Positions 1 to 64,000 of a stretch of DNA of 64,000 bases are shown here, piece after piece. The position numbers were made by a program, and so were the translations under genes. This DNA is from Astropecten irregularis (taxonomy: Eukaryota > Echinodermata > Asteroidea > Paxillosida > Astropectinidae): the NCBI GenBank assembly GCA_963971285.1, contig OZ020259.1:6820001-6884000 (forward strand), in the 5' to 3' direction. The notes under the pieces are model-generated. The model was not told where the DNA came from. It did no database searches and saw only the letters and a program-made list of their open reading frames with translations. How positions within the stretch are numbered: the first letter of the stretch is position 1; every line of letters starts with the position of its first letter.

Positions 1-1065
1 AAGCAAATCAATAAACAAGTCACGTCATATTCAAATTTCAAGTTTAGGGTTCCAGGTGCTCTCGATACCTTATTGGTGCATCTGAAACACTCTAAATTTC
101 GTTTTATCTAAATGCCTAGTTAATATAAAAAGTTACTGTATTAATCATGTGAAATCATTTTGAGAAAAGTCATTCCTTTCATAACAATTAATTATAAATC
201 GAAAAAAAAAAACCAGAACAAAACGATTTTCCAAAACTAACCTGCAATTTGGTCGACAAGATTGTGCCACCTTTTTGTGATATCCAGTACAAAATGTCAT
301 AATAATGAAATATTTTGATGCGCCAACTCCATCCACTGACAGGGTGCTCAAGGCGCAGAGTCTACACATAACTCTCAGAAAAACAAACAAGCAAGAATGT
401 TAAACCTTTAACGTAAAGAACATGTATCAAAGTTGACATCTAAAATAACATTAGCCCAAAAAGTAAATAATCCCCTTAAACAAAGTTTTGAAAACTCAAC
501 AAGTTTGAGGGATGATATATTTTTGTTGCTGATCTAAGAACGGTGAAAATGTTATCATTGAAAAGCTTCATTATTCGTCTTTACGATGATGTAATTTGTT
601 GTGATTATGTAATCATTGCATGTGAATTGTCGTCTGAATATTCGGAAGTAACTTTTTGCAAAATGCATTGTGAGTACACCATGTTTGGACTTCTATGTAT
701 TAGCGCATCAACACCATTCGAACTCAGTCCATTCTCAAAACGATTTGGAATTCACTACAGAAAACAATTAATTTTGCAACATTTCATTTTTGACATTGCA
801 TTTTTTTCAAGGCGGTGAATTCTCGAAATTACATTAGCGTAACAAAATTAAAATGACACATCATTGTAAAGAGGGATAATCACGTTTTTCAATGATACCA
901 TATTCACATATGATGATGGAGCATTGGGAAATTTATTACCCCTCAAACTTGAGTTGCAGAACTTTTTGAGGAGTTCATTAAGCAAACAGGAGTATAATTA
1001 TTGATACCAATGTATAATTAGCACAACACTGATAAAATCATTCTTGTTGTGTGTCAATGACTTAC
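1..1065. other. AT-rich non-coding stretch
   Basis: No open frame here resembles a known protein. If the UDP-glucuronosyltransferase exon to its right belongs to a working minus-strand gene, this is the intron leading to its last exon (transmembrane anchor), which would lie left of the window. Confidence 0.5.
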
Positions 1066-1285
1066 CTTGGATCTTCAATTACTTTCGTCACGACCTGGTA
1101 GAGACTGTCTTCTTTGATGTCATGGAGGTTCAAAGAGAGACCAATACCTTTACCAATCGCTCTGATCATGTTGTCAGAATGGTCTCCAAACAGCGGGATA
1201 CCAATCACAGGTAAACCAAACCACGCTGCCTCGTGTAGGGTTCCGCCCCCTCCATGACAAATGACTGCACGTACATTACGATGTG
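1066..1285 (-). CDS. UDP-glucuronosyltransferase, one internal exon (UGT signature)
   Basis: UGTs transfer glucuronic acid or other sugars from UDP-sugars to lipophilic acceptors in the ER membrane. The exon encodes about 73 residues containing the UGT signature: VICHGGGGTLHEAAWFGLP, then IGIPLFGDHSDN, which form the nucleotide-sugar pocket of the C-terminal domain, and it ends in VIEDPR. The boundaries are clear: acceptor TTTTAG before 1285 and donor GTAAGT after 1066. The length is exactly 220 nt, the size I recall for the equivalent internal exon of vertebrate UGT genes. Only this exon is visible: the N-terminal acceptor-binding half was not found to the right, and the C-terminal membrane anchor would lie left of the window. 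Identity is strong; whether the gene is functional is unknown. Confidence 0.85.
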
Positions 1286-1450
1286 CTAAAATTGAAAAAC
1301 AAATCATTGCATAATGATCTGGTCTGTGACAGACGCACTCGCCATACAGTGAGCGAGCGTCTATAGTATGCCTGCATAATTTCTGATTAATTAGGCAAGC
1401 CAACCCAGCACTGGCCGCTAGATTGGACCATTCAGATGCGTCTACTATCC

Positions 1451-1829
1451 GGGCGCGGTTCTACGGGGGGGGGGGGGGGTTGACGCGGGGGAAGGGAGGG
1501 GGAGGGGTCCTGTAGCCCACCCATTTGTTTGGTCTAGCCCCCCACAAAAAAAAAAAATTGCAATTAAAAAAAAAATATCATGCATCTACTATCCAGGCGC
1601 GGTTCTACGGGGGAGGGGGTGGCTTTGAGGGGGGGGGGGGGGGGGGTTGTAGCCAACCCAACATTATTTTGTCTAACACTCCCCCCCAAAAAAATAATAA
1701 AATATGCAATTGAACAAAAAAGTTATTTGTATGATATAGGTGCATGTTTTTCGACCCCTATTTAGACATGGCAGAAACGAGTGTTAAAAGAACCCAACAT
1801 ATTGGGTCTTCTAGAACCGCGCCTGCTAC
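1451..1829. repeat. Inverted-repeat element with poly-G tracts
   Basis: GGCGCGGTTCTACGG occurs at 1452 and again near 1596, each followed by long G runs, and TAGAACCGCGCC occurs inverted at 1812-1823. This looks like a short terminal-inverted-repeat element (1594-1825) with a second partial left end at 1451. The peptides readable across the G runs are artefacts. Confidence 0.6.
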
Positions 1830-1848
1830 AATCGTACCGAATGGTGAG

Positions 1849-2015
1849 TGCGTCTTATCACATGACTACTTAGTTGCTGCGTGACGAGCGAAATTTACCA
1901 ATCAACATCCTCCGTCATGATCCAGACGGACATGTTCTCAAAACAGATCCGATTAGCTGATGTGCCGCGTTGCATTCCATGCAGGCATGTATTAGACGTT
2001 CGTACGTTTTGGCAC
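1849..2015. repeat. Dispersed repeat (copy 1 of 3)
   Basis: Contains ATCCTCCGTCATGATCCAGA and flanking words that recur at 20640-20775 and, diverged, at 47025-47200 (TCCGTC-GGATCGTGAC, then GATTGGTCAAA). No coding potential seen. Confidence 0.5.
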
Positions 2016-2299
2016 GTAGTAGAATGAGTGATACTCGGACAACAAAATTACCTGCTCGAGGGAGAATTTTTTCAGTAATCTTAAGCATGCGTTAACAAAA
2101 AAACAGACTCTTTTAACGAAAGTCCCTGTGTGAAAAAAGCAAAAGCAGATCCAGAAGCAGAAGATGAAACAATGTCGGAAACATGTTCGGTAACATGTTG
2201 CTGAAAATGTTGTCAGTGAAAACAGAGCAAAACGAGTAAGGTAACATGACCCAGCAACATCTGGGTAATATATTGGTCAAATGTTGCCGTATCGTGTTG

Positions 2300-3455
2300 A
2301 CTATACTTGCTTGACTCTCTGCTTGCTTGTCACTCTTCTTGCTTGTCCCTCTACTTGCTTGTCCTTCTTCCTGCTCTTACCTCTACGTGTCTGTCTCTCT
2401 ACTTATCTGTTCTTCTACCTGCTTGTCCCTCTACGTGTTTGTCTCTTTTCTTGCTTGTCCTTCTACTTGCTTGTCCCTCTACGTGTTTGTCTTTCTACTT
2501 GCTTGTCCCTCTAAGTGCTTGTCTCTCTACTTGCTTGTTCATCTACATTGCTTGTCCCTCTACTTGCTTGTCCCTCTACTTGTTTGTCCCTCTACATTCT
2601 TGTCCTTCCACTTGCTTGTCCATCTACGTGTTTGTCTCTCTGCTTGCTTGTCTCTCTACTTGCTTGTCCTTCGACTTGCTCGTACCTCTACGAGTTTGTC
2701 TCTCTACTTGCTTGTCCTTTTACTTGCTTGTCCCTCTACGTGTTTGTCTCTCTACTTGCTCGTCCCTCTACGTGCTTGTCCCTCTGCTTGCTTGTCTTTC
2801 TACTTGCTTGTCCCTCAACGTGTTTGTCTCTCTACTTCCTTGTCATTCTACTTGCTCGTCCCTCTACGTGCTTGTACCCCTGCTTGCTTGTACCACTTTA
2901 CTTGTTCGTCTCTCTACTTGCTCGTCCCTCTACCTGCTTGTCCCTCTACTTGCTTATCCGTCAACTTGCTTGTCTCTCTACTTGCTTGTCTCTCTACTTG
3001 CTTGTCCCTCTACTTCCTTGTCCCTCTACTTGCTTGTCCGTCAACTTGCTTGTTCCTATACTTGGTTGTCCCTCTGCTTGCTTGTACCTCTACTTGTTTG
3101 TCTCTCTACTTGCTCGTCCGTCAACTTGCTTGTTCCTCTACTTGCTTGTCCGTCAACTTGCTTGTCCCTCTATTTGCTTGTCTCTCTACTAGATTGTCTC
3201 TCTACCTGCTTGTCCCTCTATTTGCTTGTCTCTCTACTAGATTGTCTCTCTGCTTGCTTGTCCCTCTGCTTGCTTGTACCTCTACTTGTTTGTCTCTCTA
3301 CTTGCTTGTCCCTGTACTTGCTTGTCCCTCTGCTTCCTTGTACCTCTACTTGTTTGTCTCTCTACTTGCTTGTCCCTCTACTTTCTCGTCCCTCTACTTG
3401 CTTGACCCTCTACTTGCTCGTCCCTCTACTTGCTAGTCCCTCTGCTTGCTTCCTC
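2300..3455 (+). repeat. 16-bp pyrimidine-rich minisatellite, about 70 units
   Basis: The unit CTTGCTTGTCCCTCTA repeats almost without break for about 1.15 kb. Variants change a few bases (CTACGTGTTTGTCTCT, CGTCAACTTGCTTGTC). All three plus frames stay open for hundreds of codons because the unit holds no stop in any frame. Sixteen is one more than a multiple of three, so each frame reads the same 16-residue peptide repeat in a different register. I treat it as non-coding. Confidence 0.9.
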
Positions 3456-4316
3456 TCTAGCACCAGCCACGTGATAAATAGAATCCTGACTGCCGTGTGC
3501 GCCAGATTCATTCGCATTCTGCCCACTGCATGGAACGCAGATTCCTGCTTGCATTGAAGTGCTGGGATGTCAATAGAGTCATCACGCATGTCATAAGATA
3601 TGACATTATGGCCGAATCACAACCACTGACTGCACCTCATCATTGAGCATGTCGTGGCAGTTGACCGCATTTTTTTTTACTTTGTTTGATTACATTTCAC
3701 TTTGTTTTCCCATACCGTAACAAAGATTATTCGGAAAATCATGGCACATAACATGTATGAAAACCACGCAAAGAAAAACATGTTCGCAAATATATAATGT
3801 GGACATATATTGTGACGTCAGCAAACATCGCATATCACAAATGTGGGCAGATTTGATTGATGTGAAATGTTGCCCTGCGACACAATTATTTGCCCATGAT
3901 ATGCATATTTAATGTCATGCTGCGATTAATTTAATATGCGCCTCACGTGTCATTTGTCATGGCGACAAACTGCATCTCGTCCTGGGAACGAAACCGCACT
4001 GTTGGCATGTTTGATGTATACGAAACTCGTAGACCCATAAAAACATGTAAGGTTCGTGATTTGAATCCCACGTGAGCCAGCACATGGTTTTCACAATGTG
4101 GGTGCAGTGGTAATGCATATTAATGAAAGGGTAGCTTAATTTTAATAACTCAGTCAACATTCCAGTTTGTAAAGTCGTTATGCATTGATGATTTTATGGA
4201 GGCTTCTACATGAGTTGCAGCAACCACTCCCTGACATACATACATACATACTGAATTACCCTGGACTGCACTCAGAATTTGAAGACTTCCAAATATTTGA
4301 CGTCCCTGCTGCATCT
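3456..4316. other. Intergenic, no feature recognised
   Basis: AT-rich sequence between the minisatellite and the GATM fragment. Only a short ACAT simple repeat near 4235 stands out. Confidence 0.5.
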
Positions 4317-4369
4317 ATGGCTTTCCTTCGAGGTTTGAGGTTAGCACAAGAGCCATTCTGCCGCACAAC

Positions 4370-4693
4370 ATGGTGCAACAGTTAGTTAATGGCACGCGCC
4401 TGGAGTCTACGGAAAAAACTTCTCTAGCGAAAACGAGTCCGGTTTGTGCTCACAAGGAATGGGACCCGTTAGAAGAGGTTCTGGTCGGGCGTCTGGAAAA
4501 AAGCATGTTTCCGCCTTACAGTGCAGAAATGAAGGTATCAATTCCTGTAAAGTGGAGGGATTTCTTCAAGGAGAACCAGTGCGGTCCGTGGCCCAAGAAG
4601 CACATGGAGAAGGCCATAACTGAGATCGAGGAGCTCTCCAACATATTGACCCATGAAGGCATCACAGTCCGGAGGCCTAGCGTGGTTCCTTAA
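4370..4693 (+). pseudogene. Glycine amidinotransferase (GATM/AGAT)-like fragment, N-terminal part only
   Basis: AGAT makes guanidinoacetate from arginine and glycine in mitochondria, the first step of creatine synthesis. About 80 residues match its N-terminal region: the motif HKEWDPLEEVLVGR, then PPYSAEMK, FFKENQ, PKKHMEKAITEIEELSNIL and EGITVRRPS. The frame meets a stop three codons later. No strong splice donor is present and no later AGAT exons with the catalytic Asp, His and Cys were found on the plus strand. A basic, transit-like peptide (MAFLRGLRLAQEPFCRT) starts at 4317 in another frame and runs into a stop near 4385, which hints at a frameshift. The most likely reading is a truncated copy. 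The alternative is a real first coding exon with a weak donor such as GTGGTT and very distant partners. Confidence 0.7.
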
Positions 4694-5411
4694 GTCCTAC
4701 TTCTAGGTCCTTAAGCATTGTAAAGATCACCTGGACATTGATTTGAAGTAATCGATACATCCAACCAAACACAATGGACATGCCGTGTGTTGTTAGTCAT
4801 CACAACTTTAAGAATTTTGAAATTACCAAGACTTTGGTGAAAACACTTGTGTGGGAACTTTTTGCCCATTTATTAAAATTTACAATGATCATTATTATAA
4901 CCATTTATTAATTAACTTTTTGACATATATTTGGTTCTGGGAAAATTCCAATGAGAAACTTGATTTGACGCTATATTGTCCAAATTAGTATAATAGTGTA
5001 AATAATTGCCTCAGCCTTAAAAGTCATATATAACTGCAATGCTTCTTTGTTAAATGTTAGTATTATTCGAATGTTTGACTTTTAGGTGTTTCATTGTACC
5101 AAGATTATTGATATTTACTCTTAGTGATCAAGTAGAATGGCGTGCGGGTGAGCGGAGTGTAATAACTGGTCAACGGGTGCATTGCACACTGTTAGTTTGA
5201 TGTGATATTGGGTTATAGAACCAAATGCAGATAAGTAGAAGAATTCATAGGAATGAAAACACAAGACGTATAGCAGATAAGTGGACACGAAGTTGTAATT
5301 CATCTTACACACAATATTTAGTCCACACATAGAAAAAGACACCAAATTATACGGAATATAAAACCACTAAAGCTTCAACTACGGCAAAAATAAGGGCAAT
5401 GAAATGCTGAC

Positions 5412-5556
5412 AATGGGAGACTTTTGGAGGGTCGGTCTTGAGTCAACAGCGCACGCGCAAACCATGCTTGTGGAATTGTGAGCATGCGCGCGTTGTATTG
5501 CGCGTGCGTGCGCGTGCGCTGTTGACTCAAGACCTACTCTCCAAATGTCTCCCATT
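5412..5556. repeat. Fold-back element, ~45-bp inverted ends
   Basis: AATGGGAGACTTTTGGAG at the left and CTCCAAATGTCTCCCATT at the right are inverted copies, and the inverted match continues through GTCTTGAGTCAACAGCGCAC. The centre is rich in GCGCGTGCGTG alternating purine-pyrimidine. Probable MITE. Confidence 0.75.
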
Positions 5557-5888
5557 CTAGCACGTGTTTTATTTTTGATAAGCAGTTTTGATGAAAACTT
5601 TTGAGGAAATTGTATTTTTACTTCCAGTATAAGGGAAATCGAGTTGACAAAAAGGCCGATTATTATTTCCTGAAATCAAATTAATTTTTTTTTCTCTAAT
5701 GCTATTAATCGGTTGTGGGAAATTATGTTGATTTTTACAAACATTTCATTTTGAAGGATTAATTAGAAGTATTTTTTTCAGAATTAATCTAATGTGATAA
5801 ATTCATCGGCTTTCTATTATTATCTGAAGTAGAAATTTAACCATACAAGCTTCATGATACAAACACGTTTTGAAACGCTTCTGTTTAC

Positions 5889-6254
5889 TTAAAGGTAGTA
5901 CCATACTTTTGTAAGAAACCAAAACAGAAATGTTCACATATTTACATATAACTTACAGTGTATGAAGATGGTGGTAGTACAAACATACCGTTAACATTTT
6001 TCCGCCTGAAATGGTCAATTTTTCCAGAAATTAGTAAAAGAACGACCGAAAATCTTTTTGATCTTTTAAAATTTCAAAAATAAAAGCGAAAAGACTTAAG
6101 AAATACTTTGGCTGTTTTTCACTGTTTTCTCAAAATGTGGGCACCGTATGGCACTGAAATTTTTACAAATGACTGTTATTTGTATCAGTCTGGATATTTT
6201 CGCCCATGAATCTGTGTTTCTTTGATAAAAGCCAAAGTATGATACTACCTTTAA
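5889..6254 (+). repeat. MITE family M1, full-length copy
   Basis: Ends are inverted (AAAGGTAGTACCATACTTT / AAAGTATGATACTACCTTT) and flanked by TTAA. It has no coding capacity. Relatives lie at 8874-9143, 12475-12838, 12938-13160 and 19336-19520, with mosaic copies at 32374-32730 and 35758-36084. Confidence 0.8.
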
Positions 6255-6375
6255 GTCTCACTGTATTATGCAGGGTACATGTACATCCACAATCTTCAAT
6301 AAACTCACATACACATGTACAGACTCTTTTCAGGTGCATAACTATTATGTTCTGAAAAAACATATATATCCAATA

Positions 6376-6450
6376 TGGCGATTCACAATAGTGCGCCCTC
6401 AAGCGTTTGCAACGCCTTGTCCAATCACAATGGACAAAATCGTTCGACGA
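6376..6450 (+). repeat. Repeat family M3 fragment
   Basis: GCGATTCACAATAGTGCGCC followed by CAAGCGTTTGCAACG and CCAATCACAATG. The same word order occurs near 33255, 43440 and as a complete fold-back at 48663-48778. Confidence 0.55.
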
Positions 6451-6486
6451 GTTCCAGATGCACATTACGTCGATATATAACATTTT

Positions 6487-6858
6487 GGAGGTGAACGGTA
6501 CAATACACGATTGGTAAAGGTCACAGGACAGCACTCATACTTTGTCTGATCAAACATGTATATGAAAATTTGAAAGATCAACCGGACATTTGAGTCACGA
6601 GAAAATAGCGAAAATAGCGATTTTTCTTATAAAACATGTAGAATAGTTGACTTTATGTTTGTTCCAAAAATCGTTCGGACGAACGATCTTTGGAAAAGAC
6701 ACTAAATCTTGATTTGCTTGAAAAAACCAGCATCTGATGAACCAAGATTTCCCATGGTGACTGTTTGCACTATTTACGAACTTTTGAGTCCATTTTCTGT
6801 CTCAAACTCAATATTTTGTTTTGAGGCCTTGCAAATCCTATATGCTCCCTTTAAGCAT
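6487..6858 (+). repeat. MITE family M2, copy 1
   Basis: Begins ACGATTGGTAAAGGTCACAG and ends CAAATCCTATATGCTCCC. A diverged reverse copy lies at 50605-50990 with the shared block ATCGTTCGGACGAACGATC (CGTTCGGAC in both). Confidence 0.75.
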
Positions 6859-7440
6859 TAATGATGTCAAAACAAAACTATTCATGCCATGGAAGTAAAA
6901 TAAAATTGATGATCTAGGACTCAGCCCTCTACAAAGGAAATGCAAACGCACAACCTCGTGAAGCATTCATTTTTGTTTGCAGTGAAAATATACAGCTACG
7001 CTTGGGTAGGTTTCAAAGAAGTTGGTTACATGGTTGATCTTAGTTAGTTAACAGAACTACCACAGAATACACTTACAACACGGAAATATCTAGGTTACAG
7101 TAACATACACACTGGATACATGGGTAGATATAATTGTCAGATCAGTCGATTTAAATGCATCAGTTCAGCCTTTCCTGTATCAGAAAAGTCTACTTTCCAC
7201 AAGATAATCTCGAAAAGTGACAAATGTAAGTACTCCATTCATATTGAATTTGGAAACTAACATTCCAATTTCACCCCATCCGCCCAAAATTAGTAGTCAC
7301 TTTGTGGCATGAAACACATTTCACAAAAATCTTGGGACTGATGTCGCTACCGCCATTTGAGGATCCTCAACGACATTAAGGGATTGGGCCACGTGACAAA
7401 GCCGAAGAAAGGCTCCAGCCTTCCCATCTATATCAAAGCA

Positions 7441-7446
7441 TTTATT
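7441..7446 (-). terminator. Candidate polyadenylation signal of gene A
   Basis: AATAAA on the minus strand, about 260 nt past the gene A stop codon. It is the nearest canonical hexamer I noticed downstream. Confidence 0.4.
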
Positions 7447-7707
7447 ATGTTTAGTACAAGCAAATGGGGGTAGCAAATTAAGTAAATCACAAACTTTTCC
7501 TCAAGAATCACTTCTGTAATTCCCTTATATAGAATCAATTAAATACAAACATATTACACGATGCAGTCACGAAGAGTTTCCAAAATGCACACATTCAATT
7601 TTTTATATACACGTGTTGGTGATACAAACTCTACATGTATAGATATTTATATACGACATACGGGTAAAGAGTATAGAGTTTAAATTAACACCGTAGAATT
7701 TGAATTT

Positions 7708-7971
7708 TTAGACTTTCGTCAGCTTGGATGTCTGCATCGACGTCGTTGAGCGATTTGCGGCCAAGGCGATGCTAGACTCGGTGCACTGGTTGTACTTGTC
7801 TCTCAGCAAGGTCTTCCACATTCCGATCACGCGCTGGTTGCAGACGAAAGCGAGGCAGACGAGCGCCCCCTGGAGGGAGTTGAGAACGATGAAAGGATAC
7901 CAGAAGAATTGGACGCCTGAGAAGGAGGCTATGAAACCGAAGATCCAGGTGAAGCCCATGATGACAGTTAG
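7708..7971 (-). CDS. Gene A exon 4: TM6, TM7 and C-tail
   Basis: Starts LTVIMGFTWIFGF after a CTCCTCAG acceptor, in phase 0 with exon 3, which ends ILYVK. TM7 reads FFWYPFIVLNSLQGALVC, followed by a helix-8-like CNQRVIGMWKTLLRDKY and a Ser/Thr-rich tail, with the stop at 7708-7710. Conserved TM6 and TM7 features mark it as class B. Confidence 0.88.
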   Translation of the reverse strand, partial: LTVIMGFTWIFGFIASFSGVQFFWYPFIVLNSLQGALVCLAFVCNQRVIGMWKTLLRDKYNQCTESSIALAANRSTTSMQTSKLTKV

Positions 7972-10900
7972 CTGAGGAGGAAAACCAAAACCAAAATTTA
8001 ACCATTGCATACATTGTTTAGGTTAGGATAAATCCCCCCCCCAAAAAAAAAAAAACCACATGTCTCTTCATAGAAATGGCGGCGCTTAGAGTGATGTTCT
8101 GTGATAGTGAACTAATCTAAACATTTTTTTTTTTTTTGACAGACATTCACTGATGAAAACATTTCAAAATGTCGGTTGTTCATACCTATGTTCCATTACA
8201 TACCACGCAGACAAAAAATGACTCCCTAAATGATCAACATGTTCATCAAACAGATTGTTTTATGGTGAGGCTATTGGGTATTTTGTTGTCCGCGGCTATT
8301 CGTATAATGTTGGTCTTGTCTTCTCTTTACACAAATAGGCTTCGAGGGTATTGTGGTTTTTTTTAAAAGGTTCTCACCCTCGTTATTTAGCCACCTTATT
8401 GTTTCAGTCAGACTTCAAAATGATCGATAGCAATGCTCAGTCTTATTTTAAATTAAGATCAATGTATTCCATATTCTGCCACGCCGGTTGTGTCCGTTTA
8501 CATTTAAACAGCTGCATTTTATCGTGATTGCCAAATTGTTGGAGCAGGCATTGCTTTTTGCCTACGATAACTCGTTGCAACGCTTGGCAATATACTAGTA
8601 CAGTATTTTGAAAGTATTGGTGTATTGGTATTTGAAATTAGTCTTCTAGATAATAGATAAAGCTGAATAGACAACATCCTTCAGGTGCATCTACATAATT
8701 ATAATGGCGCTATTGTTCAATTGATCAGAAATTACAAATATGCTTTAAATGATTTGAGAAATAGTTAAGGCATAAATATGGGCTTGGCGTCTTTTTTTTT
8801 TTCGCAGGAAAAAAAAAGCGCTGGCTCTGGTGATATTTGAACTCACGACCTCCTGCTTTCTAGTGCAAATTTTAGTCCCATACGGTGCCCACTTATTTGA
8901 GAAAACAGTGAAAAACAGCCACACTATTTCTTAAGTCTTTTTTCTTTTATTTTTGATCTTTTAAAAGATCAAACAGATTTTGCTGTCGTTGTTTTACTTA
9001 TTTCTGGATAAATACACCATTTCAGGCAAAAACATTTTAATGGTAGGTTTCTACCATCATCATCTTCATACCCTGAAAGTTATACGTAAATCTGTGAATA
9101 TTTCTGTTTCGGTATCTTACAAAGGTTTGATACTACCTTTAAGTGGATTAGTGGTCTTCAATCAGTTTCTGTGCATGTGCAATGTATCCGATGTGGCTGA
9201 GTATGAAGTTCGTCCCTTTAATTATCTCACCTTCACATACAGAATAACATTAGGACGAGCTCTGGAACTGGCATCACTCTGGCCCTGGGTTATATTCATC
9301 CGCTGTGTTGCTCTCCTCGTCTTCACAATACCAGCGACGGTGAGAGAAAATAGGACCACATTGGAGCAGAGAATCGCAATAATTGGAACGCCGAATGCCA
9401 GCAGGTTGGTCATTCCATTGCCGATCCAACATGCAAGCTCAGAGGCGTAGTGGACGTCTACATCCACGCAATCGCAGAAACTCAGGATGACACAGGTGCC
9501 GACGATGAGGGCCGGAGCGCCCAGGCCGTAGAGGGCGTAGTAGATAAACGACCTGGTCTTCGGATCATCTACCCATATTTTGGTGCCAATGCCGAATGTG
9601 CGGTAGATATCAATGGCGAGGACGTTCATCCAACAGAATGCAGAAAGCCAGAAAAAATGCGAGCCGATTCCAAAAGCCGTGCACACCGCGATGATGTCAG
9701 TTTGTTTCAAACCTAAAAAATCAACAAACCAAAGTACACCAAAGGTACGAATGTGCTAATGTTATGGAACCGGGAAGGGGGAAAATGGAATAACTGGAAA
9801 AAGGAAGGACACTATGAATCCTAGCAATCGATGACAAAAAGAGGCAACATGAATTGTCAATAAAGTCAAAACTTAATTAATGCCGTAAAAATAAGATATC
9901 GGTGTGATTTTTTAATACCATGTCAAATTTTGATAGCAACATTCCTTCTATGTCATACTTTAACTATAATAAGCAGAGAACACCTTTGAAATGACTGATT
10001 GTGTGAAATTCCCCTTTACTGGTGATGTTATTTAAAGTTTCTCATTACAACTATTAGACAAGCCAAAATACAGAAAATAGGATAGGAATCAACTCTCATT
10101 GGCCAAACATCGTTGGACATCGTTAAAAATAGCATGGGCGATTCACACTACAATCACCTCTATAAGAGTTTACAAAACGTTGGTCAATAGCAATGAACGG
10201 AACCTGTCGACCAAAAGCGTGATTGGGATTCTGATTGGGTAACTCTTAAAGGCGTATTATTGCGAATCGCCAGTATGAGAATGGTAGTTTTTTTTTTAGA
10301 TAAAACAACATGATTATGGAACCGTTTTACTTACCGATGAGCATAGTGAGCTGCGCGAAGAAGAGTGACGCCACGAGACACATGAGCGCCTTTCCAGCTG
10401 CATTGCGACGAAGAGTCGGGAACGCGACGTAAGTTGCAGTCGTAACTACCAGACTAATCAGGGACAAGACGCTGCCAGAAATTGTCAGGATGGAATGGGC
10501 GTTGCCCCACATATCAGATGGCACATCTGGTTCAGAAGTCATGCCCTGGAGGAAGCTAATACAAACATCGATCTCGCCGTTGTCTTTCATCATGAATTCC
10601 CCCACGTGGAGGACACGGTCGTCCTCCAAGACTCGAATCGATTCATTTAGGGCGCCGCTTACGACATATTCATTGCTAGACAACGTCGTAAGAGGACAGG
10701 CCATGTCCATGCAAGAATCGTTCTTTGACACTGAGAAGCGACCGGAGTCGTCATCCCAGACGAAGGTATGTACTGAATCCATTGCATGGTCAGCTTGAGA
10801 TTCATTCACCGCATTAACGTCACTCAAAGGCGATCCACAAGAGGTCGTGAGTGTGTAGTAATCTAGTTTCATCGAGAAATTCCAGTGTTTACCCTGGAAA

Positions 10901-13900
10901 CACTCTGCAAGAAGCATGGCGCTCCCATCTGTTACGTTCACCGGAGACTCTTGGCGGGTGAAAGAAATGTGCACACTGCAAACGAAACGTTTTCCAATAC
11001 CGCAAACTAGTTCTGATTTGTGCACGACAGGGTTGATAGAACATGTCCATTCTATACCCATTTCATCGCAGGTGACCGACTCTCCGTCCCCAGTCTGACA
11101 TAGGGAAGAAAATGAAAAATAATCGTGAGCAGCTTCGTTTGCAATTTCTTTCCAGAGAGCATTGGAATCTTGGTTTTGCGCGACAGTTCCGTGAATTCTT
11201 CCCGTTACGTTCAGACCCATCCAGATACGGTTTTTAGTAGTCTCTGACGTGGGATCTCGTACGCATACTTTTTCATCCTTCAATGTGAATCCGTCTGGGC
11301 ATATCAGGTCACGACAGAAGTTCAAAAAGGGATCATAAAGCTGGTTTGGGCCACACAATGCACTACTTAATGTTTCACCTGCCATTCTGCTGCCTTGCAG
11401 ATTTGTGCGATCGGAGAAAACCAGAAGAGTGGCCAGTGAGAAGGGATTTCTCAACGGTTGTCCTGGGTGATTTATAAATTTACACCAATCTACCATGTCT
11501 GTATCGATATCTTGTTGGTAATTGCACGGTGCACATGCCAAGTTTTTGAAGGTTGTTCTGTTGAATGTGACTGGTGCAGCGTATCTTTGGCAGAGATCTT
11601 CAGAGCATGCATCAACTTGAGGTTCCGTTTTGTCAGCAACTACGCAGCTGCGAAGACTCGATGACTCATAATGTGGGGAAATCTGGCCTTCGATGTTAGG
11701 CCCGGGTGGGTTGAAGACCCAGGTGAGAATTAAATCGGATCTTGTCCCGTTTGCCGCCTGGAGTACGTCATTAGCGTTAATATATCTAGCTTGCCCAAAG
11801 TGTTTCTCACCGTAAGACACGGACCAGAACGTGAGATCGCCTAACGAAATTCCGTGGCACAGGGCGCAGTACACGTTCTTGTAGTGGATACCCTCTGAGT
11901 CCTCAACGGGCAAAGCAGCGAATATGTTTGATCCGGCCATTCCGTGGCAGAGTGTAAGGATGCCTGAATCTATTGACCAAGTATTCGGACATAGGGCAAC
12001 CATGTAATGACCAAAACGCGGTTGGAACCAGTCGGGGTCGAAATCGGTAGTCTGTACGCACTCTGTGAACTCGGACACTGCGCCCGAAGATAGCCTGCCC
12101 TCCTGCACCCCTTCCGCTAATCTAGCCGCCACGGAATCTGGCGTAGTAGTGTCGGTTGTTCCAGACGTCTCAGTCGTGTTATCGTAATCATTATCGCCAT
12201 CGTTATCGGCCCCTTCCCCTCTCACAACCCCACAAATGAGCTCATAATCGCGACAGCAGTCACCATACCGTATGCAGAGTGGATCACAATGGCAGAACAG
12301 ATCTCTATCCCATTGCAGTGCGTCGCAATTCTTGTTACATGTGTGTTTAAGGCTGAGGCTGGAGTTACAGGCATATATTTCCAGAGGTTGGCTTGGTGGC
12401 TCTTCGGTCGTAACGAGGATCGGCTGAATTTCAACTCCTAATGGATTCGTAAAAAAAAAAATAATATATCCCCATTTAAAGGTTGTATCATAATTTGGTA
12501 AAAGACCAAAACAGAAATGTTCCCAGATTTACGTATAACTTACAGGGTACGAAGATGATGCTGGTAGAAACCTACAGTTAACATATTTCCTCCCGAAATA
12601 GTGTATTTATCCAGAAATTAATAAAACAACGACCGAAAATCTTTTGATCTTTTAAAAGATCAAAAATAAAAGAGAAAAGACTTACGAAATACTGTGGCGT
12701 TTTTCACTGTTTTTTCAAAAAGTTGGCTCCGTATGTTACTGAAATTTTCACAGATTACTTTTACTGCTTCTTCCTTGATATTTTTGCCCATGAATCTGTA
12801 TTTCTTTGACACAAACCAAAGTATGACACTACCTTTAATACGTTGTTTTTCGAGCTCTAAAGCTTTAAACGGTAACACATTGTGTTACGTGTGATGACAC
12901 TTTGCATAATGCAGATGCAAAATGCATAGCCTCAAAGGTAATATCATACTTTGGCTTTGGTCAAAGAAATGAAGTTCAATTGTCACAAATATCAAGGAAG
13001 GTATATTAACAGTCATCTGTGAAATGTTCAGTCCCATACGTTGCCGAATTTTGAAAAACAAAACAAAACAGTGTTAAAAACACCCAATATTTTTTTTTAT
13101 CTTTTCACCGTTATCTTAAAAATATCAAATTTGTTTTTGGTCATTGGTTTACTCGTTATTTTTACTATGGCATGTCTACGAGGTTGACATTCCTAGATAG
13201 CGTACGAGAAAAAAAGCAGAAACAGAACCATGGATTTATCGGATTCTCAACTATTACTCACCTGATTAGGGAAACTTATTGTCTATATTAAGAAGGGTTT
13301 TTCCATTTCCCTTGAGTAGTCTTTGTATACAGATTTGACTTTACTTCAAAATGTTGTTTGACCATAGTGGTACATGTGTTATTTGATCTCAATGTATGAG
13401 GCCCCAGCGACAATATTGAACACAACAGCATGTCAAACGCATACTCCTTGCCAAGGAAAGAAGACAGCGAATTGGGGTGGAGGTGGTAGCGCGGCCGAAC
13501 CGACCCCACCATCTATACCAAATACACCAAGTATGCCTTAACCCCCTCACTCGAAAAGTCGCATTTTAGATCATTTAAAACGGTATTCAGAAGAATTATA
13601 AGAGTGCCAAGCATGCTATATTTGTTAATATTTCAGATATTTTGTCTGTAATAAAATACACTCAACCTCGAAATATTGGGGGGATAATAAAACACGCCAT
13701 CCCCAACCCCACCCATGAATATAATTGTCACTCAGCATGCATTTCAGTACATGTACATAACTGTAGGCTATGCACAGTACATTATGTGGTTCTAATGAAC
13801 AATCACTATACTTTGGTCACACTGATCGCCTCTCTTTCACTTGCCCTTAGTCCGCTAAGGGAACTCTAGGGGTGTTTCGTGAATACCACTTAACACAAAT

Positions 13901-16900
13901 CTTACGCACCTGTAACTTTCACTGACGGGTCCCCGCAAAGCAATATTTTGCCGGTGCGTTGTGAATTAGGCCCCAGAAATACAATGAATTGTACGAGGCA
14001 ATTTACAAAGATTATAATGATTCCATTATGAGAAAACATATAATCTACTATTGACGGAATATTCCCGGAACCACCGGTAGGTGGCGCTGCACACGACTAG
14101 GGCTTTATCGGAACACTCTTAATTACTTTCGTATGAAAAAAAAAACAGGTAATGACCAAAAATGCCCCAGATAGGCCTATGTATGTTGAAGCCAACATTT
14201 TGACATTGTATCGCATGGAACGCCTTAGAATGGTTTCAAGAGGGTTGGAAACGCTGAAAAACATACGAAACAGTATATATCTGAGCCAAAAAGTGAATTG
14301 TATTACTTTATTTAAATGACCCGTGACGTCAAAACGAACGTCATCCTCGGCAGGTCTTCGGAAGCGACGTTTTCGAAAGCATTCGGATGCTCGGAAATGT
14401 CACCTTAACAAATGTCAAAGTTCAATATGATCATGAAGATGATGCATTGGTACAGTAAGTGCAAATAAGAAAGAATTCCACTGATCACCATTACGGGAAA
14501 AAAAAAGATTTTATCCTCCAAGAGTTAACTTATTGGATACAAATTATGATGAACTTCAATCTCAGGTGTGGAAAACTTGCGTAGCATATCTGACATGTGA
14601 GTTTGACAGGGTTCTTTATACCTACAAACTTTACACAGCCAGTTTCCTCAAAACGCCCTCTGTTGGTTCTATATAGAGTTGTGCACAAATTATGGTTGAG
14701 TGGAATTCTTTCCGATAGGTGCACTATTATTAGACTAAACAACGGTGCCACATACATGATCCAATTCCTATTATAAAGAAAAGGAAAGTAAAGTACCTAT
14801 AAGGGCATTCCAATACTGCCACGACACTTCCCCCTATACTCCTCTCGAGAGGTTGTTCTCTTGCTCCCATACTTGCTTCACTTGTGAGTGATGACATACA
14901 TAATATGTCAATGAGGCAATTGCCATTGCGATGGGAGTATACTTCCTCCTGGATCATACATGTACTCCTCCGCAAATGCTTCACGTTTGGACCCTCATTG
15001 ATAAAAAAAAATATCTTAAACACTGTATATACTTCGGAGGTCAACAGACTTTTCCTAAATATAAACGTTACTCTTATGTCAGGCCAGTCCACAAACGGTC
15101 CATGGTGTAATTGTCTTGTATTGGTCACTGGCGGGGAGGGATATCTTATCCACATTATTACCATCCTGCATATCCTTCACCTCAAGAACACCGTGTAAAC
15201 GTTTGTCCACCACAATATCGCACATCAAATAATCACAATTCCAACACGTACACAAAAAACCAAGGGCCCTACGAAGTTATTTAGAATTTTCATTATTGTT
15301 GAGATATCCATGCAAACTAGGATTTGCACCTGTCTATACCCATTTTGCTACTACCAATCCCCCCCCCTTCCCGGATGCGCCACAACATCTATAAAATGTA
15401 CAGGTAGCCCCTTTCATCTGGCCAGACGCAACACATGGCATCTATCTCTAGTTCCGAACAACTCTGGATAACGTTATACTTTTGGATAGCTGTGCGAGTG
15501 CGACTCTACTCACGCCTCCTAAATCGTTGCGACGTCGCGTGGGGTAAATATGACTTCAGAACGACGTTTAACTCGTCCCATGTCGCGACTCAACCTAGGA
15601 TCGATTTCACCAGAGTTAGGGCCATGTCTGAAAAGAACTTTCAAAGCTATACGTCTCTTGTTTTCACCTAGACCTAGCTCAAGTCAACAGAATCGGATGC
15701 GGACTAGGACGCGTGCAACGCATCTCAACTTCCTTAGCAACGCGGCTGAACTCGTCTTAAATGTACACGCCGGCTTCAAAAACCAAAAATGAAGAGTGCA
15801 GAGTATAACACAATATTTCTAGAACACTGGATGAAGGTTTTCATGAAAAAAAAATCAGAAATAAGTCGTTTAATAAGGGTTAATTAACGGAAACCAAAAT
15901 AAGGTCAAAGGTTAGCGGATACGCATTTTCAGCCGTAACAAGTGTTAGAAGGATGTGGCACACCAATGGTTTTAGACTGGTACTCGTAGCTGTGACTAAA
16001 TGTTGCAGCTGCCGTATGAGAATTTGAGGAACGCGATACACATACGTTCAAGCTGTTAACGATACAAAAATTATTGGCAAAACAACAAAACAAATGTGTT
16101 GGAAAAAATGAGGCTTTTCAAAATTATTCACAAAATGTTTCGAAGTTGACACAATGTTTTCGAGTTGGCGCAATGTTTGCGAGTTGGCACAATGTTTGCG
16201 ATTTGGTGCAATGTTTGCGAGTTGGCGTAATGTTTGCGAGTTGGCGCAGTGTTTGCGAGTTGACGCAATGTTTGCGAGTTGACGCACATTTTTGCGAGTT
16301 GACACAGTGTTTTTGACGAAAGGATTTTGGGGCATGATCGATGAAACAATTTTGATCTGTTCCTAGCTCTATGTTCCGAGGGACCGAATCGATTTCCACA
16401 TGAATACACAAAATAAATTTGTTATAATGACACAAAAAGATTTGGAGGGCATGAAATGATATCTATGTATGACAAGAAATTTTCTCTCCAGACTTTCCCG
16501 CTCCGTTCGAAAATCCCACAAAAAAAACCAAAAAATGCAACGGGGACCGGGTGAGTGGCTCAGCCAACTTGCATGCCGCGCGGCCTCGCATGAAAAATAC
16601 TACACGAACGTCCGTGCGTGGATGGATCGGCCTGCACTGGTTATCACGGGCCCATGCCTCAGGCAGAATGCGTCGCAAGCCCCCACGCGCTGTGTCTGCA
16701 GAGGTAATAATGCACCATATAGCTATATTAAAATTACTAGAGCGCTAGCTCCGTGTAAAAAGTGATGCCTGCTGGGCGCATCCATGTTTGTGCACAAATA
16801 TATGGAAAACCCACAATTTTGTACGTTTTTGTACGTCCATTTGCATACCTGCGTTGTGTTCTATACAGGTGCGTTATCGAAGCCCAATACGCCCAAAATC

Positions 16901-19900
16901 CGACGCACCTTTGGTAAATGCGCGTTTCATTTATCACCCTGCACACACACACTCTGCACTTCATTCACGCAATAATTGCAAGCGTCATCAAGACGCGCTA
17001 CCGGTACCGTCTGCGCATACTTGCGCGTTGCATATAGAGTACACTCTTCGAATGGCATTCCAGTCAAAGTGTTCTTGTTCCACAGAAACGCACTCACATT
17101 CAAAATGACTGCGCCCAGAACGGCTTCAAATCGTCTACGCGCGGAGAACGCGGAGCTAGCGCTCTAGTAATTTTAATATATGTGGATCGGTTTGCGGAAA
17201 CACCATGTAATTATCGTTCGTACTTTCGCACTTCTATATCGTTCGCACTTCTATATCGTTCGCACTTCTATATCGTTCGCACTTCTCGCAATAGGTCTCA
17301 ACGTTTCGACTAGTCTGCTCTAGTCCTCATCAGGAGACGATTGAAATGAGGGATGTGAGGTCCTTATATGTGATTCCTTGGAATTCTGTTCCATGGAGGA
17401 GCTTAGTGATTGGTGCTCATTGGGGTGTGAGAGGATCCGATGTGTGGAAGGACTTTTCTGATTGGTGCTCACTGGAGTATGTGTGGATCCAGTGGCTGCT
17501 CGCTGGGGCGTATTGTGTGAGTGAGGATTGCCTGTTCGGTCAGGTGTGTCAGTAGTAGGCTGGACATAGCTTTGGCTGTGTGGGAGGATAGGGTGCCAAA
17601 TGTTACTCAGATAATTAATTTTAAAATTAATTTTAATAAAGCTCTATATGCACCCGTAGTGACCGGACTTTTATACCAAACAATTATTTGGCATGTATTT
17701 AATTTGCCTGTTCGCGTTGGAAATTCCTGATTTAAAAAAGGAAACACTTAGGTCAAATCTTAAGTTGTTTTGGTTAAAAAAGAGAGATTAAACAAAAAAA
17801 AGTATTTGTAAATTTTAAATAGTTAAAAAGCTTTTAAACGACTGGAAATGGATCTATCACAATGATCACGTGATTTCCTGAGTCAAAATTTTGACTCAGG
17901 AAATCAAATGACTTCCTTTCTTTTCGTAATTATCACGTAAACGGCTAAAGTTCACCGTTTATTTCTGCACAATGTTCTATTCTACTTTTGGAAGACCTTT
18001 CCAGTCATGATAAAGGTACGCATTGGCGCCACAAAGCGCCCAAAATAGCGCGACGAGGCGGCGTGTACCTTTAACTTTGGATGGGTCCGAGGGTTGTCTT
18101 ATCTGCACAAACATGTACTTAATACTGAATAGCAGCAATGCAATGACGTTTGCGCGTGACATAATAGTTCTGTTTCCGGTTTTCCGACCAACCCTATATT
18201 TTTAGTCTGCGTTCATAAAAACAATCACATGCCATAGAAAAGGGGTCTCCTGATTAGGCCCTAATTCGGTACTTTTTTATAAACTTGATTTTTTCTTTTT
18301 TGGGGGTTGGGGGTTTACATTTTTCGGAAACCAGCAACTTATTTTGTTATTCTAATTACTGCAAACATCACACAGAAATAAACCAATACATCTGAAAAAG
18401 TCACATTTTCTGTTGTAAAGCGCCGTTGCACACGTGGTACATAACGTGTATTGAACACTAACTTTTCGCCATCATACGTTCCTTTCGTTATGAGCATAAC
18501 GAAATCTTCCATAACCGGACCCTCTGTGAATGGTCATTTTGCCTGTGCTGATGCACATGACAGGATATTATTTTGGTGGATTTGATTCCAACGACAGGAA
18601 CATATCAAATGTTTACAGACATCGTCACCTTTTTCACGAAGAATCAAAGTGGCCACGGCGTGTTGAAACTATAGTTTTGAGAAAATTAACTATAAAATGT
18701 TACCCTTTTTAAATTGAAGATTTCCTATACGTTTAGAGGGTATGTTTATACAATTTGTATACGAATTTGAAGCTCGAAACTCACACTTACACAGGGTGCT
18801 AATTAAAAGTTAATAAACCCCTTAATTACGGAGTAATTAACGTCCATAGATATTAATCTATTCGGGAAAACGCAAAATTCCAAAAGCGAGTTATTTTAAA
18901 AGGCCGATTCCAATTGTCTCTTCGTGAAAACGTTAAATGCCATTTGGCGGTGCAATGTGCCATTTATTGATTTCCATGATCTCTATGATTTGATTTAATT
19001 TAAAAAAAAATGGGTTCGCCAAGATGTCCCTTGCATAGCCCTCAATCGAGTTAGGCAAAAAAAAAAAGAATTTTGAAAAGATATTTATTTTTGCCAAGTC
19101 TGTCCTTTCGTGTAAACGGTGACGACATGTAGGAGGCTAGCGCAAGCGATTTGTTTGCTACCAAGTACGATTTTCTCCCGAAGTTTCAAGTGTTTAAATT
19201 CATTATTCATTATTTAAAAGTAAATGCGCGATCACTGTCGCTGTATCAGCAAACGATGTGCAAAGCCAATTTCCGACCTACCGACCCTATTTTGAAATGC
19301 TATTTTATCGGAAGCATAACTATATTTTACTCGGCCTTTAAAGGTAATATCGCACATTGGTTTGGTCAAAGAAATGCAGATTCATAAGCAAAAATATGAA
19401 ATAAATAAAAGTACAGCAACAGTCATCGGTGAAATTTCCAGTGCCATACGGTGCCCTTTTTTAAGCCTTTACTGTTTTAACTTAACAAGAGTGGTTGTTT
19501 TTTAGACATTTTGTTGTTGTTGTTTTCTCCTCGTTCATTTTATCTGATTTTTATATTGATGTGTTTATCGTTCCTTTTTTAAATAAGATAGTGTTTATAT
19601 GATTTTATCCAGGGTTTTTGTGTGTGTCTTATAACCTTTTTAAATATAATTAAAATGTAAGTTTTGTAACTGTTAACACAATTTGCAGCGAGATTACAGT
19701 AAATAAACCATTATTAATGCGCACGCTTCACGTGCGCATTAGCATTAGGCCATACAAAAAAAAAAGGTTGTATTGGCGTAACCCGCTCGACCAAAAAATA
19801 TGCCCCTACCGTAAACATTTTAAACCAAAAAAAAATAAAATAAAATAAATAAATAAAAATCGGGAAAAAAAAAATCACAAAAAAAAATTGCAAATTTCTA

Positions 19901-22020
19901 TGCAGATTAAAAGCTTAAAAGGAGCAAAAGATGGAAACCAGACTGGTTAAAGTTGTTATGTCATTTCTTGTCTTTTTTTGTACACGTCAAATACTGCGAT
20001 ATACAGGGGAAAAAGCATTTAATACCCCAGGAAAAATGTAATAAAAAAATTAAAAAATCCGCCCGCCCTACCCTATTTTCCAAACCTCCGTTACGCCAAT
20101 ACAACAATTTTTTTATGGCCTTAGTGGTATAAGAGGATATTCCTGAAACCGCGACGGGAATATCTTTGATAGGAAATCTGGATGGTTTAAGCCCACGAAA
20201 GATTGGGCTGGCCTTGATCATTTATTTCGGGTTCTAAGATTGTATAGCTTTCAAGGCATTCCAGTTGTCTCGAACCTCTTGTTGACGGGGATTGTGCATA
20301 TATGTATATCCTTTCAATAAAGTAGTCTCAATAGGCACGTTCTCACACAAAAAGCGCGACTATTTGGGTCGCGCTGCAAATCGCGACCCAAATAGTCGCG
20401 CTTTTTTTGGTGTGTGAGAACGTGCCTTATATTACCAGTTCTACTTCAATTTCAATGCACCGCAGCACATAAGCCAATCTGATCTGGGGCCGAGTTCACT
20501 CAAGTTTCCGATCATCGCTTAAGCCCAAATCCATTGATTAACGGAAAATCCATCGCTAATTGGGGTAACAATTTTACATTAAGCGATAGATTTGGACTTT
20601 AGCGACGATCGCAAAGCGTTAGTGAAATCGGCCTCTGTTTGAGTACATTTCCGTCTGGATCGTGACGGAAGTTGAGAATGTTGATTGGTCAAAACCAATC
20701 AGAGCTGGGTTTCACACAATCATGTAATGAGACTTGCTCGCTGTACGGCGAGTGCAGCGTCTATGACATAGATTGGTAGTAATGTTTGTCCAAACATGAC
20801 TGTTTGTCGTTACGAGTACGTAATATGAATTCTTGCATAATTTACACACCCTGAAAAACAGTCGAAACTGACTCTGAGTATACCTGGATTATGGGTATTA
20901 CAATCTGCGTCGGTAACACTGAAGTGACATTTGTCATTTGTGACAGTAACTACTGACACAAACTGTGCGTATTGGCTGATTTACAGCATTGATTACTCCC
21001 AGCGACACTCGTTTACAACACAATTGTCCCTGAAATTGACAATATGAAACTCATAAAACAAATATGTAGTTTTAACCCGCATACAGTAATTTTGGTGGAT
21101 TATAAACTAAACCATATACAAGGTGTCCCAAAATAAAACGCAACACTGTGTCGGCACCCATTATTTAAAAAAAAATAAACTGTTCATCACTTCAAATTTC
21201 AAATATGTGATACAACCATGTCTTGGCTATCATCATTTAGAATTTTAGCATTGCTGAAATTATCGAAAATATGACCAAGTACTTCTTAAAAAAAATTGCA
21301 AGGATAACACGCACAGTGGTCAATACACACATAATGTGTATGAAAGAAAGACGCAAAATCTGGTTTTGAGGTTGGGTAATTTTTACTCTTTTTCACTAAA
21401 TTTTAGTCCCATTTTGCTAAAATTCTACATGATGATAGCCAAGACATGGCTGCATCCAATATTTGAATCTTTAAGTGATGAACAGCTTTAAGTGATGAAC
21501 AGTGTTGCGTTTTTTTGCACACACTGCCAGTGCAACTAAGCATTGCTGCTTTGTTTCACACCGTGAGACGATGACGGTGGCTGTGCAAATAATCAGATGC
21601 TGTAAAGCGACACGTGCTTAGTAGCTGTCTTTATGTTTGCTTATTTTTTAACAACCTGTTTAAATAATTGAAATGTGAACAAACAACGGACAAGACAACA
21701 CAAAACATATTCGAACCACCGAAAACCAACTACCAATCCTATGTCGGTTGTGTCCATGATAGTCAATTATGATGACAGTCAGAAGCTATGAAAACACTCA
21801 CACAACGTTATATCTTTATAGGATCATTTAAGATAGGGCCTACTCTCGGCATTAGCAATATAATCATCAAAACAATAACCACACTGGAAATGAACGTGAA
21901 ACTGTCATGTTTAATTATTTGACCATGATCCTTACCTGTGGTTGTTGAGCTGCATCCCAGTTCCCCGTACCAGGAGTAAAAGGTCAGAAGCAGAACCAAC
22001 AGCCGCAGCCCCAGCGCCAT
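7708..22020 (-). CDS. Gene A: somatomedin-B class-B seven-transmembrane receptor (methuselah-like), 4 exons
   Basis: Probable plasma-membrane GPCR of 977 residues. Exons 21936-22020, 10335-12437, 9231-9712 and 7708-7971 join in phase with no stop and total 2,934 nt including the stop. Order: signal peptide (about 1-19), Thr-rich linker, somatomedin-B domain (Cys 62-97), a roughly 570-residue Cys-rich ectodomain with repeated C-x2-CHG motifs, then TM1 near 678-701 and six more helices, and a short tail ending SKLTKV. There is no GPS, so it is not a GAIN-type adhesion receptor. The helix sequences (TWIFGF in TM6, YPFIVLNSLQG in TM7) and the CDC in the second outer loop fit class B/secretin-like receptors. 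Gene B, 4.4 kb away and divergent, is a broken paralogue. Ligand and G protein are unknown. The first exon is assigned by phase and signal-peptide logic across a 9.5-kb intron and is the least certain part. Confidence 0.8.
8812..8873 (-). repeat. tRNA-derived fragment (B-box half)
   Basis: On the minus strand GGAGGTCGTGAGTTCAAATA matches a T-arm with a pol III B box, followed by CACCAGAGCC and a T run. No A-box half is present, so this is a tRNA or SINE remnant, not a tRNA gene. It sits in gene A intron 3. Confidence 0.5.
8874..9143 (-). repeat. MITE M1, truncated reverse copy
   Basis: Shares CCCATACGGTGCCC, GATCTTTTAAAAGATCAAA and the terminal GATACTACCTTT with the full copy at 5889. It lies in gene A intron 3. 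Confidence 0.7.
9231..9712 (-). CDS. Gene A exon 3: TM3 to TM5
   Basis: Acceptor TTTTTTAG and donor GTGAGA. Reads FFWLSAFCWMNVLAIDIYRT (TM3), a TM4 with GLGAPALIVGTCVILSFCDC, an outer loop with ELACWIGNG, then TM5 AFGVPIIAILCSNVVLFS. The FWLSAFCWMN block and the CW in the second outer loop are typical of class-B receptors. The last codons are ILYVK. Confidence 0.88.
10335..12437 (-). CDS. Gene A exon 2: somatomedin-B domain, ectodomain, TM1-TM2
   Basis: A single 2.1-kb exon with acceptor CCATTAG and donor GTAAGT. The somatomedin-B domain lies near 12252-12357, with FCHCDPLC then GDCCRDYELIC, the eight-Cys pattern of the family plus one extra Cys upstream. Next come a Thr/Asp-rich linker and a Cys-rich region with ILTLCHG and YKNVYCALCHG, DPFLNFCRDLICPDG, then many N-glycosylation sites. 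TM1 (SILTISGSVLSLISLVV) and TM2 (KALMCLVASLFFAQLTM) close the exon. The in-frame methionine-like start near 12225 is not the true start, because the frame is open and domain-bearing upstream to the splice site. Confidence 0.88.
12475..12838 (+). repeat. MITE M1, near full-length
   Basis: Same order of internal words as 5889-6254, from AAAGGTTGTATCATA to AAAGTATGACACTACCTTT, and about the same length. Confidence 0.8.
12938..13160 (-). repeat. MITE M1, partial reverse copy
   Basis: Starts AAAGGTAATATCATACTTTGG and keeps the internal CCATACG and GTGTTAAAAACA region, then fades out. Confidence 0.6.
16141..16316. repeat. 19-bp tandem repeat, about 9 copies
   Basis: Unit CGAGTTGGCGCAATGTTTG with few substitutions, spaced exactly 19 bp over most of the array. 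Long open frames on both strands arise only from the stop-free unit. Confidence 0.9.
16724..17180. mobile_element. Non-autonomous DNA element with perfect 30-bp inverted ends
   Basis: Left end 16724-16753 begins TATATTAAAATTACTAGAGC, and 17151-17180 is its exact reverse complement ending in TTTTAATATA. The perfect match of both ends suggests recent activity. No transposase frame is visible in the 457 bp. Confidence 0.8.
17217..17289. repeat. 17-bp tandem repeat, 4 copies
   Basis: Unit GCACTTCTATATCGTTC, the first copy variant. It directly adjoins the hammerhead-like motif. Confidence 0.85.
17294..17340 (-). ncRNA. Hammerhead-ribozyme-like motif
   Basis: Minus strand: GTCTC, then CTGATGA (17333-17327), a 6-bp hairpin GACTAG-AGCAGA-CTAGTC, then GAAAC (17307-17303), then GAGAC, which pairs with GTCTC. 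The two invariant cores are in the right order around stem II, and stem I is 5 bp. Against activity: an extra G before stem II, and only CGTT between GAAA and the stem I strand, so no proper stem III. Penelope-like retroelements are known to carry hammerheads, so this may be a relic of one. Confidence 0.4.
17871..17906. repeat. Perfect 36-bp palindrome with two AP-1 words
   Basis: Centre AAAATTTT, each arm containing CCTGAGTCA. No mismatch across 36 bp. It could be a tiny element remnant or a cruciform-prone site. Confidence 0.85.
19336..19520 (-). repeat. MITE M1, partial reverse copy
   Basis: AAAGGTAATATCGCACATTGG, GGTCAAAGAAATGCAGATTC and GCCATACGGTGCCC match the M1 end. Confidence 0.65.
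19746..20122. repeat. Inverted-repeat element (~377 bp)
   Basis: Left AGGCCATAC-poly(A)-GGTTGTATTGGCGTAA and right TTACGCCAATACAAC-poly(T)-ATGGCCTT are inverted copies with A-rich spacers. No coding capacity. Confidence 0.75.
20332..20427. repeat. Near-perfect fold-back hairpin (96 bp)
   Basis: AGGCACGTTCTCACAC at the left and GTGTGAGAACGTGCCT at the right, continuing through AAGCGCGACTATTTGGGTCG and its complement, with a loop of about 8 bp. It resembles a MITE reduced to its two ends. Confidence 0.85.
20486..20636. repeat. Inverted-repeat element with GGGGCCGA..TCAC ends
   Basis: GGCCGAGTTCACTCAAG and AGTGAAATCGGCC are inverted, and internal words GATCATCGCTTAAG and TTTAGCGACGATC also pair. 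Same style of termini as the elements at 34043, 34553, 35185, 36452 and 36784. Confidence 0.65.
20640..20775. repeat. Dispersed repeat (copy 2 of 3)
   Basis: TCCGTCTGGATCGTGACGGA, then TTGATTGGTCAAAACC and CGCTGTACGGCGAGTG, shared with 1849 (inverted) and 47025. Confidence 0.5.
21118..21523. repeat. Long fold-back element (~405 bp)
   Basis: CAAAATAAAACGCAACACTG and CAGTGTTGCGTTTTTTTG are inverted ends. Inside, GTTCATCACTTCAAA / TTTAAGTGATGAAC and CATGTCTTGGCTATCATCAT / ATGATGATAGCCAAGACATG also pair, so most of each half is self-complementary. Confidence 0.8.
21936..22020 (-). CDS. Gene A exon 1: signal peptide
   Basis: ATG at 22020 encodes MALGLRLLVLLLTFYSWYG, a textbook hydrophobic signal peptide, then ELGCSSTT, ending at donor GTAAGG. 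The single leftover G completes a Gly codon with the GA that starts exon 2, which supports the join. An earlier in-frame TTG is not used. Any other secreted-protein gene could in principle own this exon. Confidence 0.65.
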
Positions 22021-22162
22021 TCTGTCACCAACTCTATCCAAACTGTAACGATGACTCTAGTTTAACGGATGGTTGATGTTTAATAATTATCTGCTAGGTA
22101 GGTTGATCTAGCTAGCCATGCTCACCTGGGCGTCTTGTCTCGATTGCCAAAGCGCTCGTCAT

Positions 22163-22173
22163 CTTTATATATA
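22163..22173 (-). promoter_or_regulatory. Candidate TATA box of gene A
   Basis: TATATATAAAG on the minus strand, about 145 bp upstream of the exon 1 ATG. Transcription would be expected near 22135. Possible short 5' UTR introns (donor CAG/GTGAGC near 22121) cannot be judged. Confidence 0.45.
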
Positions 22174-22179
22174 ACTCGT

Positions 22180-24480
22180 GGTCGTCTGCTTTACGTGTAT
22201 TTGGCGTCATTTCCAAGTCAGAAGCCATGGAACCACTAACACGTACACCGCAGCTACACGTACATTTCAGATTATTCCTTCTTTCACCTACTCCGAACTT
22301 CGTCTTTTTTTCTTTTTTTTTCTTACATGAAATTTCTTCGGCTTTTAGAATTTGCTTACAGCGAGTTAAGAGAACAATTAAAACCATCAATTATTTTCGT
22401 TTTCCCGAGGCTTCGAGATATTTCGTCTTCCAATGGTCATACCTGGTGTGTTCTTTAGATGCAGACCTTTCTTATTACTTTTTTGTACCATCTACATCAT
22501 ATAGTTTTTGTTAAAAATGGACGATTGTATAATTTGTAACATTTACCATTTACTTTCCTTTGATTTACCTCGTGATATTTTCAAACGGAAGATTCATTTC
22601 TTGTCATTGAAAAAAATAAAAATAATGGTCGTTCCGCTACCGACACAAACTACTTACCTACGGGAAGAGTGGATGTAAACGTCCATTATAACCTATCTTC
22701 CGTGTTCAGCGTGGGGCATGTCTACAATAATGGCACATCGTCAGAGTCTTTTGTTTCTTTTAATTGAAAATAAAAAATTAAAAAATTGTGAATACGAGAT
22801 GGGAATGTCCAATATATCTATTCTTCATTTTACTTTGTAAATTGTAATGAAAGTCCCTCCAGACTCACTTGACGTTAAAATACAACAGTACTTGTAACCC
22901 CCTAAAAGCATATTTTCTCTTGGTTTCTCTTGGTGACGACTGTTATATGTATATTTTGTTTTCTCCATTACTTCACTTCGGGTTGTATTTATAGTGAACA
23001 GTTGAGTTACATGTATGGGTTCTTAACCATATATCTTTTAATGCAGTTAGGAGGCCAGAGGGCCTGACGTGTTTTGATCCCAGCAGATCTTTCTCAAATG
23101 TTTGCAACTGTGTATTATATATTGCGTAAATAACTACGGTATCATAACATGGACATTGCTATTACTCTTTATTACTTTAGTGTGAATAAGGTCATTTGTC
23201 TGCCGGTTTCCAGGGACGTTGTCGTGAATATAAGTTGAGTTGCGGGGAATGATGACGTACACCAATAGATGTATATGAAATGGAATCCATTTACTGGCTG
23301 ACTGGTGGTTCCATAATGCAAATTTGAACAGCCGGGCCGCGCCATGCATGGTGCTTTATTATTAAATCAACATTGCGCAAACAACAATCATAATAGTATC
23401 TGATAATTCACGAGAGATCAGATTTACACATTGCAAAGTAGTTTAATCAGTCAAGCTACTGCAGCTCGTGGTTTTTGCGTGTGTGTTCGTGTGGACTTGT
23501 CAATGGTGCCAAGGGAGGACTTTCGTGTATGTACACAGCCACGAATCGAGGACGGCTTGCAAATCGAGGACGTCCTCGATTTGCGTTAGGGCCAAAAATG
23601 GGGTCCGAGGAGGCCTTTCTATGAGCCAGTGAATTTTCACAACATTTGGGAGCTGTCCTCGGTCTACGTCTTGGACGTGTTGCGTCACACACTATCGTTT
23701 CTGGCCTGGCGGGCACGTCCCTTGATGGAATAGCGCCCTCTGTTGCCCACTTCACGCATCGGTAATGGCCGCGCCGAAGCGGCAGATACGACATGACCGA
23801 TGTAAACGTTGCTAGGCCTAGGGCCTGCCTGAACACGCATCCCAAACAAAGTTTGGTAGCGTCACTTCACTGTAAATTGTGTACTAATAATTAGTGGGGC
23901 CAAAATAGACTACTGTATAATTGTAGTCATTAACTTAAGGCTAGTAGTAGGCCTACATAGTAGTAGTACTACTACTCATGTACGAGCCTTAAGTTAGTTG
24001 ACTAACTAACTTAAAGTCTAGTACATAGTAGTACTAGTACTATGTAGACCTACTAGTAGGGCTACTACTAGCCTTAAGTTAGTTAGTCTTTACCAAACTA
24101 TGCTGAGAACTACCTGGGACCATTCACTCATTAATGTTCACAACTAAGGTAGCCTTACTCGATACAAGTCGCCTTCACACCCCGTTTTTTGAGTGAGTCG
24201 GCACTTAAATGTGTTTCAATCTCCGTTGCGTGAATGTTGACTGCTATTTTTTGTGTCATTGACTACCCTGATAATTTCCGGAATCTCTGTAAACTCTGAA
24301 AACTGTCCCCTTCCCCCTACCTTGGCCACATGTAAATGGACTTCTTGCCCCCCCCCCCCAAAAAAAAAAAAAAAAAAACTACCCCAACCTCCACCTCCAA
24401 TTATGATTAAATGAGAAGTTCATGACCAACTTGAAGACAGGCAGTGTAATTAATTGAGTTTACTGTTTTCTTGGTTTGCA
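22180..24480. other. Intergenic interval between divergent genes A and B
   Basis: AT-rich, with a more GC-rich patch at 23.5-23.83 kb that may be the promoter region of the zinc-finger gene. An open minus frame there (23456-23845) is Arg/Pro-rich and unlike known proteins. Near 23045-23100 the words GGCCTGACGTGTTTTGATCC and CAGCAGATCTTTCTC belong to the hairpin-GAAACG repeat family. A polyC/polyA run lies at 24350-24380. Confidence 0.5.
23931..24084. repeat. Nested palindromic AGTAGT/ACTTAAG repeats
   Basis: CTTAAGGCTAGTAGTAGGCC at the left is mirrored by CTACTACTAGCCTTAAG at the right. Inner palindromes (CATAGTAGTACTAGTACTATG, TTAGTTGACTAACTAA) stack inside. Confidence 0.75.
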
Positions 24481-24520
24481 GGTGACCTGTCTGTCTGCCG
24501 ATGTTTGACAAGAATTAAAC

Positions 24521-26242
24521 ATGTCTCAGCCGTCCACCAGCTCGGCTCCGAGTCCATCTGGCCCACCCAGTGATGTCCCAGTCGTTAATGCCCCTGATGC
24601 CAGCGGGAACCATGGCATTACAGTACTGCAGACCAGTAATGAGCACGGATGCAGGAAATGGGACAAGAAACACTTCTGCTATTACTGCGATGTACCCCAA
24701 GCCAATCTTCCCCGTCATCTCCAGTCATGCCACAAAGAAGAGAGGGTAGTTGTCGAGCTTGCATCGGAGACCAACGCTAGTGCCCGTAAACGTCTTTTGT
24801 TACAACTCCGCAATCTTGGTAATCACAGACACAACAGTCAGGTTCTTCGTGAAGGGTCAAGGTGTTCTGATCGTTGGCTATAGGCCAAAGCATGTGGCAT
24901 CTCCCCAGGCCTATGGACCATGCATACATTGTTATGGCTATTATGTGCGGACTGATCTGTGGCGACATGCCTGCCCCTTGAAGCCTGCAGCCCCTTCACA
25001 GACTGATGGTGCTGGCAGGAGGGCTGGTGTCGGTGGACGGGTTGCTCACAACAGTGATTTGTTAAAACCTGCTCCTGTCGGGGTGTCTTTCCAGTTGAAT
25101 CGGGTTCTCAGTCCAATGAAGAGAGATGAGGTCGCTTTGTTAGTGAAAAATGACACGTTGATTGTAGAATTAGCCAAACGGGAATATATGAAACTCGGGC
25201 ATCACATCGATCATCACTGCTACATCCGCAACAGGATCCGTGAATTGGGTCGTCTCGTCCTCCAACTCCGAAAGAACACCCACCAGCCCAATGCATCCCT
25301 GGAGTCGTTTGTGCGTCCCCAGCACTTTACGGATATTGTGGAGGCTGTTCACCGCATTGCCGGCTTCAGTGAAGAAAAACAGTTATATGATGTTCCGTCA
25401 CTGGCACTCAAGATTGGTTATTCGGTCAAGAAGTGTGCACTCATACTGAAAGGTCTAGCTCTAGAGTCTTGCCAAAAACACAAAGCCGACTGTGCTGGAG
25501 AGTTTTTGCAATTGTGCTTTAACTGGCGACACCGTGTGTCTGAGCACGCGGAGAAGATCCTCCCTCTAACCCTGCCAACATCCCCCTCCCTCCCCCCGCC
25601 TACCTCCCTCCCTCCCTCCAATCCCCCCCACCACCCCCACCACCCCCAGTCCACACATTCCCCGACCCTGCCAAAAGTGTTCAATCTGAACGTCGTGCAC
25701 CGACTTATTGTTTTTGTGCAATGTGTTATACTTTCAGAAGGCTTCAGTAGTGAAGAGGAGAGCAGCGACAGCAACGACAGCAACGACAGCACTCAGGGGA
25801 GCAACATCGATGAAGATGAACCCACGGACAACGGTAATAATTTGCTCCTTGTTTGGTTGGTCGGTCTATCAGTCTGGCTGCGGTGTGCCTGTCCGTCTCT
25901 CAGTGCTTGTGTCTGTGGGTCATTTCACTCTGTTTGAACTTCTTCTTCAGAACCCTTATTTATTGCGAACATGTTTTCTTTGTTTCCTCTGCGCTACCAG
26001 GAGAGACTGTGTCCACCCAACCACCTGCACTACCCACATCACCCACGGTCCGAGTCCAGCGTCGTCCATGGACTGCAGAGGAGAAGAGAGACGTTGAAGA
26101 GGGCCTCCAGAGATTCTTTCAGTTGTGCAAACTTCCTGGCAAACGGGACATCGATACAGCTTGTTCGGTGGCACTACGGACGCGAACTTGGAAGAACATC
26201 AAGGACTTTTGTCGGAATTCGCTTAAACTGTACCCTAGATAA
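24521..26242 (+). CDS. Two-zinc-finger / Myb-like protein of mobile-element type, with a frameshift
   Basis: Start ATG at 24521 follows a TTTGCAG splice acceptor at about 24481, so a 5' UTR intron is likely. Order: Ser/Pro-rich N-terminus; finger 1 FCYYCDVPQANLPRHLQSCH; RLLLQLRNLGNH; finger 2 CIHCYGYYVRTDLWRHAC; a helical region with IRELGRLVLQLRK and SLALKIGYSVKK; an acidic Ser/Asp stretch; then, across a 167-bp intron (25834-26000, phases agree), a Myb/SANT-like RRPWTAEEKRDVEEGLQRF to RTWKNIKDFCRNSLK. Near 24850 one extra base shifts the frame between finger 1 and finger 2. I recall this N- and C-terminal combination from multi-copy fish and invertebrate proteins with a recombinase-like middle; that middle is missing here. 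It may be an internally deleted element or a domesticated relic. Nucleic-acid binding is likely; function unknown. Confidence 0.7.
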
Positions 26243-26458
26243 GCAGAGACAATAGATGTCCTACCTAGCTCAACCCGACTAAAATGATGCAACATTTCAC
26301 TGTTTTGGCTGAGCCACTTTTTCGCCCCACAATTAAGGCCCAATAATGTCGAGAGTACAAAGAACAAATTCATTTGGTCCTCTGTCCTCAGTCGGATAGG
26401 TGCAAATCACATGCTGCAAGTGTCCTCTATTGGATAGACTGCGAAGTATGTCCTCAAT

Positions 26459-26711
26459 GTGCTGTGTCTACATGTATGTGACGGTTGGAGTGTGAATGAG
26501 GCCCAAATCGCCTGCCAGCAGCTCGGCTTCCGGACAGCGGTCTCCGGACACGTATCGTTCGGTCCAGGCTCTGGAGCAATACTCCTGGACGATGTCCAGT
26601 ATAGCGGTTGGGAACGCCGGCTCTATTATTGTATCCATGACGGATGGGGACATCATGATTGCACCCACGCGGATGACGTCGGTGTTGTGTGTTCAATTGA
26701 TGCAATTTATG
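26459..26711 (+). pseudogene. Gene B SRCR domain 1 (5' half missing)
   Basis: CDGWSVNEAQIACQQLGF, then GPGSGAILLDDVQYSG, YYCIHDGWGHHDC and VGVVCSI are the second two-thirds of a group A SRCR domain. The usual VRLV..GRVEV..WGTV start is replaced by unrelated residues. Donor GTAAGG follows 26711 in phase 1. Confidence 0.75.
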
Positions 26712-27687
26712 GTAAGGATGGGTGGTCAAATATAATAAACTCTGCCTAAAGCTTTCCCTGTTTTTCAAGAAAAGTTCATGTCTGTTACAATCACTTGTTT
26801 AATGCAATGTGGGTGTATGGCACTGTCTGATTTGGGCGTCCGCCGAAGAATGTGGTTTGGAATGAAAAAGATCTATATATTTCGTTATTTTCAGGGATTA
26901 ATTAATATAATTAAACAATTGGAAACGGGTCGTATCTTTCTGACATGTTTTCATTTTTTTAGGGAAAGGATTTGTAAAAGTACTCAGTCATGATCGTCAC
27001 AAGCTTTTTCTCACGTACGCACTATGCGATATACATCACGCCCGTCAATCCAATTTGATCATCAATCAATAAACACGAACACTCCGCGCACGGATAGTTT
27101 ATTCTGATGACAACTGTAATCAGTCTTTTGAGTAAGATTATGTGGTCGGCGTATAATTGTGATGTTGCTTAATTATAATTAGGGAAGGTACTTCCTGTTT
27201 GTTCAGAGACGTCACAAACTACAAATCAAACCATCACTCAGAAAAAAAAGCATTGGTATTCTGTTTTAAAAAAGTTATTTCGTTATACGAATGTAACTAT
27301 GTTTGTCATATCTTCCCTTCAATTTTATAAATTAAACAAAATCGTTTTCGGAAGGCCAGTGGAGGTAAGCCTGCTTGATGGATTGAGGGGAACCACCTGT
27401 GCTGATGACTGTATCGTGGTGCAGGTCATAGACGAATGACCTGATAGGAAAGAATATCTGCAAAGGAATTACTGTCCATACACAGGCTCCGCAGACGAAC
27501 ATCCTATAGGTTTAGGCATTCGATTGCAATTCGCGAGAAGAGGATCATTCGGTCAAATAGAGGTCACCTCAGGAGGTATCCAGCAGGCTTCCTGGCCTCC
27601 TAGACCCTACGATGGTTGGGCAGACAAGGCATCATTAGAGTGCTCTGGTTTGAATGCAATGTGCTTTCGTGTTTTTTTTTCATACAG

Positions 27688-27971
27688 ATGTTCGCCTTTC
27701 GTCAGGGGAGTCATCTTCCAGGGTGAAAGTCGAGGTGAAGATCAACGGTGGACCCTGGGATCGGTCTGTAGCGACGGCTGGGACCTACGAGACGCCACGG
27801 TGGTGTGCCGTCAACTCGGCTACCGCTTCGCCATCTCTGCCTCCGTAACGAACCTTGACCGTGAACGGAACTTTAACATGGGTAATGAGGATTCTCTGGT
27901 GGATTGTGGAACGGGACCGCTCTTCGTTCGACGGTGTTATAGCTATGCAGGTCTCAGGTGCAAGACCAGAG
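27688..27971 (+). pseudogene. Gene B SRCR domain 2 (one-base deletion)
   Basis: Acceptor CATACAG, donor GTAAGC. The start reads VRLSSGESSSRVKVEVK in one frame. The rest, VCSDGWDLRDATVVCRQLGY, is in another, the switch lying at a GGG run near 27759. The exon is 284 nt, one short of a multiple of three, as expected for a single lost base in a phase 1-1 module. Confidence 0.8.
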
Positions 27972-28079
27972 GTAAGCGCTGAGATGATATACTTGATTAT
28001 GTACAAAGTTGTCCTCCGTCCTAGCATGAATCTTTTCATTATAGAAGTAGTCTCTAATCTTGAACTTGTTTCATTCCAG

Positions 28080-28417
28080 ATGGTAGACAATTGAGTTGAG
28101 ATTGGTCAATCCCGTACACGAAGCGTCTGGAATCGTTCAGGGCCGTTACGGACCGGATGCCGAGTGGGGCGCCCTCTGTGGCAATTCTCTGGACATCCGA
28201 GACGAACCGGTGGTCTGCCGCCATCTTGGATTTGTCACAGTCGCACATTACTCGAGAGTACTGACTCGGGAGGATGCCGTTCTGACTTCCTTGGAAAATA
28301 AGACGTTTTTGTCCGACGTGGGATGCTACGGCAGGGAGGATGACCTTTCCCAGTGTGCTCTGATAGCTGATACTGGCGTAGTATGCACGACTCTGGCATA
28401 CATACAATGTGTAGCAG
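28080..28417 (+). pseudogene. Gene B SRCR domain 3 (frame broken at its start)
   Basis: After acceptor TTCCAG the phase-1 frame hits TGA, but one base over it reads LRLVNPVHEASGIVQGRYG, WGALCGNSLDIRDEPVVCRH, DLSQCALI and ending IQCVAG. The 338-nt length is again off by one. An alternative acceptor at 28086 would restore an open exon but not the phase. Confidence 0.75.
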
Positions 28418-28768
28418 GTTGGTACAAGATACACTCTCGTAAAAGTTGCGAGCTCAATTACCATTCTTGAGCCATGTCACACGAGGCAATTTACAGGCAA
28501 ACAGTTCCAGGCAATCTCCGAGAAAAATTAACGGAGGCTTAAATAGGCTCAGGCTCAGTTCTGTCATCCTTATACTGAACATAAAAGATGCGGTTTTTCA
28601 TTGAGGATGAATCTCTATTTTCCTTTTCAAACCAGAGAATTTACTTTCAAACCGCAGCCAAAAGCCTCTATTTTGATACCGGTTGTTTTAGAATTGATTT
28701 CCGAATTGGTGCAGAAGCCTTAGACTGAGCCTCCGTTTCGAAAAGGCCCCGAACTTCCCGCTGGATCG

Positions 28769-29120
28769 ATTATAATAATAATAATAATTCTGAATTTTAT
28801 TCCGCGTACACATCTGTCCAAAGACACTCGAGGCGAACATATTATTATCCCTGATCATTGGGCAATAATTAACATTCCTGAAATCATCTCAACTATTACA
28901 GTCCCGGCTTTTTTTAAACGCACAGAGGCTTATCAAACCACAAAGCCATCTCTCCCCTCACAGGCACCTATTTACACCTTGGTGGAGAGGAGCAATATGT
29001 GACAAAGCATCGTGGCCAAGGATGCAAGCACCATTAACCCTTGGCTGGATTCGAGCCAACAATCTGTAGATTGACCACGAGATCTTGAGTTCGACAGGCC
29101 AGACCACTTGGCCATGGCAC
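28769..29120 (-). repeat. tRNA-derived SINE, copy 1
   Basis: On the minus strand: GTGCCATGGCCAAGTGGTCT (A-box part), then GGCTCGAATCC (B box), then GACAAAGCATCGT/CACATATTGCTCCTCTCCAC core and a (TAA)n tail. Two further copies lie at 37939-38276 and 41027-41395. It lies just before the big gene B exon. Confidence 0.75.
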
Positions 29121-29167
29121 TTCAATAACATGTTGTCGCTTGTACTTTGTATTTGATTGCAACCCAG

Positions 29168-31388
29168 AACAACGAAACATGGATAGGGCTTATATCACCG
29201 AAAGATGCAGATGTGACGATCTCTGTTGTATCTTCGGCGACTGCTGCTATGACTTCACCTCCAACTGTCACTCCTTGAACAGGACTGACCTCCAAATAGG
29301 TGGAGTCGACGCAGATCTCTATGCCTGCGTCTGGGTACCAAGCAGTAAGGTGTGGAGCAATTTTCTGGACACTGGGTTTGTGTTGGTCAGTTTGTGCCCA
29401 GATGGGTGGAGCGATTATTCAGTGAGACAGTCCTGCAAGCAAATAGCGCCCTGGGGAGATGTCATCGGCTCTCTTCCGATCTACGACGAAAGCGGCGCTC
29501 TTCCGATCTACGACGAAAGCGGCGTTGTTTATAAGAATGTTTTTTGCGCTGTTTGCCACGGAGTCTCATCTTCAAGCATGCAAAAATGGGACGTTGAATT
29601 AGAGGACGACGAGTTATTGGATATAACACACGATGCGCGATTCAACACCACTGTGTTCAACATTCCAACATGTACAACCTGGTAATGGATCAAGAGGAAT
29701 AGCTCGCCCTTGCCCAGTGAAAACAGTGCGCATGTGTCCCGAGGTGATCTCTCTCGAGGAAGGACTAAGGGCGGCATGCGAGGATTACTACGCACCGGTA
29801 AAGGTCAACGAAATTCTGTATCACAATCCACACTGTGCGATGTGCCATGGACTGCAGGTCGAGCCCACTGCCACCTGTAGGGCAAATGAAAAGGTATGTT
29901 TAAAGGATTGTAGTTCAGATAACTGGGGTCCTTGCGAAATGGTGTGCGTTCCGAATAACTTCCTAGGCATAGCAGTCCTGTTTGACTTCGACTGGGGAGA
30001 GAATGCAGATTCTGTCTGTCAACCTGGAGAGTTCATTGATCCCTTCTTGAAAAGGTGCCGCACTGTTCTCTGCAAGTCCGGTGTGACGAAAGAAGGAGGG
30101 GAGTGCACCGAGGAAGGCCAGCCGGATGTGCCGTCATCAACGTCATTTCCATGGTTGTCACTGCTTGACGACAACTGCACATGGTTCGTCGACACGACCC
30201 TTGGTTTGGCTGCATCGTACTGGCAAGCAGTCCCTATAACGTCCAGCACCGAGTTCGAGGTCTCAATCCTCGTCGAGAGTTACGAAATCAAGGAACACCT
30301 CACTGGATTTATACCGCTCCTGTTTGGGACTAGAAGTGACGACCTCGACATCTGCGACATCAGAACAGTAACAGTTTATCTGAAAGAGGACAGCCTCTCA
30401 ACAGTTGACGTCTGTGCAAGCACAACCTTAAGAGGCGATGGAGTTTTCGGCAGCAGTCAAAATAACAATAATTCGAGCCCTCGGTTCCAGGTATTGGGTT
30501 TGTTCAGGTTCACCAAGCTCAATTTAAATTACACGACCGAAACGCTTCCAACGCCAGAATGCCTTCAGGTCCTTGAACTGAACTGTACACAGTTAACTGT
30601 TAACAAGCGACGAGTACAAAATGACGGGTGACGGATATATCCTCCAGCATTCCTCAACAGGTATTCGTTTTGGAAGGGGCGAGTTTGTCATCTTGCCCGG
30701 TCATCAGGCGTTCGTATGCGGTACTATCGATGTGCCTGACCATAGTAAGTTCGCAGTCGGCTTGTTATCCCTGGTCTTATGCTGCCTGTCTTTGGTGGCA
30801 CTCTTAGCCAGCTTCGTCACCTACTGTGTGTTCCCCGAGTTGAGAAACCAAGCAGGGATATTCGTCATGAACCTCCTAGTGGCGCTCTTTGTGGCTCTCT
30901 TCTTCTCGATTTTGACGGTGATTCTGGAGCCCACTGGGAATCTGTGTGTGGTATCCGCCTCTCTAGTCCACCTATCATGGGTGTCTGCGTTCTTCTGGAT
31001 GGCGATGTTGTCGTACAATGCGGCGAAAACTTTTGGAAGTGCCACCATCCACACAAAGGGTTTGAGGCTGAGCTATCGTCGGTTGTTGGCCTCCATGGCT
31101 TCCGTCTGGTGTCCCGCCTTGGCTATCGTGAGAGTCTGCCTTGTGCTTCACTTCTGTGACTGCACCAGTCTCTCGCCCATTTACAGCGTGTCCGAGCCAT
31201 GCTGGATCGCCAATGTGAAGACAAACCTGGTTGTCTTTGGCATCCCAGTGGCCATGTCACTACTCTGCAGTGCGGTCTGTTCAAATGTTGTCCTGGTCAG
31301 TATTCGAAGATCCAGACGGGACACCAAGATGCTTCACAGGAAACGGAATGCAAATGCTGTACTGGATGAATTCAAGATATACTTCAAG
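29168..31388 (+). pseudogene. Gene B main exon: somatomedin-B, ectodomain, TM1-TM5
   Basis: Begins after acceptor CAACCCAG. Somatomedin-B remnant CRCDDLCCIFGDCCYDF lacks the first Cys pair spacing of gene A. The ectodomain matches gene A: YKNVFCAVCHG, CAMCHGLQVEP, EFIDPFLKRCRTVLC. TM segments include LLSLVLCCLSLVALLASFV, FVMNLLVALFVALFFSILTV, HLSWVSAFFWMAMLSYN and VFGIPVAMSLLCSAVCSNVV. A perfect 27-bp duplication lies at 29471-29524. Donor GTAAGC follows FKIYFK at the same place as gene A's exon 3. Without splicing the frame ends at a stop at 31419-31421. Frame breaks are near 29684 and 30625. Confidence 0.82.
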
Positions 31389-31522
31389 GTAAGCAAAGAT
31401 GAAACAAATATTTACCTGTAACATAAGTGCACGAAGGCTGTAATTTGTTTTTGAACCGTCTTCATAACATTCATAAGAACAGTTTCACCCTCATGTAACG
31501 TCTCTGTAACACACATGCTGAA

Positions 31523-31528
31523 AATAAA
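31523..31528 (+). terminator. Candidate polyadenylation signal after gene B
   Basis: AATAAA about 100 nt past the read-through stop at 31421. It could end a shortened transcript that lacks TM6-7. Confidence 0.35.
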
Positions 31529-31529
31529 G

Positions 31530-34042
31530 GTTGTGGCTTTTCATTGAAGCTGAAGCTCTGTATTCATTTTCTTCGCGTTCTGCATGAACGAACGTGTGAG
31601 GGGTCTCTGGCGTGCGAAACTGAATTGTCAACCTGAAAACAACCGTAGTGACAAGACCGCTCACAGCCACATTTCGTCAAATAACATTACACCAATGTCT
31701 TCGATTACGTTGAAATCTAGGCAGGGCCCAGAGGAACAAGAAACGAAATTATAATTATATTTTCACCACATTTTATCGTTTAATATTAATAATTTTACGA
31801 CTCAGGTTGATTAAGACTACGGTGAGTCGACCACTTCGCTTCATTTTCATGTTTCTTGCGGTGTTAAATAAGTGTGCAGCGTAGTTAATTATTGTGCAAA
31901 TATAAACGCAGTACTACGATAAAAATGTCTTTGTCCACATTTGTGACACTGTCAGCATCGACCTTAATAATACTTTCCAAAAATTCAGATATTTCCGAAA
32001 TTTAATAAACCTCACTGTACTACACAGCCTTAAATCAGGCAAGTCAATGGCTTGATCATAATGGGCAAGCAAAACGTCCTTACCATCTTCTTAGGTGCAT
32101 AATCTGAAAGATCGAATCAGTTATGGTCTACAACAAAGTCTGCATGGGCAATGTACACAGGTTTCGGACTTTGAGCATCACGTGGTGCATTAACTGACGA
32201 ATGACCGAGTCTGGTTTTGGGCTAGAAACGGAATCGTAGACCTGACAATTTAAAAGAAATATGCTGAAAGATGTCACAGAATGTCACAGCAAATTTATCA
32301 AAATATCATTCATATAATCTAAAGACTGTGAAATTGATCTTACTCTTGCCATGAAACACATGCATCATTATAATTAAAGGTGTAATGCATGATTGGTAAC
32401 GGCCTCAGAACAGCAACCACACGTTGTCTAATTCAGGCATGAAATGATAAACCTGTGAAAATTTTAGCACAATCGGACATCATTATTCTGAGTCACAAGA
32501 AAATTGCGAAAAACCGGCTCAATATCTCTTATTTAAACATAACGAAAGGTTTTGATCTTACCCCGAGATCAAATGTTTCGGTCTTTGTTTTACGAATGGA
32601 TTACAGCATTTCAGCTGGAAATTTTTACCGGTATGTTTCTACCAGCCTCATCAACATGCCCTGAAAGTTTTTTCGTAAATCTGTGAACATTTCTGTTTGG
32701 TATGTTACCAATCCTGCACTGTACATTTAAGTATCTTTGGTATGTCGACACTTACATTGGTTGCAAAAGGCTACATCAAGATACATCATTTCACAAAATC
32801 ATCATTATGTACATAACATGTAAAATAGTGATTGTGAATTATTGTAAAATCGTCCTCTTATTTACCTATCTGAGTGTTTTACAATTAATATCATAAATAG
32901 AATTAAAACATTAATGAAAGCAGTATTCTTTGTATAGTTTCCTTGTTATTTTGACTAAATAATATTACAGGAGCATTCTATCAGTGATTTTAAAATGTCA
33001 CAGGTATCGTATATCATTGGTAATGTTATCATTATAGAAAGGAATGGGAATCCTTTCCCATTATATAGTTTGAAGAACTTTAAAAAAATATCGTATTCGT
33101 TGTGAACTTTTTTAAAAGTGAGGTCTTTGTGTTGGGAACTTTTAATTTGTGTGCAAGTCCCTATGGTTTGATTCCCATTTATGAAATCAAAATATACTGG
33201 TGCAATATTTGTCGTGCTTTTGGGTGTTTATGTTTTAATTTCTGTGCGATTTAGAATAGTGCGCCTCCAAGAGTTTGCAACGCGCTGGCCAATCACAGGG
33301 CACGGCATTTGTCGACCCAATGCACATCTTAAAATGTTTAACAGATTCCGATTAAAATGCCCAGATTGCAGTTTCATGCATATGACAATATTTCACAGAG
33401 AAACGTTTTCTTCAGAAATATTGCTTTTACTAATACGGGCTTTTTGAATAGTAAGCTCTCAAAATGGTACTTGAAAGTGGTATAGTGGATCATGTAACGT
33501 TACAACGATCTCCCATACCTGTGCATAATTATAGAGTTAGTAATTCTTAGCATGTAAAGTGTGAAAATTAACGTTTGCTGAATTATTTACTGACAATAAA
33601 TTAGTTCATAGATACATCGTTATTCACAAGACATGGACTTTCTTATTAAAAGTACAAATAAAATATACACGTTTACTTCCCTATGTCATGTATTTCGCAT
33701 GCAATTTCTAATTCAACTCGTGTCTTCACACCAAAACAGTATCCGTAAAAGTCCACGCCAAAACGTTCGATTGCTTACACCTGAACATCAACAGCGTAAT
33801 ACACTGCAGCTGCGACTGCGACTGCCAAGGAGGCCTACCTTCGAGCATTTAGATATGTTATTAATGAACTTAACGTTTAGGCAGAAAGGTCGATAAGCCT
33901 AGAAATTCTAAGAGCAGGAACTTTCGTTCTGCTTTCGAAGAGAGAACGTACAACAACTAGACCGAAACCAGACAGGGGAAAACATAAGAAAGGCTTCCAT
34001 GTTTTTGTGATGTTTCTACTTCTAGTGGGTAACCACAATCCT
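31530..34042. other. Intergenic between convergent genes B and C
   Basis: AT-rich. Holds a mosaic MITE (32374-32730) and an M3 fragment near 33250-33345 (TAGTGCGCCTCCAAGAGTTT, GCCAATCACAGGGCACGG). No TM6-7 exon for gene B was seen on the plus strand. Confidence 0.6.
32374..32730 (+). repeat. Mosaic MITE: M2-type left half, M1-type right half
   Basis: Left TAATGCATGATTGGTAACGG matches M2. Right CCCTGAAAGTTTTTTCGTAA, CTGTGAACATTTCTGTTTGG and TGTACATTTAA match the M1 end. Confidence 0.6.
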
Positions 34043-34268
34043 GGGGCCAATTTCGTAGAGCTGCTTGAAGCACCAAATTTGTTTAAGCATTAAAAGTCTT
34101 CCTTGATCAAACAGGATTGCCAGCTAAATGTTCATGTGATGTTTACTGCTTTTGACCTGTATTCGGTCATTGTTTACAGAGCAATCATGATGAGTTTTGG
34201 CTGGCATACTAAATTGTATTTACCAAGGTGTTTGGTGCTTAAGTACATTTTGGTGCTTAAACAGCTCC
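34043..34268. repeat. Inverted-repeat element (GGGGCCAATTTC family), copy 1
   Basis: Begins GGGGCCAATTTCGTAGAGCT and ends GGTGCTTAAACAGCTCC, only 13 bp from the gene C stop codon. Any gene C 3' UTR would run straight into it. Similar copies at 34553-34810 and 36452-36686. Confidence 0.7.
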
Positions 34269-34281
34269 CTGGTAAACATGA

Positions 34282-34503
34282 TTATTGGCTTGCAGTTATA
34301 GAGATATCAAAGGTCGATGTCTGAGTACCAGTTTTTGATTGGCATGACACGGATCTTGATACCATTGCGATATCGTCCGGCTCGGCTTGCCGTTTGCGTC
34401 TCCATCGACCGAGAAAAATGCAGCACACTTGACTCGTATACGGTCCAATGATTGTACGAACCTCATCACGCCAAACGCAAAGCAGAACGAACACAATAAA
34501 CCC
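34282..34503 (-). CDS. Gene C last exon: TM7 and C-tail
   Basis: Acceptor TCTTACAG, then GFIVFVLLCVWRDEVRTI (TM7 into helix 8), a CC pair, basic GRWRRKRQ and a Ser/Thr-rich tail ending in SITASQ and TAA at 34282-34284. The tail is short (about 55 residues) with no recognised PDZ motif. Confidence 0.88.
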   Translation of the reverse strand, partial: GFIVFVLLCVWRDEVRTIIGPYTSQVCCIFLGRWRRKRQAEPDDIAMVSRSVSCQSKTGTQTSTFDISITASQ

Positions 34504-37500
34504 CTGTAAGACAAAACGAGAAAATATTATCATTTTCCCTATAGTTATACCAGGGGTCAATTTCATAGAGCTGCTAAGCACCAAAATTGCTTAAGCACCA
34601 AAATCCGTAGTGAATGGAATCAGTATGCCACCCAAAAGCCTTGTGAGCATAACATTCCCTGTGTATGTTATGCTCAACAAACAAAGGCCGAATACAAGTC
34701 GAAAGCAGTAAACATCACATGAAAATGTGGTTGGTAATTATGTTTGATCAAGGAAGACTTTTCATAATGAAGTAATTTTTGTGCTTAAGCAGCTCTATGA
34801 AATTGATCTCAGCTTGAGAAAACAAGTTTCTGACTTTCCTTTTTAAATGTTCGCTTAGCAAGACATTCAATCCAAATATAAGAAAGCAATCAAAAATAGC
34901 AAAACCATCATAGCTGGCCAGATACAGCCATACAATAACTAACTAATAACAAAATTAAGAAGCCAAGTACAGATTAATAGAAAATACTATTGACCGTATT
35001 AAGTAGCTCAAAAAATAACCAACAGCCAATCTATTTGAAAATTATACTACAAGTAATAAACTGTTGCAAACTGTTCATCAACCAACGTATTCTTGGATCG
35101 TGCGCGTAGCATTGTACATAAATACGGGATGTGTCACCTGTCGCGTCTCGCACAGTGCGCGGCGCAGTTCACCGAGTAACATCAGGGGCCGATTTCACAA
35201 AGCACTAAGATTGATCTTAAGTGTGAATTCATCTTAAATGCTAAGCAAAATGTGATGTCACAATACTAATAACAATGGTGATACTAAACAACTCATCTTG
35301 AAATTAATCTTAGTGCTTTGTGAAATTCAGCCCAGGGTACGGATTTTTTGACTCCAGTAAAGATGGCGGCTGCAGCATGTGCGTCCACTCCGAAATAACG
35401 ACAACGCGCACATCTAGTTTTTTTTTTTTTTTTTAATCTATAACTGGAACGTTTTATTACCTGCAAGAGGTTGAAGAGATAGAAGACCAGCCGAAGCACA
35501 AACGTTGCACCAGTGATTGCCAGATATCCCAAACCCCAAGACAGTCCTAAGAGGGCGGAGATACCGACAGCATTCTGGAGGCGTTTGGTGATCGTCCGAG
35601 AGCGGGATACCCTTCGTAGGACCAAGACAGAGGTGACGAAGTTATGGAGGACGGTTACACCAATGGGAGCAAAGAGACTAATGTACATCACCACACCAAG
35701 CCGAAGGAAACAACTGCACACAAAAACCAAATATTTCTTATAGATGTTGAAAAGAATCTTTAAGTTATAATACATGATTGGTAAAAGTCACAGAACAACA
35801 CTCCACTTTTGTCTAATCAAACATTATGAAATAATAATCCTGGGAAAATTTCAGCTCAAACGGACATGTGAATCACGTGAAAATAGCGAAGACCTGACTC
35901 AATGTTTTTATAAAACATAAAGAATGTTTTCGTCTTTGTTCGACTAATTTCGGGATAAATACACAATTTCAGGCGGAAATGTTTGGAAGACATGTTTCTA
36001 CCAGCACTATCTTCATATCCTGAAAGTTATACGTAAATCTGTGAACATTAAGCTATGTTACCAAAGTATGATAGTACCTTTAGGTACAGGCTTTTTGTTC
36101 GATCACACGACACTGCTCGACCAATAATATCGAACCTTTTTAATACAATATCTCCACACTGCCCAACTTACCAAAACTCATTGTTGTAATGATCTGAAGC
36201 AACTGCGAATGTAGTCCCAAGAATTATGAGTGGAGAGCCTTTAGGATTCAATGAAATGTGAATGGACATCAAAAGTCGTCAGGTTTTGTGTGCACATTCA
36301 AACTTGAAGTAAATGATAATAGATAATAACCTTTAATTGAGATATTCAGATGTTCAGATGCTTGCGAGAGTGTTAGTGAGGATTGAAATATAATGCTGAT
36401 TTGCAAATTTTGCAACCGAACAGAGCTAGCTGACAGAATAGGATATGACATGGGGCCAATTTCACGGCGCTGCTTAGCACACAAATTTGCTTCGCACAAA
36501 TATGTCTTGCCCGGTAAAACAAACCCATCATTGAACATTTCGTTTGATATTCATGGTCAGTGAACAACAGCCAAAGAACAATCACAAGCGGTACACAGCA
36601 CATGGACATTGGTTGTTAATCCTGTTTTTTAAGACAGAAAAGTTATGTTTAGCAAATGTGCTAAGCAGCACCGTGAAATTGGCCCCAGCATTAAGCAGGA
36701 TACAGCTCAGTAAACGTTATAGACCGACTGTTTTCCTAAGGTTCGAATCTCACGACTGTACGTTTTAAAATAATAAACATTCAGGGGTCGATTTCACGAG
36801 GCCCAACAATCGATCGTAACTCGAGTTACGATCGATAACCCATCGTATCCTACGTAGGGCTCCAAGTCCTGCGATTGATAGTAGACCTAAGTTAGGAAGA
36901 GTTTGGTGAAATCGACCCCTGGACTTATTCCTTACCCCATGCAACGAGGCTAGCCTTCAGCATATAAAAGGATGAGTCCCCTCGACTCGTCATGCAGGAG
37001 TGGATGTTCCTGAATTCAACTGCTAGCCAAATCACGGTAGTCAGAGCCAAGTAGTGGAGTAAAGCAGCCACAGTCATACAACCAACTCCTGGCCCCTTCG
37101 GTGTTCAAGTGACAAAACTGCATATCAATATCTTGCAAAAAAGGCTTCCGATATGAATGCACGGGAACAGTTTCAGATACATCTGTAATGACTTGGTAAT
37201 TTGGTTGGTAATTACTAGCTCAATAATGAGGCTCTCGAGCTGCAACATGTACTTAATTAATTGCAACACTTAGATGACATTTTCATTCTCAAAATTCCAA
37301 GTATATCATGACTTGCAGCGCTAGAAGGCACCCGAGGTGGCATTAGAATAACTGCAAGGGGACGGTTGCAGACACATTTTCTTGCTAAAATTGGCAATTA
37401 CTCTCTCAATAATGAGGCTATAGAGCTGAAACCTGTACTTAAATGTAGCCACAGATGATCCCTACAGAACGGCATCAGTTTAGCCACATTTAACAGACAT

Positions 37501-40500
37501 TTGGTATTCTTAAAATTCGCATAGTATAGCATGACTTGCAGTGCTAGAAAGCAGCCAAGCTGGCATTGCAGAGTCTTCAGAACTTTGTGCATTCTCTAAA
37601 TACGCTAGACAACCAAATTACTCACCCTAATATGGTCGAATCCTGCACGAAACACGACATGCAACATCATCAAGGACACGCAGAAGCTGACTAGAATCTG
37701 TCGTGATCTGCTAATCCATACCTTCCTGCAAGTGGGAAACAAGAGACCAAGCCAGTAAGCCCTCCCATAAAATGTTCGGAGTAAGGGGGGCCTGATAACG
37801 TTTTGATCCTAGCAGGATCTTTCTAAAGGCTATCATGATCTTCCACAAAGGGTAAAACTTTAGGCTTAAAGAAATATCCTGCTAGGATCGAAACGTCAAG
37901 CCCTCCTAACTCCAAGCAAATTATATGACACGAAAAATATTTTATGAAGCGCCTTTCCAAGAAGATCAAAGCGCTGTACATTATTATTATCCCTGATTAT
38001 CGGGCCATAATTTAAATTCCTGAAACCCTCTTAACTCCCTAGGGGAGCATACAGCCCTGGCTACTGTAAAGCGCACAGAGGCTAATCAAACCACACAGTC
38101 ATCTCTACCCTCGCAGGTACCCATTTACACCTGAGTGGAGAGGAGCAATATGTGACAAAGCGTCTTGCCCAAGGACGCAAGCACCACTTGCCTATGACTG
38201 GATTCGAACCCACAATCTCTAGATTGACCAAAGGATCTTGAGTTCGACACTCCAGACCACTAGGCCACAGCACCCGACAATGATGGGTGCTTTAGGTAAA
38301 GAGAAGTATTCATTCGCTGTCTTACCTAATGCCAATGTATACAACTGTCGTTACAGCCAGGAATGTGATGGTGAGTAGACAGCCAACCTGGCTGATTTTA
38401 GTTTCCTTCTGGTTACGGGGAGGAACAACTGTACCAGCTCCCTGGTCTCTGACATCCTTTACATAAAAACCAACGAAGACAAAGTAATCAGTATGAGCAA
38501 ATCATTTGGCTGCAGAGGAATCAAATAAGCAAACCCTAATTTTTTACGTACCACGAGGACGGCAAAGTTGGCTACGTGGCTACAATTGCAAGCCACTGTG
38601 GTAGCTGTCCGCTCTACAAGCTCACATCCCATTGTAGACCAGTCCCCGACCCCGTCATTCTGATCAAAGTCCCAGAAGACACACTGGATGCTGGTTCTAT
38701 TTGCCTCAGTTTTCTTTATGGTCGGTGCCTTTTTAAGAGGTAAATACAAACAAGGTAATGGTTTCCAGGAATCTGTAAAGGTATACAACTTAGTATTAAT
38801 CTACATAATTATCCTTGTACAAATTGAAGATACTGCTGGATATAAGAGCCTGAAATGTTCTTCTGTAGTATAACCATACCCTGAATGTAATAAGCACCGG
38901 TTCCGTCAGATTAATCAAATCAACCCCCATCACTGACAGCGAGGTCACAGATCCGGCGATCCAAAGACTGCGACCTTTATCTTCATGAGATCTTCTGATC
39001 GTCTCCGACTGGAACAAGGTGTCATCAGCATAGACGATGAAACTGGCTCTCAACGGGGCATAGCTGTTGTCTAATAAGAAAGCATTTTCTCAAATTACCA
39101 CCGAGGACAATAATTATAGTATCACTTAATTATCATACTTCGTGGGGTTCGGAGAGTGAGTATTCTATTTCGATTCTAAAGTTGTTGACTAAATGAAAGC
39201 TTCCCACCTCCAATACGCAGTCTTTTACTTTTATGTTGAACACGGAGGGATCTTTTGAGTTGCACTGATTGGGATGAAGGGTCTAGACAAGGCAATGCTG
39301 CACTGCATGGGCCTCTTCTCCACACTCATCCCATCTGGCCATGGCAACTTTTGATCGCCCTGTTCCTGTTCTAAGGTGATTGAGTGCCTTCCACTGGACC
39401 CATGGTGCTTCTGAACCTGGAGGGAGGGCTTCAGAAGGAACCAACAAAAGGGACAAAACATAAGTACACTAACCATTGTCAGATGGAAGCAAGTCGACGA
39501 GATTAGCTGGTAATTTGATGGATGCTACCACATTCTCAGATATTTCACTGGTATTAATGAAGACCTTAACATCAGTCCCAGCCAGACTGCCTTCTGCAGG
39601 TTGTTGGTTGGGTGACTGCTGTTGTACCAACACAAAGGTGACACCATTTTCAGCAAGCATCCAGTCTAGAGTGACCGCCTCAATATGGATGGTGTCCTGA
39701 CGTATGCTGACCTGACCTCCCTGCTGGAGACTGAAGGTGACCTGATCCTCTACGGATCGGATGATGGCCGAGGAGCTTGCACTACTAGTAATGGAAACGC
39801 CTGGGTTCGTATCAATACTAGTGATGATATTGTTGACAGTTTCAATAACCAACTCTGTAACCTACAACGGAAAAGATATTATGTTATGCGGTCATGGGAA
39901 CGATCAATAAGAATCTGTAGTTCTGTACCCTAATTCATATTTCAAGTATCAAATAGATGGCATGATCCCAGTGGTACATCAACAGGTGACCAGGACTGTC
40001 TGTGTGACCAAAATAGTAAGACTACTTCAATAGTGCTTCAATAGCGGATAATACTTTTCATCTAATGCACGAAGCTTTGGTTCACAAGAGGTAAACATAT
40101 GCTTCTTCTCATCGTCTTTCCCAAAATAGATTCTTCAGGCTTTTGAGCTACAGTGCCTAGAATGCTTTTGAGGAATCCTTGACATCATAACCAGAGATAA
40201 ATAAGAAAGATGATTATTTATGACAATCAAGAATGAGAGTCATACCTTTATGTCTCCGATTCTGGTATTGACGATGTTCATCAAGACACCGGAAGGTACG
40301 CCAACATCTTCTTCATCAAATGACCTAGACGTGCGATTGGCCAGGAAGGCAGCAACCTCGAGGACATTCCCCTCAGTCACCTCAATCTAGAAGCAAGAGC
40401 GCATTCACTGGTACAGAGGAATTCAACAACATCGTGGTAGGACCTCCCACGGCCCTGAGCCATCGCATTGACTCATTGTCAAGTTGACATGGGTTCGTTC

Positions 40501-43500
40501 CCTGCTGATGGCGGCCGTTTGGAGGACAACCGTCCAATCAATCACTGAATTTTTATCACAAGACAAAACGTCGACTGCCTGGACAATGACCAGTAACCAT
40601 TGACAATCTCTAAACTATGCATTGAACATTCTATAGGACGCCAATGATGCAATAGCTTTGCAAAAAAAAAAATGTTTTAAAGGTGCCATCAAATAGTTGT
40701 GACATAATGTTTGAACTTAAATCTTCTACAAATTTGAACGTTGACAGGCATGATGCCAGTCACGTTGTAAACATACACATTGCAATTACCTTTAAAACCT
40801 CGGCGAGAGACAACTTATCCCGATGTGAACCACAACTGTGAATGTCAATATGATCCTCCCACTGAACAAAACCAGCATCCACGATTGAACAATTCCTGAA
40901 GGAGAAAGGTCGGCCAGCTGTAGGTATCAATTATTGATACAAAAACGGTGTCAGTTTAGCCATTTTACCTTGATTGTGAACAAAAACAACATGAGCAACA
41001 GCAATAGTGGAGCAATAGCAAATATGGGGTGCTGTGGCCTAGTGGTCTGGCGTTTCATACTCAAGAACTTGGGGTCAATTTACAGATTGTGGGCTTGAAC
41101 CCAGCCATGGGGTTTATAGTGGTGCTTGCATCCTTTGGCAAGACGCTTTGTCACATACTGCTCCTCTTCACCCAGGTGCAAATGAGTACCTGTGAGGGTA
41201 GAGATGGCTTTGTGCTTGATTAGCCTCCGTGCGTGCGCTTATAGCAGCTGGGCTGTATACTCCCCATGGAGTTGAGATGGTTTCAAGAATGTTAATGTAG
41301 CCCAGTGACCAGGGGACAATAATCTGCGCCTTTGAATGGTACTTAACAAGATTCTGTGCGCATAACAAAATGATGTAATATCATTGTTATTATTATGAAC
41401 AAAAACAACATCAGCAGCAGCAATAGAGGTACAAATACGAACCGTTTGTGGTCATCAGCGGGCACCGCGCGATAGAAACCGCCGTCGACTCTTGGAGAGT
41501 CACTGGCCAGATTAGACCATCGGGACTCGTATCAGACGGGCAGAATCCTAAAAAGCAACAAAATACACACTGTCATTTATTTCTGGTAAGAAAACCAAGC
41601 GATTCCCAAAAAGCACCCTAAGTGCTGTTGATCTAAATCCTGAAGAAATCTCATTGGAAGATGATGAGAAGGTACTTTTAGAGGTGGGAGGCAACCCTCC
41701 CAGCGTTATTCTCAGTAAAACCCCACGGAATCAGATAATCACTGGAAGCTCAATCCAATTCATGACCGCCTGTACCTGGACGTGGGCCACCAGAGAAGAA
41801 AGGAACCGCTATGCCAGCCGGAGTCCCCTAATAATGTAAGGGGACCCAGGCACGCCTTGTACTGTGTCTCAAAACAAGCAAAATAAGGACACAGATAAGC
41901 GAATTTCGCCAAACGTTTGTGCAGTGTCCGCCCTTTAAAAAAACAAATTCATGAATGAGACGTCACAAGTCACCTTTGATGGTCACATAGAAGGAGCAAC
42001 GTAATTCCAGGCCATGCATTGGGAACCACTGCTGGTAGCTTACTTCATGGGTTCCAATCCGTAACGTGGCCCTGGGATTGGTACTGGCGGTGAAATTTAT
42101 TGGTCCATCCCAGCCGGTTAGAACCGGTTCCAGCCAATTCACACTGGTTCCAGTTGAGCCTGGACTGGCTGAGGCTGTCGTGTTTGCTGGACAGACGATA
42201 TCCACCACTACAACAACAACAAAGTTTAGTTTTAGATAATAACAGAAGTAAAAGGAAGCTTTCTCTATTCATAAAGATGGCATAACCAACTAAGGCTGGG
42301 TAAACAAAAGTTGGAGGGAAATTGTTCACACAAACCTGTTACTGTCACAATGAAATCACAAGTATGTCCATTCCAAGAACCGTCCGTGGCATAGTACGTC
42401 ACTTTAGAAACTCCTACTGAGAACGTCCCAGTACCATTTTGGACGCAGTTGCTAGTTGCAAAGCAACTAAATGTGACGTGAGCAGGACCCGAGTTATCAG
42501 TGATGATCGGAGGGATCCAGCTGTGCGACGACTGATTGGACGAGGAGGTGACCGGTACAATGACGTCATCAGGGCAACCAGTGAACGTTGGAGGTTCGGT
42601 ATCTACAAAGGGATGACAAAGAGATATCATGGGAGTCGCTAAAATGAATTTAAAAGTTGATCCAGGACATAAATCTAGATTCGATTTCACGAAGCCCCAT
42701 TATGATAACCAATCGTATCCTATGACTTATATGTAGGTCTGCAATGCATAATGTCCTACGATTGGTCTACCCAGGGGTCGATTTCACCAAACTCTTCGTA
42801 ACTTACTATCAATCGTAGGACTTTTGATGCATTGAGGTCCTTCGTGGGACATGCCCCCTACGATGGGTTATCCTTCGTTACTCGAGTTACGATCGATCGT
42901 AGGGCTTCATGAAAAAGACCCCAGGACTGTCTACTTAAGAAGTAGCTTACCAATAACAGTTATGAACATGTCACACGTTTCCTTGTTACCGGATCCATCT
43001 ACTGCAGTGTACCGTAACACGTAAGGAGGACTCGTCAGATTCAAAGTGATGACGTCATCGACGGAGTACTGCGGTTCACCCAGGTCGACAGTGACGGTAA
43101 CCGAGGCATAGGTGTCGGACACAAAAGCTGCACCAGGTAGCGAAAATGTTGCAAAGTCCTCACCGGAATCGGTAGGAAGGACTTGACTAGCGGGACACGT
43201 AATGATAGGAGGCAAGTTATCTGCCGTAAAAGACCAATGAGAGAGGAAGGATTTTAATTAATGCTTACAACTTCTTCTATTGTTTCATAATTATTTCAGG
43301 TAGAGTATAGACACAATAGCAAATACTGTCAATTTGAGCAACAACACCACAAAAGCAAACTTAGATCAAAATCATTAACCATTTGGTGAGAGGGGTGTGG
43401 AAGAGAGCAGAATATTCCAATAGGGGCAATTGACAGAAGTGCGCCACCAAGAGTTTACAACTTGTGGCCAATCACAATGCACAGAATGTGTCTACCCCAT

Positions 43501-46500
43501 TGATTCTGGAATTGGGTGGACCAGCGCTCTTACCAGCTGATCTATCCAGCCCTATGTAATTGGTGTCCCTAGAAGTCAGTTATCTTTAGGGGCACCGTTA
43601 TTAGGGACGCTATCAACGTGGGGCTAGATAGCTCAGTTGGTAAAGCGCCTGTACGGTATTCAGGAGGTCACCGGTTCAAATTCCGCTCGATTCGAAATTT
43701 GACATTGGTAGACATTGGGCACTCACCCTGTAAGATTGATTTCACACCGGAGCTTCTGTCACAGGTCACCCCGACGTCCCAGTAATGTGCGCAGTTGATT
43801 CTCCCCAATCCAATGTGTTCACATTGGTCGATGCTGGACTCGTTTCCTTTACATTTGACATCGCTGAGGATAATCGGTCCTGATCCTCTGCCGAAATGAG
43901 CTTCGGTCCACGCCTGGACGGCAGAGGGGTAGCCCAGCTGTCGACAAACCACGTTGGCATCTTTCAGGGTCCACTTGTTGTTTTTATCACATACTGTACC
44001 CCATAGGCCTATGCATAGGAAGGTCACTTCTACCCTTCCTTCGTGGGGGTTGTTCCCATCCACAAGACGAACTGAAACTGACGTAATGCACAGGTTGTCA
44101 AGTGGTTCACAAACAATAAATCGAATTATTTCCCGATTTACTGATAATTGTTGTTAAAAAGCAGATGAAACCAGTAAGAAATCCAATTTTTATAAAATTA
44201 TAAACTATTTTATTACCAACACAAGTACTAATCTGCTGCAAACTGCTTGTCAGCCAAAATAATGATCAGAACAATATAAAATGCTTGGAGTAAAGTGGGC
44301 CTGATGTTTCGATCCTATCCCAGGATCTTTTTTCACACAAGAAAAGATCCTGCTAGGGTAGAAACCTCAGGCCCTCCTAACTGTAAACTATTTCATTATT
44401 AAAAGAATAATAAATGTTAAGCAATCTTAATCCGCCACCTGAAGGTGCTAGAAATGTTGCCGAACGGTTTTTTTGTTCATGGTCTGGGATAGACCAATAT
44501 ACCACTGAATGCTGGACCCTGAAGCCAACTCTGGAGAAGGCTGTATATAGACGGGTGCTATACTAGAAAAACCAACAAAACTCTGTATACTGGAGTATCC
44601 AGGGTGAGCGACAAAATAGCTGCCGGAGAATGAGACTTGCAGGACGCTGCCAAAGACACCAAGAGTTGCCACCCAGCAATATGGTGTTGTGGGAACCAGC
44701 GAATGGGCACCGGTCAAGAGGACGTCCAACAAAAACATATCTGCAAAGCACCAGCGAGCTGGCTGGAAGTATCGAAAAACTGTGAAAGGCTCGTCTGAGG
44801 ACGACCTAGAGTGAGAAGGGGATAGGAGTGATTCTACATTAATCTGGGAGTTAAGACAGATTAATTTACTTACCTGGTGAAGAGACCGCGGAAGATAGGT
44901 CTTCGCCACAAGTCACTCCGGCATTCTCCCCGCGACTGCAACTGTGGTTGAACCATGCGCCTTGAACGCAGAGATCCAGGCTCAATTCATCCCCGTGGCA
45001 TGTCACATTGTCGAGAAGAATCGGCCCTGATCCTTTACCAAATTGGGAACCGGTCCAGGCTTGTGATGCTGCAGGGTAGCCAAGCTGTCGACAGATGACG
45101 TTGGCATCTTCAATGCTCCAGCTTTCATCACAGACTGTACCCCATTGGCCTTGGTAGTAAACCTCCACTCTACCTTCGTGCGCGTCACTACCGTCCACTA
45201 GACGCACCACAGCTGACGAAGGATGTCCATCTTCTTGCACACAAGTCACACTGGCGTCCTCATCATGTCCACAGTCATGCCTTAACCAGCCATTATGAGC
45301 ACAGTGTTCAATACTTGATTCGTCGCCATCACATAGGATATTGTCCATGAGTACCAGTCCTGATCCTTGACCAAAGTGAGCGCCGGTCCAGGCCTGGGAT
45401 GCTGCAGGGTAGCCCAGCTGTCGACAGATGACATTGGCATCTTCAATGCTCCAGTAATCATCACAAACAGTTCCCCAAACGCAATCGAGATAAACCTCCA
45501 CTCTACCCTCATTCGGCGCGTTACCATCCACAAGGCGAATTAAAACTACAAAAGAAACATGCGAATAGTAATCATTGAATAATTGTGAACTTCAATTATT
45601 TGTACAACTAATATTAACCACGACAAACAGTACTGCTCAACAACCCAAATATTGACCTACAATATGAAATACTTTTCTTTTTTTTTCTGATATTTATCCA
45701 GGGTACTTATTCACCAAAGGGTGGTATTCCATAAGGCCCTGACATAGCTTAAATAGCTTTAATACAGTAAGGAGGATTTGACGTTTCGATCCTGCCATGA
45801 TCTTTCTCAAAGGCTTGATAAAAAATACGACAGGGCTACTCAATTCAATGTCAAGCCGCACTACCAAAAGGAGGTTAATTGCCGTTGTTCAGTCAGTGAT
45901 ATCCCCCAGGCTAGGACTACGACTGTTGCTAATGGTAACATTGCCGGTGTCTTCATCGAAACCTACGTTATGCATAGAAAGATGCTAAGCAACAGCAGTA
46001 GCCTGAGTCTTGGTATCAAATAAACTAGCAAAGCTATGACACATGCCTTTTTTAATGTAAATAGTATTCAAAGCACATGACCTGTCGTCACGCACCCCGT
46101 TTCTGATGTTCATTTATTTGTGTGAAATCGAGACAGGGAAAAAGTTTGACGAAAAAATGTAACATTTGTTTAAACCTATAGCTGCTATCCTAGCTTTGGT
46201 GACATCGTCTTTCTGTTAAGATACCCCAGGCTAACTTTTCTTGGATGCCGAAGTGTCTTTCGGAGTGCACGTTATTTTAATCAGCATGATTCAAAGTAAC
46301 CAAACATCGAATTTAAGGGGATACCAAGCAGCCAAATTACATTTTCATCCAGATTGCACCAGGGCCCATTATTCGGACTATTGGACCGTTACACGCAGCT
46401 ACGTGTTGATAATACAATGCTTAATTCCCCGCTCTTTTTGACCTACCTAAAATCAATGCAATATCTTTTTGCTGTTAGCTCACCTGGTTCGTGCAAACTA

Positions 46501-49500
46501 CGACTGCACGTCACTCCAGCATCATATTCACTATTAACAGAACCGTTGTTTTGAAACGTTTTCTTGTATTCACATTGTCCGATGCCTGTTTCATCTCCGC
46601 TGCAGGAAACGTCTTTCAAGGTATGCAGAGTCGTGTAAAGGTAATCAGTTGCGGACCAGGCACTGTAGGCAGAAGGGAAGCCTAGCTGACGACAGACCAC
46701 CCGGGCCTCATTTAAGCTCCATCCATTGCCAGAGACAGAGCCCCAAAAACATTTGTCGAATACTTCCACCAGTCCAGCGTACTCTGAGCTTCCAGCAGCT
46801 AAACGAACTGGAAATAAAATCAGAAAGAAGACTATCAAACTGCATTTTTATAACTCAAGCTGCTTCAAATCATACAAAAAGTATATCTGTCGTTTAATAT
46901 TGTATAGAGAATTGAGACATCGTTATCAAACTACTACCCTGTGCCACATTAAGTACGATCGAACGTCTGATACATGCGTGCATGCCAATTTGATGCACAT
47001 CAGCCAATCAGGTCTGTTTTGAAAACATTTCCGTCAGGATCGTGACAATTGATGGAGATCAATGGTCGCGACGGAGGATATTGAATTTGATTGGTCAAAT
47101 CCTACAGGTCAGTGCTGGGTTGGCTTGCATAATTAATCCGGAAATTTGCACGCATGTGATAGACGCTCGCTCGCTGTACGACGAGTACGTCTTTCAGTAA
47201 CCACTCATCAGAATGACGAGCACACTATGTCACTAGGCTATTAGTTCTCAACAGTCAGCAACAACTCTTTCTTCTGTATTGAGTAACTACTCAATGATAC
47301 ATTACTAAAGATACTGATATCATAAAATACGACGATATCCAGGCAGATTCTTCTATTTTCCATCCTGAACTACTGTTTGCCAGTCTGGGTACCAATTCTT
47401 CCGAGGATATTCCTGTAACGCTTGCGGTAAATGACAGATACTGACAGTATCCACTTGATAAAGCTATGAGTTACCTGCTAGAGAGTTGATGGGATTTTTC
47501 CCTTTTCCACAAGCCACTCCAACGTCCTTCTGCATGCAGCTGTGATTTAACAATCTCTTCTGAGGACATTGTTCGATGCTTGATTCATTGCCAGTGCATC
47601 CGATATTGCTAAGGACTACCGGCCCTGATCTTTGACCAAAATAAGCGTTGGTCCAGGCCTGGGATGCTGCAGAGTAGCCCAGCTGTCGACAGATGACGTT
47701 GGCATCTTCAATGCTCCAGCCATCATCACAGATTGTACCCCATTGGTCTTGATGGAACACCTCCACTCTCCCTAAATATGGAGTGCTTCCATACACAAGC
47801 CGTACTGGCACTGAAAAAAAATGATACGACGTATTAAGATCATTGTGATGCCTTTGTCGGAATTAAATTTGCTGGAACAATTTGGAACACTGCATACATG
47901 GTGGAAAATGTGGTGCTAAGTTGGTGGTCATACGTAACTACACGAATGGACTGACAGCAACGCAACAGAGAAGACAATTCATATTCCATCATTATCGAAT
48001 GTACATGGGTGGTCACAAAGTCGTGACTGTACTGTCTTAGTCCACCTGCCTTCTCAGCCAAGCAACCTCTCAGTTAATCGGGTCAACGGAGTGACAGACA
48101 TGATGACAATGGCACTTACCTTGGTGAAGTGCTGGACGAGTACAGCTGACACCAACAATGGATCGAACTTTGACACTACCCTCATGCATATACTGAATCC
48201 ACCCGCTGTGGTTACACTGTTCAATACTGGATTCATCTCCATTACATTCCACATTACTTAGGAGAATCGGTAGATGCCACCCATCTGATCCCTCATATGT
48301 CCAGGCTTGGGCTGCTGAGGGGTAGCCTAGCTGTCGACAGATCACGTTTGCCTCTTGTATTCCCCAGTCTGTCCCAAAGTCTGAAAGGCCATTGATTGTA
48401 CCCCAGGTACATCGGTAGTACAGTTCCACTCTACCTTCATAAGGGCCATCTCCACCAACGAGGCGTACTGAGACTAGATAGAAATAGCATGGCATCACAA
48501 ATTACAAAAATAAAAAACATAAAGTCCGAATTTTGATTTTACAATGATTTGTGTCAGAAAAGATGCTGATTAGTCATGAAGTTTTGAGGTCTAAAAACAT
48601 CTGAAAAACGTTCTACTTGACGCTAAATTTACTAGTACTAAACACAGACCATTCCCGAAAGATGTGCGCCTCCAAGAGTTTGCAATGCGATGGCCAATCA
48701 CAATGCGCGTCTGGAAAATTGTCGACCGATTCCGCGCATTGTGATTGGCAAAGGTGTTGCAAACTCTTGGTGTGCACAATATGGAATCGCCGGTATTGTC
48801 CCACAGTGGACCCTTCCGGCCTGTCATTCAAACTGTACGCATTGACCAATTGGAAGACGCATTTTCATCAGGTGACCACAAAAGGCTCAGTCAAACTCGG
48901 TCACTGTCGGTATGTAAAACACACATGTGGGAAGGCCTTTAGAGCAAAGCCGGCAGAGTCCATTGATGTGGGTATTAAAAAGGTGAACTCACCGGGTTGA
49001 GGCGGGGTGATATCACAGACTACACTAACATCTGCGTGATGGTTACTGTTATGATGGAACCAGCCCAAGTGGTCACACTGAACGATGCTGGATTCACTGC
49101 CCTTGCATCCAATTATCTCCAGGAGAATTATCCCTGATTTCCGTCCGAAGTTGGCATTGCTCCACGTCTGGAAGGCTGACGGGTAGCCAAGCTGTCTACA
49201 GATCACATTAGCCTCCCGGATTTTCCAGGTTTGACTACAGACTGTGCCCCAGATCCCGTTATAATTCACCTCAACCGTCCCTTCGTTTGGAGTGCTTCCA
49301 TCAACAAGACGAACTGCAACTGGATTTTTGAAGCAACAACATCGTAATCCAATGTTTGCAAGCAGTAATACCTATAAACGTCCAAGTGAAGCACGCTGTG
49401 ATAATATGATATTGAATTATTCATAATATATAGATAATAATTGAGATCATTACCAGCATGCAGCTGTTTTCTACTTTTGTCCCCTTCCCCTGACCACTTG

Positions 49501-52500
49501 CCCACCTCTATCTTCTCGTTGTGGTTTCCCAGCCTTATTGTATGCTTTTCGTTTCCCTGGTCACTCTGTCCCCCTTTGTTCTAATCCTCTCATCCATTTA
49601 TATGTATGTTAAATTGCATTTTCGTGTCCTTGTCATATAGCCTTTAAGAAGATCCTGTTAGGATCGAAACGTCAGATCCTTCTGTCTTTGAGCACTTTCT
49701 AACTTTGTTATAGAGGTTGGTTAGACATGAAGCGAGATGTGTTTCTTTCTTCAGTTTCTTATGAATCGTTTCAGTCAACTCACCTCCAGTAAAAGGGTTT
49801 GAAGTGGAGCAAGTGACTCCAGCATCAGAATAGTGACGACAATCGTGATTAAACCATCCACTGTGTTCACACAGTGCAATGTTTGGTTCATCTCCTGTGC
49901 ACCCAACTCTGCTCAGCAGGACCGGTCCTGATCCTGGGCCAAAGTGAGCCTTGGTCCAAGCATGTGATGCAAAGGGGTAGCCCAGCTGTCGGCAGATAAC
50001 GTTAGCGTCCCGAATGTCCCAGTTCTTATCGCAGACCGTTCCCCAGTGACACTGGTAGTTAATCTGTACCGTTCCTTCATTTGATTTGTTTGCACCTACA
50101 AGACGGACTTCACCTACGAGCAAACAAGAAATCCAAAATAAGCACAACATTTATTAAAATGAATGTTTCTTTTGGCTGTTTGTCTCACTGCAGTCTGACT
50201 AAATTACAATGCAATATTTTTACATTATTAAAAACATGTGTAGACACGTCATCCGCGTACTAACTGTACACGTACACTTCGCGTGTTGTTATACACTGGT
50301 GCCGAGGTTGTGATCACCACGGATACAGACATAGCTCTCTAGACAAGCCGGTCCCACGCAAAGATTATAGCGGGGTCCCACGTATAGGTCTCAGCGTAGC
50401 CATAGCTCCAAACGGTTAGGCTTTCTACTAGCCCGGTCGAGTTCGGGCGCCACATAAGTTCTCGGCCGTTCGTGAACGAGCCAAGATGTGTACACAGTAC
50501 GTTATCACGGTCTTTCGATGGCGTGAACAAGGCCACGGGTCGTCTCAGGGACAGCCCGCCCGAACTCGACCTTGCAGGAGGGATGGGGTGTATTTGGGAT
50601 TTTAAAGGGAGAATATAGGATTTGCAAGGCCTCCAAAAAAATCATTGAGTTTGAGACAGAAAATGGACTCAACAGTTCGTAAACAGTGCAAACAGTCACC
50701 ATGGGAAATCTTGGTTCATCAGATGATGGGTTTTTCAAGGAAATCAAGATTTAGTGTCTCAGTTTCCAAAGATCGGTCGTCCGAACGATTTTTGGAACAA
50801 ACAAAAAGTAAACTATTCTTCATGTTTTATAGAAAATCGAGTCGGGTTTTCGCTATTTTCTCGTGACTCAGATGTCCGATAGAGCTCAAATTTTCACAGG
50901 TTTATTATTTCATGGACATTTTTGATCAGACAAAGTATGAGTGCTGTCCTGTGACCTTTACCAATCATGTATTATTTATCTTTAAAGGTACGGAGGTATA
51001 TAGATGCCACCAGACTTGATATTTTTACAGGCAAGATGACGACATCCTGAGACAATTTATCAGGAGATATAACGACTTTTCTAAACCAATATGTCGACAT
51101 CCTGGGAGATCGTAACAAAATGCTAATCGAGGGCCTAGGCTGAACCGGTCGTGAGCTCATACTGTACCGTGATAAATTATGTCAGCCGGATGTCGAAATC
51201 TTGCCTGTAATTTTGTCGTCATCCTAAAGTACTTCATGCACAGTATCTCAAGAAATCGGATAGCATCTCGAGATCTCCGTTATAGCGTTGGGCAAACTCG
51301 TGTAATTATTATTATTTTAGGGTTAGGGTTATGGTTGTGATGGCGGCTATTATGACGTGTATTTAATTATCTCACCCATTTTAAATTAATGCAATGCAGG
51401 TATTGGCCGCCACCGTGGCTATACATACTTTTCAACCCTCTCCTTTTTAAATTACCTTAGGGCGCCCCTTTTTATTACGGTGGGTCTCTTTTCTTTATCA
51501 CCTTGAGGGAGGGTCGGTCAGTCGAAAAAAAAGTTTGGTGGAAAATGAAATCTGGCTGAATACACAACAACCTCAAGAAAAATGATGAGAAATGTTCATT
51601 GTATCCACTGTTATCTTGATTGGATATTTTTTTGTGTTATTTCTTTGATATTAAGTATTTGTATAGGCCTATTGGCAAAATTTGTCTCCGTAAATTCTGG
51701 AATATAATTTGTTTTTTCTTGAATTTATATTATGTCATTCTGGACAGGGTCGGGTCGGTCGGGAAATGAGAACCACATTAATAAAAAGGGGCGCCCTTAT
51801 CGCGGGTGCAAATTGGATCCGGAGTCACATTCCATGAAAAAAAACAATAATAGGTCCGCTTTCACCTGAAAGACCCGCTTACTTTCATGTCCGGCTTCTG
51901 GCCTGTCGGCCTATGTTCTGTATGATGAAATGATAAAATTTCCTCGATAGATGCGGTGGTTTAATATTTATACATGAGGGGCCCGCCTCATAGGGCAAGA
52001 AACATATAATCACGCTTGCTTTCACTTACTGCAGTTAAGTGGAAGCAAGTGTGATTATGTTTTTTGCCCTACTATTGGTTTTCTTTTTACTTTATAACTA
52101 TAAAGGAATATATTACAAACGGATTTAATCCTATAAAGCCATCTCTTTTCTGAAGACTTTTGTTAACATGTTAACATTTATTCAGCAAGGTTTCGACATT
52201 ATAGGCTATTGAAGGTGATAGTTATTTGGCTTCTATACCATCCCATTCTATGCGTGGTCCAAGAGCCGGTTCAAGTTCCGACAGATTGATAAGCTACATA
52301 AAAAGTGCATATAATAGCTGTGCTGATAAAACTCTAACTGGCCGGCTGTCATCGGTAATGTAGGCCTCCTAGCCTGTGTGTTTGAGGCTGTTACATTTTT
52401 AATTAAAACTGCATCATTATTAATTAACCTTTGCCGCTAAGCATCCCTCGCCCCTTGGGCAAATGGGACTCATAGTGAAATTCATGAGAAATTCGTGCCA

Positions 52501-55500
52501 ACTCTATATTAAAAGTATTATTATGTAAAGCGAGCACTTTGGATACATACACTATTAGAAGGTATCATAACATCCGATAACAGCTGCATTGGATTATCGT
52601 TGGAGCCGATTACTATTATTTAACTTCACCAATTCTTGGACGTGCATGAGTTTTTTATGGGGCTGCATTTTTTTCTAGACCTGGATTTCTCAGGGGATTG
52701 TGCACTTTTTTTAAGGGGTTATTCCCCAAGGGGAAAGAAACTTCAAATACAACCTTTGCTTATCTGGACAATATTAACTGTCCACATTTGCTTAGGACCC
52801 ATTCACTTGTACGTGATATTTTTTTAAGAAAGAAAATCCAATATGAGCCTTCAACTCGTCCTTCAACTTGTCCTATGTGAGAAATGCTTCTGATCGGCGG
52901 CTTGCGCACATGCAGGAGCTTTTCTTTCAGGAAATTCTGTGCAGATAATTTGGGTTGTTTCAGGAAATGTTGGGGCGGTAAGTTTTAGGTATTTTTTTTT
53001 CTTGTATGTTTTCTGGCAGTAAAGACTTTTTCATTAACAAGATATTACTTTTTCTGGGGTTGGCATTAATTTTTCAGTAATCGCACGGTTATTGTAGGGA
53101 CTTGGCTTTCTCTTAGGTTCATAGGAATGAATTTGAAACGTATATGGCGGGATATGTTATAATTTTCAGGAGAACGTGAATTCATCCAGATCTCTTTTTT
53201 TCTGTTCGTTTAAAGTAAATCGAGATTTCTTTTCATTATACTGAATACATGATAATAATTATAAAAACTGTGCATGATTGAATGATGGACCGTCATTGAG
53301 GTTAAACGACCTTCGAAATTTCAGTTTTATTACACATTTATCTTGAAGGTGCGTTGGAGGGAAATAAAATTCGGGTTGTCGATGATTGGTGTTGGCCGAA
53401 ACCATTTTGCGGCATACTTGTAGGCCCTACATGTATCTTTTTGCTGCTTGTCTTGAGTGTGTTCCAGACCACAAAGACGTCTTTCCCGGGACAAGATAAC
53501 TTTCTGATATCGGAAATCGGAAGCCAGCGGCGTTTCTAGGAAAAACGGTAACCGGACAAGCGCTAAAATTGCCCCCCCCCCCCCCCATTCAAACTTCTGA
53601 TACAAGTGGAAAAAAATCAGACAATTTGAAATTGGAATGTTCTTTATTTGTTAATTGGTTCAGAATTCCAATAACTTCAACATAACAACTATCTTTCTTT
53701 TGTCCTCATGCGTTCGTGATATAACGTAATAGCCTATGTCTTTCCAAGTGAAACACTTGAAACTTCCATAGACCTATAATGGTACCGGTATATATTGTGT
53801 CCTTGTCGATATACATGTATTTTGTGTTCATCCTTTTTTCAATAGGCCTATAGGCCCGAGCTTTTTGTGTCGTATAAACTCCCGATGTTTCATTAATTTC
53901 TGCCTTTCATGTTGTGACAAATGAATGTTATCAACCAACTTACCTCAAACGACTCCAACAAAAAGACCCAAACTTAGTATTTCTTTGTTTCCCAGTTGCG
54001 AGCCAAAGAAAAGTTCGGGTACTCGGCAAAACCCGCCCCGAAAGCTGTCAAAGGTTTCGGATGCTTGGACAGTGATACGAGAATTCGGATGAAATACATA
54101 AACATAATTATAACAGCTACGGCTGTTTTATGCAAATTGCATTCAAATCGAAAGATAAAAATTATGTCAGACATTATTTGAAAATTATCGGTTTTTTAAA
54201 AAAACAAACATCAGAGACATGAATATTTTCGGTCATTAATCCTTGGGTTGCAACAATTTCAAGCTCTTTTCCTCTCCTATCCCATTCGATATGACACGTT
54301 CATAATAATTGCAAGAAATAAAATTAAGACCGATAAGACAAAGCTTATTGTGCAGATCACGTTCACACCAATGATCATCTCCTTGAAATGACTGGCATTT
54401 GGGGGCATGTACTTCCTCACTTGACTATAGTTTTTCAGCTATTGTCTCCGATCCAATGAGCATATAAAAACTGTTCTTCAATCAATTTATGAAACCCTTT
54501 AACAAGGACACCCACGACCATCAATCTAAAAATGTCAGTTTTCAAATGACTTTAAAGAGAATAGTTAGGTTAAAATGTAACCTATCAGCTATGCCCAATT
54601 GTTAAAAACAAATCCATGATGCACACATTAAAAGGGACAGTTTTATGTATGATGCGTTATGACATCCTTTATAATCGAAATGAATGTTGACTCAAGCTCC
54701 CAAGTCCCAAGAACTTTTTTAAAGCTTATTCGAAATAACCCAGAGTATATTTTCCGCATTATGTACAGTATATACAAATTATTTACTTTATTTTGACTGA
54801 AAATTATACTATTGTGAACATAGCACATAATTATAATTATATTATAATTATATTATACGCATGATGACATCTTTTTCTCCATGCTAATAACTGTAGCCTG
54901 GCTTACGTACTTCTCGTGATTCAATTTTACTCAGTTTTATTATTCAGCAAGCCATCTTGATTTTATAGTCGTGGCCGTCTGACTTCACACAGTAATATGT
55001 GGACACGATATGTACCGCAAGTCAAAAGAGGGCGCCATTCAAGCTATTGTAGGTCTGTCCACAGGTCGCAAAACACTTTTATGAAACATTCCTTCATTGT
55101 GTGGACTTCACTGACAGCACTAGAAATATATTTTTTTCTCTGAATTAATGAAAATAATAGCATTGTATTGTGTGGACCAAGTGCAAGTCCACACAGTGAC
55201 AACATGTCCACAGGTTGTTGGTGTGCAGTCCGAATTGGGTCCACACAATGAATGCAAGGCTAACACACTTAGACAAACATAACATACACATAACATACAC
55301 ATTCGTACACGTTAGGCACTATACTCACCGTGAAGGACAGGTCCAGCATGACATGTAACCTTGACATCTCTGTCATGACTACAGAGCGGGGTGATGATAT
55401 CGCTGTATTCACAATCTTCAACGCTCGATTCGCTACCGTTACATGTGACCGATTCCACAAGACTCGGTCCCAACCCAGGACCGAAGTGAGCTCCGGTCCA

Positions 55501-56124
55501 GGCCTGGGATGCCGAGGGGTAGCCTAGCTGTCGACATATTACGTTGGCATCTTCAATGCTCCAATCTTCGTCGCAGACTGTACCCCATTGGCCTTGGTAG
55601 TAAACCTCCACTCTACCTTCATTCGGAGAGTTGCCGTCAACAAGTCTCACTGAAACTGATCAAATGGAATGAGATGATATCTAACCTGATAGCATCTATC
55701 TTACCTATCTAACCATTTAGATCTTTTCAAAGCTAGATCATTCAATTACTCGATTGTTGAACAAGCATTAAGCTCATGTTAACAATTTGTATAATAAACT
55801 AACCAATTGCATTGGATGTACCGGCACATGTGACTCCTACGTCTTCTCGGTGCTTGCAGTCCTCTCCAAACCATCCCGTATGGTCACATTGGTCGATGCT
55901 AGACTCGTCTCCTTTACAATTGACAGTGTGCATGAGGACCGGTCCTGACCCCGAGCCAAAGTGAGCTCTGAGCCAAAAATGGGATGCAGAGGGGTACCCA
56001 AGCTGTCTGCAGACGACGTTTGCATCCTCAATTCTCCAGTCGTAATCACAAACTGTTCCCCAGGTGCAGTTGTAAAATACTTCCACTCGGCCTTCGTTGG
56101 GACTATTTCCATCGGACAGTCTCA
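34282..56124 (-). CDS. Gene C: SRCR(10)-HYR(3)-HormR-GAIN/GPS adhesion-type GPCR, 24 exons, 5' end missing
   Basis: Probable cell-surface receptor. Twenty-four exons, all with GT-AG ends and matching phases, encode about 2,043 residues plus stop. Order with approximate residues of the visible part: SRCR 1-10 (1-1106), HYR 1-3 (1107-1363), hormone-receptor-like domain (1364-1435), GAIN region (1436-1675), GPS (1676-1734), TM1-7 (1740-1995), short tail. Every SRCR and HYR exon is a phase 1-1 module, typical of exon shuffling. SRCR domains have six cysteines (group A). TM3 LLHYLALTTVIWLAVE, the TM3 and loop-2 Cys and TM7 QGFIVFVLLCVWRDEVR mark an adhesion/class-B receptor. The GPS keeps its Trp and Cys but has HVA at the cleavage point, so self-cleavage is unlikely. 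SRCR- and somatomedin-B-bearing adhesion receptors are known from amphioxus, as I recall; this exact order I do not recognise. The signal-peptide exon is not seen and may lie among satellites or beyond the window. Confidence 0.88.
34553..34810. repeat. GGGGCCAATTTC-family inverted-repeat element, copy 2
   Basis: GGGGTCAATTTCATAGAGCT and AGCTCTATGAAATTGATC are inverted ends. In gene C last intron. Confidence 0.75.
35185..35333. repeat. Fold-back element
   Basis: GGGGCCGATTTCACAAAGCA at the left and TGCTTTGTGAAATTCAGCCC at the right, continuing through CTAAGATTGAT / ATTAATCTTAG. In gene C last intron. Confidence 0.8.
35461..35713 (-). CDS. Gene C exon: TM5 and TM6
   Basis: Acceptor TGTGTGCAG, donor GTAATA. 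Reads CFLRLGVVMYISLFAPIGVT (loop 2 Cys into TM5), HNFVTSVLVLRR (loop 3) and GISALLGLSWGLGYLAI (TM6 with the GLSWGLG motif of adhesion receptors), ending VFYLFNLLQ in phase 0. Confidence 0.9.
35758..36084 (+). repeat. Mosaic M2/M1 MITE, copy 2
   Basis: Left ATAATACATGATTGGTAAAA (M2-like). Right CTGAAAGTTATACGTAAATC and AAGTATGATAGTACCTTTA (M1-like). In a gene C intron. Confidence 0.65.
36172..36238 (-). CDS. Gene C exon: TM4 (67 nt)
   Basis: Short exon, acceptor CCTAAAG and donor GTAAGT, reading SPLIILGTTFAVASDHYNNEF. Both flanking split codons (Gly and Cys) fit the neighbours. It keeps the small-residue TM4 and a Y before the loop-2 Cys. Easily missed because it is so short. Confidence 0.82.
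36452..36686. repeat. GGGGCCAATTTC-family inverted-repeat element, copy 3
   Basis: GGGGCCAATTTCACGGCGCT and AGCACCGTGAAATTGGCCCC are near-perfect inverted ends. In a gene C intron. Confidence 0.85.
36784..36920. repeat. Fold-back element, AGGGGTCGATTTCAC ends
   Basis: GGGGTCGATTTCACGAGGCC at the left, GGTGAAATCGACCCC at the right; the centre contains the palindrome CGATCGTAACTCGAGTTACGATCG in part. Related, longer composite copies at 42675-42925. Confidence 0.8.
36936..37095 (-). CDS. Gene C exon: TM3
   Basis: Acceptor CACCGAAG fits the phase; a nearer CCAG would create a stop. Reads GPGVGCMTVAALLHYLALTT, then VIWLAVEFRNIH and ends LKASLVAWG before GTAAGG. Conserved Cys, HY and W of adhesion-receptor TM3 are present. 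Confidence 0.88.
37626..37725 (-). CDS. Gene C exon: TM2
   Basis: Acceptor CTTGCAG, donor GTGAGT, 100 nt. Reads KVWISRSRQILVSFCVSLMM, then LHVVFRAGFDH, as expected for adhesion-receptor TM2. Phase in 2, out 0. Confidence 0.86.
37785..37915. repeat. Inverted pair of hairpin-GAAACG motifs
   Basis: GATCCTAGCAGGATC on one side and GATCCTAGCAGGATATTTC reversed on the other, each next to GATCGAAACGTC or its inverse. Further members at 23045-23100, 44285-44395, 45765-45870 and 49630-49690. Confidence 0.6.
37939..38276 (-). repeat. tRNA-derived SINE, copy 2 (most complete)
   Basis: Minus strand: TGTGGCCTAGTGGTCTGGAG (A box), GTGGGTTCGAATCC (B box), core GCAAGACGCTTTGTCACATA and GTGTAAATGGGTACCTG, and a TAATAATAATG-GCGCTTTGAT tail. 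In gene C intron between TM1 and TM2 exons. Confidence 0.85.
38326..38456 (-). CDS. Gene C exon: TM1
   Basis: 131 nt, donor GTAAGA. Juxtamembrane stretch DVRDQGAGTVVPPRNQKETK, then TM1 ISQVGCLLTITFLAVTTVVY, typical of adhesion receptors (small residue, Cys, LS/T pattern). Confidence 0.86.
38552..38728 (-). CDS. Gene C exon: GPS motif
   Basis: Reads CVFWDFDQNDGVGDWSTMGC, ELVERTATTVACNCSHVANF, AVLV, then donor GTACGT. The four Cys and two Trp of the GPS are in place. The cleavage triad, normally His-Leu-Thr/Ser, is His-Val-Ala, so the attacking hydroxyl is missing. The following ANFAVLV resembles a tethered agonist but begins with Ala. Confidence 0.9.
38880..39070 (-). CDS. Gene C exon: GAIN region, part 3
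   Basis: Acceptor TTATTAG chosen because it alone fits the phase; donor GTATGG. Reads NSYAPLRASFIVYADDTLFQ and ends SLSVMGVDLINLTEPVLITF, the beta-rich part that precedes a GPS. Confidence 0.82.
39474..39861 (-). CDS. Gene C exon: GAIN region, part 2
   Basis: Acceptor CGTTGTAG, donor GTTAGT, 388 nt, phase in 0 and out 1. Contains ELVIETVNNIITSI, then an Ile/Val-rich beta pattern and DVKVFINTSEISENVVASIK and ends LPANLVDLLPSDN. Confidence 0.84.
40246..40386 (-). CDS. Gene C exon: GAIN region, part 1
   Basis: Acceptor CTTCTAG, donor GTATGA, exactly 47 codons in phase 0. Reads IEVTEGNVLEVAAFLANRTS to NIVNTRIGDIK, the helical start of a GAIN domain. No stop; boundaries clear. Confidence 0.8.
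40790..40895 (-). CDS. Gene C exon: hormone-receptor domain, second half
   Basis: Acceptor CTCCTTCAG, donor GTAATT, 106 nt. Reads NCSIVDAGFVQWEDHIDIHS, C, then RDKLSLAEVLK. The spaced Cys and QW fit the end of a HormR domain. Confidence 0.78.
41027..41395 (+). repeat. tRNA-derived SINE, copy 3
   Basis: GCTGTGGCCTAGTGGTCTGG, GGGCTTGAACCC, CAAGACGCTTTGTCACATAC in order on the plus strand. Opposite orientation to copies 1 and 2. In a gene C intron. Confidence 0.8.
41439..41547 (-). CDS. Gene C exon: hormone-receptor (HormR) domain, first half
   Basis: Acceptor CTTTTTAG. Reads FCPSDTSPDGLIWPVTLQES, then IARCPLMTTNG. The CP..DG..WP.T and CP spacing is that of HormR. Donor GTATTT at 41438 is preferred over GTTCGT four bases earlier because only it keeps the frame into the next exon. 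Confidence 0.82.
41974..42207 (-). CDS. Gene C exon: HYR domain 3
   Basis: Reads VVDIVCPANTTASASPGSTG, NWLEPVLTGWDGPINFTAS and RCSFYVTIK. HYR (hyalin repeat) domains are Ig-like adhesion modules. Phase 1-1, acceptor TTGTAG, donor GTGACT. Confidence 0.85.
42336..42602 (-). CDS. Gene C exon: HYR domain 2
   Basis: Reads TEPPTFTGCPDDVIVPVTSS, WIPPIITDNSGP, VGVSKVTYYATDGSWNG and CDFIVTVT, the standard HYR order. Phase 1-1, acceptor TTTGTAG, donor GTTTGT. Confidence 0.88.
42675..42925. repeat. Composite fold-back element, TCGATTTCAC family
   Basis: Several copies of TCGATTTCAC, CGATTGGT and TCGTAGG words in both orientations, related to 36784-36920. In a gene C intron. Confidence 0.65.
42951..43220 (-). 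CDS. Gene C exon: HYR domain 1
   Basis: Reads NLPPIITCPASQVLPTDSGE, YVLRYTAVDGSGNKETCDMF and ITVIG. Complete HYR, phase 1-1, acceptor CGGCAG, donor GTAAGC. Confidence 0.88.
43513..43552 (-). repeat. tRNA-like A-box arm
   Basis: Minus strand GGGCTGGATAGATCAGCTGG then TAAGAGCGCTGG: acceptor plus D arm of a tRNA-like sequence, without a B box. SINE or tRNA relic, facing the one at 43621. Confidence 0.5.
43621..43694 (+). repeat. tRNA-like sequence (A and B boxes), likely SINE head
   Basis: GGGCTAGATAGCTCAGTTGG (D arm/A box), a 4-bp anticodon-like stem, then GGTTCAAATTCC (T arm/B box). The 3' acceptor strand does not pair with the 5' GGGCTAG, so I do not call a tRNA gene. It ends about 30 bp from the splice donor of SRCR 10. 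Confidence 0.55.
43727..44071 (-). CDS. Gene C exon: SRCR domain 10
   Basis: Reads [49 protein letters not shown] and VGVTC. Six-Cys domain with an extra Cys before WGTVC. Phase 1-1, acceptor GTTTCAG, donor GTGAGT. Confidence 0.9.
44874..45545 (-). CDS. Gene C exon: SRCR domains 8 and 9 (no intron between)
   Basis: One 672-nt exon codes for two complete SRCR domains, linked by a short QEDGHPSSA segment. Both have [27 protein letters not shown] and six Cys; they are very alike, suggesting recent duplication or homogenisation. Phase 1-1 overall. An intron seems to have been lost. Confidence 0.92.
46484..46807 (-). CDS. Gene C exon: SRCR domain 7 (divergent)
   Basis: Reads VRLAAGSSEYAGLVEV, FWGSVSGNGWSLNEARVVCR and DAGVTC. 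The usual WGTVC is WGSVS, so the second conserved Cys is Ser while a nearby Cys (DKCFW) may substitute. Phase 1-1, acceptor TTCCAG, donor GTGAGC. Confidence 0.88.
47025..47200. repeat. Dispersed repeat (copy 3 of 3)
   Basis: TCCGTCAGGATCGTGAC, TTGATTGGTCAAATCC and CGCTGTACGACGAGTA match 20640-20775. Confidence 0.5.
47475..47810 (-). CDS. Gene C exon: SRCR domain 6
   Basis: Reads [56 protein letters not shown] and VGVAC. Six Cys, phase 1-1, acceptor TTTTCAG, donor GTAACT. Confidence 0.9.
48120..48467 (-). CDS. Gene C exon: SRCR domain 5 (divergent)
   Basis: Reads [67 protein letters not shown] and VGVSC. It has an insertion after WGT, and the Cys of WGTVC is absent; RC before TW may replace it. 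The exon is 348 nt, the longest single-SRCR exon of the gene. Confidence 0.88.
48663..48778. repeat. Fold-back element, family M3 (complete)
   Basis: TGTGCGCCTCCAAGAGTTTG and CAAACTCTTGGTGTGCACA are inverted ends; GCCAATCACAATGCGCG also pairs with CGCGCATTGTGATTGGC. In a gene C intron. Confidence 0.85.
48993..49313 (-). CDS. Gene C exon: SRCR domain 4
   Basis: Reads [54 protein letters not shown] and VSVVC. The Cys of the WFNHDC position is not seen (HHNSNHH), leaving five conserved Cys. Phase 1-1. Confidence 0.88.
49784..50113 (-). CDS. Gene C exon: SRCR domain 3
   Basis: Reads EVRLVGANKSNEGTVQINYQ, CHWGTVCDKNWDIRDANVIC, ALCEHSGWFNHDCRHYSDAG and VTC. Complete, phase 1-1, acceptor TCGTAG, donor GTGAGT. 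Confidence 0.9.
50605..50990 (-). repeat. MITE family M2, reverse copy
   Basis: Reverse complement of the order at 6487-6858: ATAGGATTTGCAAGGCCTCC at one end and CCTTTACCAATCATGTATT at the other. Confidence 0.8.
51457..51799. repeat. Inverted-repeat element, AGGGCGCCCCTTTTTA ends
   Basis: AGGGCGCCCCTTTTTA (51459-51474) and TAAAAAGGGGCGCCCT (51782-51797) are exact inverted copies about 340 bp apart. No coding capacity. Confidence 0.8.
51993..52069. repeat. Short fold-back, GGGCAA..TTGCCC
   Basis: GGGCAAGAAACATATAATCA pairs with TGATTATGTTTTTTGCCC, with CGCTTGCTTTCACTTA / TAAGTGGAAGCAAG inside. Confidence 0.8.
55329..55649 (-). CDS. Gene C exon: SRCR domain 2
   Basis: Reads [56 protein letters not shown] and VKVTC. 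Six Cys, group A; phase 1-1; acceptor GTTTCAG, donor GTGAGT. Confidence 0.92.
55804..56124 (-). CDS. Gene C exon: SRCR domain 1 (first exon seen)
   Basis: Reads [51 protein letters not shown] and VGVTC. Acceptor AGTTGCAG and phase 1 start show that at least one more exon lies upstream. The frame happens to stay open through the intron because of a GAACA-type simple repeat, which I do not count as coding. Confidence 0.9.
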
Positions 56125-56257
56125 CTGCAACTTGAGGGCGAAATTCAGGGCAAAAATCAACTAAACAATCATGTTCATTCTTTTCTGCTCGGATCCGATC
56201 GGCTTTGTTCTTTAACGTTGGGTTCAGTGCACTTTGGCTCGGTTCGTTGCAGGTCAA

Positions 56258-56348
56258 CTCCGTTCGGTTCTGCTCTGTTATGTTCGGTTCTGTTCGGTTC
56301 CGTTCCGTTCTGTTCTGATTCGTTTGGTTTCGTTCAGTTCCGTTTGGG
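56258..56348. repeat. GGTTC/TGTTC simple repeat
   Basis: Imperfect 5- and 10-bp repeats of GTTCGGTTCT. It explains an Asn-Arg-Thr-Glu run in one minus frame upstream of SRCR 1. Confidence 0.8.
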
Positions 56349-56859
56349 ACCAATGGAACCACAGGAGTTCCAACAAAAGAGGTACAATAGGGGGTCCACG
56401 ATTGCAGGCGATTGAAAATACTTGAACATGTGTATGTGTCTTTTAATAGATGTGAATAAAGCACACGGTGTACGATAATAATAATAACTAGACCAGTGTT
56501 TGTTGACAAACACTGAGCTGTTTCGCGTATGTTTTTATAAATAATATGAAAAACAAACATGAACACAATTGTCCCAGTACAGAGAAATAGCGGTGTTTTA
56601 ATTGTCGTAAACAACTACCAGGAGCGTCGTCACTCGTCCATTTAAACACGTATACAGATACATGTACATACACATGCCCATGGGAAACACATAAATGGCT
56701 GAGTCTACTATAGGCCAGTGCGCGTAGTATGTATGGTTGTGCATATGGGCGGTGGAAACAGCAAAATGATTGATTTTGTAGCTCGTCGTGCTCCGTTCAC
56801 GTGTACACAATTGGCCCACTACTATAGATAGCCATATCAGCGGTCCAAAAAGTTACAAA

Positions 56860-57815
56860 GCACGTGTTTTGTGTTATGTTTGACTCTAGTCTAAATGTCA
56901 AAATTAATTATTCAAAAAACAATACCAAATCAGGCGATGACGTCATCGTGACGTCACTTCTAATTAGTGATACTAATACCATTTCCTACCTACCCACCAA
57001 GTTTCATTACGATCGTATATTCGTTTATTATTATGTGTTTCTGGGAAAAAATGGCAAAATTAAATTAAAAAAAATCAATAAAAAATCAGCCAATGACGTC
57101 ATCGTGACGTAACTTCACATTTAGGATACTAGTACCATTCTCTACCTACCCACAAAGTTTCATTACCATCGGATATTCCCTTATGTGTGAATCTTTTTGA
57201 TGACGTTATCATGACGTCACACCTTTTTGGTATTTTGTGGCATGTGCCTATAGCCTAACAAACATTTTGCCGAAAGAATTTCGAAAATACGACTTGTCGT
57301 TCAGGAGATATAAAGAAAAGGTCCAAAAATTGAATAATTCGTATAAAATCACATGATGATGTCATCAACACGTGACTGTAATTTTTGTCTATAACACGTC
57401 CCCATATACTTGCATACCAAGTTTGAGTTGCATCGGACTTGCCGTTCCGGAGATTAAGAGCCTTAAAATTTGCACTTTTATGATGACGTAATTGTGCATG
57501 TGATGACGTCACGATGACGTACTTACGCGGGACACTATTCGGGGTGGTGGTCTAAATATGTGCCAAGTATTAAGTTGATCGGAATTTGCATAATGGTAGA
57601 AGTGACTTGTAGAAAATCCCTGTGTTATGTCTATGGGAAAAAAGTGGAATAAAACAAAAAAAACTAGAAATTGTGTCTGTTGAAAACAGAACACAAGGCT
57701 TTTCCGTTTTATAGAAAAATCAACATAACCTTATACACACAAAGACATTTGATTAAGATCTTAAGTTTTATAGTTTTGAAGTATGCACCTTTAATCATAC
57801 ACTCACGTGACTTGG
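56860..57815. repeat. Repeat block with CRE-like palindromes and 3' module
   Basis: Contains GATGACGTCATCGTGACGTC and similar words several times, then a module AAACTAGAAATTGTGTCTGT, AACAGAACACAAGGCTTTTC, ATCTTAAGTTTTATAG. The module returns almost unchanged at 61490-61640 and, shorter, at 58835, 60121 and 62980. Confidence 0.65.
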
Positions 57816-58200
57816 TCATATTTCTGTCACAAAGAAAGACCTTGCCTAACATTGACTTTTGGCGAAAGAATCATAATCATAGCCCTTACAACTTTTAAAT
57901 CAGAAGCTACTTCCTGTTTGACCGGAAGTAGAGGTCGTAGAGGTCAAGCAATGTATCACAAATGAAAGACCTTGCCTAACATTGTCTATTGGTGAAAGAA
58001 TCATGATCATACCTCTTACCACTTTTAAACAAGGAGCTACTTCCTGTTTGACCGGATGTAGAGGTCATAGAGGTCAAGCAATGTGTCACAATGAAAGGAC
58101 CTTGCCTAACATTGACTTTTGGTGAAAGAATCATGATCACAGCTCTTACCACTTTTAAATGAGGAGCTACTTCCTGTTTGCCCTGTACAAGTCAATGGGC
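57816..58200. repeat. 130-bp satellite, array 1 (about 3 units)
   Basis: Units contain GAAAGACCTTGCCTAACATT, GAAAGAATCATGATCATA, GGAGCTACTTCCTGTTTGAC and AGAGGTCAAGCAATGTGTCA; the GAGCTACTTCC words are spaced about 129 bp. Confidence 0.85.
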
Positions 58201-58559
58201 TATAGCGTGAAAAATATTTAAAAAATCATAAAAAATAAAAAAATGACGCTGTCTTGACGTAACTTCAGAATTACAATCCCGAACCTCCAATCCACCAATG
58301 TACCAATTTTCAAGGCGATCGGCCATTCCTACTATGTGTTATAAAAATCGCATTTTTTATGACGTCATGATGACGTCACCAAATTTTTGTCTATGCAGTG
58401 TTCATCTATGGTGTATGCTGAAGAATTATCAAAAAGAAATTCAAATATATCCAGTTTCGTTTACAAGATATCGTAAAAAGAACTTTAATGACCCAAAATT
58501 TCAATAAATCATAAAAAATCAAGGAATGACGTCATGATGACGTCATTGAAATTTTTCGA

Positions 58560-59960
58560 TATCCCGACTTAGATACATACCAAGTTTCAACTCAATTGGA
58601 CTTAGGGTTCGTTAATAATTGATGTCTGAAGTTTGCCCCTTTAAGACACTGTCACGTGACACCTGATGACGTCATGATGACAAAAGGTTTCGGGACACTT
58701 TGACGCTATAGGGACTTTGTTTTGACCAAGTTTGGTTAAGATCGGCTGTTTAAAAATGGCCAAAGTGGGGTCTAGAATGCCCCTGTGCTTTGTCTATAGG
58801 AATTCCAACGACAAGAAGAAGAAGAAGAAACTAGAGGTTTATGGCTGTTGTGAACAGCACATAAGGCTTTTTCGCATATGATATAAAAAAGCCTTCTTAA
58901 TATGATGCTACTTCAGAAATGTGTATTCTCATTCTTACTACTTTTAAATGAGGAGCTAATTCTTCTATGGTTTGTAATTTCTTAATTGGCATATAAAGTT
59001 TGCCCCTTTAAATCCCTGTCACGTGACAAACAATGTTTGCATAGGGCCTTAAACAAAAATATAAACTCTTCCCGACTTAGATACATACCACGTTCCAACC
59101 GAATCGGACCTAGGGTTCATTTATTATTGATGTACGAAGTTTGCAACTCTTAGGCACTGTCATTTGACGCACGATGACGTCATGATGACGTCATTGCAAA
59201 TTTTCGTTATAACACTCCACAACTTAGATACATACCCAGTTTCAACTCAATCGGACCTAGGGTTCATTTATCATTTATGTTTAAAGTTTGCTCCTTTAAG
59301 GTGTTGTCACGTGACACTCGATGACGTCACAATAAAGTTATAGCAAATTTCCGATATAACACTTAACGACTTAGACACATACAAAGTTTCAATCCAATCA
59401 GACCAAGGGTTCGTTATAATTGATGAGTAAAGTTTGCCCATTTAAGACGTTGTCACCTGACACACGATGATATCATGGTGACGTTATTGCAATTTTTTGT
59501 TTTAACACTTCCCGACTTAGATACATACCAAGTTTCAACCAAATCGGACCTAGGGTTCATTTATTATTTATGTGTGAAGTTTGCCCCTTTAAGGTGTTGT
59601 CACGTGACACTCGATGACGCCACAATAAAGTCATAGCAAATTTCCGATATAACACTTAACGACTTAGACACATACAAAGTTTCAGTCCAATCAGATCAAG
59701 GGTTCGTTTATAATTGATGAGTGAAGTTTGCCCATTTAAGACGTTGTCACGTGACACACGATGATGTCATGGTGACGTTATTGTAATTTTTTGTTTTAAC
59801 TCTTCCCGACTTAGACACGTACCAAGTTTCAACCAAATCGGACCTATGGTTCGTTTATAATTGATGTGTGAAATTTGCCCCTTTAAGGCATTGTCACGTG
59901 ACACTCCATGACGTCATGATGACGAAAAGTTTCGGGAGACAACTACCCTATATGGACTTC
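58560..59960. repeat. 147-bp tandem satellite (six regular units from 59074)
   Basis: GACTTAGATACATACCAAGT occurs with changes at 59074, 59221, 59368, 59514, 59661 and 59808, that is every 146-147 bp, with a related word at 58565. Each unit holds a GTCACGTGACAC E-box word, and most have a GATGACGTCA-like word. Confidence 0.85.
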
Positions 59961-60179
59961 CTTCAGACCAAGTTTGGTTAAGATTGACTGTTTAGAAATT
60001 ACAAAAGTGGCTCCGAGAATACCCCCGTGCTTTGTCTATGGGTTTTTGGCGACAGGAAGAGGAAGAAAAAAAAAGAAATAACAGAACAAAAACAAAGGCT
60101 TTTCGCTTGCGCGAAAAAGCCAACTAGAGGTTGTGTCTGTTGAAAACAGAACACATGGCTTTTCCGCATATGATATAAA

Positions 60180-61300
60180 ATATTTCTCAAATTAAATACA
60201 CATCGCTGATGTTGTTTGATTCAGCAAGTAAATGGTATCGTCTTCGGGAAATGATTTCTCGTTTTAATCAAAAGAGGGCGTTATTCAAAACCGTGCGCTC
60301 GGAAAACTGAATCCTGCATTACGGTTGCAGCCAAGTAAATACATGTAGTGCCAAAATGGGTCTGCCGAGCTCATGAATAAAAGTTAAGCACTCAATATAT
60401 TTGAAATAAGAGAGTTGTGAGAGCTATTGAAATGAAGGATTGAAGAAATATGGCACTGGACCTCCTGCCTGGACTCTGGGCTTGCATTTGTGGCCATTTT
60501 TGACGCAATTGGGTGGGAAAGTGGGTCTATTTCAGCCGCTTTGCAGAGGGATGTTTTTTTGTTTTAATGGCTTCTTTGACTGGAGTGATCCGTACCTTGT
60601 TTTAGGGGTGGTCAGCTGAGAATGAGTATAACTCAAAAATTCAACCGTCACCCTACCATAAAATGAAAAGAAAATGAAAAGTTACATGTTCATCATCATT
60701 TTTCTGTGCAACTTGAATAGCTGTGAGAGTTCTGTATATTTTTCAACGATTTTTGAAGTTTGAGGATTTATCACTGTTGTCCACGGGAGTTTATTTACTT
60801 GGGTGCAACCTTACGTACTGAAAACGGTATAAGTAGATTGCTGCGCGTGCGTGGTTGTCTGGTCAAAACACGGGTCAAAATCAGCATTTACGCTGCTTTG
60901 CTGGCAACTATGATAAGGAAGTAAATGAAAAAACGGCATATATAACCCAGGCAATCAAACATCTGATCGCGCCTTGTATTTATGTTGTTTAAATCGTATG
61001 TTTTTTTTAATGACCAATATTTTCGCGTACAGAGCAACCTACATCGATAGCATTTCGATTAAGATTTGGTGCTGGTATTTAATGATATATAAAAGGAATT
61101 ACGTGCAAACTATGGCAAGTTGTAAACGACGTTTTGTGTCACGCAATCGGACATGTGCATTGTATGTTATACACAGTGAATTGCGTACGTAGGCCTACAT
61201 GTACACTGTACATAGTGTATGGGAAATTGATCGAGCTTTATGTTTTGTACAACGACCACGTTCACGTAATCTGTGTACAAAGTGAACGGGCTATACAATA
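60180..61300. other. Spacer between satellite blocks
   Basis: No gene recognised. AT-rich with no clear tandem structure; ends in the CRE-bearing module at 61320-61490. Confidence 0.5.
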
Positions 61301-61639
61301 TTTTAAAAAAATCATATAAAATCAAGTTTTGACGTCATGATGATGAAAAGTTTCGGGGCACAACTACCCTATACGGACTTCATTCAGGCCAAGTTTGGTT
61401 AAGATCGGCTGTTTAAAAGTAACCAAAGTGCCGCGCAGAAAAATCTGTGTACAAAGTCTATGGGCCACAGAACAAACTAAAAAAAAATACTAGAAATTGT
61501 GTCTGTTGAAAACAGAACACAAGGCTTTTCCGTTTTATAGAAAAATCAACATAACCTTATACACACAAAGACATTTGACTAAGATCTTAAGTTTTATACT
61601 TTAGAAGTATGCACCTTTAATCATACACTCACGTGACTT

Positions 61640-62745
61640 GGTCATATTTCTGTCACAAAGAAAGACCTTGCCTAACATTGACTTTTGGCGAAAGAATCAT
61701 GATCATAGCCCTTACAACTTTCAAATAAGGAGCTACTTCCTGTTTGACCGGACGTAGAGGTCACAGAGGTCAAGCAATGTGTCACAATGAAAGACCTTGC
61801 CTATCATTGACTTTTGGTGAAAGAATCATGATCATAGCCCTTACAACTTTCAAATAATGAGCTACTTCCTGTTTGACCGGAAGTAGAGGTCGTAGAGGTC
61901 AAGCAATGTATCACAAATGAAAGACCTTGCCTAACATTGCCTTTTGGTGAAAGAATCATGATCATACCTCTTACCACTTTTAAATAAGGAGCTACTTCCT
62001 GTTTGACCGGATGTAGAGGTCACAGAGGTCAAGCAATGTGTCACAATGAAAGACCTTGCCTATCATTGACTTTTGGTGAAAGAATCATGATCATAGCTCT
62101 TACCACTTTTAAATGAGGAGCTACTTCCTGTTTGACCGGAAGTAGCTTCACAGAGGTTAAGCAATGTGTCAAAAATGGAAGACCTTGCCTAACATTGTCT
62201 ATTGGTGAAAGAATCATGATCATAAGCTCTTACCGCTTTTAAATGAGGAGCTACTTCCTGTTTGACCGGAAGTAGAGGTCAAAGAGGTCAAGCAATGTGT
62301 CACAATTGAAAGACCTTGCCTAACATTGTCTATTGGTGAAAGAATCATGATCATAGCTCTTACCACTTTTAAATGATGAGCTACTTCCTGTTTGACCGGA
62401 AGTAGAGGTCACAGAGGTCAAGCAATGTGTCACAAATGAAAGACCTTGCCTTACATTGTCTATTGGTGAAAGAATCATGATCATAGCTCTTACCACTTTT
62501 AAATGAGGAGCTACTTCCTGTTTGACCGGAAGTAGAGGTCACAGAGGTCAAGCAATGTGTCACAAATGAAAGACCTTGCCTAACATTGTCTATTGGTGAA
62601 AGAATCATGATCATCGCTCTTACCACTTTTAAATGAGGAGCTACTTCCTGTTTGACCGGAAGTAGAGGTCACAGAGGTCAAGCAATGTGTCACAAAGAAA
62701 GACCCTGCCTAACAATCACTATTGGTGAAAGAATGAACTTAATAT
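61640..62745. repeat. 130-bp satellite, array 2 (8 units)
   Basis: The GAGCTACTTCCTGTTTGACC word recurs near 61729, 61858, 61988, 62117, 62247, 62377, 62507 and 62637, period 129-130 bp, units very alike. Flanked on the right by the CRE-bearing 3' module. Confidence 0.92.
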
Positions 62746-63169
62746 CTCAAACCGTTGATTTTTTGTTGATTTTTAAAGATTTTGATTATTAAATTCAAAT
62801 CGCTGGTCACATGACACCTGATGACGTCATGATGATGAAAAGTTTCGGGAGACAACTACCCTATATGGACTTCCTTCAGACCAAGTTTGGTTAAAATCGG
62901 CAATTTAAAAGTAGCCAAAGTGCCATCCAGAAAAAGTCTATGGTAACTCAAACGACGAGAAGAAGAAGAAGAAGAAAAACTAGAGGTTGTGTCTGTTGAA
63001 AACAGAACACATGGCTTTTCCGCATATGATATAGAATATTTCTCAAATTGTATCACTTATTTTGTCAGTTTAAGACATGTGGTTTAAAAGTATCAACTAT
63101 TTCAATGCAGAAAACTAAAGTTTAACACATTTAGTTGCAGGGTTTATGGAACACATTGCTTGTCAATTA

Positions 63170-64000
63170 GAATTGTGTCACAAACAAAAATTGCCTAACA
63201 TTGACTTTTGGTGAAAGAATCATGATCAAAGCCCTTATCACTTTAAATGAGAAGCTACTTCATGTTTGACCGGAAGTAGAGGTCACAGAGGTCAAGCAAT
63301 GTTTCATAAAGAAAGACCTTGCCTAACTTTGACTTTTGGTGAAAGGACCATGATCTCAGCTCTTACCACTTTTAAATGATGAGCTACTTCCTGTTTGACC
63401 GGAAGTAGAGGTCACAGAGGTCAAGCAATGTGTCACAAATGAAAGACCTTCCCTAACATTGTCTATTGGTGAAAGAATCATGATCATAGCTCTTATCACT
63501 TTTAAATGAGGAGCTACTTCCTGTTTGACCGGAAGTAGAGGTCACAGAGGTCAAGCAATGTGTCACAAATGAAAGACCTTGCCTAACATTGTCTATTGGT
63601 GAAAGAATCAAGATCATAGCTCTTACAACTTTTAAATGAGGAGCTACTTCCTGTTTGACCGGAAGTAGAGGTCACAGAGGTCAAGCAATATGTCACAAAT
63701 GAAAGACCTTGCCTAACATTGTCTATTGGTGAAAGAATCATGATCATAGCTCTTACCACTTTTAAATGAGAAGCTACTTCCTGTTTGACCGGAAGTAGAG
63801 GTCACAGAGGTCAAGCAATGTGTAACAAATGAAAGACCTTGCCTAACATTGTCTATTGGTGAAAGAATCATGATCATAGCTCTTACCACTTTTAAATGAG
63901 GAGCTACTTCCTGTTTGACCGGAAGTAGAGGTCACAGAGGTCAAGCAATGTGTCACAAAGAAAGACCCTGCCTTACAATCACTATTGGTGAAAGAATGAA
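63170..64000. repeat. 130-bp satellite, array 3 (6 or more units, continues past edge)
   Basis: Same unit as array 2, anchor words at about 63251, 63380, 63510, 63640, 63770 and 63900. The array is cut by the window end. Confidence 0.92.

Follow-up and report, generated by a model that had tools for sequence, protein, structure and literature searches.

The 64,000-nucleotide stretch of Astropecten irregularis DNA analysed here (the window; bases 6820001-6884000 of contig C23, in a genome of 475.7 Mb) carries 24 exons of a gene that we explain, with moderate confidence, as one of a family amplified on this contig and encoding a very long adhesion GPCR that works by the mechanism proposed below. 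The predicted architecture is a probable signal peptide, 14 SRCR domains, three HYR domains, a GPR128_N/HormR-like module, a GAIN domain with its GPS motif, an ADGRG-like 7TM unit and a short tail. SRCR-bearing adhesion GPCRs are already known; what looks new is the order with HYR domains, together with a GPS that lacks the usual cutting residue.

Gene structure

Splice reconstruction gives 24 minus-strand exons between positions 56124 and 34282 of the window, all with AG/GT borders and with phases that agree, and the in-window spliced frame holds 2,049 codons with no internal stop and a terminal stop codon at 34282. The rebuilt model coincides exactly with the sequence-only reading in its first base, its stop and its number of exons, and the unbroken product of 2,049 amino acids bears out the claim of phase-consistent exons in a single open frame. 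That reading's ten SRCR domains and 24 exons also stand for the part inside the window, but they describe that part only because the gene runs past the window edge: in full, the model comprises 2,523 codons in 29 exons, encodes 14 SRCR domains and is open throughout. The exons in the window are as follows; each rests on the splice model, with further support named in its line.

55804-56124, minus, SRCR exon S1 (fifth SRCR of the whole gene); Pfam
55329-55649, minus, SRCR exon S2; Pfam
49784-50113, minus, SRCR exon S3; Pfam
48993-49313, minus, SRCR exon S4; Pfam
48120-48467, minus, SRCR exon S5; Pfam
47475-47810, minus, SRCR exon S6; Pfam
46484-46807, minus, SRCR exon S7; Pfam
44874-45545, minus, double SRCR exon S8+S9; Pfam
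43727-44071, minus, SRCR exon S10 (final SRCR); Pfam
42951-43220, minus, HYR 1 exon; Pfam, 23.1 bits against a cut-off of 21.7, marginal
42336-42602, minus, HYR 2 exon; Pfam, 45.2 bits
41974-42207, minus, HYR 3 exon; Pfam, 31.4 bits
41443-41547, minus, GPR128_N/HormR-like module exon 1; profile match below the Pfam cut-off
40790-40917, minus, GPR128_N/HormR-like module exon 2; profile match below the Pfam cut-off
40246-40386, minus, GAIN exon G1; alignment to ADGRG2/G6 chains
39474-39861, minus, GAIN exon G2; alignment to ADGRG2/G6 chains
38880-39070, minus, GAIN exon G3; alignment to ADGRG2/G6 chains
38552-38728, minus, GPS exon with motif CNCSHVANFAVLV, H-V-A replacing H-X-S/T; Pfam
38326-38456, minus, TM1 exon; Pfam
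37626-37725, minus, TM2 exon; Pfam
36936-37095, minus, TM3 exon; Pfam
36172-36238, minus, TM4 exon
35461-35713, minus, TM5-TM6-TM7-start exon, without six third-intracellular-loop residues kept in other copies; copy comparison
34282-34503, minus, last exon: TM7 end, cytoplasmic tail and stop

The remaining SRCR exons lie upstream of S1, past the window edge on C23, all of them phase 1 to 1, and Pfam confirmed an SRCR stretch in each of the four.

C23 6893551-6893207, SRCR exon U1
C23 6891620-6891300, SRCR exon U2
C23 6888647-6888312, SRCR exon U3
C23 6888206-6887883, SRCR exon U4

A putative signal-peptide ORF (MYDSENYHHRLWLSIILIRLIVAILEQASTT, C23 6894483-6894390) is found, with the same donor site, in all six copies of the gene examined, and on that basis its exon probably encodes the signal peptide. 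These four SRCR exons and the likely signal-peptide exon fall outside the window because of an insertion of about 11 kb in the intron between U4 and S1 (C23 6887883-6876124). In the window gene, copy A1, this intron measures 11,758 bp; the other four full copies have between 701 and 2,028 bp. Compared with copy D, its first 363 bases match at 98% and its last 354 at 94%, the two being separated by a single block of roughly 11 kb, and the insertion shows a 3-bp overlap at the junction. Part of it lies in the window.

56488-64000, no strand assigned, in-window part of the ~11-kb insertion in the U4-S1 intron, with 130-bp and 147-bp tandem repeats

In copy E, the 5′ fragment, similar repeat DNA occupies the corresponding position in this intron, below 7178500. 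A window edge and an intronic repeat insertion of this size can conceal part of a gene.

Copies of the gene on the contig

The family comprises at least five full copies, one 5′ fragment (E) and one diverged copy (F). The five full copies on C23, A1 (the window gene), A2, B, C and D, are near-identical, with 14 SRCR domains each, and all 29 projected exons have AG/GT borders in all five. Three of them, A1, A2 and D, are open throughout; two in-frame stops interrupt B and a frameshift interrupts C, so parts of the family are decaying. Among the net exon-length differences from A1, 18 of 19 are multiples of three, the exception being in copy C. The same regularity is seen from SRCR10 to the last exon, where all three coding indels in each pair (A1 versus A2, C and D) are multiples of three, against 58 of 73, 48 of 67 and 49 of 64 non-coding indels that are not in the same three pairs, the non-coding positions comprising the introns and roughly 0.5 kb of 3′ flank. 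Four open stretches in the introns of A1 resemble pieces of a receptor and were not accepted as exons. That at about 40580-40430 is disrupted in the paralogues by a stop or by indels that shift the frame, and that at about 36615-36440 has paralogue indels of 13, 10 and 2 bases; the stretch at about 34906-34820 meets stops in A2, C and D and has, by eye, no adjacent acceptor; and that at about 39261-39154, unbroken in the paralogues seen, was left out on splice phases that by eye do not fit.

As point estimates without a significance test, dN/dS values for A1-A2 are 0.32 in the SRCR part, 0.24 in the 7TM part, 0.51 in the HYR part, 0.83 in the GAIN-containing segment and 0.37 overall. Point estimates for the first four of these are 0.33, 0.36, 1.10 and 0.79 in A1-D, and 0.62, 0.65, 0.86 and 0.49 in the very young pair A2-B; for the short signal-peptide exon the value is 1.77 in A1-D and undefined in A1-A2. 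In the SRCR and 7TM parts the values for A1, A2 and D thus stay below 0.5, and constraint on the HYR and GAIN parts is weak. Divergence is also uneven along the gene. Between A1 and A2 it is 5.6-13.2% in 13 SRCR exons and 0.8-7.5% in 13 of the 15 exons from HYR to tail, with G3 (12.2%) and T7 (14.4%) as outliers; between A1 and D it is 0.9-6.2% in the SRCR exons. This pattern along A1, A2 and D points to exchange among the copies by recombination or gene conversion.

The two remaining members are of different kinds. Copy E, as fetched, consists of the signal-peptide ORF and U1-U4, with no later exon within the next 38 kb. Copy F (C23 10006512-10031087) has SRCR, HYR, the two-exon module, GAIN, GPS and 7TM in the same order and on the same strand, and is 58% identical to A1 from the module to the tail. 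The part fetched holds seven SRCR domains and two HYR domains of the HYR1 type, which at 21.0 and 21.5 bits fall just below the 21.7 cut-off; HYR domains of the HYR2 or HYR3 type were not found in that part. A scripted search for splice sites of F at the phases of A1, made without a chance control, recovered a compatible acceptor for 14 of 15 exon starts, at most 26 bases away, and a compatible donor for all 14 exon ends, at most 13 bases away. The exceptions are G3, for which the script found no acceptor, and T4, which is 26 bases off, and nearer acceptors were read by eye; at the end of the last SRCR exon a second compatible donor 22 bases on was preferred, also by eye.

These copies bear directly on whether the SRCR half and the HYR-7TM half belong together. 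It could be argued that two neighbouring genes, one for an SRCR protein and one for a HYR-7TM receptor, had been fused by the sequence-only reading, and the shared order among the close copies would by itself be weak proof to the contrary, since they are 91.5-98.2% identical from SRCR10 to the 3′ end, introns included. However, the two halves stand together not only in the five close copies, each with the identical exon set, but also in the diverged copy F, which keeps the same order. Moreover, the phases match across the intron between SRCR10 and HYR1, and at 506 bp this intron is hardly long enough to hold a second promoter and signal peptide. The frame-keeping coding indels and the low dN/dS of the SRCR and 7TM parts also speak for one gene. 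On these grounds we reject two separate genes as very improbable; a single gene for an SRCR-HYR-GAIN-GPS-7TM adhesion GPCR, as judged from splice structure and copy comparison, seems to us nearly certain.

Domains of the receptor

A Pfam search of the joined protein found SRCR, HYR, GPS and 7tm_2. The GPS and 7TM parts of the sequence-only reading are confirmed by strong matches (GPS, E 4.6e-15; 7tm_2, E 3.9e-20, 72.6 bits against a cut-off of 20.6), and SRCR matches ten stretches of the window protein (E 1e-279). Its three HYR domains hold as well, the first only just: the three exons score 23.1 (HYR1, marginal), 45.2 and 31.4 bits, each above the curated cut-off for the whole protein, 21.7 bits, and no single stretch passes the Pfam cut-off alone. 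In the region before the GPS no Pfam GAIN model scored above its cut-off, and the GAIN domain is supported instead by profile alignment of that region with the ADGRG2 and ADGRG6 chains (ADGRG2, E 1.5e-56), which are also the best solved-structure matches for GAIN-GPS-7TM as a whole. With a 7tm_2 match and a GPS motif in a GAIN domain directly before TM1, the protein has the defining features of an adhesion GPCR (class B2).

The weakest of the earlier labels is that of HormR for the two-exon module before GAIN. The HormR profile (PF02793) gave no match there at E<=10, and GPR128_N (PF22257) fits better, at 21.5 bits against a cut-off of 27.2 (E 2.6e-4), with matches at E<=1 in all four family members scanned (best 9.6e-6). 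HormR as a firm label was rejected, its profile finding no match. The likeness to ADGRG7/GPR128 is correspondingly a weak match of this one module, and A1 does not classify as ADGRG7/GPR128, the GPR128_N and GPR128 GAIN profiles both falling below cut-off in it.

All 14 SRCR domains match PF00530, and 11 of them have all six group A cysteines, S4 being without one and S5 and S7 without two; with six cysteines and without the group B pair, the array belongs to group A of the SRCR superfamily. In eight of the 14 (U2, U4, S1, S3, S5, S7, S8 and S10) an extra cysteine stands in the same column, directly before the conserved tryptophan, and no other additional column has a cysteine in two or more domains. 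They could connect one domain to the next, or one receptor to another. Passages of PMC10855680 describe, from sponge, a ‘group C’ type of SRCR domain with seven cysteines. According to passages of PMC7043408, tandem SRCR domains such as those of DMBT1/SALSA bind microbes and polyanions via cation sites. The columns of the six DMBT1-type cation positions, placed via the residue spacing given in the same passages and a DMBT1 domain sequence, are all acidic or amide in two of the 14 domains (U2 and S8); S9 has five of the six, and the count is lower elsewhere. The window gene thus resembles DMBT1/SALSA in its tandem SRCR domains and differs in cation sites that, with the columns so placed, are mostly incomplete and in the extra cysteine of eight domains.

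The GPS motif and the third intracellular loop

In all five close copies the GPS (CNCSHVANFAVLV in A1) keeps the base histidine and has alanine after the cleavage point, so that it reads H-V-A where the self-cleavage motif is H-X-S/T; in this it differs from the ADGRG family. The diverged copy F reads H-A-T. As set out in passages of PMC13062082, H-X-S/T is the cleavage motif and ten of 32 human adhesion GPCRs are without it, so H-V-A does not exclude membership, and ADGRG5, cleavage-incompetent in COS-7 cells, signals via its tethered peptide. With H-V-A in place of H-X-S/T, normal self-cleavage of A1-type receptors is unlikely; an uncleaved receptor is predicted here, and in F the receptor is possibly cleaved at H-A-T. 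The tethered-peptide signalling put forward in the sequence-only reading must be qualified to the extent that prior self-cleavage is improbable in all five copies. In the tethered segment itself the customary hydrophobic positions, F3 and L6, are conserved.

A1 also differs from its relatives inside the membrane unit. Its TM5-TM7-start exon falls 18 bases short of the counterpart in A2, B, C and D, which amounts to six residues of the third intracellular loop, and the diverged F keeps these residues too. The deletion could weaken coupling in A1.

Other loci

Other receptor-like loci lie in the same window. At 26438-31421 on the plus strand, three SRCR exons (60.5, 40.3 and 47.1 bits) are followed by an exon with a somatomedin-B-like cysteine pattern, recognised by eye and without a Pfam match, and by a 7tm_2 exon (E 2.3e-7); read as separate pieces, these exons are probably a second, different SRCR receptor gene, ending about 2.9 kb from the stop of the window gene, on the opposite strand. 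At 12528-7708 on the minus strand there is an adhesion-type receptor with somatomedin B (E 2.9e-7), a long ectodomain and 7tm_2 exons (best E 1.4e-14), and the three of its ORFs that were scanned gave no SRCR match. Long low-complexity open frames at 2301-3557, plus strand, with CLSLYLLV-type units in three frames, are probably no gene but a tandem repeat, and an open frame at 4301-4693, plus strand, resembles by eye an exon of glycine amidinotransferase. In the genome at large, SRCR hits are many, with 150 of 675 candidates scored. A dense one-strand SRCR cluster of about 17 kb on another contig (C29 12997654-13015112; L001, L002 and L004-L008) holds most of the best-scoring SRCR matches among those listed.

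Discussion

The mechanism that we propose starts from what can be read in the sequence, namely the architecture, the one-gene structure, the low dN/dS at both ends and the missing GPS nucleophile. From there we infer binding, gating by force or ligand, G-protein coupling and a role in defence. The SRCR array would bind a repetitive or polyanionic surface multivalently, whether a microbial or host glycan or another cell, and the HYR domains would serve as a stalk. Tension or displacement on the GAIN domain would uncover ANFAVLV, the tethered segment, for the 7TM bundle, and the bundle would then signal via G proteins. Self-cleavage would not take part and the binding head would remain covalently attached to the receptor, because the GPS reads H-V-A. 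That the receptor signals in this way, as an uncleaved tethered-agonist receptor, is a view towards which we lean slightly.

What the head recognises is a separate matter. The same receptor could serve cell-cell, egg-sperm or self-recognition, or the clearance of the animal’s own material, with no dedicated microbe sensing, and this we take to be a serious possibility, if one that stops a little short of probable. The general role of adhesion GPCRs lies in cell adhesion, the DMBT1-type cation sites of the head are mostly incomplete, with at least five of the six positions in three of the 14 domains, and recent copies with a contrast in divergence between 5′ and 3′ halves would fit non-immune recognition genes as well. 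SRCR domains bind host proteins too, as passages of PMC7043408 state. Against a purely non-microbial role stands the link between invertebrate SRCR genes, though other genes than this one, and microbe exposure or immune or digestive tissue, as given in parts of PMC10855680, PMC7308585 and PMC6208332. Microbes as the main ligands are a possibility that we rate as less likely than not. A different objection is that A1 no longer signals and has become a decoy or scavenging receptor, or is in early decay. The HVA motif with its missing nucleophile, the six loop residues absent from A1 and present in A2, B, C, D and F, and the stops or frameshift in copies B and C could all be read in this sense. 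Nevertheless, the 2,523 codons of A1 are fully open, dN/dS in its 7TM part is 0.24 with A2 and 0.36 with D (point estimates), and uncleaved adhesion GPCRs can signal, according to passages of PMC13062082, so that loss of signalling appears to us quite improbable, and we still lean slightly to the reading of A1 as an uncleaved receptor that signals.

The sequence-only reading did not recognise this domain order, and that impression holds in part. SRCR domains in adhesion GPCRs are on record in amphioxus (Nordstrom et al. 2008, PMC2246102), where, as in the window gene, they are N-terminal to an adhesion-type 7TM; HYR is absent from the text of that paper, and the passages concerned give neither the order of the SRCR domains nor their repeat number. 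The same paper describes adhesion receptors with somatomedin B, a domain likewise found in one, perhaps two, neighbours of the window gene. Multiple SRCR repeats are reported for the sponge adhesion GPCRs Aq712029 and Aq715659 (Krishnan et al. 2014, PMC4302439), which share this feature with the window gene in a comparison by description only, and HYR is absent from the text of that paper too. In the starfish Acanthaster planci, 7tm_2 is among the top five extra domain types of SRCR proteins (2024; PMC10855680, Table 1); the parts of that source concerned give no architecture, and its text does not contain HYR. In the main texts of the open-licence literature searched, no SRCR-HYR-7TM receptor was found: a 2026 adhesion GPCR review (PMC13197933) has neither SRCR nor HYR in the first 300,000 of its 412,533 characters, the main text of PMC12716839 has the letters HYR only within an unrelated word, PMC12373286 contains none of the six terms looked for in it, and PMC3927612, in the passages concerned, has SRCR in other proteins. 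What was already published, then, is the SRCR-bearing adhesion GPCR, and the combination with HYR was found in none of these sources.

Vertebrate ADGRG receptors are not known to carry SRCR or HYR domains, and DMBT1/SALSA and the other tandem-SRCR scavenger proteins are not known to be GPCRs. As a rule, pattern-recognition receptors pass their signal on via adaptors or kinases, and the usual ligands of GPCRs are small and diffusible. The most far-reaching form of the proposal, a lineage-specific and recently amplified family that sets a 14-domain scavenger head on an uncleaved, force- or ligand-gated adhesion GPCR and recognises microbes, is, taken whole, unlikely. Even so, with a scavenger-type binding array set on a G-protein-coupled core, it would become possible to test whether recognition at a surface leads directly to G-protein signalling. 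With H-V-A in the close copies and H-A-T in their sister F, cleavage and signalling could be compared within one family, in which nature itself supplies members that have the GPS nucleophile and members that lack it.
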